From NCBI GenBank assembly GCA_016284315.1, contig JAEEOO010000049.1, positions 1 to 64,000 of the forward strand: 64,000 nt of DNA. The letters are read 5' to 3'. Both the position numbers and the translations under genes were made by a program. The notes beneath the pieces were generated by a model. The model did no database searches. It saw nothing but the letters and a program-made list of their open reading frames with translations, and was not told the origin of the DNA. Positions 1 through 64,000 of this stretch are shown here, one piece after another. The number at the start of each line of letters is the position of its first letter. The stretch's first letter is position 1. The DNA comes from Lachnospiraceae bacterium. Its GTDB lineage: Bacteria > Bacillota > Clostridia > Lachnospirales > Lachnospiraceae.

Positions 1-563
1 TGCCATCCAAAAGCGACACCGGTAGGAACGGGCACAGTCTTAGGGACTGCATAGCCTGCTTCTCTTGTGTAGCTTACGCTCTTTCTATCAGCCGCCATAG
101 TACCGTTATCTACAGTACCTGCAAGATTACTTGTGATGTACATGTTATTGTTAGCATGCAGGGTAAAGTTGTAGTATACGGGTGCGGGGATAGCGGGTGC
201 AGCATCGCCGCCTCCGCATGTATGTCGCTCATACATGTTAGCACCGCATATATTACAGTGCCATTGCTTGTTATGCACTCCGTTTATATCTACATGATAC
301 CGGTAACCGCATATCGAACAGGTTGTATCGTTTGACATTTCCTTCCAGCTATGACCTTTGCATCCTGATTTCGTCGCTTCATCATACCAACACGATTCTC
401 TCTGGCTGCTCAATCTATGCCCCAATACGCTAACGCATCCGCAACCTGGGACGTTACATCCACCACATCCTGCAAAAGCGTTGGCAGATAATCCTGTAAA
501 GCCTATGGTAAATACTGTTGCCATCACCATAAAAGCTTTCATCAATAATCCTCTTAGATTCAT
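1..563 (-). CDS. Secreted Cys/His-rich protein with InlB-like repeat region; 3' end runs off the window
   Basis: Absent from the ORF track because it is open to the edge. My translation: MNLRGLLMKAFMVMATVFTIGFTGLSANAFAGCGGCNVPGCGC...CSICGYRYHVDINGVHNKQWHCNICGANMYERHTCGGG...; signal peptide; AAAGGA upstream of ATG. Confidence 0.75.
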   Translation of the reverse strand, partial: MNLRGLLMKAFMVMATVFTIGFTGLSANAFAGCGGCNVPGCGCVSVLGHRLSSQRESCWYDEATKSGCKGHSWKEMSNDTTCSICGYRYHVDINGVHNKQWHCNICGANMYERHTCGGGDAAPAIPAPVYYNFTLHANNNMYITSNLAGTVDNGTMAADRKSVSYTREAGYAVPKTVPVPTGVAFGW

Positions 564-646
564 TTGTGTAATCCTTTCAATAATTCTTCTATATCTATTA
601 TGTGACTTATTTTTGAAAAACACTTCGGTTTTGGGCAAAAAATAAA

Positions 647-668
647 ACAGCCGACTTTCATCGACTGT
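647..668 (-). terminator. Intrinsic terminator downstream of the 691-1902 lipoprotein gene
   Basis: Minus strand ACAGTCGA-tgaaag-TCGGCTGT followed by TTTTATTTTTT. Confidence 0.7.
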
Positions 669-690
669 TTTTGATAAATCTTTTCAGTTA

Positions 691-1902
691 TCACTCCCAA
701 ATGAATTTACCGATTGGATTGAGATTGTCATCGCAGATAGCTACTGTCCATATATTGCCCATCTTTGTATTGTCATAGGCAAGACACATAACCAATCCTC
801 TGTACTGATTTCTGAGAGCCTCAAGTCGAGAGGCACTTTGAGCTTTTTCCTCTGCCGTCAAAGGTATATGATCACAGATTATAAAAGAATACCAATCCAT
901 GTCATACCAAGTTTCTTTCTCATATCCACCTGTATTACTTGATGAGCCGTTTCCGGAATCGGCTGATGAAGTGTCTGCTGGGGTTGTCTGTGCTACTTCT
1001 GCTTTTGCGTTTGTATCATTCGCATTAGCCATTCTTCCCTCGCTCTTTCCGCAATTAACGTAATGGTTATAAAGAGCTTCTGCACTATTACCGAGTGCGT
1101 TTACTACATCAGGATACTGACTTGCATAAAAGCTTGCGTCGAACCAGTCGGGGATATCAACCTTTGCGGCAGGCTTTGTCTCTTCCTTGCTCTCAGCCTT
1201 ATCGCCGGCCTTTTCATCAGTATTATCAGCCTTTTCATCAGACTTTTCTTCGGCCTTTGCCTCTTCTGCCTGAGCTTCTACCTCTGCAGCATCCTCGTTG
1301 ATACCGATAGACTCAACCTCTTTTGCTTCTTTACCGTCTCCTTCAGCTACATATGCCTTGATATATCCCTTGAATTCCTCGTTTGAAAGGCTTTCAAGAT
1401 ACTGCTTGGCACTGCCTAAAAATACAGTGAGCTCCTCGCCCTTTGCGTCAGGATAGTTATAAGCTACGGTCACCTTGATCTCGTCTGCCTTTTCAAGGTA
1501 TCCTGCTTCCTTAGCATCTGATAATACGGATACGGCTGCATCCTCGATGGAAAGTCCTTCAAAATCCTTGTATCCAAAGAGGGTCTCAGCGTCCTTGTTG
1601 TCAAAATACCAGAAAGTGATAGTCCTCTCATCGCCTACATAAAGAGTAAGCTCGGGATTGATAGAGATATTGAGGGAGAGAGCATATTCTTCAGGGACTT
1701 CGCCTTCAGATAAAAGACCTGCAAACTTGGTCTCCTCTTCTTCTGTCTCTGCCTCTGCATCAACTTCTACCGTCTCTTCAACTTCTGCAGCTACAACTGC
1801 CTCATTAACGTCTGCCTGCGCAGATCCTTCCTTCGCCCCGCATGCCGCAAGACTGACTGCCATACATCCTGCTAAGAGGATTGAAATAAGCTTTTTCTTC
1901 AT
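691..1902 (-). CDS. Lipoprotein with acidic low-complexity linker and a WFDASFYASQYPDVVNALG...LYNHYVNCGKSEGR module
   Basis: Lipobox LAAC; long ORF. Confidence 0.8.
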   Translation of the reverse strand: MKKKLISILLAGCMAVSLAACGAKEGSAQADVNEAVVAAEVEETVEVDAEAETEEEETKFAGLLSEGEVPEEYALSLNISINPELTLYVGDERTITFWYFDNKDAETLFGYKDFEGLSIEDAAVSVLSDAKEAGYLEKADEIKVTVAYNYPDAKGEELTVFLGSAKQYLESLSNEEFKGYIKAYVAEGDGKEAKEVESIGINEDAAEVEAQAEEAKAEEKSDEKADNTDEKAGDKAESKEETKPAAKVDIPDWFDASFYASQYPDVVNALGNSAEALYNHYVNCGKSEGRMANANDTNAKAEVAQTTPADTSSADSGNGSSSNTGGYEKETWYDMDWYSFIICDHIPLTAEEKAQSASRLEALRNQYRGLVMCLAYDNTKMGNIWTVAICDDNLNPIGKFIWE

Positions 1903-2337
1903 TTCTTTTGTCTCCTTTAATCTACTTTAAATTTAAGTCCAGGAGCTAAAGATCGCTCCCGTTATCTTGTTACAGTTATATTATGTGATTTTTTTCTAAG
2001 AAAACTTTGCTGAGAAGCATATTTTGGCGGAGCAAAGCGGAGCGGGTGAGCTTACCTTGAATTTCTGAATTTCACAAAAAAAAGCGCAGACTATAGCCTG
2101 TGCTTTAATACCAGATGATCGCAGCTCATAGCGACTATCTTTATATGTATCTTCTGCCGCTTGTGGTAATCATTCCCTATGTTTGCAACTGGCTGACATT
2201 TTACAGTCCCTGTAGCTTTGCGTCACAGGCTTTCGCCTGCTTTGCCAAGTATTTATTTTCAACAAACGTAATTAATATAAACCCGGGGGTAACCCCCAAG
2301 TCAAGGGGTAAATTTCAATATCTTTACAGTCAGATAA

Positions 2338-2763
2338 TCAGATAATCATAGCCAGGATCACAAAAAACATTGATTCGCCTATATATATAGAGGGTATCAG
2401 AGCTGCTTTTTCTTTGCAGTTTCCTTTTCTGTTTATATTCTTTTTAAATGCCTGGATAATCGCAAACACTATGTAGCAAAGGAGCATACTGGATATCGAA
2501 TAGAGCAGATAGTTCCACACGTCTATCTTGTACGCCGTCCGCGGTTTATATGTAACGCATATCTGGTAAGCCACTATAAGCCCCATGATATCGAATGCAA
2601 ACATATCCGACAATCCATCTGTCAGTGAAAATATCAGCTGTATACCGATAAATATGCCTATGCCCAGAAGATTGAGGTTTGACCATTTGACATTTCCAAA
2701 GCAGAAAAGGATGACCATTGAAATGACCACCGGGGACGGAGTCAAGTGGACATAAGTGACCAC
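2338..2763 (-). pseudogene. Probable 5'-truncated membrane protein whose apparent N-terminus is encoded by REP elements
   Basis: First residues MVTYVHLTPSPVVIS translate the 29-bp repeats; the remainder is hydrophobic. Confidence 0.5.
2724..2752 (-). repeat. REP-like 29-bp palindrome A1
   Basis: TGACCACCGGGGACGGAGTCAAGTGGACA (inverse orientation). Confidence 0.9.
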
Positions 2764-2785
2764 CTAACCCCGTCCCTAGTGGACA
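2757..2785 (+). repeat. REP-like 29-bp palindrome A2
   Basis: TGACCACCTAACCCCGTCCCTAGTGGACA; 4 nt (TAAG) after A1. Confidence 0.9.
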
Positions 2786-2805
2786 CCCGGTGAAAAAAAT
2801 AATTC

Positions 2806-2835
2806 TTGACAATAAACCAAATTTGAATATATAAT
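2806..2835 (+). promoter_or_regulatory. Consensus sigma-A promoter for the RAYT gene
   Basis: TTGACA - 18 bp - TATAAT, then AAAGGAG before ATG at 2888. Confidence 0.85.
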
Positions 2836-2887
2836 CCAAAATGTTTTTCTAGAAAATCTAAATATTTTATCTAAAAGGAGTAGTTAT

Positions 2888-3667
2888 ATGCCTCGAAAGC
2901 CTAGAACTTTCAGTTCTACGGGCATATATCACATCATACTTCGTTCTGTTAATCAACGTATCATCTTTGAAGAAGATTCCGATTATCATAAGTTTTTATT
3001 TGTTCTAAGAGAATGTACGAAAAAATATGATGTTTTGGTATATGCCTATTGTTTGATGGATAATCATGTTCATCTTTTAATGAAAATACCACCCGACAAC
3101 ATGTCCGCTTTTTTCCAAAGCCTGGGAACAAGATTTGTCCGATGGTACAACAATAAATACATGCGCATTGGTCATCTGTTTCAAGATCGTTATTATAGTG
3201 TTGCTATCGAAGATGATAGAGCATTTCTTTCGGTTATCGCCTACATTCACAACAATCCCATAAAAGCGAATATTTGCAGTTTCTGTTCACAATACCGTTG
3301 GAGTAGTTTCAACGCCTATTATGGAGAAAATACGTCATTTATTGACGTTTCTTTGGCGTATAATATCGCAGGTTCTAAGGCAGCCTTGATTCAGTTTTTC
3401 GCAAAAGAACCCATTAATTCTGAAAATGAGTTGTTTTCCGATGACCACCGTGATTCGCAACATTTTTTGACAGATGAGAGAGCCATTAGAGTATTTAAAT
3501 CTTTGACGCATCTCTCATCATTATCCGATACAAAAGATCTTTCCAAAAAACAAAGGGATACATTCATTAGACAACTAAAAGATGAACACATGACAATAAA
3601 ACAGATTTCAAGATTAATGGATGTGAGTGAAAAAACCGTACGAAGAGCATGTCAATTGACCACCTAA
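2888..3667 (+). CDS. REP-associated tyrosine transposase (Y1/HUH, IS200-like family)
   Basis: HUH motif MDNHVHLLMK, catalytic-Tyr region YIHNNPIKAN, C-terminal HTH MTIKQISRLMDVSEKTVRRA. Confidence 0.92.
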   Translation: MPRKPRTFSSTGIYHIILRSVNQRIIFEEDSDYHKFLFVLRECTKKYDVLVYAYCLMDNHVHLLMKIPPDNMSAFFQSLGTRFVRWYNNKYMRIGHLFQDRYYSVAIEDDRAFLSVIAYIHNNPIKANICSFCSQYRWSSFNAYYGENTSFIDVSLAYNIAGSKAALIQFFAKEPINSENELFSDDHRDSQHFLTDERAIRVFKSLTHLSSLSDTKDLSKKQRDTFIRQLKDEHMTIKQISRLMDVSEKTVRRACQLTT

Positions 3668-3685
3668 CCCCGTCCCTAGTGGTCA
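3657..3685 (+). repeat. REP-like 29-bp palindrome B1
   Basis: TGACCACCTAACCCCGTCCCTAGTGGTCA; contains the RAYT stop codon TAA. Confidence 0.92.
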
Positions 3686-3689
3686 AAAA

Positions 3690-3718
3690 TGACCACCTAA
3701 CCCCGTCCCCAGGGGCCA
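3690..3718 (+). repeat. REP-like 29-bp palindrome B2
   Basis: TGACCACCTAACCCCGTCCCCAGGGGCCA; 4-nt AAAA spacer after B1. Confidence 0.92.
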
Positions 3719-5874
3719 TTGTATTCAAGGACGACTTGGCGGACTTCTTCTTCGGCTTCGATGAAGACTTCGACGCACTTGGGATCGAAGTGGGTGCCTG
3801 CATCATGGCGCAGGATATCAAAAGCCTGGTCCACGGTCATGGCAGGCTTGTAGACACGCTTTGATGTAAGTGCATCAAAAACATCCGCCACCGCCATGAT
3901 CCTGGCAGAAAGCGGAATAGCCTCTCCCTTGAGGTTTTCGGGGTATCCCGTTCCGTCCCATTTTTCATGGTGGTATGCCGCCATGTTTCGAGCCTCTTTA
4001 AGATAACTTTCTCCCTGGACGGTGCTGATGGCGGTATCCATGATCTTCTTACCCGCAAGAGCATGAGTTTTCATGATCTCATACTCTTCCTTCGTAAGCT
4101 TTCCGGGTTTATTCAAAATGGTATCCGAGATGTTTATCTTACCAACATCATGAAGGGGCGCAGAAGTCTCAACTTCCGCCATATATTTCTCGGTAAGGAT
4201 ATCCAAATAGTATCCCTTCTTCTTTAATCCATCCAAAATAATACGAACATAAGCCGCAGTCTTCTGAACGTGAGCTCCCGTATCCGAATCGCGGTTCTCA
4301 ACCATATTTGCCATGGTCAGGATAAGACCGCTTTGCATCTGGGAAACTTCTATTGCGTATCTCCTTATATCCCTGACCTGATTTGCGGTATCGGAAGTCA
4401 TCTTACAGAGAGCCTTGTAAAGGTCTTCCACCTCATCATCGGTTCTGATATCAAGGTCCTTGATCTCCTTTACATGTTTATCCATGGAAGCCTGGTCCGT
4501 ACCGTCTTTCAGAAAGCTCTCGGTGCATGCAGCCATGGAACTGATGGGATAAACCATGGCCATTTTTGAAACCCTGAGGCCAAGGCTCATGATTATAAGT
4601 GAAAATCCCGAGAAAGCAAGAGCCGCTTTAACAAGATAATCCTTGATGTAACCGGACAAAAATGTGATGCTTACATCTGCTCCCGCATAAGCAACGCACT
4701 TATTCTCGGAATTGTAGATAGGTGCATAATTTGTCAGAAAATAACCATAGGTGCTTTGTACTTTTATAGTATCAATTCTTTCGCCGTTTAAAAGTGCCGG
4801 TACATACTGTAAAAAATCCTCGTCAAATGGAATGACCATTCCATGCTCATTTTTAAGATCAACATTTGAGTCTGTATCAAAGACAAGATGGCATCCGTCT
4901 TCTTTTACCTGATATACGTACAGATATTGAAGTCCGTATGTTGATTCATGATAGTCTTTCAAAAGGTTATAAGTTTCTTCATAACCTTCTGCTTCATAAC
5001 CCTTTTCCAGGTACTCTTCGATTCTGTCTCCATCAACCACTTTTGCCGCAAACTCCGACGAATTGACAACAAAGGCGGTATAATTCTTGTAAATCTCCTC
5101 AACATACATCTTTACACTGAGAAGACCCATGATAAAAGTAAGGATTATGGCGGCGCCGCCGATAAGAAAAGCAAATCTGGATTCCAGTCTTTTAGGATGC
5201 CCACTATCCCTTTTTGAAAGGTCTCTGATCTGCTTCTCACTAAGAGGTTTCTGCATCCACTTGGCGAGCATAAAATCATTTTTTACCTTTTCAGGGATCA
5301 ATTTGTAGATCAGCCAGGCCGCAAAAGCACAGACGGCCTTATCAAGAATATTCAATCCGAAATCCATCAAAACAAAGACAAAAACCTTTGACAAGCCAAC
5401 CTTTTCCGCCAAATTGGCTGCGTAGATCTCCATCTCGCTGTATTGGGGCTTTCCAAGTACAAGAAGCTGGATAAGTCCGCCCATTACTCCGCCTACTATG
5501 CCGGAGCCGATAATAACCAGCACCATACCGCTGAATTTCTTTAGCATCCCTTTATAGTTGCAAACAGCGACAATAAGTCCAATAACCGCATTCAAAACCG
5601 CATAGTATACTGCATATTGATTAAAAGGGGTAAATAGAACATTGGAAATAACTCCGGTCATGACACCGGGAAAAACACCGCCAAGGATAGCGGCCAGCAT
5701 AGTTCCTATTGTATCAAGATAAACTGGAAAACCCGAGATGGTAACGACATACGAAAGGATAACATTGATGGCAACACCGAAAGCCACCAGCAGAACTGTT
5801 TTCATCCGATTTTTTTCAAAACTTTTGAGCACTTTCTTCACCGCAAAATACCTCCGGTAAAACACCTTTCGCAT
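3697..5874 (-). CDS. Multi-TM sensor protein with C-terminal HD-GYP phosphodiesterase domain
   Basis: HDVGKI, HHEKWDGTGYP, GTHFDPKCVE motifs; N-terminal TM helices. Confidence 0.9.
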   Translation of the reverse strand: MRKVFYRRYFAVKKVLKSFEKNRMKTVLLVAFGVAINVILSYVVTISGFPVYLDTIGTMLAAILGGVFPGVMTGVISNVLFTPFNQYAVYYAVLNAVIGLIVAVCNYKGMLKKFSGMVLVIIGSGIVGGVMGGLIQLLVLGKPQYSEMEIYAANLAEKVGLSKVFVFVLMDFGLNILDKAVCAFAAWLIYKLIPEKVKNDFMLAKWMQKPLSEKQIRDLSKRDSGHPKRLESRFAFLIGGAAIILTFIMGLLSVKMYVEEIYKNYTAFVVNSSEFAAKVVDGDRIEEYLEKGYEAEGYEETYNLLKDYHESTYGLQYLYVYQVKEDGCHLVFDTDSNVDLKNEHGMVIPFDEDFLQYVPALLNGERIDTIKVQSTYGYFLTNYAPIYNSENKCVAYAGADVSITFLSGYIKDYLVKAALAFSGFSLIIMSLGLRVSKMAMVYPISSMAACTESFLKDGTDQASMDKHVKEIKDLDIRTDDEVEDLYKALCKMTSDTANQVRDIRRYAIEVSQMQSGLILTMANMVENRDSDTGAHVQKTAAYVRIILDGLKKKGYYLDILTEKYMAEVETSAPLHDVGKINISDTILNKPGKLTKEEYEIMKTHALAGKKIMDTAISTVQGESYLKEARNMAAYHHEKWDGTGYPENLKGEAIPLSARIMAVADVFDALTSKRVYKPAMTVDQAFDILRHDAGTHFDPKCVEVFIEAEEEVRQVVLEYNGPWGRG

Positions 5875-6046
5875 TTCATGACAAATAACGGTAGTTCATA
5901 AGTAAGTCTTATAGAAGATTATATCACAGAAGAACGCTCAAACCAAAAAATAATTGAAATTACGCGAAATATTTAATACAATAAGAAAAAAGCATTAAAA
6001 GTACTAAAAGTCTGAAATATCTGAACAAATTACGGAGGTCGCTAAG

Positions 6047-6517
6047 ATGAAAATAAGACGTGCTTCTGAAAAGGATATCGAAAAGATTTTAAGCCTTTTA
6101 TCACAAGTTCTTGAGATTCATGCCAAAATAAGACCTGATATTTTTGTATCCGGTACCACCAAATACACAAGAGCAGAACTTTTGGATTTGTTCTGTGACG
6201 ATCAAAAACCTGTTTTTGTTGCCGTTGATGACGAGGACACTGTCCTTGGCTATGCTTTTTGTGCAATTAAGCATCAGCCATTCTCAACAAACATGATCCC
6301 TTTTAAGACCCTCTTTATCGATGATCTTTGCGTTGATGAGCAAAGCCGCGGAAATCATGTGGGACGTTTTTTATTTGACTATGTAAGAGACTATGCAAAA
6401 AACCTGGGCTGTTACGAAGTCACCTTAAATGTCTGGGAAGGCAACACACCAGCTCAGGCCTTCTATGATAAACTTGGATTCAAGCCTAAGGAAACCCAGA
6501 TGGAATTTATTCTGTAA
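6047..6517 (+). CDS. GNAT family N-acetyltransferase
   Basis: DDLCVDEQSRGNHVGRFLFDYV...FYDKLGFKPKE. Confidence 0.9.
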   Translation: MKIRRASEKDIEKILSLLSQVLEIHAKIRPDIFVSGTTKYTRAELLDLFCDDQKPVFVAVDDEDTVLGYAFCAIKHQPFSTNMIPFKTLFIDDLCVDEQSRGNHVGRFLFDYVRDYAKNLGCYEVTLNVWEGNTPAQAFYDKLGFKPKETQMEFIL

Positions 6518-6555
6518 AACAAACTGTTACAGCACTCGCGTTATACGCATCAAAA

Positions 6556-6585
6556 AAGCCCTGCTTTTGTTACAAAGCGGGGCTT
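6556..6585 (-). terminator. Terminator of trpS
   Basis: AAGCCCCGCTTT...AAAGCAGGGCTT followed by T-run on minus strand. Confidence 0.8.
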
Positions 6586-6607
6586 AAATATTGTCTTTAA
6601 CCCGGTC

Positions 6608-7609
6608 TTAAATCTGATAAAAACCAACTTTCTTATAAACTTTGCGGAGAGTCTTGTTTGCGATATAAGCAGCCTTCTCCGCTCCTTTTTTGTACACTTC
6701 GTCGAGGTATGCCTTGTCGGCGATAAGACGGTTTGCCTCTTCTCTGATGGGAGTAAGAGCCTCAACAACGGCATCTCCTACAGCGGGCTTAAATACGCCG
6801 TATCCCTGGCCTTCGAACTCTTTCTCAATCTCGTCGTAGCTCTTGCCGGTAATAGTAGCGTAGATGTTCATAAGGTTAGCTACTCCGGGCTTGTTCTCTT
6901 TATCGAAATGTACACATCTTTCCATATCGGAGTCGGTTACGGCACGCTTGAACTTACGGCGGATATCATCAGGGCTGTCCATAAGGAATACACAACCGTT
7001 AGGATCTGACTTTGACATCTTGCTTCCGGGAGTATTAAGTCCGTAGATACGAGCGCCCACCTTGCTGATATAGGGCTCGGGAATACGGAATACATCCCCG
7101 TAGATGTTGTTGAATCTCTCGGCGATATTTCTGCAAAGCTCAACATGCTGCTTCTGGTCCTCACCAACGGGTACGTAGTGAGGCTGGTAAAGAAGGATGT
7201 CCGCTGCCATAAGAGAAGGATATGTAAAGAGTCCTGCATTGATATTATCCTTATGCTTCTCGGACTTATCCTTGAACTGCGTCATACGGCTGAGCTCACC
7301 GAACATAGTATAGCAGTCGAGAACCCATCCGAGCTGTGCGTGAGCAGGTACATGGGACTGAAGGAAAAGGGTATTCTTTTCGGGATCAAGTCCACAGGCA
7401 ATATAAAGAGCAAGCATCTCTATCGAGCGTTTTCTAAGCTCCTTGGGATCTTGTCTTACGGTAATTGTATGTAAGTCTGCCATAAAGTAATAGCAGTCAA
7501 ATTCATTAACACGATCGGCCCAGTTTTTAATCGCTCCAAGATAATTTCCAAGATGAAGGTCTCCGCTTGGCTGGATTCCTGAGAGCATGATCTTCTTTTC
7601 TGTTTCCAT
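6608..7609 (-). CDS. trpS: Tryptophanyl-tRNA synthetase
   Basis: SGIQPSGDLHLGNYLGA and KMSKS motifs. Confidence 0.97.
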   Translation of the reverse strand: METEKKIMLSGIQPSGDLHLGNYLGAIKNWADRVNEFDCYYFMADLHTITVRQDPKELRKRSIEMLALYIACGLDPEKNTLFLQSHVPAHAQLGWVLDCYTMFGELSRMTQFKDKSEKHKDNINAGLFTYPSLMAADILLYQPHYVPVGEDQKQHVELCRNIAERFNNIYGDVFRIPEPYISKVGARIYGLNTPGSKMSKSDPNGCVFLMDSPDDIRRKFKRAVTDSDMERCVHFDKENKPGVANLMNIYATITGKSYDEIEKEFEGQGYGVFKPAVGDAVVEALTPIREEANRLIADKAYLDEVYKKGAEKAAYIANKTLRKVYKKVGFYQI

Positions 7610-7705
7610 CGTATTATTTCTCCTTCAAGTAAAACTATTTAACGAGCTAAAGCGCTCATTTCAAAAAGTATATCATATCTTCCCCGCGGAAAAAAGCCAT
7701 TTTTA

Positions 7706-8677
7706 CTACATTTTAGCTTGATGTACGACAACCTGGTTGAAGGGGATTTCGATACCTGCTTTGTCGAAACCTATTTTGATTTCACGATTAAGTAATCTTG
7801 CGGCTGAGAAGATATCTTTTTCGTTTACTTTTCCGATAACTTTAAGCTCTACACCGCTGTCGCCGAGGGCCTGAACTCCTAAATACTTGGGATCTTCAAG
7901 GAAAACGTCTGGATACTTTTCTTTGATGGCTGGAAGAAGCGTTTCAAATACTTCTTCAAGTTTTTCAATGTCCGTTCCGTAGGATACGCTTACAGCTGTA
8001 ACCGCAACGCTGTCGATAGCCGAGCGATTAAGGATATTTCTGAGGTCGGAGTTATTGATAAGTTTAATGTTTCCGCCCACATCTTTAATGGCAGTAGTTC
8101 GAATACCGATGCTTTCGACAGTTCCTCTGTATCCGCCGACCTCGATAATATCGCCTACATTAAACTGGTCTTCAAATACCAGGAATATGCCTGTTATAAG
8201 GTCTTCCACAAGGCTCTGGGCTCCAAAGCCTACAACAAGTGTTAAGATTCCGACGCTGGCAAAAATTGTGCTTACGTTCACTCCTATTGCTGCAAGGCAC
8301 CAGAAGAAGCCGACAATGAATGTGATGTAGCTGATAGCACTCTTTAAAAGCGTTAAAAAACTTTTTGCTTTTGAGCTCTTAGGTTTTAACCTGTCAGCAA
8401 TAAATACCACTATAGTTGAAATGGTCACCATCAGAAGAATAATGGCAATAATCTGGAAAAGCGTTGCAAAATCAAACTTAAAGGTCTTTGAAATTTTGCT
8501 TACATCGCCAAAGATTCTGCTCCAAGTGCCCTGAATGCTTTCTTTGACTTCAGCGGGAAGGAAGGGTATTATCGCGGGATTTGTGATTATCAGGAATAAA
8601 AAGAACGCAATAATCAGTCCCACAATTCTCCCTACATTAACGGGCTTTCTTTCCTTTTTCTTAATCTCTTCGCTCAT
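7706..8677 (-). CDS. MscS family mechanosensitive ion channel
   Basis: GFGAQSLVEDLITGIFLVFEDQFNVGDIIEVGGYRGTVESIGIRTT; RBS AAAGGAGG supports the MSEEIKK start. Confidence 0.93.
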   Translation of the reverse strand: MSEEIKKKERKPVNVGRIVGLIIAFFLFLIITNPAIIPFLPAEVKESIQGTWSRIFGDVSKISKTFKFDFATLFQIIAIILLMVTISTIVVFIADRLKPKSSKAKSFLTLLKSAISYITFIVGFFWCLAAIGVNVSTIFASVGILTLVVGFGAQSLVEDLITGIFLVFEDQFNVGDIIEVGGYRGTVESIGIRTTAIKDVGGNIKLINNSDLRNILNRSAIDSVAVTAVSVSYGTDIEKLEEVFETLLPAIKEKYPDVFLEDPKYLGVQALGDSGVELKVIGKVNEKDIFSAARLLNREIKIGFDKAGIEIPFNQVVVHQAKM

Positions 8678-8678
8678 A

Positions 8679-9953
8679 TCAATCCTCCTTTGGTGAGATT
8701 TTAATGATGGTCGAACTCGATCCATCTTCAAATCTGAATCCCCATATATTGTGATTGTTTATGTTTTGGAAATAGCGCACTAATTGTTTATCATGTGAGC
8801 CTGTAACTTCCAATGGTTTCAAGTAATAAATACCTTTTTCAAGGGTTGAATCTCTTACCTCAATTGCTCCACCGTTAGTTTCAATGGTAACACCGCTGTC
8901 TATCATGAGGCAGCTGGGACTGCCTTCACATTCAAGTCTTATACAAGGATTGGTATTGTTTTCAATGGCCAGATATCCATCACCTGTAATCGTAAGGCTT
9001 CCGCCGTACATAAAGCCCCAAGCAACAATTCCTTTTAGTTTATTCTCGCCCACGAGACGCAATTTGAAGCCGTTGCCCATTAGGTTAATGTTTAAATATT
9101 CGCCGGAATAATTGTCCAGCGTCAGCGTATTGGTGGCTTCGTTGTAATATGCACCCGGAATGGATTCATTGACAATTTTGGCTATCATCAAAGGTTGAGG
9201 GACACTACCATCTGCCAAATCCTGCGAGTTTCTGTATGCAACAAGTCCCGCACCTTCGAACCAGGTCATGGCTGGATATTTATCCCCCTGATTGAAATTG
9301 TACAAATCTTCCAAAACCGCATCCGGCATATAATAATAGTCCGATATTACTTCCCCGTTTTCCAAATGAAGCCCGGCATCATCTATCAGGAATTGTCTGA
9401 CTGATCTGTAAATGTAATCCGGTTCCTTGGATGAATATTCCATCATAACGTATTGCTCATCCAGGATACCGTAACCCGGCACGTATCCGTTAGGCTCGAG
9501 GTTCGTAAGAACAGGGAAAGCATCATCCGGGCCGTCGATAGGCGCCTTCTCTTCGTCTATGTCGGGTTCTATGCTATACACATCGGATACTTTCTCTTCA
9601 ATTGGTTCCTGAACCGGTATGTCTGTATTATCCTCAAGGGGCTCCGGATAGGCTATATCCATGTGATGATTGTCAAAAGAATCGTTAAATGGATCTTCTG
9701 CCAATAAATCATATCCGAAAGCATCTTTAACCATGATAACCGCAAGACAGACTGCCGCAGTCTGCATTATCTTGACGCCATGCCTCTGAATAAACTTCTT
9801 ACCGGATTTACTCTTTTTATTTATATGTTCTTTTTCCTTTGGCGGGACATACTCATGCCCTGTATCCGCACCCTCTTTTACAAAAGAAAACTCCTCGGAT
9901 AAACTGCCAAATTCATCATAGATTTGGGATTTTTTAGGATTTTCTTCAGCCAA
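8679..9953 (-). CDS. Hypothetical single-TM protein
   Basis: 424-aa ORF with one internal TM; overlaps the MscS RBS region. Confidence 0.75.
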   Translation of the reverse strand: MAEENPKKSQIYDEFGSLSEEFSFVKEGADTGHEYVPPKEKEHINKKSKSGKKFIQRHGVKIMQTAAVCLAVIMVKDAFGYDLLAEDPFNDSFDNHHMDIAYPEPLEDNTDIPVQEPIEEKVSDVYSIEPDIDEEKAPIDGPDDAFPVLTNLEPNGYVPGYGILDEQYVMMEYSSKEPDYIYRSVRQFLIDDAGLHLENGEVISDYYYMPDAVLEDLYNFNQGDKYPAMTWFEGAGLVAYRNSQDLADGSVPQPLMIAKIVNESIPGAYYNEATNTLTLDNYSGEYLNINLMGNGFKLRLVGENKLKGIVAWGFMYGGSLTITGDGYLAIENNTNPCIRLECEGSPSCLMIDSGVTIETNGGAIEVRDSTLEKGIYYLKPLEVTGSHDKQLVRYFQNINNHNIWGFRFEDGSSSTIIKISPKED

Positions 9954-10106
9954 CTTATCATTCCTTTAATCGTAATGCTCAGTTGAACGAGGGATAAGAT
10001 CTGCTCCCTCGTATATGCTACAAGAACTTTATATCATTATACCACAAATCTTGTTTGGAGTTAATCTTCAAAGATCATAAGTGCAACTTGTATCTGTATC
10101 AAAAAA

Positions 10107-10135
10107 GAGCCACGCCTTTTTCAAAGCGTGACTCT
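10107..10135 (-). terminator. Intrinsic terminator (second of a tandem pair)
   Basis: GAGTCACGC...GCGTGGCTC followed by TTTTTT on minus strand. Confidence 0.75.
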
Positions 10136-10165
10136 CATTTATATAACTATTAAACAAAAAGAGTT

Positions 10166-10193
10166 ATACGAGGGCCATTTCCGGCCCTCGTAT
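10166..10193 (-). terminator. Terminator of the flotillin-like gene
   Basis: ATACGAGGGCC-ggaaat-GGCCCTCGTAT. Confidence 0.7.
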
Positions 10194-10205
10194 TTAATTA
10201 TTTGG

Positions 10206-11711
10206 TTATTCTGTAACTGCTTCAGCTACTTTCTGAGCTACAGTTTCCTTAGCTGTCACGCCGTCAAGTCCGGTAACATTCACATTGTGATTTACCTTTG
10301 CATCATAGGTCTGAGCCTTCATAACTTCGGTAAGATCAAAACCGGTGGTCTCTCTTACTGACTCAAGAACCTTTGCAAGAACTGCCGGAGTATATCCGCC
10401 TACGCTTGTTACGCCGCCTTCACCGGAACCGGAATCGATAACGGTAACCTTGTCGATAGCTGAGATAGGCTCTGCAATAGCCTTTGCAATTTCAGGCAGC
10501 TGATTGATGATCATCTCGGTAATAGCTGCATTGTTGTACTTTGCATAAGCTTCTGCTTTCTTTTCCATAGCCTGCGCTTCCGCAATACCTTTGGCTTCGA
10601 TTGCTTCTGCTTCTGCACGACCAACTGCTGCGATACCTTCTGCTTCCTTCTGCTTTGCATAGATTGCTGCGTCTGCCTGTGCCTTTACAGCCTCTGCCTT
10701 CTTTTCCTGCTCGTACTTTGCAGCGTCTGCTTCTCTCTGTCTCTCGATAAGAGCAGCTTCTGCTTCCTGCTGACGACGATATTTGTCAGCTTCAGCTTTC
10801 TTTCTGATCTCTGCAGTAAGGCTCTGCTCAGCAACCTGTGCTTCCTTAGCCTTGAGTTCTACTTCTCTTTCCTGACGAGCGATATCAGCATTGGTTCTGG
10901 TAACCTCGATAGTCTTTCTCTGCTCTTCCTGCTGAATCTCATATGCAGCGTCTGCAGCAGCCTTCTTGGTATCGGATGCCTGCTTGAGTTCTGCCTTCTG
11001 GATAGCAAGTTCGTTCTGCTTCTTAGCGATCTCAGTCTGTGAAAGAACCTGTGCATCGTTGGCATCCTTGTCAGCCTGTGCCTGAGCAACCTTGATGTCT
11101 CTCTCGGATTCTGCTCTGGAAATTGCAGCTGCCTTCTGGATACGAACTACGTTGTCAACACCGAGGTTCTCGATAACGTGATTGTTATCGGTGAAGTTCT
11201 GTACGTTGAAGGATGTAATTACAAGACCCATTGCTGCAAGATCGGGATCTGCGTTCTCTTTAACGAGAAGTGCAAATTTCTGACGGTCTGAAACCATTTC
11301 TTCCAGTCTCATCTTACCTACGATCTCACGAACATTACCTTCAAGTACTTCTCTTGCTACTGCTGCGATATATTCGGGCTTCTTGTTAAGGAAGTTCTTT
11401 GCAGCCAGCTTGATGAGCTCGGGTGTATGTCCAACCTGTACGTTTACTGTTGCGTCTACATTGATATTGATGTAATCAGCAGTGGGAACAGCGCTTGATG
11501 TTTTAACATCAATGGGGATCAACTGAAGCTTTAACACGTCCTTTTTCTCAAGGAAAGGAACCTTAACTCCGCTTCGACCAATGAGGATCCTGGGCTGTTT
11601 GTGAAGACCGGTGATGATGAATGCTTCGTCCGTGGGGGCCTTTACATAGCCGATCAACATTATGATGATCACAAAAATAACAACGACTCCAATGATAATG
11701 AATTTATCCAT
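10206..11711 (-). CDS. Flotillin-like SPFH domain protein
   Basis: N-terminal TM MDKFIIIGVVVIFVIIIMLIG, SPFH region, long Ala/Glu/Lys coiled coil. Confidence 0.92.
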   Translation of the reverse strand: MDKFIIIGVVVIFVIIIMLIGYVKAPTDEAFIITGLHKQPRILIGRSGVKVPFLEKKDVLKLQLIPIDVKTSSAVPTADYININVDATVNVQVGHTPELIKLAAKNFLNKKPEYIAAVAREVLEGNVREIVGKMRLEEMVSDRQKFALLVKENADPDLAAMGLVITSFNVQNFTDNNHVIENLGVDNVVRIQKAAAISRAESERDIKVAQAQADKDANDAQVLSQTEIAKKQNELAIQKAELKQASDTKKAAADAAYEIQQEEQRKTIEVTRTNADIARQEREVELKAKEAQVAEQSLTAEIRKKAEADKYRRQQEAEAALIERQREADAAKYEQEKKAEAVKAQADAAIYAKQKEAEGIAAVGRAEAEAIEAKGIAEAQAMEKKAEAYAKYNNAAITEMIINQLPEIAKAIAEPISAIDKVTVIDSGSGEGGVTSVGGYTPAVLAKVLESVRETTGFDLTEVMKAQTYDAKVNHNVNVTGLDGVTAKETVAQKVAEAVTE

Positions 11712-11795
11712 TATACCCTCCTTCTGCAGCGACCTATTTCGCTTGCCTGTAACCAAAGGATAGCATGGTCGCCTCTTCCATTAAATCACAAAAAA

Positions 11796-11821
11796 GGCGA
11801 AATAGGTATATCTATTTCGCC
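11796..11821 (-). terminator. Terminator of tex
   Basis: GGCGAAATAG...CTATTTCGCC followed by TTTTTT. Confidence 0.8.
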
Positions 11822-11862
11822 GTAATTCTGCAATATAAAATTGGTCATAAAGCCGAAAGAAT

Positions 11863-14037
11863 TCAGTCTTTCTTGATCTTCATGGTAAGCTGGATCCTCT
11901 TCTTTGCAGTATCAACGCTCATGACCTGAACATCAACCACATCTCCCACGCTGACAGCCTCAAGAGGATGCTTGATATATCTGTCGCAGATCTGTGAAAT
12001 ATGAACAAGGCCGTCCTGGTGAACTCCGATATCTACAAAGACTCCAAAGTCGATAACGTTTCTTACAGTTCCCTTAAGGATCATGCCGGGCTTTAAGTCC
12101 TTCATTTCAAGGATATCGCTCCTTAAAACGGGCTTGGGCATATCTTCTCTGGGGTCACGTGCAGGCTTTTCAAGCTCCTTAAGGATATCCTTCAAGGTAA
12201 GCTCACCAATCTCAAGTTCTTTTGCAGCCTTTGCTTTATCAAGCTTTCCTGCCATCATCTTGAACATGGCGTTCTCACTTGTGCCTGTTTTCCTGATGTT
12301 TACAACCTGGCTCTTGTCAAATCCGAGTTTCTTGATAAGCTCTTCTGCAGCTTTGTAACTCTCGGGATGCACACTGGTTGCATCGAGAGGGTTCTTTCCG
12401 TCAAGAATACGCATGAATCCAGCACACTGCTCGTATGCCTTGGGTCCGAGCTTGGGAACCTTTAAAAGCTGAGCTCTTGATGTGAACTTTCCGTTCGCTT
12501 CTCTGTACTCTACGATATTCTTCGCAATAGTCTTGCTGATACCGGAAATGTACTCAAGAAGAGATACAGATGCAGTATTAAGGTCAACGCCGACTGAGTT
12601 TACGCAGTCCTCGACTACGCCGCCAAGGGTCTCACCAAGCTTCTTCTGGTTCATATCATGCTGATACTGACCGACACCGATGGACTTGGGATCTATCTTA
12701 ACAAGCTCAGCAAGGGGATCCTGAAGACGTCTTGCAATGGATGCGGCGCTACGCTGACCTACGTCAAAGTTGGGGAACTCTTCTGTAGCTAGCTTACTTG
12801 CTGAATATACGGAAGCTCCCGCCTCGTTAACGATAACATACTGAACGGGCTTGTTTATCTCTTTAAGAAGTTCTACAATAACCTGCTCTGATTCTCTTGA
12901 TGCGGTACCGTTACCGACAGAGATAAGTTCAACGTTGTATTTGTCGATTAATTTCTTAAGGTCTGCTTTTGCTTCGTTTACCTTAAACTGGGGCGCTGTA
13001 GGGTAGATAACCTTTGTATCTAGCACCTTTCCGGTAGGGTCAACGATTGCAAGCTTACATCCTGTTCTGAAAGCAGGATCCCAACCGAGAACAACTTTTC
13101 CCGCGATGGGAGGCTGCATAAGGAGCTGACGAAGGTTCTTACCAAATACGCTTATTGCGCCGTCCTCTGCCTTTTCTGTAAGCATATTTCTTACTTCACG
13201 CTCGATTGAAGGAGCGATGAGTCTGTCGTAGCTGTCCTTAACGGTTGCCTGTAAAACAGGGGTTGTTACCGCGTTGTCATTAACAATAACCTGCTTTTCA
13301 AGATATCTGATGATCTGCTCAACAGGTGCTTCAACAGAAACGGTTAAGATTTTTTCTGCCTCACCGCGGTTAACGGCCAAGACTCTGTGACCTGCCATCT
13401 TTGCAACGGGCTCTGAGAAATGATAGTAGTTTTCGTATACGCTCTCAGCCTTGTCGTCCTTTGCTTCCGAAACCACATTACCCATTTTTACTGTGATATC
13501 ACGGATATATGTTCTGTAATCGGCATCATCGGAGATCTCCTCTGCGATGATATCCATAGCGCCTGCGATAGCGTCCTGAGGGGTCTTTACATCCTTCTCC
13601 TCGTTAACGTACTGCTCAGCAGTAACTTCAAGGGGCTCCTTTGCGTTCTGAAGCCTTATATAAAGAGCAAGAGGCTCAAGGCCCTTCTCCTTTGCGATGC
13701 TGGCTCTGGTCTTTCTCTTAGGTCTGTAAGGACGATAAAGGTCGTCAACCGCTGTAACGGTCTCTGCAGCGATGATCTTTGCTTTCAGTTCATCTGTAAG
13801 CTGGCCCTGCTCCTCAATGCTTGATAAAACCTGCGCCTTCTTTTCTTCGAGGTTACGAAGGTATTCAAGTCTCTCGCCGAGGGTACGGAGCTGCTCATCG
13901 TTAAGAGCACCGGTTGCCTCTTTTCTGTATCGCGCGATAAAGGGGATTGTGCAGCCTTCGTCAATAAGCTTAACAGCCGCCTCAACCTGGGTCTTCTTGA
14001 CCGATAATTCTTTTGCTATTACTTCTGAAATATCCAT
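11863..14037 (-). CDS. tex: Tex family RNA-binding protein with S1 domain
   Basis: GWDPAFRTGCKLAIVD; C-terminal S1 domain GMILKGTVRNVIDFGVFVDIGVHQDGLVHISQ. Confidence 0.95.
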   Translation of the reverse strand: MDISEVIAKELSVKKTQVEAAVKLIDEGCTIPFIARYRKEATGALNDEQLRTLGERLEYLRNLEEKKAQVLSSIEEQGQLTDELKAKIIAAETVTAVDDLYRPYRPKRKTRASIAKEKGLEPLALYIRLQNAKEPLEVTAEQYVNEEKDVKTPQDAIAGAMDIIAEEISDDADYRTYIRDITVKMGNVVSEAKDDKAESVYENYYHFSEPVAKMAGHRVLAVNRGEAEKILTVSVEAPVEQIIRYLEKQVIVNDNAVTTPVLQATVKDSYDRLIAPSIEREVRNMLTEKAEDGAISVFGKNLRQLLMQPPIAGKVVLGWDPAFRTGCKLAIVDPTGKVLDTKVIYPTAPQFKVNEAKADLKKLIDKYNVELISVGNGTASRESEQVIVELLKEINKPVQYVIVNEAGASVYSASKLATEEFPNFDVGQRSAASIARRLQDPLAELVKIDPKSIGVGQYQHDMNQKKLGETLGGVVEDCVNSVGVDLNTASVSLLEYISGISKTIAKNIVEYREANGKFTSRAQLLKVPKLGPKAYEQCAGFMRILDGKNPLDATSVHPESYKAAEELIKKLGFDKSQVVNIRKTGTSENAMFKMMAGKLDKAKAAKELEIGELTLKDILKELEKPARDPREDMPKPVLRSDILEMKDLKPGMILKGTVRNVIDFGVFVDIGVHQDGLVHISQICDRYIKHPLEAVSVGDVVDVQVMSVDTAKKRIQLTMKIKKD

Positions 14038-14076
14038 TAATTCTCTCCTGGCAAATGTCTTTTTGCATAAAAACAG

Positions 14077-14147
14077 AGCAGAGCACGGGAATCGAACCCG
14101 CCTCCTCGGCTTGGGAAGCCGATGTACTACCGATGTACTAGCCCTGC
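14077..14147 (-). tRNA. tRNA-Gly (CCC)
   Basis: Cloverleaf folded by eye; anticodon loop TTCCCAA; no encoded CCA. Confidence 0.88.
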
Positions 14148-14216
14148 ATCTTTATCCTATGATATTTTAATAAAACTCACCCTTTCGGTCAAGGTAAACA
14201 TACTCTTCAAGTCGGC

Positions 14217-14510
14217 TTATGCTTTCTGTTTAGGGATAAATTCTATTCGGAGCATCATTCCCATTCCATCAGCTAATCTCTTTAAAAGATTAAGTGATGG
14301 ATTTCTTGTCCCATTTTCTATCTTACTGATATCCGCCTGATTTATACCTGTCCGTTCAGCCAATTCCTTTTGTGTAAGGTTTTGAGAAACCCTTGCATCA
14401 ACAATTGCCCTGATCACATCCATTTCAGGTTGAATAGCCTCATATTCTTTTCTAAATTCTTCATCTTGCAGCTGCTTATCCAGCATATCATCAAATGTTC
14501 TCATCAGCAT
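14217..14510 (-). CDS. XRE-family antitoxin
   Basis: HTH LTQKELAERTGINQADISKIENGTRNPSLNLLKRLADGMG; overlaps the toxin ORF. Confidence 0.9.
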   Translation of the reverse strand: MLMRTFDDMLDKQLQDEEFRKEYEAIQPEMDVIRAIVDARVSQNLTQKELAERTGINQADISKIENGTRNPSLNLLKRLADGMGMMLRIEFIPKQKA

Positions 14511-14856
14511 TCACCCTTTCCAAATAATCTGCTCTTCGCTCTTTTGCTATTTTTATTTCCTGCTTGGGAGTCTTTTGGGTTTTCTTAACAAATCCATTTG
14601 TAAGAATAATTTGATTATCATAGTAAAAGAAATACAATACTCTGGTAATATTGGTTCCCAATTTACAGCGCAGTTCAAATATTCCGTCATCAACATGCTT
14701 GCTATATGGTTCTCTAAGTTGGTTTCCTTTTTCTTGAAGAAGTCCAATCATTCCATAAACCTTAGCTCGCATCTTAATATCAAGCGAATTTAAGAATTCC
14801 TCAATCGGAACCTGACCATTCTCTTTTTCATATGCAATAACAGTATAATTATTCAT
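14491..14856 (-). CDS. RelE/HigB-like toxin
   Basis: MNNYTVIAYEKENGQVPIEEFLNSLD...ELRCKLGTNITRVLYFFYYDNQIILTNGFVKKTQKTPKQEIKIAKERRADYLER. Confidence 0.9.
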   Translation of the reverse strand: MNNYTVIAYEKENGQVPIEEFLNSLDIKMRAKVYGMIGLLQEKGNQLREPYSKHVDDGIFELRCKLGTNITRVLYFFYYDNQIILTNGFVKKTQKTPKQEIKIAKERRADYLERVNADENI

Positions 14857-14870
14857 TTTTACTTGTATTT

Positions 14871-14899
14871 ATTATATGGCATATATGCCATATTGTCAA
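14871..14899 (-). promoter_or_regulatory. TA promoter with palindromic operator in the -35/-10 spacer
   Basis: TTGACA-17-TATAAT; perfect 20-bp palindrome ATATGGCATATATGCCATAT at 14874-14893. Confidence 0.85.
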
Positions 14900-14957
14900 T
14901 TCCTTTCTTTTTTCTTTTCGCTCGTCCTCTTCCCTTGAATGACCCTTGAATGAATTT

Positions 14958-15230
14958 TTAAATTTTTAAATTCCTCTTCTCGTTAAGCACTTTATATGCT
15001 ATCAACCTAAGCACATACTCCGGCATAACACGTCGTCCAAGTTCCCATTCCTGCATAGTTCTGTATGGAATTCCAAGCCATTCTGCAAAATCTTTTCGAT
15101 TCATTCCGGACTTTTCTCTTATGGCTTTGAATGCATAGGCCATCTTCTGGCGTTCAGCCTCAGAATCATCTTCTGTATTCCTGGTAAATTCGATTTCTAT
15201 CCCCTCCACATTGTATGTTTCAACCTTCAT
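14958..15230 (-). CDS. XRE-family regulator
   Basis: AIREKSGMNRKDFAEWLGIPYRTMQEWELGRRVMPEYVLRLI. Confidence 0.85.
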   Translation of the reverse strand: MKVETYNVEGIEIEFTRNTEDDSEAERQKMAYAFKAIREKSGMNRKDFAEWLGIPYRTMQEWELGRRVMPEYVLRLIAYKVLNEKRNLKI

Positions 15231-15274
15231 ATTCGCTCGCCTCCTTATGTAGTCAATGTGTATATGACATGATT

Positions 15275-15304
15275 ATTATATTGTAGTCGCTGACTACATG
15301 TCAA
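15275..15304 (-). promoter_or_regulatory. Promoter of the XRE gene with embedded operator
   Basis: TTGACA-18-TATAAT; spacer contains TGTAGTC-AGC-GACTACA (15282-15298). Confidence 0.85.
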
Positions 15305-15422
15305 GACATAATAAAAGCATCCGACATTTTATGTGCCGAATGCTTTTGATTAACTAGTGTTTGATAGCAAAATACCCTTCCCATAAAAGGTTTGACAGTC
15401 CCTAAAAAATTATTCCTGTACC

Positions 15423-15590
15423 CTAAATCCTATCTTCTGTTTTCTCTTCATCGCTTACGCTATTTTCAACAAGCACAAACCTGTCATCAGGTTGTTTGCA
15501 TCTTGGGCAATAATCTAAATCCCGTATGGACTTGCCTTCTTTTTCTTCATCAAAGATGTACCCGCATGCCAAGCATTTGTATACCGCCAT
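15423..15590 (-). CDS. Rubredoxin-like zinc/iron-ribbon small protein
   Basis: MAVYKCLACGYIFDEEKEGKSIRDLDYCPRCKQ; GGAGG upstream of this start. Confidence 0.75.
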   Translation of the reverse strand: MAVYKCLACGYIFDEEKEGKSIRDLDYCPRCKQPDDRFVLVENSVSDEEKTEDRI

Positions 15591-15677
15591 ATCATTGCCC
15601 TCCATATGCCTACCCTTATATTATCACAAAAAGGTATGCAAAAGAACATCACGGTTTACCTGCTCATTTCGCTCGAT

Positions 15678-16454
15678 TTATATAAGCTCACCTTCGTCAT
15701 ATCCCTTTGATTTCAGTACAACATATCTGGCCCTAAACACTTCCTCACATATCCTTAACTCCAGTTCCTGGCGGTGCTTGAAATGTGCAAGGAGAGCTTC
15801 TTCTCCGGATACCTTGTTTTTGGTCGCATAAGGGGATTCGTTAAAGTAGTTCATCATCAGCGGAAACCAGAGTTCATTTCCCTTATCGTCAGATCGCTCT
15901 TTCCTTATGGTGTTGATATTGCCTGCGATATCCTCCGACTCAAGATACAATATCTTATAATCTCTGTCCCCAAGGGCATCTTTGATTTCCCTGTAAAAAG
16001 CAATGATCTCATCATCGGAAAGATTCTGGAAAAGGATCATATCCTCCACGATATTCTGGAAGATTGAGCACTCAAATATACACTCATCACCTTGCCAATG
16101 ATTATATCTTCTAAGGATAGTCTTCCTGAAGTTCTCGGCTCTTACTCGGCCATTATAGATCTCATACTGTTCAAGATCCTTGTGGAAGCCGGGAACATCG
16201 GTGATTATCTGGGTATAGCAGATCACCTTATAACCGTCTTCTTCATGGCTCTTGTTTATGATCTCCTGCTTTATGCCGGAATACTTTTCAAGGATCTTTT
16301 CGTACTCGTCTTTGCTTACATACGCGCACCAAGCAAGCTCCACCGGAGAATAATCCCCTTCGCGAAATACAGAATGATTGGGATATTTTTCATGTAACTT
16401 TTGAACAAGAGTACTCTTTCCGCTTCCCTGAAGCCCTTCAATAAAGTAGTTCAT
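15678..16454 (-). CDS. P-loop kinase/NTPase
   Basis: Walker A MNYFIEGLQGSGKST. Confidence 0.75.
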   Translation of the reverse strand: MNYFIEGLQGSGKSTLVQKLHEKYPNHSVFREGDYSPVELAWCAYVSKDEYEKILEKYSGIKQEIINKSHEEDGYKVICYTQIITDVPGFHKDLEQYEIYNGRVRAENFRKTILRRYNHWQGDECIFECSIFQNIVEDMILFQNLSDDEIIAFYREIKDALGDRDYKILYLESEDIAGNINTIRKERSDDKGNELWFPLMMNYFNESPYATKNKVSGEEALLAHFKHRQELELRICEEVFRARYVVLKSKGYDEGELI

Positions 16455-16469
16455 CCAAATCCCTCCATT

Positions 16470-18011
16470 TTATTCCTGCACTTGCAGCCCACTTTCAGTC
16501 AGTTCGTATACTTTTGTGCAGACCTCATCGATGTACTTTCTGTCATGGGATATGCTGATAACTGCTCCCGGAAATGAAGCTATCATCTTTCTTATAACAG
16601 GTCCCGAAAGGGGTGAAAAGTTTCTCGTAGGCTCATCGAGTATAAGAACATTTGCATCCGACAAGCTCATCTTTAGTAGGAGAACCTTAGCCTTCTGACC
16701 GCCGGATAATTCTCTTATGGGATGGTCCATTTCATCTGCGGTATATTTAAGCGCGCCAAGATATGTCCTAATTCTTGTACGAATTTCCTTATCCCCGGTG
16801 CTGTCCAAAAACTCAACCGGGGTAATGTCCATATCAAGAAGGTCCTCATAATTCTGAGGCATATACTCAGCTCTTATATCTTTTCTTTCAAGAAGATCCT
16901 CAGCCATCTTTTTAAGAAGCGTCGTCTTGCCCGCACCGTTTGTTCCAACGATACAGATCCTTTCAGGTCCTCGTACTCTTAAAAAGATATCCCTGCTAAG
17001 CACTCTTGTTTCATCAGGAGTTTTAAGTACATCAAGCGAATATTCAATAACAGTTTTTCCTGCCGGCATTGCTGCATCTTTGGTCCCCAGTTTAAAGAAG
17101 ATTGCTTCCTCCTTCTGAGGCATCTCGGTCATGTTTTCATCTTCTCTCTCGAAGCGCTTTCCCATGGCCTTTACGGTATGCATCTTGTCCTTAAGGTTCT
17201 TAGCTGTACTCGGGTCCTGTCTTGAAACATTTGAAAGAGCATGTTCAACACTGTTATACACTCTGTTGAATTTTTCATCACGGATCTTCTTCTCGCGCTG
17301 ATCATTAAGGGCCTGCTGCTCCTGCTTTGCAAAAGCCTCGTCCCTTCGCTCGATGTAATTCCTATAGTCGTCCTTAACTATTGTGAATCTGCTCTTAGTC
17401 TTTCTCATTATCTGCTCAAGATGAATGATGACATTAGCAGTATTCTCAATAAGAGTCTCGTCATGGGAAATATAAAGAACGATACCCTCAAACCCATTTA
17501 TCAACTTTTCAAGGAGTTCCAGCGTACTGATGTCGATATCGTTTGAGGGCTCATCAAGAAGCAGCACCGTTGGATTATCCATTAAAAGTCTCATTAACTG
17601 AGCCTTGACCTTTTCTCCTCCTGACAGGCTTCCCATTGCCTGATCACTGTAGAAAAAGTCCACAGGAACTTTATAGTTCGATGCCAATTCAGATAGTTCT
17701 CTTGGATTCTTATCAAAGAAAAACTCTGATTCTGCAAAATACTCATACAAAGTCTTTTCTTTGTCAGTTTCGGGAAGTTCCTGTGGCAAATAACCAAAGG
17801 TTTCGCCTCCCGAAATTCTCTCTCCGGTACATTCAGTATAATCATCTACCATCTCCGGATCGTAGATCCATTTCATAAGAGTGGTTTTTCCGTTACCCTC
17901 TTCGCCGATAATAACTGCTTTATCCCCGGCATTTAAAACCATACTGAATTTATCCAGGATCGTTCGCAGATTCTTTTTATGTGTAATATTTAAGTCTTTT
18001 ACTTGTAGCAT
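16470..18011 (-). CDS. ABC-F family ATPase
   Basis: Two ABC domains (GEEGNGKTT, LSGGEKVKAQLMRLL; GTNGAGKTT, LSGGQKAKVLLLKMS), no TM; GGAGG before ATG at 18011. Confidence 0.93.
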   Translation of the reverse strand: MLQVKDLNITHKKNLRTILDKFSMVLNAGDKAVIIGEEGNGKTTLMKWIYDPEMVDDYTECTGERISGGETFGYLPQELPETDKEKTLYEYFAESEFFFDKNPRELSELASNYKVPVDFFYSDQAMGSLSGGEKVKAQLMRLLMDNPTVLLLDEPSNDIDISTLELLEKLINGFEGIVLYISHDETLIENTANVIIHLEQIMRKTKSRFTIVKDDYRNYIERRDEAFAKQEQQALNDQREKKIRDEKFNRVYNSVEHALSNVSRQDPSTAKNLKDKMHTVKAMGKRFEREDENMTEMPQKEEAIFFKLGTKDAAMPAGKTVIEYSLDVLKTPDETRVLSRDIFLRVRGPERICIVGTNGAGKTTLLKKMAEDLLERKDIRAEYMPQNYEDLLDMDITPVEFLDSTGDKEIRTRIRTYLGALKYTADEMDHPIRELSGGQKAKVLLLKMSLSDANVLILDEPTRNFSPLSGPVIRKMIASFPGAVISISHDRKYIDEVCTKVYELTESGLQVQE

Positions 18012-18058
18012 ATGTACCTCCGTTTCGGTCCTTACCGGCCTCCCGAAGTTTTTTTGTT

Positions 18059-18080
18059 TGTCCACTTACCTCCGTCCCCG
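18059..18080 (+). repeat. REP-like element C0, truncated (22 bp)
   Basis: TGTCCACTTACCTCCGTCCCCG abutting C1. Confidence 0.75.
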
Positions 18081-18109
18081 TGACCCACTAACCCCGTCCC
18101 CGGGGGACA
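18081..18109 (+). repeat. REP-like 29-bp element C1
   Basis: TGACCCACTAACCCCGTCCCCGGGGGACA. Confidence 0.92.
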
Positions 18110-18113
18110 AAGA

Positions 18114-18142
18114 TGGCCAACTAACCCCGTCCCCGGTGGTCA
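18114..18142 (+). repeat. REP-like 29-bp element C2
   Basis: TGGCCAACTAACCCCGTCCCCGGTGGTCA; 4-nt AAGA spacer after C1. Confidence 0.92.
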
Positions 18143-18826
18143 TTTTTCGTTCCAGACGTTCCAGTTCATGCCGTCGTAGGCGAGGCCTTCTCCGGGAAGG
18201 TCGGTAAGTTGCTTACCGTTATCTTCGCTTTTTAAATAATTCATGATAACAGGATAAGTCTTCTCATAGCCGTCGAAGCGGATAGCGCGGAAGCCAAGCT
18301 CTCTTGCGACATCGATATTGGCCTGAACATCGTCGGTAAAAATGCACTCCTCAGGATCAAGACCGTATTTATCAATAAGAGCCTTGTAGATAGCCGGATC
18401 GGGCTTAATAAGCCCCACATCGCAGGAGAAAACTCCTCCGTCCATAAACTCGAGGAAATCCCTGCTGTCGGGGGCCTGCCTCATAACAAACTTAGAGTAG
18501 TTTGAAAGGAAGTAAACATTGTATCCCAGAGCCTTAAGCTCCTTAACCCAATTTGCGGAATACTCCGTTCTTAAGAAGCATTTATCAAGGTGATCAAAGG
18601 CGTAGTTCATGGACTCAACGTACTCACCGGCCTCTTCACGAAGATGCATAAGTACTTCTTCCTCAGGAATAACGCCTCTGTCCAGTTCCTTCCACCAGCC
18701 GCTTTCCCAAACGGCCTTTGTTATCTTCTCCCTAACTGCCGCATCATCAAACATCTCTTCCATGAACTTCAGCCATTCAAAGGCCGTAAGAACTTTTCCT
18801 ATATCAAAAATTACATTCTTAATCAT
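18140..18826 (-). CDS. HAD superfamily hydrolase (subfamily IA)
   Basis: VIFDIGKVL, SNYSKF, KPDPAIYKALIDKYGLDPEECIFTDD. Confidence 0.9.
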   Translation of the reverse strand: MIKNVIFDIGKVLTAFEWLKFMEEMFDDAAVREKITKAVWESGWWKELDRGVIPEEEVLMHLREEAGEYVESMNYAFDHLDKCFLRTEYSANWVKELKALGYNVYFLSNYSKFVMRQAPDSRDFLEFMDGGVFSCDVGLIKPDPAIYKALIDKYGLDPEECIFTDDVQANIDVARELGFRAIRFDGYEKTYPVIMNYLKSEDNGKQLTDLPGEGLAYDGMNWNVWNEK

Positions 18827-18902
18827 AATAGCGTCCTCTTTTAATCATATAGATTTGCATTTAGAATATCACATACACCAATGATCTCCAAATGATAAAA
18901 AA

Positions 18903-18928
18903 AGAGCCGTGCATTTAAGCACAGCTCT
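18903..18928 (-). terminator. Terminator of the infC-rpmI-rplT operon
   Basis: AGAGCTGTGC...GCACGGCTCT followed by TTTTTTT. Confidence 0.85.
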
Positions 18929-18950
18929 GAATTATCAAGATTAAGATCGA

Positions 18951-19307
18951 TTAGCTAACTTTGCTCTTAGCGATCTCTGCAAGAGTTGCAAATCCTTCTG
19001 CATCGTTAACTGCAAGGTCTGCAAGAACCTTACGGTTAAGATCTACACCGGCCTGCTTAAGACCGAACATGAACTTGCTGTATGAAAGGCCGTTAAGACG
19101 TGCTGCTGCGTTGATACGAGCGATCCAAAGCTGTCTGAACTGACGCTTCTTCTCACGACGACCTGCGAATGATGTAGCAAGAGCTCTCATAACGGACTGC
19201 TTTGCTACTCTATACTGATTACTTCTTGCTCCTCTATAACCCTTTGCGAGCTTAAGGACACGATTATGCTTTTTCTTGGCGTTTAAGCCACCCTTAATTC
19301 TTGCCAT
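18951..19307 (-). CDS. rplT: 50S ribosomal protein L20
   Basis: [33 protein letters not shown]. Confidence 0.98.
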
Positions 19308-19384
19308 TTTTATTTCTCCTTCTAAAATTACGCACTAAGCGTATCGAAAATTTCTACTAAACTGTTTGCTGCCGATCCTAAAAC

Positions 19385-19582
19385 TTAGAGATAAGGAAGG
19401 ATCTTCTTCATGTTCTTAACATTGGTAGCGTCGGTCATAGCGGGCTTTCTAAGATTTCTCTTAGTCTTAGTGCTCTTCTTGGTAAGGATATGACGCTTGT
19501 AAGCTTTATTTCTCTTAAGCTTTCCGGTTCCGGTTACTTTAAAGCGCTTTGCAGCTGATCTGCTTGTCTTCATCTTGGGCAT
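19385..19582 (-). CDS. rpmI: 50S ribosomal protein L35
   Basis: [31 protein letters not shown]. Confidence 0.98.
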
Positions 19583-19642
19583 AACTAATTCCTCCTGAAA
19601 TTAAATATATTAACTGTCAATGTATTGAAGCTTTAAATTTTC

Positions 19643-20137
19643 TTACTTCTTTGCAGTTAAAAACAAACTCATGCTTCTGCCTTCTACCTTTGCGGGCTTA
19701 TCAATAACAGCCACATCGGCAAGTGCCTCGGCAAAATCATCCAAAACATGTTTGGTGGTATTCATGTGAGCCATCTCACGACCACGGAAACGAAGTGTAA
19801 CTTTTACTTTGTCTCCCTTGGAAAGGAACTTTCTTGCTGCTCCTACCTTTGTATTAAGATCGTTAGTGTCGATATTGGGAGAAAGACGGATCTCTTTGAT
19901 CTCAACCTGATGCTGTTTCTTTTTGTTCTCCTTCTCTTTACGGAGCTGTTCGTACTTGTACTTGCCGTAATCGACAATTCTGCAGACCGGGGGCTGTGCT
20001 GTAGGCGCAACCTTTACAAGGTCAAGTTCTGCTTCATCTGCAAGCGCAAGGGCTTCTTTTGAAGACATAACTCCAAGCTGTTCGCCGTTCACACCGATAA
20101 CGCGAACCTCTTTGTCTCTGATCTGCTCGTTAATCAT
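19643..20137 (-). CDS. infC: Translation initiation factor IF-3
   Basis: MINEQIRDKEVRVIGVNGEQLGVM...RFRGREMAH. Confidence 0.98.
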   Translation of the reverse strand: MINEQIRDKEVRVIGVNGEQLGVMSSKEALALADEAELDLVKVAPTAQPPVCRIVDYGKYKYEQLRKEKENKKKQHQVEIKEIRLSPNIDTNDLNTKVGAARKFLSKGDKVKVTLRFRGREMAHMNTTKHVLDDFAEALADVAVIDKPAKVEGRSMSLFLTAKK

Positions 20138-20346
20138 TAAGTCGCTAATGGTCGTATACCTCCTAAGTGTGCGTCACCATACTGTTAATGATGACAAAAA
20201 AAGAGTGAATAGCATTCTATCCACTCTTGAAATCGCATTAATATCTCATTAGATGAGTTAAATAATGGACTGTTACTCTTACCAGCTCAATTAAGGCCGT
20301 AAGGTGAGAGCGGATACTCTGCTTGATGTCCGTGCTTTTTAGGCAC
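20138..20346 (-). promoter_or_regulatory. Structured infC leader with attenuator, probably an L20-leader type riboregulator
   Basis: About 210-nt leader upstream of infC-rpmI-rplT with a terminator hairpin at 20201-20228 (AAGAGTG.../...CACTCTTTTTTT) ahead of the start codon. Confidence 0.65.
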
Positions 20347-20352
20347 TCAGTT

Positions 20353-20381
20353 AATTTAACATAGTTTTGTCACCATGTCAA
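20353..20381 (-). promoter_or_regulatory. infC operon promoter
   Basis: TTGACA - 17 - TAAATT. Confidence 0.65.
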
Positions 20382-20422
20382 CAATTTTTCGCATGTTTTT
20401 TTCATGCTCTTTTAAATTATAT

Positions 20423-23053
20423 TTACAGCCTTGTAATGCGGATGACTGCCTTTGCATCCGAACCACTTCCTGTAATGCTTACAACCTTGATGCTGTAACC
20501 GAAATCCTGTCCGTAGTCAAAGAGTCCCTCATCGAAGAATGCACTGTACTTTTCAAGGGTAAATTCACTTCCCGCATAGAAAAGGTCACCCTTTGTAAGG
20601 GTTGTGCGAGGGTTTTTAATGTCTGTAAATGTGTTTTTACCGCCGGCCTGAATAAGCTCCAAATTATACTTTCCGGATGCCTTGTAATTGTTGCCGTAAT
20701 GAACGGTTCCGATGGGGCATGGTGTCATGTCCGGGAAATCCTTATTTACGTAATCCCTTCGCTCCATAACAGCATCCACATGATACATGCGAACGCCGCA
20801 TGCTCCGCCGAGATTAAATCTTTTCGTTGAAGACATAGGATTTACGCCGGTATCGGTAAATAGATCCACCATCATATACTCGCAGAAAGGAGGCTCTAAA
20901 GTCTCTCCCGCAGCAGGGATAACTATGGCGTCTCCGGTATCCGCAAATGCTCCGATCTCGATATCAACAGATTCACCGCTCTTAAGATCTCTTACAACCG
21001 TGGGCTCTATCCAACCAACCGAATACTTTGAATATGGATTCCAGTCTCCGTTACTTCCGGACTGCATATCAAATTCGCCCACAGCATCGATTCCATGGTA
21101 TGAAACATCATAGTAATCGATGAGACCAAATGTATGGCTGAATTCGTGAATAAGCGTATTATCATCAAAAAGATCGGCATTGACTGTAAGGATGGTATTG
21201 ATCAGTGTAGGTCTTTCGGGGGTTCCCGCATATTCATTTCCGTAGGTGTGCCTGTACTCAACAGCGCCCTCAAATGTCGGTATGGTATATGCGTTCGGAT
21301 CCGGCCTTTCACCTGCATTTAAGAGGATCACTGTATCAACATAACCGTTTTTATCAAGATCGAACTGCGTCCAATCAACATCAGGATACGTCGCATAAAG
21401 CCAGTCTGTCATTTCATCGATAAACTCTTCATCAAACAACATGTTATGAGCCTCGGAGAAATCAAGCGGAGCGGTATACCATTCTGTCATGTAACTGTCA
21501 AGTTCGAACTTTCCGTAAGAAACGACATCCATATACTTAGAAAGTGAATATCTTTTATCGAGAGTTTTATCTGAATAATCCTTTGTGGAATCTTCTTTTC
21601 CAAGTTCAGCCACTCTTCCGAGTTCGCTCTTAAACTCATCATATATTTCCCGGGTCGCACTTTCAGGCTGATCCGGCCATGCGATAGGGATCACAAGAGC
21701 ATTGCGCTTTCCGATTCCGGAAGGAAAACCATATGGAACAAGATCATGCATTGTCCTTGCCCCTACATAGCTGGGCGTTACAACAAGGTCAACATCATAT
21801 TCCTTTCCGCCCATCTCAACTGTCAAGGTTGATCCTACGGTAACTGGATCCTTTTCCTTGTCGAGAACTTTTCCGGCCGCATCCTTAAGATCACCTATTT
21901 TATACATGCCGGGGTAAAGGGAGATACCGTAACTAAAAGGATATTGTTTGATCTTATCGTATGATTCCTCGTTTTTGTCCTTCGCAAGATCCGGTATCGC
22001 AACCAGCGCAAATGTATTTATTTTATTGTAGGGATCGAATGCTTCCTTTCCCGGGTCATATTTCTCTCCCTCAATGTATGCGCCATAATCATCCTCAAAG
22101 AGCATGAGTTTTCTAAAGCCGGTACACTCTGTGGCAGGCGTGTACAATACCCTTATTCCCGTAACAAGGACATCGGATGTAAATGTATAATCTCCTTTTC
22201 TGTAATGAGGAGCCTGAACTCCACATCCCAAAAAGCAAGGTTCAAAGATCACCTCATTGTTAATGGGATCATAATCATCATGAATAAAGAAATGAATGGG
22301 ATCAGAGGCTCCATCCATAAAGATCATTTCATCTAATCCTGTGGGATGCATGCTGCCGTCGAATGTATATCCGCCAAATACGCTGATCCAATCCTCAGGT
22401 TCACCCTCCTTAATGATGAAATCCGTGGAGTAAATCCTTCCGACCCCGTCCAAAGCTACTATCCATCCGTTCTCGTGGAAAAGAACACCTTCATCTGTCA
22501 ATTCGGTATCAACTCCACAGAAACGTACAGTCTCTCCGGAAGGGCCCTTACCTTCGAAATAAACATATCCGTCTCCGCCGTCCCTGAAACTGTCCCTATC
22601 AAGGGTTTCCACCACATCCCATGTCTCAAGTCCATCAAGCCAGCCATAGTATTCTTCATAAAGATCAGGCTCGTCCTCACTATAGGGGTCATTTGAAGGA
22701 TCGTATTCTCCAAAATACTCAGATACCATGGCATCCCCTTGGGTACCGTCTTCAAATACAGGACTTACATGAATACAAAATCCCTGGGGAACCTGATAAA
22801 AAGTATCCTCCGTACTTTCAGTTGCTGCTGAACAGGGACATCCCTCATAATCAAAAACAACATTTACCTGATAAGATACGGCGCCCTCTATGGGATTCCA
22901 TCTTGCCACACCGTTTTCATCGATGGTTATCACCTGTTCCCAATAATTTGAATCAGCGGGAATCACTGTATTTCCCTCTTTTGCAGAACATCCCGGTAAT
23001 ACAAGAGTCGCAATAACAAGCAGGCATAAAAGCATCTTGGAAAATCTTTCCAT
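20423..23053 (-). CDS. Lipoprotein metalloprotease, M6-like metzincin
   Basis: Lipobox LVLPGC; HEFSHTFGLIDYYD (HExxHxxGxxD). Confidence 0.85.
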   Translation of the reverse strand: MERFSKMLLCLLVIATLVLPGCSAKEGNTVIPADSNYWEQVITIDENGVARWNPIEGAVSYQVNVVFDYEGCPCSAATESTEDTFYQVPQGFCIHVSPVFEDGTQGDAMVSEYFGEYDPSNDPYSEDEPDLYEEYYGWLDGLETWDVVETLDRDSFRDGGDGYVYFEGKGPSGETVRFCGVDTELTDEGVLFHENGWIVALDGVGRIYSTDFIIKEGEPEDWISVFGGYTFDGSMHPTGLDEMIFMDGASDPIHFFIHDDYDPINNEVIFEPCFLGCGVQAPHYRKGDYTFTSDVLVTGIRVLYTPATECTGFRKLMLFEDDYGAYIEGEKYDPGKEAFDPYNKINTFALVAIPDLAKDKNEESYDKIKQYPFSYGISLYPGMYKIGDLKDAAGKVLDKEKDPVTVGSTLTVEMGGKEYDVDLVVTPSYVGARTMHDLVPYGFPSGIGKRNALVIPIAWPDQPESATREIYDEFKSELGRVAELGKEDSTKDYSDKTLDKRYSLSKYMDVVSYGKFELDSYMTEWYTAPLDFSEAHNMLFDEEFIDEMTDWLYATYPDVDWTQFDLDKNGYVDTVILLNAGERPDPNAYTIPTFEGAVEYRHTYGNEYAGTPERPTLINTILTVNADLFDDNTLIHEFSHTFGLIDYYDVSYHGIDAVGEFDMQSGSNGDWNPYSKYSVGWIEPTVVRDLKSGESVDIEIGAFADTGDAIVIPAAGETLEPPFCEYMMVDLFTDTGVNPMSSTKRFNLGGACGVRMYHVDAVMERRDYVNKDFPDMTPCPIGTVHYGNNYKASGKYNLELIQAGGKNTFTDIKNPRTTLTKGDLFYAGSEFTLEKYSAFFDEGLFDYGQDFGYSIKVVSITGSGSDAKAVIRITRL

Positions 23054-23074
23054 GAATAATCTCTCCCTAAAAAT

Positions 23075-23098
23075 CGCGCCTCTTTTTCAAGAGGCGCG
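23075..23098 (-). terminator. Terminator of thrS
   Basis: CGCGCCTCTT...AAGAGGCGCG followed by ATTTTTAG. Confidence 0.75.
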
Positions 23099-23116
23099 TT
23101 ATCATGATCAAATCTA

Positions 23117-24901
23117 TTATCTGTGTGCTGCGATCCTGTCTTTGCACATTTTGATGAACTCTTCGATGCTCATCTCGCTGGTCTCGTCGGTATCGCGGTC
23201 ACGGGCTGAAACATTACCTGCTTCAGTCTCCTTCTCGCCGAGGATCAGCATATAAGGAACTCTATCCTCCTGACGTGCGGCACGGATCTTGTAACCAACC
23301 TTTTCGTTGGAAGCGTCAATCTCAACTCGGATGCCGGCTTCATCGAGAGCTTCGTAAACCTTGTTAGCGTAGTCAAGATGCTTCTCGGATACGGGAATGA
23401 CCTTAACCTGTACAGGGGCAACCCAGAGAGGGAACTTACCCTTAGTCTCTTCGATAAGGTATGCCATGAATCTGTCGAGGGATCCAAGGATTGCTCTGTG
23501 AAGAACGACAGGTGTCTGCTCGTTAGAGTTTGAATCGATATACTTAAGGTCAAACTTCATAGGCAGACAGAAGTCAAGCTGACAGGTTGAAAGGGTGTAC
23601 TCGGCACCTACAGCGGGCTTAACGTTAACATCAAGCTTAGGTCCGTAGAATGCAGCCTCTCCAATCTCCTCGGTATAGTCGATATGAAGATCGTTGAGAA
23701 CCTGTCTTAAAGCGTCCTCAGCCTTGTTCCACATCTCGTCATCGTCATGGTACTTCTTTTTGTCAGCGGGGTCGCGGAGTGAAAGTACGCAGCGATAATC
23801 CGTAATATTAAAGTCCTTGTATACATCAAATATAAGGTCAACTACAGACTTAACCTCGCTCTCGATCTGGTCGGGAGTAACGAAGAGGTGGGCATCGTTC
23901 TGGCAGAAGTGACGACCTCTCTCGATTCCCTTTAATGTTCCGCTGGCTTCAAATCTGAAGTCGTGCGCGATCTCACCGATTCTGATGGGAAGCTGGCGAT
24001 ATGAACGGGGCTTGTTAGCGTAGATCATCATATGATGAGGGCAGTTCATAGGTCTTAATACGAATGACTCTCCCTCAACTTCCATTGCAGGGAACATGTT
24101 GTCCTTGTAGTGATCCCAGTGACCGGAAGTCTTGTAAAGTTCAACGCTTCCTACGCAGGGAGTCATAACATGCTGATATCCAAGCTTACGCTCTTTCTCT
24201 TTGATGTAGTTCTCAAGCTCCTGCCAAACGGTGTATCCCTTGGGAAGGAACATAGGAAGTCCGCGACCTACGAGATTGTCGGTCATGAAAAGACCCATCT
24301 CCTTACCAATCTTACGATGGTCGCGAGCTCTTGCCTCTTCCATTTCCTTCTCGTATGCTTCAAGCTCTTCCTTGGAAGAAAATGCAACACCGTTGATACG
24401 GGTAAGCATCTTGTTCTCGGAATTGTTCTTCCAATATGCTCCGGAGATACCGGTAAGTTTGAATGCCTTGAGAGCCTTGGTATAGTTGATATGAGGTCCT
24501 ACGCACATGTCGATGTACTCGCCCTGTTGGAAGAAGCTGATAACTGCGTCGTCATCAAGATCTCCGATGTGCTCAACCTTATATACTTCTCCTCTTTCCT
24601 GCATGAGCTTGATTGACTCTTCTCTGGAAAGGATGAAGGACTTGAAAGGAAGATTCTCTTTAACGATCTTCTGCATTTCAGCCTCAATCTTGGGGAAGTC
24701 CTCGTCGGAGATTACTGTCTCGCCGAGGTCAATATCATAGTAAAATCCCTTTTCTGTTGCGGGACCGTATGCGAAGTGAGCCTCCGGATATAATCTTTTT
24801 ACCGCCTGTGCGAGAATGTGGGCAGCGCTGTGACGGATAATGTGAAGCTCTTCTTCGGGGCTGCACTCGCCACTGGTGCCGTTATTAAAAACAACTTTCA
24901 T
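23117..24901 (-). CDS. thrS: Threonyl-tRNA synthetase
   Basis: RHSAAHILAQAVKRLYP; FVLRPMNCPHHMMIY; catalytic core and anticodon-binding domain. Confidence 0.97.
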   Translation of the reverse strand: MKVVFNNGTSGECSPEEELHIIRHSAAHILAQAVKRLYPEAHFAYGPATEKGFYYDIDLGETVISDEDFPKIEAEMQKIVKENLPFKSFILSREESIKLMQERGEVYKVEHIGDLDDDAVISFFQQGEYIDMCVGPHINYTKALKAFKLTGISGAYWKNNSENKMLTRINGVAFSSKEELEAYEKEMEEARARDHRKIGKEMGLFMTDNLVGRGLPMFLPKGYTVWQELENYIKEKERKLGYQHVMTPCVGSVELYKTSGHWDHYKDNMFPAMEVEGESFVLRPMNCPHHMMIYANKPRSYRQLPIRIGEIAHDFRFEASGTLKGIERGRHFCQNDAHLFVTPDQIESEVKSVVDLIFDVYKDFNITDYRCVLSLRDPADKKKYHDDDEMWNKAEDALRQVLNDLHIDYTEEIGEAAFYGPKLDVNVKPAVGAEYTLSTCQLDFCLPMKFDLKYIDSNSNEQTPVVLHRAILGSLDRFMAYLIEETKGKFPLWVAPVQVKVIPVSEKHLDYANKVYEALDEAGIRVEIDASNEKVGYKIRAARQEDRVPYMLILGEKETEAGNVSARDRDTDETSEMSIEEFIKMCKDRIAAHR

Positions 24902-25007
24902 CAGTAATTCCTCCTGGTAGCAGGTATGTCCTGCAAAAATTCTTAGTTAAAAACGTGTAAATAGTATTTTAATACTCTTAACATCAATTGTAAAGGCTGA
25001 AAGCCTC

Positions 25008-28000
25008 TTAATCCATGTTGTAAGTCCTTCTCTCTTCTTTTGAAAGACTTGCTCCGGCAAACTCGGTGCGGGCCATCTCAGTCAAAGTCTTGTAATCCTT
25101 GTAACCGATGGTGTAAATGCCTCTTCCCGTTGAAATATAGAATTTCTTGTTGGGGATTGAGTAATATACTCCGTTGTTTTCAACAACATCAGCTACCTTT
25201 GCATAATTCTCACCCTCAAGGAGACATGCATGAAGGCTTCCGCTAAGGCCGACCATTCCGTCCTTTTCCTCAACCTTTGAGATCATTCCTTCCATCTTGA
25301 CGGATCTGATATATTCCTTGGTCTCAAGGTCTCTGATCTTTACGGTGTAATCATCGCCCTGAACCACAAGTTTTTTGTCATTGTCGATGAATGAAACAAA
25401 CATGCTTCTTCTGCTCTCAAGGGGCATCTCATCAAATATCTCGCCGGTTGTGGTGTCAAACACTCTCACGTAGCCGTCCGCACATACCATGGCAGCTTTC
25501 TTTCCATCCTCTGTAATAGCAAGAAAATCGCTGATGCTTGCATCCGAGATCTGGCGAAGCTTTTCATTTTCAAGGAATGAAACGGTCTGGGCTCCAACGT
25601 CTATCTTTACAATGTTGCTACCCTCAACTGCGATATAAATATACTTTCCATCCTCGGAAACTACTGCTCTGTAGAATGATCCCTCCACCTCATCTAGTCC
25701 GTCGCATAAAAGAACGGGCTCCATTTTTTCAAGGTCTACAAGGATAAATCTTCTGTAGCCGTAACTCAAAGCATATTTACCGTTGTCGGTCACATAGGCT
25801 TCACTCATGGAGAAGAACTCTTTGATATCCTCATAGATAACTTTTTCTTCTTTTCCGGCTGCAACGTCAACCTTGTAACATCCGTCACCGTCAACGTAGA
25901 TCATTGTATCTCCGACGAATTTGATAACATCGGGAACAAGATACTCACCCGGAGTGAATGTATAAACCTTATTGCCTTCGTTGTCGTAGATGATAAGGCT
26001 GTCGCCGTCAAAATATTTGCCTATGAGATACTTTCCATCATCAGAAATTCCACCGAGATAGCAGGTAAAATCCTCATAAACCAGTTCTTCAAGATCGCTT
26101 GCCTGATGTGAAGTTACAAGCAGGATCTCTGAGCTTCTTGACTGGGAGATCGCAATGTAGTAACCAAATCCCACCATATCAAGTACAGAAGTATTGGCAG
26201 TAAGACTTCTTCCTGTAAATTCTCCGGTATGGAAATCAACTTCGTAAAGGGTTCCATCTTCAAGACCGGCAATTCCCTTTCCGTTTGATTTATAGAGGAT
26301 AACGGAATTTACATAGCTGTTATATGCAACGGTAGCAATTACTTTACCGGTATTTCTGTCAATGGTGATACTGGTTCCGGCGTTGGTAACAACTATCTCG
26401 TCAAAATGCTCTCCTTCGGGAGTATCGTAGCTGTGATCGCTGTAATCTGTTGATGTGATCCAGAATTCGCTGTATGAAGAAGGAACAGGGGTTGTCCACT
26501 TAATAATACCGTTTTCCGAATCGATCAAACTTACTTCAAAAGAGAAGTCCTCAGGATCATCACCGATATCGTTTCCTGTAGCAATAAGGAAATCATCTCC
26601 GATGAGGGGCTCAATATTGTAAACGGAATGCTCACTCGCGGTTATGAGTTTGCTGCTTCCATCCTCAATATTGAAAAGAGTAAAGGTTTTTTTCTCGCCC
26701 TTAACTGCATTGTTCTGAACAAGAAGGTATTTGCCCTCATATGAAAACTCTGCCTTGTATCCAAAGCCATATCCTTCGGGAGCGACATATGTATCTTTAA
26801 GTTCTCCGGTCTTAAGATCGAAGATATCAGCTACGGTCATAAGATCATTGTTGAAGAAATAACCGAGATAATCGGAATCTTCTACTCTTTCATACTCATA
26901 GTATACAAGAGCAGCAAGACCGTGCTTTGCATCGATGGTTGCGGTGAAAAGGGTTCTTCTGTTAGGAATATCCTCTCCGATGACCTTGCTGTAAATAGTT
27001 GATCCGTCGTATCCGTACTTGCTAAGACCGTAATCGGTAACGATATAGATTCCGTCAGCATCTGCGTCATATGCTTCTACATCGTCGATCCTGTCATCAT
27101 CTCCAAGGATACCGGGTATCTTGGTCTTAAGTTCAAAAGTCTCTGCATCCCAAGCGTAAACGTTCTGAGCCGAATCCCTAACAAGGAATACGGTCTTGTC
27201 GGCATTGATCTTGGAATCCTGAACCTTGGTGTCGTGCTTTAAGGATCTGTCTGCGGAGTAGAAGTTGCCTGTGTTGTAAGCATACATGACCTGTGCAAGA
27301 GCATACTCAGCCTCTCCTACATAAGGTCTGTCGTTCTCTTCGGAGGGAAGAGCTTCCATGGCAACAAGCGCTGCGTCATCTCTCTTTCCTTCAGCAAGAA
27401 GGGACAAGGCCTTCTCAGCGTAGAATCTTGCCTGGTTCTCCTGTTTCTCGCGGTATTCCTTTAAGATATCTTCCGCAAGCTGTGTCTTTTCTTCAGCAAG
27501 CTGGGACTTTTCGTCAGCGAGCTGAGCCTTCTCATCTGCAAGAGCCTTCATCTTGGCTGCAACATTTGCGTTGTAAACACCAAAAGCAGCTCCGGCAAGG
27601 GCAACAACTGCAGCTCCGGCGGATACAAGAGTAATGGTTCTCTTGATGATACGCTCTTTGTGGCGCTGTCTTAAGTCATCGTATGAACATCCGAGAACAG
27701 GGGCAGCAAGCCTTAAGATCTCGGTCTTAAACTTCTTATTTCTCTCTCTTGCATCTACGCCTCTTACGTCAGCGGCAAGGGGCTCAACGGGATTACCGTT
27801 CTCATCTTCCAAAAGAAGTTTGGGGAAGCTTTCGTTAGGCTCGCCCTCGATCAGGACCGCAAGAATATGATCTCTTCCGTGCATGGAAATAAAGGTCTCG
27901 ATCTCCTTAAGGACCCAGTAAGATTCGGGAGTGTTGGGGGAGCAGATAACGATAAGCCATTCGGACTGTTCAAGTGCACCGGAAATATTGTCGTTAAGGT

Positions 28001-28175
28001 CGCTTCCGATAGGAAGCTCTTCCTGATCCCTGAATACTCTTTTGATCTTTTTCTTTCCGGTCTTCTTCTGAACCGCAGCGGGAACATGATATGTCTCAAG
28101 ACCGGTATGAACCTTTTTAGCCATCTCCATATCAAGAGGAGTGTGTCTGTAGCTTATAAATGCATCATACTTCAT
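25008..28175 (-). CDS. TIR domain - TM - beta-propeller protein
   Basis: N-terminal TIR MKYDAFISYRH...RVFRDQEELPIGSDLNDNI...SEWLIVICSPNTPESYWVLKEIE; TM around residues 175-200; coiled coil; about 700-aa WD40/PQQ-like repeats. Confidence 0.88.
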   Translation of the reverse strand: MKYDAFISYRHTPLDMEMAKKVHTGLETYHVPAAVQKKTGKKKIKRVFRDQEELPIGSDLNDNISGALEQSEWLIVICSPNTPESYWVLKEIETFISMHGRDHILAVLIEGEPNESFPKLLLEDENGNPVEPLAADVRGVDARERNKKFKTEILRLAAPVLGCSYDDLRQRHKERIIKRTITLVSAGAAVVALAGAAFGVYNANVAAKMKALADEKAQLADEKSQLAEEKTQLAEDILKEYREKQENQARFYAEKALSLLAEGKRDDAALVAMEALPSEENDRPYVGEAEYALAQVMYAYNTGNFYSADRSLKHDTKVQDSKINADKTVFLVRDSAQNVYAWDAETFELKTKIPGILGDDDRIDDVEAYDADADGIYIVTDYGLSKYGYDGSTIYSKVIGEDIPNRRTLFTATIDAKHGLAALVYYEYERVEDSDYLGYFFNNDLMTVADIFDLKTGELKDTYVAPEGYGFGYKAEFSYEGKYLLVQNNAVKGEKKTFTLFNIEDGSSKLITASEHSVYNIEPLIGDDFLIATGNDIGDDPEDFSFEVSLIDSENGIIKWTTPVPSSYSEFWITSTDYSDHSYDTPEGEHFDEIVVTNAGTSITIDRNTGKVIATVAYNSYVNSVILYKSNGKGIAGLEDGTLYEVDFHTGEFTGRSLTANTSVLDMVGFGYYIAISQSRSSEILLVTSHQASDLEELVYEDFTCYLGGISDDGKYLIGKYFDGDSLIIYDNEGNKVYTFTPGEYLVPDVIKFVGDTMIYVDGDGCYKVDVAAGKEEKVIYEDIKEFFSMSEAYVTDNGKYALSYGYRRFILVDLEKMEPVLLCDGLDEVEGSFYRAVVSEDGKYIYIAVEGSNIVKIDVGAQTVSFLENEKLRQISDASISDFLAITEDGKKAAMVCADGYVRVFDTTTGEIFDEMPLESRRSMFVSFIDNDKKLVVQGDDYTVKIRDLETKEYIRSVKMEGMISKVEEKDGMVGLSGSLHACLLEGENYAKVADVVENNGVYYSIPNKKFYISTGRGIYTIGYKDYKTLTEMARTEFAGASLSKEERRTYNMD

Positions 28176-28183
28176 AATTAGCG

Positions 28184-29689
28184 CTATACCTGTTTATAGG
28201 ACTCCTTAAAAATATTTTGATTGATTATATAAACATCCATTGGATCGTCCTGCCTGAAGGCAAGATAATCTCCGGGAAGCCCGAGATAATATTTATCGGG
28301 GTCCCAGGATGTAAATACTTTTACTCTGTGGTCAAGCTGCCTTGCATAGATTCCGTCTCCGCCTCCTGCTATGGCAGTTTTTGCATAGGGCACGATCTCG
28401 TACCGCTTTCCGGATTCAATATCAACTACCGTGGGAGGATATTCTCCGGGGAATTCGTACTCCTTTTCGACTTTCGTATAGGAGCGGTTGAATTTTTCTT
28501 TTTTGCAGGGATATATCTCGCCTTCGATATTGATGATAACGTAAAAATCATCCGTCACCATTACATCAACATCGCCCTCAAGGGTTCTGATGGAAATCTT
28601 ATTACCGGGTTCAGTAAACTTAGAAACATCCACATAACCAACGGGTACTTCTTTTTTGATGTATCTGTTTAACTTTGAAACATCCTCCACATACTCACCG
28701 GCAATGATGATCTCTGAGGTGTCAAAATAATTGATCATCCTCTCCTGCATGAGTTTATTGAGGGCATCGGTTTCATAAGGGATTCCCGCTTTCTCGATAA
28801 GGTCTTTCTTAAGGAATCCTCCGGCCTTAACGATATGACCACCTCCGCCTCCGAAGCCTTCTGCGATGACTCCCGCAAGCTCACTGGCTTTAACTTCTTT
28901 TACGCAGCTCCTAACAGATATCTTTACTCCGAAAGGAAGGATGCTGTAAACAAGACAAGTCTCTACGGAATCAACCTCAAGGAGCATATCGCTTATGACG
29001 CCTAAAATATTGGGATCACAGGGCTGTGCCTCAACTATGGAGAACAAATACTTGTCATTGTACTTCGCACTGTTAAGGGCATCTCCCGCTATCTTTAATT
29101 CCTCTCTTGAGAGATTGGAATTCTTGAACAGGATGATGTTTGTAACATTGTACTTTGCAAAATCTCTTAAGTCCCTGTCGGCGGGATGGGATACCTCGGC
29201 GAATCCGTTGGTGTCCGTCATAAGGCCGTAGTAAAGAGCTGTCGCTATATTTTCATCCTTGTTGTAGTCGATGCCTTCTTTTTTGAGCATCTCGCATATG
29301 ACCGTTGAGCAGGAACCGTAATTGCTCCTTATCTCGCTCATCTCCGGTATCTCGCCCGAAACCTGATGGTGATCGATGATGGCAATATTTTCTGCCTCAA
29401 ACTTTGTCACATTGCTTTCGCCGTACTGACAGTCAACCGTGATCAAAAGTTCCGGCTTCTTAAGCTCAGTAACAAACTCTGCGGGGATCTTCAGTTCTTC
29501 CATCATGAGAACAAGGTTCTTTTTTTGCACGGGAAATTTACCGCCGTAAACAAACCGCGGTTTTTTACCATTTTTCTCAAGATACCATTTAAGTGCAAAT
29601 CCACTGGCAAGCGCATCTGCATCCGGGTTGTCGTGGCACTGGATAACAATGTCTGAAAATCCCAGAAGGTCCTTTAGATGTAAAGACAT
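28184..29689 (-). CDS. DHH/DHHA1 phosphoesterase family protein
   Basis: QCHDNPDADALASG, IDHHQ, FGGGGGHIVKAGGF. Confidence 0.9.
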   Translation of the reverse strand: MSLHLKDLLGFSDIVIQCHDNPDADALASGFALKWYLEKNGKKPRFVYGGKFPVQKKNLVLMMEELKIPAEFVTELKKPELLITVDCQYGESNVTKFEAENIAIIDHHQVSGEIPEMSEIRSNYGSCSTVICEMLKKEGIDYNKDENIATALYYGLMTDTNGFAEVSHPADRDLRDFAKYNVTNIILFKNSNLSREELKIAGDALNSAKYNDKYLFSIVEAQPCDPNILGVISDMLLEVDSVETCLVYSILPFGVKISVRSCVKEVKASELAGVIAEGFGGGGGHIVKAGGFLKKDLIEKAGIPYETDALNKLMQERMINYFDTSEIIIAGEYVEDVSKLNRYIKKEVPVGYVDVSKFTEPGNKISIRTLEGDVDVMVTDDFYVIINIEGEIYPCKKEKFNRSYTKVEKEYEFPGEYPPTVVDIESGKRYEIVPYAKTAIAGGGDGIYARQLDHRVKVFTSWDPDKYYLGLPGDYLAFRQDDPMDVYIINQNIFKESYKQV

Positions 29690-29831
29690 GATCTCTCTCC
29701 CTTAACGATCAAAAGTCTTATATTGAGGAGCAAATTATAATGCCCCACAGTCTCTAATTATACCAACCACGCAAAGAAAAGACAAGAGACCGCAGCCTCT
29801 TGCCTTTAGATATATGAGCTTTTAAACTAAG

Positions 29832-30329
29832 TTAATTTGCTCCGCCGAAAACGATCTTTTCGACTTCATTCTTGGGAACATTGAGAGAAATCGCAAGTTC
29901 TCCAAAAAGAAAATCGGCGGCGATGCGATAGTACTTTGCATCAACCGCCGTTTCCTTACGACCTGCTTCGATGCGTTTCCTACGTCTTTCGTATATAGTC
30001 TTTAAGAGACTCACAAGTAATTTGATGTCATTGCTTCTGACACATCCTTTATACTCAGTCTCTACGAGCTTTTCATTGGGGATTTCGAGACACTTGATCT
30101 CTGAAACTTTAGAAATGATTGCCTTAGCTTCCTCAGCGGTAAGAATTGAACGAATAGACTCGTTTGCGACCGCAACAGGAACATATACAGTACTGGCAGC
30201 ACTGTACACAGGCTTTAAGATGTAATACTCTTCATCCTTGTCTACTCCTGAAATATCAAGGGTAGTGATTTGATCAACCTTGCAGACTCCTTTGTTTCCA
30301 CAAGCAACATATTCTCCGATACTAAACAT
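29832..30329 (-). CDS. CarD/CdnL-like transcription regulator
   Basis: MFSIGEYVACGNKGVCKVDQI...YYILKPVYSAASTVYVPV; GGAAG upstream of this start. Confidence 0.85.
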   Translation of the reverse strand: MFSIGEYVACGNKGVCKVDQITTLDISGVDKDEEYYILKPVYSAASTVYVPVAVANESIRSILTAEEAKAIISKVSEIKCLEIPNEKLVETEYKGCVRSNDIKLLVSLLKTIYERRRKRIEAGRKETAVDAKYYRIAADFLFGELAISLNVPKNEVEKIVFGGAN

Positions 30330-30478
30330 AAAAAAACACTTCCATTTCAAAACTTAAACTGTTTACATAACTGTAAAACCATTATAACAGAATCAGTTTC
30401 GAAATGTAAGTGTTTCCATTAGAAAAAACTGTACAAAACATTTGTTTTATAAGGCTTTCAGGTTGTGACAAATTGCCT

Positions 30479-31570
30479 TTACTGGTCGTTCATCTTTGCA
30501 AGCTTAGCTGCCTGGTCGGCTGCGATACATGCATTAAGGATCTCATCGATGTCACCGTTCATAACCTTATCGAGTTTGTATACGGTAAGTCCGATTCTAT
30601 GGTCGGTAACACGTCCCTGAGGGAAGTTGTAAGTTCTGATCTTCTCGGAACGATCTCCGGTACCGATCTGGCTTCTTCTCAGCTCTGCCTCTGCGTCGTG
30701 CTTCTCCTGCTGCTGCATATCATAGAGCTTTGATTTGAGGAGTGCAAAAGCCTTAGCCTTGTTCTGGAGCTGTGATTTCTCGGTCTGGGAGTAAACCACG
30801 ATTCCGGTAGGATAGTGAGTAAGACGAACTGCGGAGTCGGTGGTGTTGACACACTGTCCACCATTACCGGAAGCTCTCATTACGTCGATCCTGATATCCT
30901 TTTCATCGATAACGATATCAATGTCTTCATCCGCCTCGGGCATAACAGCTACGGTACAGGTTGAAGTATGGATACGTCCGCCGGACTCGGTCACGGGAAC
31001 ACGCTGTACGCGGTGTACACCTGATTCATATTTAAGCTTTGAATATGCACCCTGTCCGTTGATCTGGAAGGTAACTTCCTTGCATCCGCCGATACCGATC
31101 TCATCCATGCTGATAAGCTGGCACTTCCAACCCTGAGCTTCGGCAAAATGTACATACATACGATAGATCTCTGCTGCAAAAAGCGCTGCCTCGTCTCCGC
31201 CGGCACCTGCACGGATCTCCACGATAACGTTCTTGTCATCGTTAGGATCCTTGGGAAGGAGCATGATCCTCATTTCCTGCTCAAGTTCTTCAATGCGGGC
31301 CTTTGAATCATTCAAGGTCTCCTTAAGCATTTCTCTCATATCTTCATCGCTCTCGGATTCAAGCATATCAAGTGAATCCTGAACGTCTGCCTTGCACTTT
31401 TTATACTCGGTGTAAGCATCAACAAGGGGAGCAAGATCGCTCTGTTCCTTCATAAGCTTGCGGAAACGATTGGTGTCGTTTGTAACGTCGGGAGAATGAA
31501 GCTCAGTCATTATCTCCTCGTATTTAATTAAAAGGTCTTCAAGTTTATCAAACATCTTATCAATCTCCAA
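30479..31570 (-). CDS. prfA: Peptide chain release factor 1
   Basis: [21 protein letters not shown] (GGQ motif). Confidence 0.97.
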
Positions 31571-32417
31571 ACGCGGACTTTACACCCGCCACAACGCGGT
31601 CAAGTCCTGCGTAATCTTTAATAACTTCCGTTTCAATGAATCCCGCATCCTTCATAAGCTTTTCTACCGCTTCTCCCTGATCGTAACCGATCTCAAGGAG
31701 CAGCCTTCCACCTACGGTAAGGATCTTCTTGGCACCCGGAATGATCTTTTCATAAAAGACAAGTCCGGTCTCGGTTCCGTCAAGGGCCATTCTTGGCTCG
31801 TGGTCCTTAACTTCCGGCATTAATGTCTCCACGATATCCTTAGGGATATAGGGAGGATTTGAAACGACCATCTCGAAACTCTCGTCCCCCTTTAATGCCT
31901 CAAAAAGGTCACCCTGTAAAAAGGTTGCAGCATTCTTATCTTTAAGGATATTCTCCGCATTCTCCTTTGCCACGGTAAGGGCATCTTCCGAAAGGTCGAT
32001 ACCGATCCCGGTGCAGTCATTTGAGTAATTCAAAAGACTGATTAGGATGCATCCGCTACCGGTACAGATATCAAGGATCCTGCTTCCGTCGCTTAAATTC
32101 CTAAGTCCTTCTTCCACAAGGATCTCTGTGTCGCTCCTTGGGATAAGTACTCTGTTGTCCACCTTGAAATCAAGGCCCATAAAAGGTGCAGTACCCGTTA
32201 TATACTGAAGGGGTTCTCTTGCTTCTCTGCGAACAAGGGCTTTTTCAAGCCTTTCCTTGTCCTCATCTGAAAGCTCCCTTTCATTGTCCATTAAAATATC
32301 ATTTCTTGTAATACCGAGGAAATATTCCAGTAAGAGTCTCGCGTCGTTTTCAGCTTCCTCGATATGCGCGGCCTTCAGCCTGTCCTTTGTACTTGCATAA
32401 ATCTCGGAAACTTTCAA
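31560..32417 (-). CDS. prmC: Release factor glutamine methyltransferase
   Basis: [14 protein letters not shown]...VVSNPPYIP (NPPY). Confidence 0.96.
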
Positions 32418-32419
32418 TG

Positions 32420-33541
32420 CTAATCCTCCCAGTCGTCCTCTGTGGGCTCTTCAAGCTCGGGGCCATCCTCCCAATCGTCCTCAAATACGGTATCATCGGG
32501 ATTCTTGAGAGCATTATACTCATCGCCCTCAACTTTATATTCGCTGTAGTTAAGCTTGATATGGTCCTCTTCCTCGTCCTCACGCATCATCTCATCGGTT
32601 ACTTCGTAGTCAAAGTACTCCTTAAGATAAGCCTTCCAGTCGAAAACTGCCTCAACTGAAGCGATGGCAGCCTGTACCATGTGCTTATCGGGCTCCTTTG
32701 TGGTGATGTGCTGAACCCAGATTCCGGGAGCAGAGATCATGGAAATAAAGAAATTATCGTATCTTCCCGCAAGTCTAAGGATCTCATATGAGATTCCTGC
32801 GATAACGGGGATCAGAGCAATTCTCACTACCAGTCTGAGCCACAAAGTATCAACTCTTATAAAGATAAAGAAGATAACACTGATAAATACTACAAGGTAA
32901 ATAAAGCTGGTTCCGCAACGCTTATGGAATCTTGAACTTCTCATAACGTTTTTAACGGTCAGCATCTTTCCGTGCTCGATACAGTTGATGCACTTATGCT
33001 CAGCACCGTGATATCCGTATAGTCTTTTGATATCTTTGAGGCAACTGATAAAGATCATGTATCCAAGGAAAATGAGGATCCTTATAACACCTTCGATAAT
33101 AGCAACAAGGGACTCGTTTCTTACAAACTTTTCAAACAGAGTTGAAAGGTAAGTGGGCAGGACAACAAAAAGTCCGATGGCAATGATAAGAGAAAGAATG
33201 GTTATCAATATGGAAGAACCGCTTGCTCTGCTGTCTCCCTGAACCTTCTTTGAATCTCTTCTTGCCTCTTTCTCACTCTCGTCATCATAAAATGAAGCGG
33301 AATAGTTAAGAGAACGAAGGCCGAGGACCATCGAATCTATAAAATTAAAGACGCCTCTGATAAAGGGGAACTCTTTGATCTTATGTCCGTGAAGAATGCC
33401 GGCATAATGCTCAACTTCAACAGTAAGATTGCCGTCGGGCTTTCTTACAGCTACCGCATACTTCTCCCCATTTTTCATCATTACGCCTTCGAGAACAGCC
33501 TGACCGCCGATTCCCGAGTAACCTTTTTTGATATTACCCAT
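32420..33541 (-). CDS. DUF1385 membrane protein
   Basis: GGQAVLEGVMMKNGEKYAVAVR...YGYHGAEHKCINCIEHG. Confidence 0.9.
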   Translation of the reverse strand: MGNIKKGYSGIGGQAVLEGVMMKNGEKYAVAVRKPDGNLTVEVEHYAGILHGHKIKEFPFIRGVFNFIDSMVLGLRSLNYSASFYDDESEKEARRDSKKVQGDSRASGSSILITILSLIIAIGLFVVLPTYLSTLFEKFVRNESLVAIIEGVIRILIFLGYMIFISCLKDIKRLYGYHGAEHKCINCIEHGKMLTVKNVMRSSRFHKRCGTSFIYLVVFISVIFFIFIRVDTLWLRLVVRIALIPVIAGISYEILRLAGRYDNFFISMISAPGIWVQHITTKEPDKHMVQAAIASVEAVFDWKAYLKEYFDYEVTDEMMREDEEEDHIKLNYSEYKVEGDEYNALKNPDDTVFEDDWEDGPELEEPTEDDWED

Positions 33542-33576
33542 GTTTCCCTCTTAGTAAATCTGCTTTTAACGTGAAA

Positions 33577-33604
33577 AAAGGTTGAGGCCTTAACCTCAAC
33601 CTTT
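33577..33604 (-). terminator. Terminator of rpmE
   Basis: AAAGGTTGAGG...CCTCAACCTTTTTTC. Confidence 0.8.
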
Positions 33605-33615
33605 GACTTCTTTCA

Positions 33616-33816
33616 TTACTTAAGACCGTATTTCTTATTGAACTTATCAATACGACCATCTGCTCTTGCAGTCTTCTGCTGGCCTGTGTAGAATGAGTGG
33701 CACTTTGAGCAAACTTCTACGTGAATCTCAGGCTTGGTTGAACCGGTTACGAAAGTGTTTCCGCAGTTGCAGGTAACGGTTGCCTGATAGTACTCAGGAT
33801 GGATTCCTTCTTTCAT
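33616..33816 (-). CDS. rpmE: 50S ribosomal protein L31 (Cys-containing)
   Basis: [48 protein letters not shown]. Confidence 0.96.
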
Positions 33817-33954
33817 TATTTTCACCTCTCTATAAAAAAGTATATTAGCGTTTTTAATCCGCACTGCCTATGGAACCACAGACAGCGATACAACTATACC
33901 ATAAGATACTTTTTTATGCAAGTTATATTTTATTCCAATTAATTCTTGTTAAAG

Positions 33955-35454
33955 TTACATGAACTTGTTCACTTTGACGGTACGAACAAATTCAACATTG
34001 TCCCTTGTCTTGGCAAACATATCAAGGATGCGGTCGGTAGCTTCGTCAGGCTTAAGGCCGTTAAGAGCTTTTCTCATAACATTGATAGCCTCAAGTTCAT
34101 CGCCGCTAAGGAGAAGATCCTCTCTTCTGGTTCCGGACTTGGCAAGGTCGATAGCGGGGAAGATCCTTCTCTCGGAAAGCTTTCTGTCGAGAACGATCTC
34201 CATGTTACCGGTTCCCTTGAATTCCTCGTATACAACATCGTCCATCTTACTTCCGGTCTCAACAAGAGCGGTTGCAAGAACGGTAAGGCTTCCGCCTTCG
34301 CGCATGTTTCTCGCTGCACCGAAGAACCTCTTGGGCATATGGAGTGCTGCGGGATCGAGACCACCGGAAAGGGTACGTCCGCTGGGCGGGATAACCTGGT
34401 TATATGCACGGGTAAGTCTTGTGATGGAGTCAAGGAGGATTACAACATCCTCATGCTGCTCAACGAGTCTTCTTGCTCTCTCGATAACCATCTCGGCAAC
34501 ACGGATGTGATGCTCGGGCTGTTCGTCGAAGGTTGAGTAGATAACTTCTACATTCTGACCTGTGATAGCTTCCTTAATATCAGTAACTTCCTCGGGACGC
34601 TCATCAATAAGAAGAATGATCATATGGGTAAGGGGATCATTCTTAAGCATAGCATGGGCGATTTCCTTAAGGAGGGTTGTCTTACCGGCCTTCGGAGGAG
34701 ATACGATCATACCACGCTGTCCAAATCCAACAGGGCTTACAAGGTCCATGGCTCTCATAGCAACCTTACATCCGGGAGTCTCAAGCTTGATCCTCTTATC
34801 CGGGAAGATGGGGGTCAGATTCTCGAAGGATACTCTCTTTAAGGTTTCCTTTGCGGGCCTTCCGTTTACTTTCTCAAGGAAACATAAGGGGCTGAACTTT
34901 TCCTTCTCGCCTTTTGCTCTCTTGATTCCGGTAAGGATATCACCCGTTCTCAAACGGAATCCTCTGATCTGTAGAGGAGAAACATATACGTCATTCTCGC
35001 CAGGAAGGTAGTTGGCACTTCTGATGAATCCGAAGCCATCGGCCATAACCTCGAGGATACCCTCAACAACAGTATCGCCTTCCTGGGGAACATACTCCTC
35101 ATCGATTCCGGCAACGCGGTTTACTGCAGGCTTCTCAGCTTCCTCTGCGGGAGCGGCTGTCTTCTTCTCTTCATCAACAGTTTTTGCTTCCTGTTTGTCT
35201 GCAGGAGCAGCTTTTGCATCGGATGAGTATGATGACTTTGCCTTTGTATTTACAACAACTTTAACGTTTGATTTTGTCTTGGGTTTAGCGGCAGCCGCAG
35301 CAGCTGCAGCAGCTTCCTTCTTTCTCTTCTCATCTACTTCGATAAGAAGATCAACAAGTTCTTCTTTTTTAAGACCGGTAATGCCTTTAACGCCTCCGGC
35401 TTTAGCCAAAGCTTTAAGCTCTGTAAGTGGTAATGATAAAAGTTTTTCTCTCAT
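33955..35454 (-). CDS. rho: Transcription termination factor Rho
   Basis: GQRGMIVSPPKAGKTTLLKEIA; SAP-like N-terminus with Ala-rich insertion. Confidence 0.97.
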   Translation of the reverse strand: MREKLLSLPLTELKALAKAGGVKGITGLKKEELVDLLIEVDEKRKKEAAAAAAAAAKPKTKSNVKVVVNTKAKSSYSSDAKAAPADKQEAKTVDEEKKTAAPAEEAEKPAVNRVAGIDEEYVPQEGDTVVEGILEVMADGFGFIRSANYLPGENDVYVSPLQIRGFRLRTGDILTGIKRAKGEKEKFSPLCFLEKVNGRPAKETLKRVSFENLTPIFPDKRIKLETPGCKVAMRAMDLVSPVGFGQRGMIVSPPKAGKTTLLKEIAHAMLKNDPLTHMIILLIDERPEEVTDIKEAITGQNVEVIYSTFDEQPEHHIRVAEMVIERARRLVEQHEDVVILLDSITRLTRAYNQVIPPSGRTLSGGLDPAALHMPKRFFGAARNMREGGSLTVLATALVETGSKMDDVVYEEFKGTGNMEIVLDRKLSERRIFPAIDLAKSGTRREDLLLSGDELEAINVMRKALNGLKPDEATDRILDMFAKTRDNVEFVRTVKVNKFM

Positions 35455-35656
35455 GATACCTCTTTCATTAAAAATAAAATTACAATTAATGCGGTTTCTG
35501 GTTTCTTGTTTAATTAACTACTTTTGACGGATTTTTTACTTTGATTAAAGCTAAATCGATTCGCAAATAAATGAATTCAGTACAATAACTATCATACTAA
35601 AGTAAAACCGGAAAAATAAAAGGAAACCTTATTTAAGGTTTCCTCTTTCGCTCGAG

Positions 35657-35730
35657 TAGCGAGAGGGGGATTCGAACCCTCGACACCGCGGGTATGAACC
35701 GCGTGCTCTAGCCAACTGAGCTATCTCGCC
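35657..35730 (-). tRNA. tRNA-Met (CAT)
   Basis: Cloverleaf; anticodon loop TTCATAC. Confidence 0.88.
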
Positions 35731-35731
35731 G

Positions 35732-35804
35732 TGGAGCCTATAGGGCTCGAACCTATGACCCTCTGCTTGTAAGGCAGATGCTCTCCCAGCTGAGCTAAGA
35801 CTCC
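35732..35804 (-). tRNA. tRNA-Val (TAC)
   Basis: Cloverleaf; anticodon loop CTTACAA. Confidence 0.9.
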
Positions 35805-35894
35805 GTATCGACCGGGCGTCGACTCATAGTAATATACTACATCAAAAACGCCTTGTCAACAATATTTTTTTGAATGTTTTTTCAAACATTCGAG

Positions 35895-35965
35895 CAGGGG
35901 AAGAGGGGATCGAACCCCCGTTAACGGTTTTGGAGACCGCCGCACTACCGCTGTACTATTCCCCT
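35895..35965 (-). tRNA. tRNA-Trp (CCA)
   Basis: Cloverleaf; anticodon loop CTCCAAA. Confidence 0.88.
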
Positions 35966-35975
35966 ATAAGACAAC

Positions 35976-36088
35976 ACAAATGCGTTCCGCATTTGTTGCA
36001 AATGACGCGATGCCTTAACGCATTATTTGTCGCGGAGCGATTGCGCACGATGCGGTGTACTTCAGCGCATCGTGGCTTCACTAGCCAC
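35976..36088 (+). repeat. Cluster of inverted repeats
   Basis: ACAAATGCG-ttc-CGCATTTGT; ACGATGCG-n11-CGCATCGT; GTGGCT-tcact-AGCCAC. Confidence 0.6.
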
Positions 36089-36095
36089 AAACTTA

Positions 36096-36132
36096 AAACG
36101 TCGGTTACTGTCTGAAACAGCAACCGACGTTT
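36096..36132. terminator. Strong stem-loop, possible terminator
   Basis: AAACGTCGGTT...AACCGACGTTT. Confidence 0.55.
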
Positions 36133-36281
36133 AATATATCATAACTTATGTAATAACGCAAGAAGAATTTAGCAGTTTAACAAAATAAATTTCACACGAA
36201 AATTTCACAGAACAAGTTTTGCTAAAAAGTAAGCGCAGCATAAAGCTGCGCCTACAATAATTATATTTACGAAATAATAAT

Positions 36282-38330
36282 TTATAAGTGTGGTACCACA
36301 GTTCCCGGTTGATCGGTTTCTCTAAGAGAAAGTACTGGTGCCTGTGGGTTGCCCTGTTCTTTGAAATTCATCTCATAACCATTCGCATTCGAAACACTTT
36401 CAAAAGTATAGTTAACGTTATTACTGCAAGCATACGTCCATACATATGTACTATTATCGTATGTAAATACATAGTTGCCATCCTTTGTCTTTACCGTCAT
36501 AGGGAAGGAATGATGAACAGCATCTCCGGTATTAGCATCAAAAAACACGCCTTGAAAATGAAAGAATGACGCTATTCCTTTTATCGTATTTTCCTCAAGA
36601 ACAAAGGTAACTGCACCTCCACTATCAAGATCATACGGATATACGTAAGCAGTTCCGGGATTATTTGTAGTAGCATCCCCGAATGCTTTATATTCTACAA
36701 CATCTCCGGCCTTAAGAAGACCCTCAAAGTAGAAATAATAATAATTGTTTGCACCTCTGGAATTGCCGTTTTCATCCCATCTTTCTCCCGGAATAACAAA
36801 AGTCGAGCCATTCCCTCTTCCCCTTAAACGGATTGAGTTACCTCCGACTTCTTGTCCATAGGTTCCATCTTCTCCAAGATACATTAATGGCTCCATAGTA
36901 CCATTATTATCCACCGTCGCATACGTCCATCCAATCTTACCTGGATCAACCCCAAACTCAGCACTGATCTCTACATCCCCGGCAGGCATAGTAAATGTAT
37001 TATTATTTACGGTAACTCCGCCCCTAAGGACATTCCAAGCTTTCAATCTATAGAAAGTATTAATTGGAGTTGCAGTCAGTGTTACCGTATCGCCCTCTTT
37101 TGCACTTGCAGGACTTACGCTTACAGTACCCTTTGTAGTGTCTGTACTTGCAACACTGATAGAATATGTAGGCTTATTCTGTGATGTCGCCCATCCAAAT
37201 GCAGCACTGATCTTTACATTGGTTGCGGGCATTACGAATGTAGGCTTTTCTATTCCATTAGGATACTGAAGAGTTACGTTCTCATCAGGCTCCCATCTTG
37301 CAAGTTCTTTTCCTCCGTCAGCAACTGCTGTAAGAGTAATAACCTCGCCTTCTTTTGCTGAAGATGCACTGGCGGTTACAGTTCCTCCGTCGTATCCATA
37401 TACCGTGATGGTATATTTTACCTCTTCAGGTTCTTCCTCTTCTTCCTCTTCAGCTTCCTCTTCCTCTTCTGTCTCCCCGGCTACCTCTTCTTCCTCTTCA
37501 AGTTCTTCCACTATCTCTTCTTCAGCAGGTTCCTCTTCAGGCTCCTCCACCTCTTCTTCAAAAGTAGGCCACTCAAGGTCTGCCCAGTCAAAGTATGCTG
37601 GAGAAAGGGTCATAGCGTACTTCCAGAATTCTTCCTCTGTCGCGCCGCAAACCTCAAGGCACTGGGCTCTGCGCTCATCATCCCTTGCAAGTTCACTGAT
37701 GACCAAAAGAGGAAGGTCATATAAGGTATATTTCTTTTTGGTGTACTTTCCTGTTGAAGGATCGCGGCTCAGCCACTCTCCGGCCTTTACTTCAAAAGTT
37801 TCACCGGTTGTGGGATCGTTTACCTCAACATGACCTTCTACCAAGAAGAGATCATCCGCGCTGACATATCCGCAGGTACCGCGGATACCAACGATCATTG
37901 TAGATGTCTTGATGTCAAAGGATTCATCCTCCGCAAGAGCCTTGGTTACGTTAAAATACAAAGCTCCGCTTTCAAGATTAAGCTCAAGTTTCTTTCCTTC
38001 CTGACTTACAACAGTTTTAGAACTCTGATCAAGAGAAACTATCTTGTAGTCATCAAGGCCAAGACTTGCAAAACTCTCAGTTGCGGTTAAAACCTTGTTT
38101 CCATTATTAAGTCTTAAATTCTCTGTAATGGAAACATCTCGGTCCTTGCTGTCAAGAAGTGAAACCGTTCCCTGCATTCTAAGGAACCTGATGGTTGTTG
38201 CCACAAGGTCATTTTTACCGCTAAGAAGGATGATAGCTGCAACTGCGGCAGCCACTATCACTACTGCTCCGGCAACAATTCCTATTATTCCGGGCTTACC
38301 TATTTTAGGCTTTACTGCACTGTCTCCCAT
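36282..38330 (-). CDS. FecR-domain protein with acidic linker and InlB/bacterial-repeat modules
   Basis: IVGIRGTCGYV FecR-like motif; Glu-rich stretch; ITVYGYDGGTVTASASSAKEGEVITLTAVAD repeats. Confidence 0.85.
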   Translation of the reverse strand: MGDSAVKPKIGKPGIIGIVAGAVVIVAAAVAAIILLSGKNDLVATTIRFLRMQGTVSLLDSKDRDVSITENLRLNNGNKVLTATESFASLGLDDYKIVSLDQSSKTVVSQEGKKLELNLESGALYFNVTKALAEDESFDIKTSTMIVGIRGTCGYVSADDLFLVEGHVEVNDPTTGETFEVKAGEWLSRDPSTGKYTKKKYTLYDLPLLVISELARDDERRAQCLEVCGATEEEFWKYAMTLSPAYFDWADLEWPTFEEEVEEPEEEPAEEEIVEELEEEEEVAGETEEEEEAEEEEEEEPEEVKYTITVYGYDGGTVTASASSAKEGEVITLTAVADGGKELARWEPDENVTLQYPNGIEKPTFVMPATNVKISAAFGWATSQNKPTYSISVASTDTTKGTVSVSPASAKEGDTVTLTATPINTFYRLKAWNVLRGGVTVNNNTFTMPAGDVEISAEFGVDPGKIGWTYATVDNNGTMEPLMYLGEDGTYGQEVGGNSIRLRGRGNGSTFVIPGERWDENGNSRGANNYYYFYFEGLLKAGDVVEYKAFGDATTNNPGTAYVYPYDLDSGGAVTFVLEENTIKGIASFFHFQGVFFDANTGDAVHHSFPMTVKTKDGNYVFTYDNSTYVWTYACSNNVNYTFESVSNANGYEMNFKEQGNPQAPVLSLRETDQPGTVVPHL

Positions 38331-38439
38331 AACTTTCTCTCCAAAAAATTAATAGTTAAACCGAATTACAGTTATAAACACAAAAAGGGTAAAACAAAAA
38401 AATCAAAAACCGACTGACTAAAGGACATTTAAAAGGACA

Positions 38440-38501
38440 CTAAAAGAAAAGTGCGGAACACCCCCTTGCCTTTTGAATAGGCTCTCGGGGAAACTCCACA
38501 C
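38440..38501 (-). ncRNA. Candidate small hairpin RNA or leader attenuator
   Basis: GTGTGGAGTTTCCCCGAGAGCCTATTCAAAAGGCAAGGGGGTGTTCCGCACTTTTCTTTT directly downstream of TTGATT-18-TACAAT. Confidence 0.5.
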
Positions 38502-38560
38502 TAGATTGTAACACATGTGATTTACATAAATCAATGATTTTAAGCGATTTTCAGGTTTAT

Positions 38561-39937
38561 TTATACGATCTTGTCAATGGCTTCCCTTACATTGGAGACG
38601 CCGATGACCTCTACGTTCCCTGCTTTCTTGCACTCTTCTTCGCAACTCTTGGGAACTATAAGAGTCTTAAAGCCCAGTTTAGCGGCTTCCGCAGCCCGCT
38701 GTCTTGCGTTCGAAACGCTTCTTACTTCACCGGAAAGGCCAACCTCACCGAAGGCAACGATCTCAGGGCTAAGGGCTTTATTCTTAAAACTGGACACCAC
38801 AGCAAGGACGATTCCAAGGTCTATAGCGGGCTCAGTCACTTTCATACCACCTGTTATGTTTACGTAAGCATCGCAATCTCCCAATGAAAGACCGCATCTT
38901 TTCTCAAGAACAGCCATAAGGAGATTTACTCTGTTATAATCCGTACCGTTAGCCTGGCGTCTGGGAAGTCCGAAATTGGTACGGCACACGAGGGCCTGGA
39001 TTTCCATAAGAAGGGGCCTTGTTCCTTCAACAGAGCAGGTAACTATGCTTCCGGATGCATCCTGAGGACGACCGTCCAGCATGAACTCAGAAGGATTCAG
39101 GACTTCAGTAAGTCCCTCCTGTCTCATTTCGAATACACCTATCTCATCAGTGGATCCAAAACGGTTCTTAACGCCGCGAAGCACTCTGTATGAAGCATGT
39201 CTGTCTCCTTCAAAGTAAAGAACGGTATCCACCATATGTTCAAGGACTCTGGGGCCGGCTACAGCTCCATCCTTGGTTACATGACCAACAATAAAAATAG
39301 AAACTCCCAGTCCCTTGGCAAGCTGTAAAAGAACCGCTGTGGTCTCCCTTACCTGGCTGACGCTTCCGGGAGCGGAACTGATGTCCTCACTGTACATTGT
39401 CTGTATTGAGTCTATTACAATAACACCCGGTTTCTTTTGCTTTATGACCTCTGAAATGATGCCAAGATCATTCTCGCAAAGAAGGCTCATCTTATCCGTA
39501 AAGCTTCCGATCCTGTCGGCGCGAAGCTTTATCTGGACCTTGGATTCCTCACCTGATACATAGAGTACATCCGTACCTTTTTCAGAGAGGTTACGGCACA
39601 CCTGAAGAAGCAGGGTTGACTTACCGATTCCGGGATCACCACCCACGAGTGTCAGGCTTCCTGCTACAATACCGCCGCCAAGGACTCTGTCCAGTTCTCC
39701 GATGCCTGTAAGGAGCTTGTCATCTTCCTTAACGGAAACCTCAGAAAGGGTAACCACCTCGGATGAAAGAGCGCTTCTTTTGCTTGCCGCAGTGCCTTTC
39801 TTTATATCTTCTTTTGAAACCGTCTCTTCAACAAAAGTATTCCATTCTTTACAAGCCGGGCACTGTCCCATCCATTTGGATGACTCATATCCGCACTCGT
39901 TACAGAAGAAGACCGATGTCATTTTCTTTGTTGCCAT
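38561..39937 (-). CDS. radA: DNA repair protein RadA
   Basis: C4 zinc motif FFCNECGYESSKWMGQCPAC; GGDPGIGKSTLLLQV; KNRFG. Confidence 0.96.
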   Translation of the reverse strand: MATKKMTSVFFCNECGYESSKWMGQCPACKEWNTFVEETVSKEDIKKGTAASKRSALSSEVVTLSEVSVKEDDKLLTGIGELDRVLGGGIVAGSLTLVGGDPGIGKSTLLLQVCRNLSEKGTDVLYVSGEESKVQIKLRADRIGSFTDKMSLLCENDLGIISEVIKQKKPGVIVIDSIQTMYSEDISSAPGSVSQVRETTAVLLQLAKGLGVSIFIVGHVTKDGAVAGPRVLEHMVDTVLYFEGDRHASYRVLRGVKNRFGSTDEIGVFEMRQEGLTEVLNPSEFMLDGRPQDASGSIVTCSVEGTRPLLMEIQALVCRTNFGLPRRQANGTDYNRVNLLMAVLEKRCGLSLGDCDAYVNITGGMKVTEPAIDLGIVLAVVSSFKNKALSPEIVAFGEVGLSGEVRSVSNARQRAAEAAKLGFKTLIVPKSCEEECKKAGNVEVIGVSNVREAIDKIV

Positions 39938-39969
39938 TAAAACTATTCCCCAAATCTTTCCTAAAAAAT

Positions 39970-39992
39970 GCACCCGACTTATTGCCGGGTGC
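39970..39992 (-). terminator. Terminator downstream of the 40008-40421 gene
   Basis: GCACCCG...CGGGTGC followed by ATTTTTT. Confidence 0.8.
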
Positions 39993-40007
39993 CTATACCT
40001 TATTTAA

Positions 40008-40421
40008 TTAAGCTTTTACAACCTTTACTGCAACAGCGTCCGCATTTGCAGTCTCAACACTGACGGAAAGTTTTCCGCCAAGTCCGGTCTGTACCTTTCC
40101 GGTGCTTGCGCCGTTTACGAAGATTTCGTAAGAAGTCTCATCTTCGAGTCCCAAAGTGATCTGAGCATCCTCAGCTCCCTCAACGGTGAACTCGATTCCG
40201 TCTGCGGTCTCTTTAAATCCGTTAACTGCTGTTCCGGGAACGGATTCGTAAAGGAACAATCCATTTTTCTCCAGCTTGGTGATCTCGTTAAAGGTCTTAA
40301 CCTTAAGAAGATCGCCGCCAACGGGGAAGTCCTCAACCTTAGACTTTTGGGCTAATTCGTAGTTTCCAAAACTAATGCTGCCATCCGCTTCTTTGCGGAT
40401 CAACTCATTTACAACAGCCAT
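40008..40421 (-). CDS. Conserved hypothetical protein
   Basis: 137-aa ORF with RBS; terminator downstream. Confidence 0.8.
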   Translation of the reverse strand: MAVVNELIRKEADGSISFGNYELAQKSKVEDFPVGGDLLKVKTFNEITKLEKNGLFLYESVPGTAVNGFKETADGIEFTVEGAEDAQITLGLEDETSYEIFVNGASTGKVQTGLGGKLSVSVETANADAVAVKVVKA

Positions 40422-40523
40422 TTTAAATTTTCCTCCGAAAAAAATACCTTGGGGGTCAATGCCCCTGCTACACTTCTATTTTACTTGTCATAAAAGTTAA
40501 AGTAAATAGATTTAATGAGAATT

Positions 40524-42959
40524 TCATTTAACAACAAACGTTACTTTTCCGTCCTTGGCACCTACCGAAACTTTGTCTCCCGGCTTAACCTTTTTGGAGA
40601 GGATTTCCTCCGCAAGAGCATCCTCGATCTCGGACTGAATGCCTCTTCTCAAGGGTCTTGCACCCATCTTCTTGTCAGCGAATTTCTTGACAATGTGCTC
40701 TTTAAGAGCAGGAGTGAAGGTGAGTTTGATATTCATCTGGTTCTCGCATCTGGTGGCAAGTTCCTTGGTAAGAAGGTTAACGATGGCCTTCATGTCATCG
40801 TCAGTGAGCTGATGGAATACAAGGATATCATCAATACGGTTGATAAACTCGGGCTTGAAGGATTTCTTAACTTCCTCCATTACTGCGGACTTCATCTTCT
40901 CATAGTCCTTCTTTTCACTCTTTTCAGTGGCAAAGCCAAGGTTCTTGGGATCCACGATCCTCTGAGCTCCTGCGTTAGAAGTCATGATAAGAATTGTATT
41001 CTTAAAGGAGATCTTGCGTCCCTTTGAATCCGTGATATGGCCTTCATCAAGCACCTGAAGAAGGATATTGAATACATCGGGATGGGCCTTCTCAATCTCG
41101 TCAAAAAGGACTACGGAATAGGGGTTCTTTCTGATCTTGTCGGTAAGCTGTCCGCCCTCTTCAAAGCCTACATATCCCGGAGGTGAACCGATCATCTTTG
41201 AAACGCTGTGGCCTTCCATGTACTCCGACATGTCGACTCTTATAATAGCGTCCTCAGAGCCAAACATAGCCTCTGCAAGAGCCTTTGAAAGTTCGGTCTT
41301 ACCAACACCGGTAGGTCCTAAGAAAAGGAAGGAACCGATGGGTCTGTTAGGGCTCTTGAGGCCTACTCTGCCTCGTCTCATGGCCTTGGAGATGGAATCA
41401 ACCGCCTCATTCTGGCCGATGACACGCTTATGAAGGATGGACTCAAGCTTAAGAAGTCTCTCAGTCTCCTTCTCCGCAAGCTTTGTAACAGGGATCTTTG
41501 TCCACATGGCAACAACCGCTGCGATGGAATCCTCGTCGATAGAGTAAGTGTAATCCCCTGCTTTTTCCTGCATCTTATTTTGGAGGCGCTCATACTTCTT
41601 GATCAGCGCATCCTGTTTTTCTTTTAATTCATGAGCCTGTAAAAAGGCCTCCATCCTGATGGAAAGTTCGATCTGACGGTCCATCTTCTGGATCTGGTCA
41701 GCAAGTTCGCGTAATTTACCGGGCTTTTCCATGCTGCGAAGCTTTGCACTTGCAGCGGCTTCGTCGATAAGGTCAATGGCCTTGTCAGGAAGATTACGGT
41801 CGTTGATATATCTTGCTGAGAGCCTTACAGCTGCCTCAACAGCAGACTGAGTTATCTCAACATGATGATGCTCCTCGTACTTGCCCTTGATGCCTTCAAG
41901 GATACGTATAGCCTCTTCCTGGGTGGGTTCTTCAACGGTAACGGGCTGGAAACGTCTCTCAAGCGCCGCATCCTTCTCAACGTACTTTCTGTACTCAGCG
42001 ATGGTGGTAGCACCAATTAGCTGAAGTTCTCCTCTTGCAAGAGAAGGCTTCATGATATTTGAAGCATCGATGGCACCTTCTGCGCCACCTGCGCCGATAA
42101 GTGTGTGGAGCTCATCAAGGAAAAGGATAACATTTCCATCCTCGATAACCTCGTGGATCACGCGCTTGATACGCTCCTCAAACTCACCCCTATACTTACT
42201 TCCGGCAACCATTCCTGAAAGGTCAAGGGTAAGAAGTCTTTTATTTCTTACTGTCTCGGGAACATCGCCGGAAACGATCCTCTGGGCAAGGCCCTCAACA
42301 ACCGCTGTTTTACCTACACCGGGCTCACCGATGAGGCAGGGATTGTTCTTGGTCCTTCTGCTAAGGATCTGGATAACACGGCTGATCTCCTCATTTCTTC
42401 CGATAACGGGATCAAGCTTGCCATCTTCAGCAAGAGCAGTAAGATCACGGCTGTACTGGGAGAGCATGGACTGCTTTCCCTTTGCGGTCTTGGCTCCGAG
42501 ATCTTCCTTTGCAAGAGCAGGATCCTCACCGATAGCGGCAAGAGTGTCCGCATAGATCTTCTGTACATTGGTTCCGGGGGCTGCAAGAAGTCTTGCTGCC
42601 ACATTCTCACCCTCTTTAATAATGGCAAGAAGGATATGCTCGGTACCAATCTCTTTCTGGCCGAATCTCTCGGCTGTTCTTCCGGCTTCTTCAAGAATGA
42701 GCTCTGCTCTGGGGGAATAGATTCCCCTCTCTCTTATAGCAACATTCTTGTCGAAAGAGATCATGTCCTTGATCATCTCTTCGTATTTATCCGGAAATAC
42801 ACCATTGTCTCTTAAAACTTTACCGGCTACACTGGTTTCATCCTTGAGCAGTCCGGCTAAAATATGTTCTGACCCGATATAACCCTGATGGAACTTGCGC
42901 GCACAATTGGCAGCTTCTTTAAGAGCTTCCTGCGCTTTTTGAGTAAATTTACCCTGCAA
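40524..42959 (-). CDS. clpC: ATP-dependent Clp protease ATPase subunit ClpC
   Basis: Clp N repeats, two AAA+ domains ([30 protein letters not shown]). Confidence 0.95.
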
Positions 42960-42985
42960 TTTTCTATTCCTCCTATGGGATTATT

Positions 42986-43357
42986 TTAAAAACCGTATTC
43001 TTTATAAATATCATCGATCATTTTGTGGAGTTCTTCTTTAGAAACGTTTCTGCACACGGCTTCAAGTACAGTAGAACTTAGAATATTGCGAATTTGACGC
43101 AAATGTTCCTCCTTAGCCTCTGAAACGGATATGACCGCTCCACGACGCCTGTCGACCTTTACGTATCCTTCGCTTCTTAAAACGGAGTATGCCTTATTGA
43201 CGGTATGCATATTAATGCCGATCTCATCCGCCAAGGTTCTTACACTGGGAAGCACATCGCCCTCGTGAAAAGTGTTGGTGGCAATACCAAGGATTATTTG
43301 ATTTCTCAGCTGAAGATACAAAGCTTCGTCACTGTTAAAATCTATCTCGATAAGCAT
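42986..43357 (-). CDS. GntR family regulator (YtrA-like)
   Basis: N-terminal wHTH LYLQLRNQIILGIATNTFHEGDVLPSVRTLADEIGINMHTVNKAYSVLRSEGYV. Confidence 0.9.
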   Translation of the reverse strand: MLIEIDFNSDEALYLQLRNQIILGIATNTFHEGDVLPSVRTLADEIGINMHTVNKAYSVLRSEGYVKVDRRRGAVISVSEAKEEHLRQIRNILSSTVLEAVCRNVSKEELHKMIDDIYKEYGF

Positions 43358-43398
43358 CCCGATCCTCCAAAAAGATCCAAAGGTCTTTTTAGACTACA

Positions 43399-43434
43399 AG
43401 ACCTCTGTTATAGAAATGTTATAACAGAGGTCTT
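43399..43434 (-). terminator. Terminator of the SH3-domain protein gene
   Basis: AAGACCTCTGTTATA...TATAACAGAGGTCTT. Confidence 0.8.
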
Positions 43435-43476
43435 TTGATGTCAATTTGTATTACCAAATTTTATTATCTTTTAAGA

Positions 43477-44880
43477 TTATTCGCCCTTGCCGTTGAGGAA
43501 TCCGTAATCGAAATCGTCATCATCTGGCATCTGGCGCTTGGGAGCTTCCTGAGGTCTCTGAACAGGTCTATCGCCCTGCATGGGTCTTGCACCGTTAGGT
43601 CCTACGGGTCTTCCCTGGGGTGCTCCTGCGGGTCTTCCGTTAGGCCCTACAGGTCTTCCCTGAGGTGCTCCTGCGGGTCTTCCGTTAGGTCCTACAGGTC
43701 TTCCCTGAGGTGCTCCTGCGGGTCTTGCTCCATTAGGTCCTACAGGCCTTCCCTGAGGTGCTCCTGCAGGTCTTGCTCCGGCAGGTCTTCCCTGGGGTGC
43801 CCCTGCGGGTCTTGCTCCGGCAGGTCTTCCCTGGGGTGCCCCTGCGGGTCTTCCCTGATGTGCTCCGGCAGGTCTTGTTCCTGTGGGTCTTCCGTTTCCT
43901 GCTGCAAGGCGCTGTCTTCTCTGCTTCTCAGCATCTGCAAATGCTGCTCTGTCTCCTGAATCTCTGAGCTTCATGAAGAAGTATACGCATCCGCCTACTG
44001 CTGCGATTGCAATGATGATAAAGATGATAAGAGCAGCTCTGAGTCCTGATACCTGCTTCTGATACTTTGTAGCAGATGCCTTATAAGAATCAAGGTTCTC
44101 AAAAATCTCGCTGATATTGTACTGAAGGTTATTGTTGTAATCGAGAAGCATCCAAGCTCCGTCTTCACCTTCAGTGGTATCCCAATCTTTCTTTTCTTCT
44201 ACAACAGGCTCTTCCTCAACAGGAGTTTCTTCCTGAACGGGCTCTGAAGTCTCGGTTGTGAGATCGGTAAGTTCACCTGAAGGGGTTACGAAATCCGCAC
44301 GGGTAAAGCCTACGATATCCTTGCCCTCTGCATTGGTGTACTGGATGTAATACCATTCTCTTCCGTCGGTACCGTTCTTAACACCGTTGATGGTAACTGC
44401 TGCGCCGTTAGCTACGCTGTCAATGATGGTACTTGATGTTGAAGCATCCTGACGAACTCTTACGTTCTGCTCACTCTTGATGGTTCCTGTAACAGGGTTT
44501 ACAAGTCTGATGCTGGGGTCCCCTGCGGTAACGTTTCCGTCTGCTCCGATGGTTCCTACGGTTGATCCGTCGGTAACCTGTGCAAGGTCGCTTCTTACAT
44601 ATCCGCTCTTTCCGTCAGCGGTTGTGATCTGGTACCAAACTCCGCCTTCGCCATCAACCTGTCCGTTGATGGTAATGGAATCATTGGCAGCCAAAGTTGT
44701 AACAACGTCACAATTGGTATTGGACTGTGCACGAACTCGTGTACCATCCTTTAAGATTTTTCCTGAGCTTGCAGCGAAGCTGTGTAAAGTAAGTGCAAAT
44801 ACTGCGATGATCACGGCTGTTGCAGTTATAATACCCGCGATGAGCTTTCTGCTCTCGGAGTATGATCTACTAACGTTCAT
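43477..44880 (-). CDS. Bacterial SH3-domain membrane protein with G/R/P-rich repeat tail
   Basis: Two SH3b modules, internal TM, (GRPAGAPQGRPVGPN)n tail. Confidence 0.88.
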   Translation of the reverse strand: MNVSRSYSESRKLIAGIITATAVIIAVFALTLHSFAASSGKILKDGTRVRAQSNTNCDVVTTLAANDSITINGQVDGEGGVWYQITTADGKSGYVRSDLAQVTDGSTVGTIGADGNVTAGDPSIRLVNPVTGTIKSEQNVRVRQDASTSSTIIDSVANGAAVTINGVKNGTDGREWYYIQYTNAEGKDIVGFTRADFVTPSGELTDLTTETSEPVQEETPVEEEPVVEEKKDWDTTEGEDGAWMLLDYNNNLQYNISEIFENLDSYKASATKYQKQVSGLRAALIIFIIIAIAAVGGCVYFFMKLRDSGDRAAFADAEKQRRQRLAAGNGRPTGTRPAGAHQGRPAGAPQGRPAGARPAGAPQGRPAGARPAGAPQGRPVGPNGARPAGAPQGRPVGPNGRPAGAPQGRPVGPNGRPAGAPQGRPVGPNGARPMQGDRPVQRPQEAPKRQMPDDDDFDYGFLNGKGE

Positions 44881-45014
44881 TTATATCGTCCTCCCACTAA
44901 AACCACATAATGTAGACATCATACATATAATAACATACTACATAATGTTTATCCAGCGATTTTAGCGATTAATTGTTTAAAAAATATTAATAAGTTGTTA
45001 CGCTCATCGGAAGC

Positions 45015-46292
45015 TTATGCCTCATCGATGGCCTTTCCGATGTCGTGGCGCATATACTTATTGTCAAAATTAACCCACTCTGTAGCTTCGTATGCCTTTG
45101 CTCTTGCTTCCTTAAGGTCCTTTCCTACTGCGGTAACGCCAAGGACACGGCCACCGTTTGTTACAATGTTTCCGTTCTCGTCAAACTTGGTTCCTGCATG
45201 GAAGCAGAAGTAATCATCTTTTCCTTCGAAGTTCTCAAGGCCGGTGATCTTGAATCCCTTTTCATACTTTACGGGATAACCGTCGCTGGCAAGGACTACG
45301 CATACTGCTGCCTTATCTTCAAACTGAAGGTCAAGCTTGTCCAGTGTTCCATCGATGCAGGCTTCCATAACATCGATGATGTCGTTCTTAAGTCTGGGTA
45401 GGACAACCTGTGCCTCGGGATCTCCGAATCTTGCATTGTACTCAAGGACTCTGGGTCCCTTTGGTGTAAGCATAAGTCCAAAGAAGATAACGCCCTTGAA
45501 AGGACGTCCCTCTGCCTTCATTGCATCAACAGTGGGCTGGAAAATATATTTCTGACAGAAATCATCAACTTCTTTTGTGTAGAAAGGTGTGGGTGAGAAG
45601 TTACCCATTCCGCCGGTGTTAAGACCCTGGTCTCCATCCTTTGCACGCTTGTGGTCCTGAGCTGAAGACATGATCTTTACGATGTTTCCGTCAACGAATG
45701 ATAAAACGCTGACTTCACGTCCGGTCATGAACTCCTCGATGACCATGCGGTTTCCGGCTGAACCGAACTTCTTGTCCTGCATGATCTCCTTTACGCCATC
45801 GATAGCTTCTTCAAGGGTATTGCAGATAAGAACGCCCTTTCCGAGAGCAAGGCCGTCAGCCTTAAGAACGATGGGGAACTCAGCCTTAGTCTTGAGATAT
45901 TCGATGGCCTTGTCTGCGTCATCAAAGTTCTCGTACTTGGCTGTGGGTATATCATATTTCTTCATGAGATCCTTGGAGAAAGCTTTGCTTCCCTCGAGGA
46001 TAGCTGCGTTTTTCTTAGGTCCGAAGGCTCTGATGCCTGCTGCCTCAAGCTCATCAACAAGGCCGCCTACAAGAGGATCGTCCATTCCGACGATAACAAG
46101 GTCGATGGCTTTTTCCTTTGCAAATGCTACGATCTTGTCAAATTCCATGGCTCCGATGGGAACACATTCCGCAAGGGCTGCGATTCCGGCGTTTCCGGGC
46201 GCGCAGTAAATCTTGTCGGCTCTTTTACTCTTGGCTACACTTGTTGCGATGGCATGTTCACGTCCGCCGCTTCCAACGATAAGAATGTTCAT
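45015..46292 (-). CDS. purD: Phosphoribosylamine-glycine ligase
   Basis: MNILIVGSGGREHAIA...GGMGNFSPTPF; start trimmed to 46292. Confidence 0.96.
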   Translation of the reverse strand: MNILIVGSGGREHAIATSVAKSKRADKIYCAPGNAGIAALAECVPIGAMEFDKIVAFAKEKAIDLVIVGMDDPLVGGLVDELEAAGIRAFGPKKNAAILEGSKAFSKDLMKKYDIPTAKYENFDDADKAIEYLKTKAEFPIVLKADGLALGKGVLICNTLEEAIDGVKEIMQDKKFGSAGNRMVIEEFMTGREVSVLSFVDGNIVKIMSSAQDHKRAKDGDQGLNTGGMGNFSPTPFYTKEVDDFCQKYIFQPTVDAMKAEGRPFKGVIFFGLMLTPKGPRVLEYNARFGDPEAQVVLPRLKNDIIDVMEACIDGTLDKLDLQFEDKAAVCVVLASDGYPVKYEKGFKITGLENFEGKDDYFCFHAGTKFDENGNIVTNGGRVLGVTAVGKDLKEARAKAYEATEWVNFDNKYMRHDIGKAIDEA

Positions 46293-46362
46293 GATGTATC
46301 TCCCTTTATGGTAATTCGGTGCTACGCACCATAGGTAACAATAACAATAAACCCGTCCTAAG

Positions 46363-47976
46363 TCAATGATTTTGACCCCCGGGAACATTTTTCAATTTCG
46401 TATAAAAAACTACTGCCAGTGCCAAATACACTGCCGCCATAATGCCAACGGTTATTGGCAATATCTTGAATGCGATTCCTATAGCGGCAAGTCCGCCTCC
46501 CACCATCATTGTGCTAAGCATGTTGGGAAGTAAATAACCGGCCACTGCTCTTCCCTGCTTGATGACCTGGATCTCGTTGTCCCAGTCAAGCTGCATATAT
46601 TTTGCTCCCATGTACATGCCAAAAGCAGTGGAAAACAGGTTTGCCGTTACGGTATAACATATAGCCACTGCCCATTCCAAAGGGCTTGCTTTCAGTGAAA
46701 TGCAGGATGTTATGGTTGCAAACAAAGCCACAGGCATGAAAAGGAACAGATTAAAGATCATTTTTCCTTTAAACACATCCATCATGTCAAGGGGCAGGGA
46801 CTTGATGATCCAATAATTCTTACCCTCAAGGGACATGGAGCAGGCAGTTGAAGGGACCATTCCCGTAAAGAAATAAACAAGAATAGGGATCACAAGTGAT
46901 GCTGAAACATTGCTCAGATCCACTTCCATTCCCGCCATGGAGCTGACCACTTTATTTACATCAAGAAAGAGGATTGCAATTCCAAGCACCACCGTCATAA
47001 CGGCGCCCATTCCGATGTTGGTAATATAGGTAGTTGAACCTGTGAAACGTTTTGCCTCTTTTGCGCAAATACTCATTGGAACGCTTCTTCTCTTGAAATC
47101 TTTGTCTATGACTTTTGCTTTGGTAATATGGGCTGTGCTCAGTTTTGTGTTGATGCTTTTGTAAAACTTTGAGAACACGAAGAAAAAGACTTCATACGCC
47201 ACAACTGAGATGCAGACAAGCAAAAGAATGGAGACAATGTCTTTCTCATTGACAGCCTTTGCAAACCATTTTGCCATGGGGACCACATTTCCCACATTTG
47301 AAAAGGCATCTCCCGAAACTTTGACCACTTCCTCGATCTTGTTGTTCTTGATCACATCCTCTACAAGGAATCTTGTAAAGAACATAGGGATCACCAGAAT
47401 AAAGATAAGGATTGAAATAACAATATTTTTATGTCTGAATCCTGCGCTGATGCCGCCTATAAGAGCACTGATGGCGGTTGCCAAAAGCATGGGGATTATG
47501 GGAAGGAAAAACGTAAGGACAACCCATATCAGGATTGAAATTGCTGACGGTTTTCCTCCAATGATAAACCCGATAAGTGCGGAAAAAGATATGACGCAGG
47601 TCCAGATCAGGTTATTTATGTACATGTAAAGGAATCGGCTTGATACCACTTCTTTGATGGTAAAGGGCATGGACATGAGCATGTCGTATTCCTTGTAGCC
47701 GAACATAATGCCGTGAGCTTTGAAAAAAGTAAAGAAGAATGAAAGGGCAAAGACAACGGATGCGGGAATTACCGGTACCGTTTCTGCCATTCCATAATAA
47801 GAAAGCCCAAAGCATGAGCCTCCAACGTAAATGGCAAGCATAAGATATATAACTGAAAATCCAACGATATTTCCTGTTGCCAGCTTTCTCTTTTTCTTGT
47901 CATCACTGTGTTTAAGAATGTTTAGATTGCCGGTTGAAGTAAGAACTGTTTTAAGGAGCAGGATTTGATCATTCAT
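46363..47976 (-). CDS. ABC-2 type transporter permease
   Basis: Multi-TM 537 aa overlapping the ATPase gene. Confidence 0.88.
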   Translation of the reverse strand: MNDQILLLKTVLTSTGNLNILKHSDDKKKRKLATGNIVGFSVIYLMLAIYVGGSCFGLSYYGMAETVPVIPASVVFALSFFFTFFKAHGIMFGYKEYDMLMSMPFTIKEVVSSRFLYMYINNLIWTCVISFSALIGFIIGGKPSAISILIWVVLTFFLPIIPMLLATAISALIGGISAGFRHKNIVISILIFILVIPMFFTRFLVEDVIKNNKIEEVVKVSGDAFSNVGNVVPMAKWFAKAVNEKDIVSILLLVCISVVAYEVFFFVFSKFYKSINTKLSTAHITKAKVIDKDFKRRSVPMSICAKEAKRFTGSTTYITNIGMGAVMTVVLGIAILFLDVNKVVSSMAGMEVDLSNVSASLVIPILVYFFTGMVPSTACSMSLEGKNYWIIKSLPLDMMDVFKGKMIFNLFLFMPVALFATITSCISLKASPLEWAVAICYTVTANLFSTAFGMYMGAKYMQLDWDNEIQVIKQGRAVAGYLLPNMLSTMMVGGGLAAIGIAFKILPITVGIMAAVYLALAVVFYTKLKNVPGGQNH

Positions 47977-48688
47977 CTTTTACCGCCTCCAGGAATACTT
48001 CTTCAAGGGTCTTGTCGCCGATAAGTTCGGAAACATTTCCGTTTGCGATGATCTGTCCTTTCTTGATGATGGCGATCTTGTTGCAAAGTCGCTCCGCCAC
48101 ATCAAGAACATGGGTAGAGAAGAATACCGCGCTACCCTTTTCGCACATTTCGTGCATGATCTCCTTTAATGTAAATGCCGCCTTGGGGTCAAGACCTACA
48201 AAGGGCTCGTCCATCACAAGAAGCCGGGGCTCATGGATAAGGGCCCCGATTATGGCAACTTTCTGTTTCATTCCGTGGGAATATGAGGATATAAGATTCT
48301 TTAAAGCATCCTCAATTTCGAAACGCTTAGCGTATTCCGTGATCCTCTCTTTGCGCTCTTCCTGTCCGATGCCGAATGCATCAGCAACAAAATTAAGGTA
48401 CTGGATACCTGTAAGGTTTTCATAAAGATCCGGATTATCCGGAATATACGCGGTTACCTTCTTGCATTCAAGAGGATTTTTCCTAACATCATTTCCGGCG
48501 ATCTCGATCTTTCCACTGTCGAAATCCATGACGCCAACCACCGCACGTATTGTAGTGCTCTTTCCTGCACCGTTGTGGCCGATGAATCCAAAGATATCGC
48601 CGCTTTCAACTTCAAGGCTCACATTATCGCAGGCCTTTTTCTCCGCACCGTACATTTTGGTGTAGTTCTCAATCTTTAAGATGCTCAT
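47969..48688 (-). CDS. ABC transporter ATP-binding protein
   Basis: GHNGAGKST, SYSHGMKQKVAIIGAL, LLVMDEP; AAAGGAGG before MSILKIEN. Confidence 0.95.
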   Translation of the reverse strand: MSILKIENYTKMYGAEKKACDNVSLEVESGDIFGFIGHNGAGKSTTIRAVVGVMDFDSGKIEIAGNDVRKNPLECKKVTAYIPDNPDLYENLTGIQYLNFVADAFGIGQEERKERITEYAKRFEIEDALKNLISSYSHGMKQKVAIIGALIHEPRLLVMDEPFVGLDPKAAFTLKEIMHEMCEKGSAVFFSTHVLDVAERLCNKIAIIKKGQIIANGNVSELIGDKTLEEVFLEAVKDE

Positions 48689-48710
48689 AAATCCTCCTTT
48701 TGTCACCTTT

Positions 48711-48739
48711 TGTCCCCCGGGGACGGGGTTTGATGGTCA
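48711..48739 (-). repeat. REP-like 29-bp element D
   Basis: Minus strand TGACCATCAAACCCCGTCCCCGGGGGACA. Confidence 0.9.
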
Positions 48740-49714
48740 TTTTTTGTATCCCGTTTCTTCCATGTAGGACTTTTTGAGGTTTAGGAATTCTTCGAGGCCG
48801 CGCATGATGATGAAGAGGCGAGCTCTGTCCTCGAATTCTTTTCGCTCGGTGGGAAGAGGCATTTCCTTCATCTTTTTGTCAAGCTCGGCAAAATCGGAAA
48901 GCAGATCTTCCACCGTGTTGTCCATGGAATACTGCACGGATACTATTTCAAAAAAGTCCGATAAAAGCTGCGCTGTCACCGGAACAGTCTCTATCTTTGA
49001 CAGATGCTTGTACATTTCGTACAGGGTATCCGACTGTTTTTCTCGCATGGAAATATATTCAATATCACTGAGGTCTCCCTTTGACAACTGGTTCATGTAA
49101 TTGGTATGTGCAAGGGCAGAAGCCTCATCAATGGTCTTTCTTAACGTCTCAAAACACTTTCCGTCATAATCAGGCATATCAGGATCCATGATCCTAAGAG
49201 ACATTCTGTGAAGCGCTCTCTTTATCAGTTCGTCAGTCTCCTTCTTCATCTCTCTCATATAATCAGCATCTTTTCTGATGAAAAGATTAGCGATGATTCC
49301 AAGACCGACTCCGATAAGAAATAGCAAGACCTCATTTAAAAGAGCTTTGGGCTCCATGGTCTGTAATGTCAAAAAATGGGAAATTAGGACTGAGTCCATT
49401 GCCATTGCGCTGTTCCAATTAAGGATCTTGCATAGCAGGATGAAGATCAAAAGATAAACAAAAAATCCAATGGTGGTAAAACCGATAGTATAAAAACAAA
49501 CCGCAGCGATCGCAAGGGCAGCCGCAAAAGCAAGGAATCTGTCCCTTGCTGTTTGAATCGTCTCCCGCTTTGTGAAAGCCACGGAAAGGATTGCGACTAT
49601 GCCCGCAGACACAGCAAACTGCAGCTGCAGGCACTCAGCTATGATTATAGCAATGATAGCCGCAAGAATAATTCTGATCGCATGAAATAAATTTTTCTTA
49701 AACGTTGAAGGCAT
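48737..49714 (-). CDS. FUSC/aromatic acid exporter-like membrane protein
   Basis: N-terminal TM bundle and cytosolic helical domain. Confidence 0.82.
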   Translation of the reverse strand: MPSTFKKNLFHAIRIILAAIIAIIIAECLQLQFAVSAGIVAILSVAFTKRETIQTARDRFLAFAAALAIAAVCFYTIGFTTIGFFVYLLIFILLCKILNWNSAMAMDSVLISHFLTLQTMEPKALLNEVLLFLIGVGLGIIANLFIRKDADYMREMKKETDELIKRALHRMSLRIMDPDMPDYDGKCFETLRKTIDEASALAHTNYMNQLSKGDLSDIEYISMREKQSDTLYEMYKHLSKIETVPVTAQLLSDFFEIVSVQYSMDNTVEDLLSDFAELDKKMKEMPLPTERKEFEDRARLFIIMRGLEEFLNLKKSYMEETGYKK

Positions 49715-49719
49715 AAAAA

Positions 49720-49748
49720 TGTCCTCTTGACCCCGTCCCCGGGGGACA
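49720..49748 (+). repeat. REP-like 29-bp element E1
   Basis: TGTCCTCTTGACCCCGTCCCCGGGGGACA. Confidence 0.93.
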
Positions 49749-49752
49749 AAAA

Positions 49753-49781
49753 TGTCCTCTTGACCCCGTCCCCGGTGGACA
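49753..49781 (+). repeat. REP-like 29-bp element E2
   Basis: TGTCCTCTTGACCCCGTCCCCGGTGGACA; AAAA spacer. Confidence 0.93.
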
Positions 49782-49785
49782 AAAA

Positions 49786-49814
49786 TGGCCCACTAACCCC
49801 GTCCCCGGTGGACA
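49786..49814 (+). repeat. REP-like 29-bp element E3
   Basis: TGGCCCACTAACCCCGTCCCCGGTGGACA; AAAA spacer. Confidence 0.93.
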
Positions 49815-50425
49815 ACTTTGTTGTTAAGGACTTCAATGCGGTTGTTGGCAATGTCGTCGATGGCCTGAGGAAGGATGACCCACTCGGCCTGTTCCATGAC
49901 GCGGCGCTGTAAGATCTCGGGGGTATCACCGTCCTCGACAGCTACGGGCTTCTGGGCGATAATGGGGCCTTCGTCCATGCCCTCGTTTACGAAATGTACG
50001 GTGGCACCGGTGATCTTAACGCCTCTCTCAAGAGCCTTCTCGTGAACCTTAAGTCCATAGTATCCGACTCCGCAGAATGAAGGAATAAGTGAAGGATGAA
50101 TATTCACGATACGGTTAGAATACTCCTTGACGAATTCCTCGGGAATGCGTACCAAAAAGCCTGCAAGTACAACAAGATCGGGAGCAAGTTCCTTAACTTT
50201 AGCCAAAAATGCCTTGTTAAACTCGCTTCTTTCGGCATAATCCTTGGGTGAAAGGACGAAAGCAGGGATTCCTGCTTTCTCAGCCCTTTCAATACTCTTA
50301 ACACCGTAATTGTTGGAGATTACTCCCACGATCTCGGTGTTTGTTATCTTTCCATCGGCAATTGAATCAATGATCGCCTGAAGATTGGTTCCTCCGCCGG
50401 AAACGCATACGACAACTTTTAGCAT
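49793..50425 (-). CDS. purN: Phosphoribosylglycinamide formyltransferase
   Basis: [15 protein letters not shown]...[12 protein letters not shown]. Confidence 0.96.
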
Positions 50426-51450
50426 ATGTCTACACCCTTTTCGCCTGCTACGGTCTTACCGACAACATATGCCTTCTGGCCTGCTGCCTTGATGGCTTCC
50501 ATAGTCTTGTCTACGTCTGCGGGATCAACTGCAAGAACCATTCCGAGACCCATGTTGTAAGTGTTGTACATCATATGGTCCTCAACCTGGCCCTTCTTCT
50601 GCATAAGCTTAAAAATGGCAGGAACTTCGTAGCTGTTCTTCTCAACCTGTGCGCGAACGCCTTCGGGAAGCATTCTGGGAATGTTCTCGTAGAACCCACC
50701 GCCGGTGATGTGGCTGCAGCCCTTAACCTTAACGCCTGCGTCCTTGATAGCTTTCATAGCCTTAACGTAGATGATGGTGGGAGCAAGAAGAGCTTCTCCG
50801 AGTGTGGTTCCAAGTTCGTCATAGTATGTATCAAGGCTTTCCTTGGTCATGTCAAAGATCTTTCTTACAAGTGAAAAGCCGTTTGAATGAACACCGCTTG
50901 ATGCGATTCCGATGAGGGTATCGCCGGGCTTAATGTTTTCGCCGGTGATAAGTTCCTTCTTATCAACAACGCCAACTGAGAATCCTGCTACATCATACTC
51001 ATCTTCGGGCATAAGTCCGGGATGCTCTGCAGTCTCACCGCCGATAAGTGCACAACCGGACTGCTTGCAGCCTTCTGCAACGCCCTTAACGATAGCTGCG
51101 ATCTTTTCGGGATAGTTCTTGCCGCATGCGATGTAATCAAGGAAGAATAAAGGTTCGCCGCCTGCACATGCAACGTCGTTTACGCACATTGCAACAGCGT
51201 CGATTCCGATGGTGTCATGCTTATCAAGCAAGAACGCAAGCTTGATCTTGGTTCCTACTCCATCTGTTCCGGAGAGAAGAATGGGCTCTTCCATATCCTT
51301 AAAAGCGTTTGCGGAAAATGCTCCGGAGAATCCTCCGATTCCGCCGAGTACCTCGGGACGATTGGTTCCCTTAACGTACTCCTTCATAAGTTCAACCGAC
51401 TTGTAGCCGGCCTCGATGTCAACACCTGACTGCTTGTAATCTAATGCCAT
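50419..51450 (-). CDS. purM: Phosphoribosylformylglycinamidine cyclo-ligase
   Basis: [16 protein letters not shown]...[15 protein letters not shown]. Confidence 0.97.
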
Positions 51451-51464
51451 TACTTTTCTCCTCT

Positions 51465-51977
51465 TTATTTATTGAGATACTCTTTGTATCCGATTTCCTG
51501 TAACTTAGCGTCCTTGGCAACAACCTGGTCCTTCAGCTTTGCTGAATAAGCCTTAAGCTTGTTTAAAAGCTCTTCATCAGATGTTGCAAGGATCTTTGCA
51601 GCAAGAAGGCCTGCATTTGCGCCGCCGTTAATTGCAACGGTTGCAACGGGTATTCCCGAAGGCATCTGAACGATGGAATAAAGTGAATCCCTTCCTCCAA
51701 GTGATGTGGTGTGCATGGGAATTCCGATAACGGGCATGGGGAAGATTGCTGCGCACATACCGGGTAAATGCGCTGCCATTCCGGCTCCGGCTATTATCAC
51801 CTTGAATCCTTTGCTCTCTGCGCTCTTTGCATACTCAAAGAACACATCGGGCTCTCTGTGTGCGCTGATAATGGTCATCTCATAGGGAACACCAAGTTCC
51901 TCAAGGATGTCCGCCGCCTTTGCCATAACGGGCATATCTGAATCGCTGCCCATTACAATACCAACTTTTCCGCTCAT
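51465..51977 (-). CDS. purE: 5-(carboxyamino)imidazole ribonucleotide mutase
   Basis: [14 protein letters not shown]...[15 protein letters not shown]. Confidence 0.97.
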
Positions 51978-52042
51978 TTGTAATGCCTCCGTAATAAATA
52001 TATATTTAGAAAAAGTATCTTATGCTTAGGTTTTTACAGGAA

Positions 52043-54142
52043 TTAATCAAGTGCTTCGTTAAGCTTTTCGCTTCCGGGAACAACAAAGCGTCCCTCTTTG
52101 ATGATGTACTCTCTTGATCCGTCCTCGGCTACAGCCACGATATCACCAAGTTCATCATAAGGAATGGTGATGTCTGTGTGGCAGTTGAAGTATGCCTTTG
52201 CCGGATCTGTATGACGAAGTTCAGCAACCTCATTGGTGCGTGATACTATCTCTTTTTTATCCGGATTGTAAACTTTAATATCCTCTGAGTGTGAATAGCA
52301 GGTATCACCTACTGCGAAGTGAGGTCCGGTCTTCTCTGCAATGAGAATGGGAAGCTTAGCTTCAACGCCGTACTTTCTCGCAACGGTGTATGCTGTGGTG
52401 TTGGTTCCGATAGCAAACTCACCGATGGGTAATGTCTTGTGTCTGAAAAGGATATTTTCGGAAATATAATCGTTATTCTCTTTTTCTGTCTTGTAGTTTG
52501 AGCATGAAGACTTGTCGATCATACCGTCCTTGAAGTCGATCTCAAGGTTTCTAAACTCAAGTCCGTTAAGGAACACCTTGCTTACATGGAGCTTTCCTTC
52601 GGTTCCCTTAAGAACGGGCGAAGTAAATACCTCTCCAACAGGGATGTTTACGTCTGCTACGCAGTTCTCAAACTTGGTCTGCTTAGCGGGATCCTCCAGC
52701 TTCCATACATGAACGCGAAGATTTGTCTTGTTCTCGCCGCGTCCTGTAACCTCAACATACTCAGCCTTATCAAGCACATCGATGATCTTCTGCTGAATTC
52801 CCTGATAGAGCTTGTAATCAAGGGTATTGACCTTGATGATCTCCTCAAAGAATTTAGCGTATCCTTCAAGGCTCTTGTCAGGCAGGCACTCTCTGATCTC
52901 GGGAACGGGGAAAGCGATGATGGTAAAGCTTCTCTCTTCCTCGATGATGTACTTTCTCTGGGTCTGGCCAAGCTTTGTGATGTACTCGACATAGAGCTTA
53001 TTCTGCTCGTCAGACATGTGGATCGCATCCTTCTTGATGATGGGATCGAAGTCCTTCTCACCGAAACTCTCAACAACTGCGGGGCCCGCATAGCCCTTAG
53101 CCTCTGCCTTGAACTTCTCGAATGCGGTCTGAGTAGCCTCAAGATCGCGGTTGATGAAGTTACGATCAAAGTAAAGCGCTCTGTCATCCTTGTGATCGTA
53201 GTAGAACTGTCTGTTCACTTCGCCTCCGAAAAGTCTTGCTCTTCTGATGAGGGGCTTAAGATTAAGCTTTTCAAGATTCTTGATAGCCTTAGCGATCATT
53301 CTCTCAAATCCGATGGGATAGAGAACCTCTGCGCCGGACTTGATGGAAAGATCCTTTCCGGTCATCTCAAAGCCGATACGGTAACCTTCGGTGAAGGTGT
53401 TCGCCATGGTATCAATGGTCTCTTCAGGAAGGCTTGCGATGAACTTCGCAGTCTCGATCTCATTCTCACTGATGTAGAAACCGTATTTGTAAAGATATCT
53501 TACGTCTGAATAATCCTTGATACTCTCGATGATACCAACATATCTGTTAGCCTCGGGGCTAACCATAGCCTTAACACGCTTCTCGTTTGAAACATCGGCA
53601 TAATCGCTGAAGTACCAGTAAAGAGCATCCTTAACTTCAGAAGCCTCGGGAAGCCTATAAGCCTCGCCTTCTTCCGCATCATCCCTGGTGCTCATGAAGA
53701 TTCCGTATACTTCAAGGAAAAGTTCCGCTCTGATAACAAGCTCTTCCTGATCCTCTTCAAATGCAAAGCCAACGCATCTTCTAAGTTCAAAATATAATGC
53801 ACAAAGGAGCTTTCCGAGTTCCTCGCCAAGCTTTTTAACAGCAACCTCGGGATTTCCGAAGCACTTATCGTAATTAGCCTCGGTAATGTCCTCGTAAATC
53901 TTTGCGTTGTGCTCAGCAAGCTGCTCTAAAGTAGACTTTTCAAGTCCGCCCTGGGAAATAGCCTCCCATGTATCGCCGATCATAAGAAGGAAATCAGCGC
54001 ACTTCTCAAAATATTCTGCAAAGCTCTCGGGAAGAGGAGTCTTCTTATCTCTGAGCTCTGCTTTGATCTCCATTAATCTGGTGGTGGCAAGAAGCCATCT
54101 CTCAAAAATCACATCGTCATCTTTAATTTCTTCGTTCTTCAT
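52043..54142 (-). CDS. M29-like aminopeptidase
   Basis: C-terminal GEFAIGTNTTAYTVARKYGVEAKLPILIAEKTGPHFAVGDTCYSHSED. Confidence 0.8.
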   Translation of the reverse strand: MKNEEIKDDDVIFERWLLATTRLMEIKAELRDKKTPLPESFAEYFEKCADFLLMIGDTWEAISQGGLEKSTLEQLAEHNAKIYEDITEANYDKCFGNPEVAVKKLGEELGKLLCALYFELRRCVGFAFEEDQEELVIRAELFLEVYGIFMSTRDDAEEGEAYRLPEASEVKDALYWYFSDYADVSNEKRVKAMVSPEANRYVGIIESIKDYSDVRYLYKYGFYISENEIETAKFIASLPEETIDTMANTFTEGYRIGFEMTGKDLSIKSGAEVLYPIGFERMIAKAIKNLEKLNLKPLIRRARLFGGEVNRQFYYDHKDDRALYFDRNFINRDLEATQTAFEKFKAEAKGYAGPAVVESFGEKDFDPIIKKDAIHMSDEQNKLYVEYITKLGQTQRKYIIEEERSFTIIAFPVPEIRECLPDKSLEGYAKFFEEIIKVNTLDYKLYQGIQQKIIDVLDKAEYVEVTGRGENKTNLRVHVWKLEDPAKQTKFENCVADVNIPVGEVFTSPVLKGTEGKLHVSKVFLNGLEFRNLEIDFKDGMIDKSSCSNYKTEKENNDYISENILFRHKTLPIGEFAIGTNTTAYTVARKYGVEAKLPILIAEKTGPHFAVGDTCYSHSEDIKVYNPDKKEIVSRTNEVAELRHTDPAKAYFNCHTDITIPYDELGDIVAVAEDGSREYIIKEGRFVVPGSEKLNEALD

Positions 54143-54198
54143 AAAAACCTCGTAAATCTAAATCTGTTCCTAACCGTTCTATCCTGCGCTGTCCAAGA

Positions 54199-54510
54199 TC
54201 AATCGGGAATCCACAAAATAAAACCCGCCGCTACAATGGCAAGCACGTTAAGTACCAGCCCGATCGTCGGGAAAAGACGGAACGTATCTTTTAACTTGAA
54301 ACTGTAGAGGGCAAGAACTGCCCCAACAATAGAATAAATCAGAGTAAGAAAACCCGCGGCGCCGAACCTGAAGGGCACGTCGCCAACCAAAACAAAGCTT
54401 CTTACAATAGCGAAAACATAGGAACCTATGCTCACTGCCCCAAGGACAGTGGACATGATCCCAAGAAGCGGGTGCTTTTTATTTGTAAAAATATAACTAC
54501 GCTTTTTCAA
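54199..54510 (-). CDS. Small membrane protein
   Basis: 103 aa, three hydrophobic segments. Confidence 0.75.
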   Translation of the reverse strand: MKKRSYIFTNKKHPLLGIMSTVLGAVSIGSYVFAIVRSFVLVGDVPFRFGAAGFLTLIYSIVGAVLALYSFKLKDTFRLFPTIGLVLNVLAIVAAGFILWIPD

Positions 54511-54522
54511 AAAACTTCACCC

Positions 54523-54699
54523 TTAGAAAAGAAGGTTATCTTTTTTGGCAAGAAGTCTTGCCCCGGAAATGATAGCCAGCACGCCTGCTGCCACGCCAAG
54601 CACGATCATAACCGCGCCTACTGCAATATTGCCGCTGCCTACATTGTTCATTGTCTTGTAGATGTCTTCCTTCATATCGGATCCTCCTGTGCCGGCCAT
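54523..54699 (-). CDS. Small single-TM protein
   Basis: AAAGGAG before MAGTGGSD; second candidate start MKEDIYK also has GGAGG. Confidence 0.65.
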   Translation of the reverse strand: MAGTGGSDMKEDIYKTMNNVGSGNIAVGAVMIVLGVAAGVLAIISGARLLAKKDNLLF

Positions 54700-54712
54700 A
54701 TCCTTATCTCCT

Positions 54713-55390
54713 TTACACTCCGTACTGTTTGTAATACTCATCGATCGCAGCCTTTAAGCTGTCATCGATAACAATTTCGCCCTTACAAGGCTTATTATAC
54801 AATGCTTCCACAACATCCGCCATAGAAACAATTGCGTGTGCGGGGAAGCCGTAGGTTTCTGTTATCTCTTCAAGGGCACTCTTTACGCCGCCAAGTCCCT
54901 TTTCCATGCGGTTAAGGGAAACCATAAGTCCAACGATCTCAACGTTTGCAGCTCCTCTAACCTTGGGAACGGTCTCTTCCATGGACTTTCCGGAAGTGGT
55001 AACGTCCTCGATCATAACGACTCTGTCGCCGTCCTTTAAACTGCTTCCGAGGAATGAGCCCTTGTCTGCGCCGTGATCCTTCTCCTCTTTTCTGTCAGAG
55101 CAATATCTGATCTCTTTTCCGTAAAGTTCTGAGAAAGCTACTGCAGTAACAACGCTGATGGGGATTCCCTTGTAAGCGGGTCCGAAAAGAACGTCGAAAT
55201 CATCTCCGTAAACATCGTGGATAGCCTTTGCGTAGTACTCGCCGAGACGCTTAAGCTGGCTTCCTGTTACATATGCTCCCGCATTCATAAAGAAAGGGGA
55301 TTTTCTTCCGCTTTTTAATGTAAAGTCACCGAATTTAAGGACTTTGCTCTCTACCATAAATTCGATAAATTCCTGTTTGTACTGTTCCAT
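54713..55390 (-). CDS. pyrE: Orotate phosphoribosyltransferase
   Basis: VVMIEDVTTSGKSMEE PRPP-binding motif. Confidence 0.95.
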   Translation of the reverse strand: MEQYKQEFIEFMVESKVLKFGDFTLKSGRKSPFFMNAGAYVTGSQLKRLGEYYAKAIHDVYGDDFDVLFGPAYKGIPISVVTAVAFSELYGKEIRYCSDRKEEKDHGADKGSFLGSSLKDGDRVVMIEDVTTSGKSMEETVPKVRGAANVEIVGLMVSLNRMEKGLGGVKSALEEITETYGFPAHAIVSMADVVEALYNKPCKGEIVIDDSLKAAIDEYYKQYGV

Positions 55391-55444
55391 TTAAACTTCC
55401 TCCCAAAGACTTAAGTTCAAGTAATAGCTGCTGTATCAAACTCG

Positions 55445-56134
55445 TCAGATCACTCTGACTCCGTAATATCCCAAAATGATGATAGCCATGATAAGAATAT
55501 GGATCAAAATGAAGCAGACTCCAACGCCGATCTGAATTCCTACCTGTGTCTTCCATGTGGGCTTTTCGTTTAAGATTCCGATGTGGTAAAGCACATAGCA
55601 GAAGAAAGAATAAACGATCACAAGGATGATCATCCATACAAGGATCTTCACCACATGCTCGGGGATATTGGGGAACAGGAGCAGTGCAAAGAAAGTCATG
55701 TCCACGCCGCCTGTTGAGAATTTACCAAACCACTTTGCGGCCTGGACGAAATTCTTTTTCTTGATGATATAAAGCCCCATAAGACCCTGATAGAGCTCCT
55801 TGATGATAAAGATTCCAAGGAAAACCCACATTAGGGGGGACCCGATTTTTTCAGTAATCCTGATGCCGAGAGTAATGGCGAGAACGCCCTGCGTCAGCTT
55901 GTCGGCTATTGGATCGAGCATCTTTCCCCAATCGGTCACCATATTGAATTTGCGGGCAACTTTTCCGTCGAAAAGATCGGAAAGAATGGAAAGAAGAAGA
56001 GCCACAAGAGCGATGATATAATTCCTGTCGCCAATGGTCTCAACTTTCAAATAGAAGATCATGAATACGGGCAGCATCAGAATCCTGAAATAGCCCATAA
56101 GGTTTGGAATGTTAAAATAGTCTCGTTTTCTCAT
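55445..56134 (-). CDS. CDP-alcohol phosphatidyltransferase
   Basis: LSDLFDGKVARKFNMVTDWGKMLDPIADK (DGxxAR...GxxxDxxxD). Confidence 0.92.
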   Translation of the reverse strand: MRKRDYFNIPNLMGYFRILMLPVFMIFYLKVETIGDRNYIIALVALLLSILSDLFDGKVARKFNMVTDWGKMLDPIADKLTQGVLAITLGIRITEKIGSPLMWVFLGIFIIKELYQGLMGLYIIKKKNFVQAAKWFGKFSTGGVDMTFFALLLFPNIPEHVVKILVWMIILVIVYSFFCYVLYHIGILNEKPTWKTQVGIQIGVGVCFILIHILIMAIIILGYYGVRVI

Positions 56135-56151
56135 ATTGTCCCTTATTAAAA

Positions 56152-56178
56152 AGCAGGTGGAGTTTCTCTCCGCCTGCT
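56152..56178 (-). terminator. Terminator of the clostripain-like gene
   Basis: AGCAGGCGGAG...CTCCACCTGCT followed by TTTTT. Confidence 0.8.
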
Positions 56179-56230
56179 ATATTTTAAAGCATAACTATCT
56201 TTTTTTCAAGGTACAACTGTTCAGGTCGAA

Positions 56231-57898
56231 CTACCAGCCATAATCGTCATCATAGTAATAACTGAAGTAATCATAGTCATCATCGTAATAATCGTAATCG
56301 TAGCAACTGTAGTCGTCACAGCCAAAGTCTCCCCAGATGTCCCAGTCGTCCCAGTAATCATCGCAGGAATCACCGCCGTAGAGCCAGCTGTCCCAGTCAT
56401 AATCATCGTCATAGCTGTCCCAGCCGTCCCAGTCGTCTTCCCAGTCGCTGTAATCGTAATAGGATCCAAGACCTGCCGCACTGACAAACTTTTCAAGCCA
56501 TGCAATATATTCTGCATCAAAGCTGCAATTGGTAAAGATCCTCTTTAGATCCGCATAAAACACTGCGTCACCATAGGGAAGGGTAACGGAAATACCCGTA
56601 AGGTCCTTGTCCCCTTCGCTTGCCGCCATATAAACTATGGCGTTGTCAAGAGCTGCCCTTAATGCGCTTGATTCTGCCGTGTCGATATTTGATGCAACCG
56701 CCATGATATCGGTAACATAGTACTCCGACATCTCCGGCTCTCCCTCTTCGGAATAGTAATCAGAAAAGCTGAAGTCATCCCAGGAATCGGAAAACCTGGG
56801 CTTTATCAGAGGATGGATGCGGCCGTTATCTTCTCTCTGAACAGGGCGGCTGTAGTTGCTGTTTAAAAGAGTGCTTTCATTGGCGTAAGCAAAATCAGTC
56901 CAGGTCTGCCAAAGAACCCTAAGCATAGCCTGGTCTATAACGGCAAGGATCGAGTCATCTCCGGCATAGCTGTCCTCCACATTTGCCTGAACCATCGCGT
57001 CCACTATCTCTTTTCCAAGCTGAGGTGTTGAAATTGAAGTATTCTCATAAAGCGCGCTGAGCCAAGGGGTATAATTCCAGCCAAGCCCTGATTCAAAGTC
57101 CTCGGAAAGAACAGCGTAATCGCAATAATCGTAAAGAGCTGCGCAGACTTCAAGGCAGGACATGATACAGCAGTCCATACCGATAAAGTCAAAATACACT
57201 CCGCCTCTTGAAAGAGCGGTCTGCATCTCGTCTATTGTAAGAGACGCGTACTCATCTTCGTTCCATTCATCGGAACCAAAACCGTAAACAGGTCCGCCTC
57301 CGTGGTCCCAGAAAAGAAGGATGTATCTGTCTGCGGGATAATTGGCGGCTCCCCAGGCAATAAAATCCGAAAGCGCGTTGGGATCTGTACAGTCAAGTTG
57401 TCCCATATCGTCTTTAACAAGATTAACTCCGCTTCCGTCAACGGAATATATCTGGCTCTTTCTCGAAGAAATACCGTAATTGGTCCATTTCTTGGTTCCC
57501 ATGGTCTGAACAAGGACGTTTACTTTATCGGAACTGCCCGCCTTAACCATCTCGGAAAGGTCTGTCGAAGCTTCACCCGATTCGCTTTCAAGATCGGAAC
57601 CGTTCATGTAGATAAGGACAGTTACTGTATCCTCTCCGTTTCCTTTAAGCTTAACCTTTGGTTCTCTTACTGCGCCGTTTTCCAAAAGACCGGCCGCAAC
57701 CGCTGTCTGGGCAGCCATGGTGCCTGATGAATAAATGTTTCCTGTGCCGTTTCCGGTTCCTGATGTCGATGTACTTTCCGTTTCCTCATCCTCAAGAAGG
57801 TAATCAAGGAATGATATCGGTGCACAACCGGTATTCACAACAAGACAAAAGGCCGTAATAAGCGACACGATCGCTTTTGAAATTATTCTTTTTCTCAT
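56231..57898 (-). CDS. Clostripain-family (C11) lipoprotein with D/Y/W-rich tail
   Basis: YILLFWDHGGGPVYGFG; FDFIGMDCCIMSCLEVC; signal peptide with Cys. Confidence 0.9.
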   Translation of the reverse strand: MRKRIISKAIVSLITAFCLVVNTGCAPISFLDYLLEDEETESTSTSGTGNGTGNIYSSGTMAAQTAVAAGLLENGAVREPKVKLKGNGEDTVTVLIYMNGSDLESESGEASTDLSEMVKAGSSDKVNVLVQTMGTKKWTNYGISSRKSQIYSVDGSGVNLVKDDMGQLDCTDPNALSDFIAWGAANYPADRYILLFWDHGGGPVYGFGSDEWNEDEYASLTIDEMQTALSRGGVYFDFIGMDCCIMSCLEVCAALYDYCDYAVLSEDFESGLGWNYTPWLSALYENTSISTPQLGKEIVDAMVQANVEDSYAGDDSILAVIDQAMLRVLWQTWTDFAYANESTLLNSNYSRPVQREDNGRIHPLIKPRFSDSWDDFSFSDYYSEEGEPEMSEYYVTDIMAVASNIDTAESSALRAALDNAIVYMAASEGDKDLTGISVTLPYGDAVFYADLKRIFTNCSFDAEYIAWLEKFVSAAGLGSYYDYSDWEDDWDGWDSYDDDYDWDSWLYGGDSCDDYWDDWDIWGDFGCDDYSCYDYDYYDDDYDYFSYYYDDDYGW

Positions 57899-58000
57899 AT
57901 GCTTTCTCTCTTTTAGATCTTCTAAAGTTATAATTCTCTCTCTTTAAGAAATCCGAAAGATATTATATAATAGACTCACTAATTTTTTAAGAGGTAAACC

Positions 58001-59158
58001 ATGAATAAATCAGAATTAAGTGAATTAAAGAAGCTTTATACTCAGAAAAAATGCTCTGTTCAGCGTATCGCAGGATGCTTCGTTGACGGAGACAAGAATA
58101 AAAAGAGCACCTTTAACCGCTCATTCCTCGGAATTCCCGAAGAAGAAATGTTTAAGTACTTTGAGATCTTCAGAAAGCCCCTTTCCGGTAACCCCGGCAA
58201 GACCTGTATCGACCTTACTTTTCCTCTTGAAGAGACAACCGAAGACAGCCCTCAGGGATTTCTTTTAAAGCTTAGGAGCAGTGAACTTAAGGACGAGGCC
58301 CTTCTTGATGAATATTACAACAAGATCATCTCTTCTTTTGAGTTCGTTGGAAGCTATCTCATCATGGTAGTTCATGACGTTTACGACGTTCCGGGAAAGA
58401 CCACCGACGGACTTGAAGTTGAGGACGCATCTACCGAGATCTACGATTACATTTACACCGTGCTTTGCCCCGTGACTCTTTCAGAGCCAGGCCTTGCATG
58501 GGATGAGGAAACCGGTTCATTCCACAACCGTGTACGTGACTGGGTTGTTGAGCTTCCCATCAAAGCATTCCTTTATCCTTCATTTAACGACCGCTCCGGA
58601 GATATCAGCAGCCTGACCTATTATTCAAAGGACAGCGAGAATCTGGGTGAAGAAATGCTCGACCTTCTCTTTGGTGTCAGCACTCCCCTTTCAGCAGGCG
58701 GTCAGAAAGAAACCTTCCAGGCTCTTGTTGAGGAAACCCTTGGAGAGACCTGCGAATTCGAAGCGATCAAGAATATTCACGAAAAGATGGCAGAACTTAT
58801 CGAAGAGCACAAGGAAGAGCTTGAGCCCCTTGTTCTTGACAAAACCGAGGTTAAGAACCTTTTCGCCAACAGCGGTGTTAAGAATGAGAAGATGGTGGAA
58901 TTTGATGAGCACTATGAAAAAGCTGCAGGAACCGATACTCCCATCTACATGAGCAATGTTTTCAACACCCGCTCATTTGATGTAAAGACTCCCGATGTAA
59001 CCATCAAGGTTAAGCCCGACCGCACAGACCTTATCGGTGAAAGAACAGTGGATGACAGGCCCTGCCTCGTTATCGAACTCAACGGTGATGTTGAGGTTAA
59101 CGGAATCGCAGTAAGATCCGGCGCCGCTCCTGCCGAAAGCTCAGACGTAGAGTTCTGA
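58001..59158 (+). CDS. DUF4317-type protein
   Basis: MNKSELSELKKLYTQKKCSVQRIAGCFVDGDKNK. Confidence 0.85.
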   Translation: MNKSELSELKKLYTQKKCSVQRIAGCFVDGDKNKKSTFNRSFLGIPEEEMFKYFEIFRKPLSGNPGKTCIDLTFPLEETTEDSPQGFLLKLRSSELKDEALLDEYYNKIISSFEFVGSYLIMVVHDVYDVPGKTTDGLEVEDASTEIYDYIYTVLCPVTLSEPGLAWDEETGSFHNRVRDWVVELPIKAFLYPSFNDRSGDISSLTYYSKDSENLGEEMLDLLFGVSTPLSAGGQKETFQALVEETLGETCEFEAIKNIHEKMAELIEEHKEELEPLVLDKTEVKNLFANSGVKNEKMVEFDEHYEKAAGTDTPIYMSNVFNTRSFDVKTPDVTIKVKPDRTDLIGERTVDDRPCLVIELNGDVEVNGIAVRSGAAPAESSDVEF

Positions 59159-59209
59159 TCTTCGTTCCAAGAACCTATGGTCTAAGTACAATAAAATAAT
59201 GCAAACTAA

Positions 59210-59238
59210 AAGGGATTGTTTTAAAAGAACAATCCCTT
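59210..59238. terminator. Bidirectional terminator between convergent genes
   Basis: AAAAGGGATTGTT...AACAATCCCTT. Confidence 0.75.
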
Positions 59239-59853
59239 AATTAATATCTCTATTCCTATTCCTATAAGGACTCCGCCGCCAACGATGCAGGCATATTTTC
59301 CAAGTCCTTTTCCAACAAATTTTCCAAGCTTTAATCCAAGGATGCAAAGAATAAATGTTACCACCGCAATGATGATGGATGATACCAAAGCTGTAGTCAC
59401 ATGATAATCCGCAACGGTAAGTCCTACGGAAAGGGCATCGATGGAAGTAGCGATTCCCTGCACCACCAAAAGTCCGAATCCAAGAACAGGCTTCTCTTCC
59501 TCCTCCACGGGAGTAATGCCCTTGGCTTTGAGAGCCTTTTCCTTCTTGATATCCGCCAGGGTCTCGATTATCATCTTTCCGCCGATGAAAAGTAGAAGTA
59601 TGAATCCCACCCAGGGAATGGCTCTTCTTAAGCCTCCGAAAATGGCGATTATGGTATGGACCATTACCCAACCGATCATAGGCATTGCAAACTGGAAGAA
59701 TGCATAACACCCGGCAACGATACTCATCTTGCCGGGTTTCATATTGGGTTCGCTTAAGCCGTTCGCAACGGAAACGGAAAAGGCGTCCATGGCCAGTCCC
59801 ACACCAAAGAGAAGGCTGTTTATTATAAGCATTATTGTAATTTCGTTAGTCAT
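59221..59853 (-). CDS. MntP-type manganese efflux pump
   Basis: GLAMDAFSVSVANGL; TSIDALSVGLT. Confidence 0.92.
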   Translation of the reverse strand: MTNEITIMLIINSLLFGVGLAMDAFSVSVANGLSEPNMKPGKMSIVAGCYAFFQFAMPMIGWVMVHTIIAIFGGLRRAIPWVGFILLLFIGGKMIIETLADIKKEKALKAKGITPVEEEEKPVLGFGLLVVQGIATSIDALSVGLTVADYHVTTALVSSIIIAVVTFILCILGLKLGKFVGKGLGKYACIVGGGVLIGIGIEILIKGLFF

Positions 59854-59857
59854 TATA

Positions 59858-61030
59858 TTACCACAAAGGCTCCAGTCCGATATTCATGTCAACGTTGCCC
59901 TGAATGCCGTCAACTTTACCGGAATCCTTGTACTGCCAGATATCGTATTTGTAAGGGAAGTAAAGGGATGAAGAATACCATGCATACCACTTGGGTATCT
60001 CTTCAAGACGCTCATTCTCCACATAGAGAGCTCCCATTTCTGTATTAAAATAGATCATGGGCTTGTAGCCCGCATCTGAAACAGTCTTGCAGAAAGCAAG
60101 GATCACGTCAGTTCTCTCAGTGGGAGTAAGGGCATCCATTCTGGGATTCTTGCCCGCAACTCTCTCAACGTCGATGACGATGGGAACACCTTTATCATAG
60201 CCTTCAAGCTTTTCGATGGCAGACTCTGCTTCCTCGATAGCTTCAGCCTCGGTTATCGCCTGGCTGAATACATAGAGTCCGTACTTAAGTCCTGCTGCAG
60301 AAGCTCCCGCAAGGTTCTTCTCGACCATGGAGTCCTCCACAAGTCTTCCTGTTCCGTATCCTCTGTAATGAGAACGGATAATAACAAACTCTACGCCGTC
60401 GTTCTTAACCTTGGTCCAATTAACATTGCCCTGATACTCGGAAATATCAATACCCTTGTGGGAGATAACATTTCCCTCTTCGTCGGTGTACTGGAGCTCG
60501 CCGTTTTCAAGTTCCTTGATCCTGTCCTGAACAAGTTCACTCATCTTAAGGGATCTGTTGATCTCAAGGAAATGATAAGCGCTGTTGCTGACAACAACAA
60601 TGTTGTTGGGATAGAGGAGCCTAAAGGTCTCGATTGAGGAATTGCTGGAAAGAAGGGTCTTCTTAATGAAATCAAGAAGGTCGTTACGTCCAACCGCATA
60701 GCCCTGAGCCTTTGCCTGTACGGCAGCAGCCTCGATCTCATCTTCCTTAAGAGCCTGGGCATCTTCCTTAACCTCAGTGATCATTTCGTTCATTTGGGTC
60801 TCTGTATAAACAGGAAACTCACCGTTGGCATCTTCTTTGACAACGGCGTATTTTCCTGAAAAGTATGCCATGGCAATAAGGCCGGCGATAAGCAGGAACA
60901 CAACAACAATGCTGATCAAAAATGCCAGCGCGGCAGTTGTTCCTTTTCCGCCCCTTCTCTTATTTCCTCTTTTAGGCTCCCTTTCGGTTTCCTCTAAATC
61001 TTCTTCCAAATCGTAATCCTGAATGTCCAT
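59858..61030 (-). CDS. Membrane-anchored GH25 lysozyme-like protein
   Basis: GIDISEYQGNVNWTKVKNDGVEFVIIRSHYRGYGTG; N-terminal TM. Confidence 0.9.
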   Translation of the reverse strand: MDIQDYDLEEDLEETEREPKRGNKRRGGKGTTAALAFLISIVVVFLLIAGLIAMAYFSGKYAVVKEDANGEFPVYTETQMNEMITEVKEDAQALKEDEIEAAAVQAKAQGYAVGRNDLLDFIKKTLLSSNSSIETFRLLYPNNIVVVSNSAYHFLEINRSLKMSELVQDRIKELENGELQYTDEEGNVISHKGIDISEYQGNVNWTKVKNDGVEFVIIRSHYRGYGTGRLVEDSMVEKNLAGASAAGLKYGLYVFSQAITEAEAIEEAESAIEKLEGYDKGVPIVIDVERVAGKNPRMDALTPTERTDVILAFCKTVSDAGYKPMIYFNTEMGALYVENERLEEIPKWYAWYSSSLYFPYKYDIWQYKDSGKVDGIQGNVDMNIGLEPLW

Positions 61031-61050
61031 TTATACTCCGATGATCCGCA

Positions 61051-62457
61051 TTAGTCCGCGGTTATTTCGTCAATGTACTGCTGGCTCTTTTTAGCCCTCT
61101 CGGTATCCGGGAATTCACGGATCACCTGCTCGTAAGTAGCTCTTGCCTCGTCAAAATTGCCAAGCTTTCTATAGGCATTTCCAAGGTTAAAGAGTGCATC
61201 TGCATTGGTCTTGTTATAGAAATATGCCTTCTTGAGATAGTCAATGGCATCGTTGTATTCGTCCGCGCGGAATGCTGCCATTCCTTCGCTGTAGTACTTA
61301 TCTGCAACGGAAGGACCGATTATTGCAAGGATTGAAGCATAAAGCTCTCGGTACTCCTCGGATAAAGTAGATTCATCAACAGAATCCCTTACTTCGTCAA
61401 GGGCAGCTGCGATGGTCTCGTTATCCGCTCCATTGATGCAAGCATTGGCAACCTTCATGAGTTTGTCGTACTCGCTGATCATGCCGGATTCACCGGAATA
61501 ACCGTCAATAACATTCTGAAGACTGTCATTCTCCTTCTGAAGGGACTTTATCTGGTCCTCAAGACCCTGAATCTCGGAATTCTTAACATCAAGCTGACTT
61601 CCGATCTCCTTAACGTTCTCCTGTGCCTCGCTCTTAGCGCTTGCTACTCTTGCCGGAACCACAAGGAAATATACTGCCGCAGCACCAAGTACCAGTCCGA
61701 TAAGGATATTTACAATGGTACCGACTCCGGTATTCTTAGGCTCCTTAACATTGGCGGGCTGGATAATGAAATCATCATCTCTCTGAAGTCTGACAGCCTC
61801 TTTTGAAGACTTCTTGGAAGGCTTCTTCTCGCCCTCTTCAGGCTCGAGAACGCGATCGATCTCCTGCTGGAAACGAAGGGCCTGGATGTTGCCCCTGTCA
61901 ATGCGAAGGCAGGCCTGAACCTCATTCTCCGCCTTAGTCCAGTCCTCTTTATCAATATATAAAAGTGCAAGTAAAAGATGAGCCTTTAAAAGCTGTCTGT
62001 TCTTGGCAAGTCCGCTCTTACTCTGAATAGTGGCAAGATCCTTGTCCCCATTGAGACAGTACTCATAAGCTCTGTTGTATTTCTTAACAGCTGTGTTCAT
62101 GTCATCAAGACGAGCTTTGGATGACTGAAGAAGCTTAATATATTCTCCCGCAAGGTTCTTCTCGGGACGCGCGTTGTTGCTGATGAGCCACTCGCTCAGT
62201 GCAACGCCCACCTCGCCCATCTCAAAATAAATAAGGCCAAGAAGATTTCTTGCATCAATATTGTTTTTATCAAATCTGAGACTCTGGCGCAGACTGACAA
62301 TGGCGCCGGAAAGATCTCTTACTTTTGCCTTCTCAAGTCCTTCATTGTAGAAGCGGTTTGATGTGTAGATGATCTTTTTGTACATCTTAACGTCCGCTCC
62401 GCATGAAGTACAGAAATCATGCTCGGAAAGAAGGCAACCGCAATTATAACAGAACAT
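61051..62457 (-). CDS. Zinc-ribbon/TPR membrane protein
   Basis: MFCYNCGCLLSEHDFCTSCGADV; TPR repeats; TM; coiled coil. Confidence 0.88.
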   Translation of the reverse strand: MFCYNCGCLLSEHDFCTSCGADVKMYKKIIYTSNRFYNEGLEKAKVRDLSGAIVSLRQSLRFDKNNIDARNLLGLIYFEMGEVGVALSEWLISNNARPEKNLAGEYIKLLQSSKARLDDMNTAVKKYNRAYEYCLNGDKDLATIQSKSGLAKNRQLLKAHLLLALLYIDKEDWTKAENEVQACLRIDRGNIQALRFQQEIDRVLEPEEGEKKPSKKSSKEAVRLQRDDDFIIQPANVKEPKNTGVGTIVNILIGLVLGAAAVYFLVVPARVASAKSEAQENVKEIGSQLDVKNSEIQGLEDQIKSLQKENDSLQNVIDGYSGESGMISEYDKLMKVANACINGADNETIAAALDEVRDSVDESTLSEEYRELYASILAIIGPSVADKYYSEGMAAFRADEYNDAIDYLKKAYFYNKTNADALFNLGNAYRKLGNFDEARATYEQVIREFPDTERAKKSQQYIDEITAD

Positions 62458-62470
62458 TGTAAGTGCCCCC

Positions 62471-62638
62471 TTATTTATACTGTTTATCGCTTGCCTGCTG
62501 CTGTTCTTCCGTATCCTTCATCATGCCAACCAGCATGTCGGCTGCGTCTGTAAGATCGAGCGAGTAAACTGTCTGCTCGAGCTCGTCAACTTCAATGCTT
62601 GGATGAAATTTTGTAAGTTCTTCTTCAAAGTTGATCAT
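62471..62638 (-). CDS. Small acidic protein, 55 aa
   Basis: Not in ORF track: MINFEEELTKFHPSIEVDELEQTVYSLDLTDAADMLVGMMKDTEEQQQASDKQYK; GGAAGTG upstream; fits between folC and the TPR gene. Confidence 0.7.
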   Translation of the reverse strand: MINFEEELTKFHPSIEVDELEQTVYSLDLTDAADMLVGMMKDTEEQQQASDKQYK

Positions 62639-62662
62639 AATGTTCACTTCCGATTCGAAATT

Positions 62663-64000
62663 TTATGATTGACAGATTGCTTTTATCTCCCCTACGAGAT
62701 AGAGGCTTCCGGCTATATAAAGCCTGAATCCTTCTTTGCCTTCTGCCTTAAGACTACTTTGTTCCCTAAGCATTTTATCAAGGGCTTCCTTCGGGTTTTT
62801 AACGACCTCGAAGGGAACGGTAACGCATTTTTCAAAAATCTCCCGAAGAGTTTCGGGATCTGCGCTTCTGCCGGTGTGAAGAGGAGTGATCACGATGCTT
62901 TCAAAAAGCCCCGACTCGGATATCTCTCTTATCATAGAGGAATAATCCTTGTCTCCCACAACACCGAAAACAAGTCTTCTTGTCTTTCCGTCCTTCTCTA
63001 CACCGTCACTTTTTGCGGTGCTTAAAAAGGCTCTGATACCGTCAGGATTGTGAGCTCCGTCTACAAAAACATCCGGAAGCACCTCCTCCATTCGCCCTGC
63101 CCAGTGGCACTTTTCAATGCCTCTTTGCAAACAAACGGCTGAGATTCTTTCGGTAAGTCCGGCTGCCTCAATGGTCTTAACGGCCAGTGAAGCGTTCTCC
63201 ACCTGATATAATGCTATCGTATCTAAACATAAAGATACATTCTTATAATATCCGTCTACAAGGGAAAAAGCAATGTTTTCGGGCAAATTTAACCAAACCT
63301 TAACCTCAGGCTCACCAATGGCTATTGTTTTTGAGCTTCCTATCCTTGCAGCCTCTTTTCTTATGGCTTCCGAAGCTTCGGGGACATAGTCCGAAAAAAC
63401 AACCGGCTTTCCTTTGGTTATAATGCCTGCTTTTTGCACCGCGATAAGTGCTTTTGTATCTCCCAGGTATTCTGTATGATCTAAGTCAATCCTTGTGATC
63501 ACAGCCACTTCCTTTGTGACCACGCTGTTGGTGGCATCAAGAAGTCCGCCTAAACCGGTCTCCAGAATGCACCATTCTATTCCTGCTTTTTTGAATATTA
63601 TCATAGCCATGAAAAACAGGTATTCAAAAAAAGTAGGGTGGTAAGCATCTCCGCCTTTTTCAAGGGTTTCAAAATCTATCATGCGGTAAATTTGCATGAA
63701 TGAGTCATAGAACTCTTCATGTGAAATATCCTTACCGTCGATCTTGATCCTCTCACAAACGTCCACCAAATGGGGAGATGTAAAAAGTCCGGTATGGATC
63801 CCCGCCTCCAGCATAACACTGTTTAAGTAGGCGCAGGTGGATCCCTTACCGTTGGTTCCCGCCACATGGATTATCTTCATGGAAAGGTCGGGATTACCTA
63901 ATTTTTTCAAGAATTCTCTTGTTTCTGTAATTGAATGCTTAGAGGTAAAGCGGGGCATATCATAAAGATATTGCTCCGCCTCCTCAAAGCTTTTTATTTC
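62663..64000 (-). CDS. folC: Folylpolyglutamate synthase/dihydrofolate synthase; N-terminus outside the window
   Basis: HVAGTNGKGSTCAYL, GGLLDATN, VDGAHNPDGI; frame continues upstream as EIKSFEEAEQYLYDMPRF. Confidence 0.95.
   Translation of the reverse strand, partial: EIKSFEEAEQYLYDMPRFTSKHSITETREFLKKLGNPDLSMKIIHVAGTNGKGSTCAYLNSVMLEAGIHTGLFTSPHLVDVCERIKIDGKDISHEEFYDSFMQIYRMIDFETLEKGGDAYHPTFFEYLFFMAMIIFKKAGIEWCILETGLGGLLDATNSVVTKEVAVITRIDLDHTEYLGDTKALIAVQKAGIITKGKPVVFSDYVPEASEAIRKEAARIGSSKTIAIGEPEVKVWLNLPENIAFSLVDGYYKNVSLCLDTIALYQVENASLAVKTIEAAGLTERISAVCLQRGIEKCHWAGRMEEVLPDVFVDGAHNPDGIRAFLSTAKSDGVEKDGKTRRLVFGVVGDKDYSSMIREISESGLFESIVITPLHTGRSADPETLREIFEKCVTVPFEVVKNPKEALDKMLREQSSLKAEGKEGFRLYIAGSLYLVGEIKAICQS

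Follow-up and report, generated by a model that had tools for sequence, protein, structure and literature searches.

The closest described counterparts of the repeats analyzed here are the GTAG REPs of gammaproteobacteria. Like those, they are short imperfect hairpins found as singles, tandems and inverted pairs, with an adjacent IS200-like RAYT gene in a REPtron arrangement and a location near gene 3' ends. The ends of GTAG REPs often give stop codons to flanking ORFs, some GTAG REPs lie within ORFs, and there are RAYT genes that overlap with a REP (Di Nocera et al. 2013, PMC3733652). Because of that report, stop codons supplied by REPs are already known as a kind of phenomenon. For E. coli, a reduction of translation by REPs lying no more than 15 nt from a stop codon has been reported (cited in PMC12306157). 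A limited literature search returned no paper on REPs in Butyrivibrio or other Lachnospiraceae, and a search of that extent does not prove absence. The window treated below is the whole 64,000-nucleotide stretch of Lachnospiraceae DNA that was analyzed.

The repeat family and its RAYT gene

The window is contig C39 of G000, a 2.25 Mb draft assembly of 79 contigs that is 81% complete. This genome carries 97 repeat units in 54 clusters that occur as singles, tandems and inverted pairs (orientations -, +, --, ++ and -+), all genome-wide counts resting on regions around pattern hits rather than on one continuous genome sequence. The unit is an imperfect hairpin of REP type, 29 bp long, with the consensus TGTCCACTTAACCCCGTCCCCGGTGGACA and a nearly invariant loop core, CYCCGTCCCC; tandem copies follow each other at a period of 33 bp. 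The first three bases of a unit are TGN, in many copies TGA, and its loop contains TRA or TAG; AAAA is present on the outer AAAA-side flank in 34 of 60 units in G000 and 44 of 79 in the sister genome G014. Most clusters are intergenic and a few copies are intragenic and in frame. A short (20-40 bp) dispersed repeat that is mainly extragenic and has many copies in these arrangements belongs to the REP/BIME family. No Rfam model matched at any REP element. Among REPs flanking RAYT genes at 29 loci, stem pairing is 74% Watson-Crick against 65% in shuffled arms, with one of 5000 shuffles as high, although relatedness was uncontrolled. Covariation within one genome was dropped as proof of the hairpin, since pairing in G000 (77%, against 74% with shuffled partners) is not significant; in G014 the arms are often mismatched.

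Three intragenic occurrences were also noted. An inverted pair within a P-type ATPase gene (L036:1567-1628, G000:C58) is read through in frame and codes about 21 residues (MALGDGVSGPQMSTQPRPQGT). A single in-frame unit lies within a 268-aa gene (L032:3017-3045, G000:C42) whose product looks like a metallo-beta-lactamase fold (GHSTPSLGVI). In G014, an in-frame unit in the acidic linker of a 567-aa gene (L206:1510-1538) codes NDTATPSPGVI.

The RAYT gene of the window (2888-3667, plus strand) encodes a Y1 (IS200-type) transposase of 259 aa with a C-terminal HTH (PF01797, 7.7e-16); its score against the NCBIfam model NF047646, REP_Tyr_transpos (4.7e-22, 78.4 bits), falls just under the cut-off of 80. 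Upstream lies REP cluster A (2724-2785), an inverted pair in - + orientation into which no gene reads, and about 0.5 kb from this cluster is a c-di-GMP-I riboswitch aptamer (2181-2256, minus strand; Rfam RF01051). When the REP core CCCCGTCCCC was counted in 31 genomes of the genus against a reversed-sequence control, it stood far above the control only in G000 (49), G006 (92) and G014 (114), all three of which have an orthologous RAYT. G005 also has a RAYT and no exact CCCCGTCCCC; its copies carry CTCCGTCCCC. G014 also has inverted pairs with TCTGAAAA spacers. The Y1 RAYT is thus both flanked by REPs and found together with them, as in a REPtron, and from this flanking and co-occurrence we infer that RAYT probably mobilizes these copies.

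Nearly every element position is common to G014 (L186-L215) and G006 (L267-L296), but the copies found there vary in number, orientation and sequence, suggesting a turnover of copies in place. Since most positions are occupied in both sister genomes, by copies that have been altered, no clean empty site was found at the nucleotide level between them, and the order of events is consequently inferred.

Gene ends within elements

Five genes of the window terminate inside an element. RAYT ends CAA TTG ACC ACC TAA, its stop codon (3665-3667) lying within unit B1 (3657-3685, plus strand), which codes (L)TT and the TAA. On its opposite strand, the neighboring unit B2 (3690-3718, plus strand) codes the terminal (N)GPWGRG and TAG of a gene for an HD-GYP domain protein (HD_5) with an ECF-S-like N-terminus (3697-5874, minus strand), which ends AAT GGC CCC TGG GGA CGG GGT TAG. 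Of the three units that make up array C (18059-18142, plus strand), the first is degenerate and the last begins with the TGA at which a HAD-family hydrolase gene (18140-18826, minus strand) stops; this gene ends GAA AAA TGA. Similarly, the gene for an ArAE_1/FUSC aromatic acid exporter (48737-49714, minus strand) ends AAA AAA TGA, and this TGA opens unit D (48711-48739, minus strand), which turns its AAAA side toward the gene. Finally, purN (49793-50425, minus strand; TIGR00639, 3.7e-59) ends GTT GTC CAC CGG GGA CGG GGT TAG, with HRGRG and the TAG coded by the last unit (E3, 49786-49814) of array E, three tandem units at 33 bp (49720-49814, plus strand). An earlier note had reported these five endings, and they are right to the base; the five genes are also all of the 3'-facing neighbors that elements have in the window.

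Two other features of the window may be recorded. Downstream of purN (region 49720-50425) most relatives have purD, but this genome has the REP array and a transporter gene, a possible rearrangement at the repeat. A tandem repeat of 39-48 bp occupies 43574-43876 within an ORF of 467 aa (43477-44880).

Five of five is ruled out as a general rule by the genome-wide count. Gene calling in the surroundings of each cluster relied on ORFs and codon scores (the authors' own calls on draft genomes), and d denotes the position of the stop relative to the element, such that at d = -3 the opening TGA of the element is the stop. Among 58 3'-facing sides in G000, four of them unusable or intragenic, 12 genes have their stop inside the element, 12 have it 0-5 nt short of the element and one gene reads through; outside the window, 7 of about 49 stop inside. 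The 12 inside stops comprise seven opening TGAs, three TAG or TAA codons 22 nt into the element and two TAA codons 11 nt into it. In G014, where the sample was the first listed contigs only, 12 of 60 sides stop on the opening TGA, two more do so at copies with a degenerate core and 17 stop 1-5 nt before the element. The element-borne stop is thus no rule. It is a tendency, with about 22% of stops inside the element and about 44% from -22 to +5 nt, and most array-adjacent genes outside the window stop before the repeat.

This tendency is sharply positioned. Copies accumulate at gene 3' ends, most densely on the stop codon or no more than 5 nt from it, a range that accounts for about 44% of 3'-facing sides in G000 and about 52% in G014. 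In both genomes the stops peak at d = -3, the commonest class; a second peak covers +2 to +4, and positions -2 and -1 hold no stop. Within the range -3 to +40, the bin from -3 to +5 holds 19 of 31 gene ends in G000 and 29 of 43 in G014, where a uniform spread would place 20% (P = 9e-7 and 4e-11, values that ignore shared ancestry and overstate significance). Because some sites are common to both genomes, the two peaks are not fully independent. A second preferred place is seen at six loci (L031, L045, L046, L049, L052 and L062; d = 27-42), where elements begin directly past the T-tract of an intrinsic terminator.

Entering an element nearly guarantees a stop in some frames only. Read from the AAAA side, the three phases contain a stop in 25, 8 and 81% of G000 units, and from the opposite side in 27, 59 and 5%. 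In G014, TGA stands at both ends of nearly every unit, and the remaining frames are open. At least 13 of 15 G014 genes that run into an element do so in the TGA phase (P = 3e-5), the two exceptions being a C-terminal extension (L187) and the in-frame copy in the acidic linker mentioned above; in G000, the TGN-phase cases read TGA in seven of seven. What needs explaining is thus the placement of elements at the native stop, rather than the fact that the repeat contains a stop. That the repeat merely has stops in many frames, which five genes happened to enter, is very improbable: five of five is a small post hoc sample and the genome-wide figure is 12 of about 54, but such chance is contradicted by the positional peak and phase bias in two genomes and by the RAYT loci described below, 28 of 40 of which stop in a REP.

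Native C-termini

Comparison with orthologues lacking the element reveals two different outcomes. In three genes the native C-terminus has been replaced, as the element-free orthologues carry different tails. PurN ends VVRK, VVRKA, VIRKA or similar in relatives and VVHRGRG in G000; the HD-GYP protein ends KYQDS or KYSKSK in relatives and EYNGPWGRG in G000; and a UvrD-like helicase (L045) ends PSRFISML in relatives and PSRFVHRGRG in G000. In each case 3-4 native codons were lost and 6-7 element-coded residues plus a stop were gained. None of the orthologues compared has a native tail identical to an element-coded one, and VVHRGRG ends no element-free PurN. The PurN proteins of G014 and G006 likewise end on a related element, with another tail (SAF). 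For the ArAE/FUSC gene, no orthologue was found in the six relatives searched.

Where the opening TGA is the stop codon, the protein mostly has its native length, which places the element exactly at the stop position. Such genes include carB (L055), a PP-loop protein (L031) and the L063 protein in G000, and a364, a481, a202, a482, a228 and a350 in G014. The exceptions are shorter than their relatives: the HAD hydrolase by one residue against the closest of them, L040 by three or more, a137 by five and a299b by one. One gene ends AAA TAA TGA in G006 and AAA AAA TGA in G014, a difference in which the TGA of the element acts as a backup stop once the native stop is lost.

The earlier note had offered two readings, that the element inserts at stop codons or that it spreads as a ready-made gene terminus, and both occur, in different genes. 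Insertion at stops agrees with the peak at d = -3 and the mostly unchanged lengths, although it does not describe every gene. The replaced tails of PurN, the HD-GYP protein and the helicase bear out a ready-made terminus; spread as a gene terminus does not follow from them, since elements are also found past terminators, in front of genes and as in-frame copies within genes.

Origin of the element-borne stops

The distribution is probably best explained by REP spread through RAYT and retention of copies where the protein is nearly unchanged, with no evolved device for terminating genes. Copies would be mobilized by the RAYT at 2888-3667, a domesticated transposase, and would insert beside A-rich sites, after which purifying selection would keep those that leave the protein nearly unchanged. 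The least harmful sites would include stop codons and the T-tracts of intrinsic terminators. A copy landing on a stop codon or just a few codons ahead of one would be nearly neutral, the gene still ending cleanly because of the TGN or TGA at the element's opening and the TRA or TAG in its loop. The gene would then end either at an element TGA that occupies the site of the native stop or with a short tail, coded by the element, in place of the last codons. The RAYT gene itself would be a special case, whose stop has stayed within its own REP throughout the family.

Targeting of AAAA alone was rejected. Applied to 160 background gene ends, it places 2 at d = -3 and 15 at d = +2, and so accounts for the latter peak but not for the former, the commonest class. 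As an AAAA preference fails at d = -3, there is room for a preference for T, TG or TGA, or for genes that end in TGA. Direct insertion by RAYT after TGA (or T or TG), with TGA stops as hot spots and the element's TGA being the native stop or a copy of the target, is accordingly possible, if not what we consider probable. It would fit the size of the d = -3 class and the empty positions beside it in both genomes, and also the gene-side arm, which is TGA in all seven G000 cases while the far arm starts otherwise; furthermore, two element-free orthologues have TGA at the corresponding position (a202 in G000 and the L031 gene in G005). However, TAA or TAG is the stop at this position in most element-free orthologues, though stop codons turn over, nearly all G014 elements begin with TGA wherever they are located, and PurN, the HD-GYP protein and the helicase end in other registers.

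It is rather unlikely that the elements are kept as selected termini because a hairpin at the stop site regulates translation or stabilizes the mRNA 3' end. The proportion of sides with an element at the stop or up to 5 nt away would be expected from such a role, as would the maintenance of positions between G014 and G006 while copies vary in number, orientation and sequence, and the E. coli effect on translation has a positional requirement of under 16 nt (cited in PMC12306157). Tolerance alone yields the same pattern, however, and the many copies past intrinsic terminators would be absent from the mRNA.

RAYT gene ends across Lachnospiraceae

A scan of genome contigs recovered 52 RAYT loci. 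The nearest named relatives of the RAYT belong to Butyrivibrio and other Lachnospiraceae, and many of the isolate names refer to rumen or gut. The 3' end could be read in 40 family members, and in 28 of these the stop codon falls within the gene's own flanking REP (27 called by script, plus L328, whose core is altered); all 27 script-called REPs have the same orientation. This rate exceeds that of other genes (Fisher P of about 2e-6 against G000 and about 3e-6 against G014, relatedness ignored). The stop may be the opening TGA, a TAA or TGA in the loop, or a TAG near the far arm. On the RAYT tree these registers require 16 changes ('outside' counted as one state), several of them forced by well-supported branches; termination inside the REP therefore persists or recurs while the frame changes. 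A REP core also lies no more than 300 nt upstream of RAYT at 38 of 43 loci.

It is conceivable, though doubtful, that this arrangement is functional, with termination in a hairpin that the transposase recognizes coupling its expression to its substrate (autoregulation or cis preference). If so, the RAYT gene and its REP would be tied together as one unit, and the maintenance of the arrangement despite register switching would be explained.

Comparison with known REP systems

The GTAG superfamily is defined by an unpaired GTAG at one end, which these repeats lack; the unpaired tag is AAAA, the loop is the nearly invariant CYCCGTCCCC, the host is a member of the Lachnospiraceae and, unlike in GTAG REPs, the stop is TGA, TAA or TAG depending on register (PMC3733652). 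With the CGTC superfamily the repeats share the letters CGTC, a short palindromic form and a location near or inside ORFs. However, that superfamily is characterized by CGTC as an unpaired end tag and by no transposase (PMC3733652), whereas in the present repeats CGTC forms part of the loop and a RAYT accompanies them, so that its definition does not apply. The inverted pairs with a short spacer (12 '-+' clusters in G000) resemble the REPINs of Pseudomonas (PMC3116915), but tandem direct 33-bp arrays are equally common in G000. Position relative to the stop is shared with the E. coli REPs cited in PMC12306157, with the difference that here the stop is often inside the element.

To this known kind of phenomenon the present analysis adds C-terminus replacement proved by orthologues and a RAYT terminus inside the REP across most of a family, with switching of registers, beyond what is described for GTAG REPs (PMC3733652). 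What seems to be new is that 28 of 40 related Lachnospiraceae RAYT genes end in their own flanking REP while registers switch repeatedly on the tree. The genomes analyzed provide a measured case, within the Lachnospiraceae, in which a mobile repeat rewrites protein C-termini and serves as a stop codon, and a testable reason is offered for RAYT genes and REPs staying together. For annotation, protein tails such as HRGRG or GPWGRG should be taken as a warning that they are coded by the repeat.
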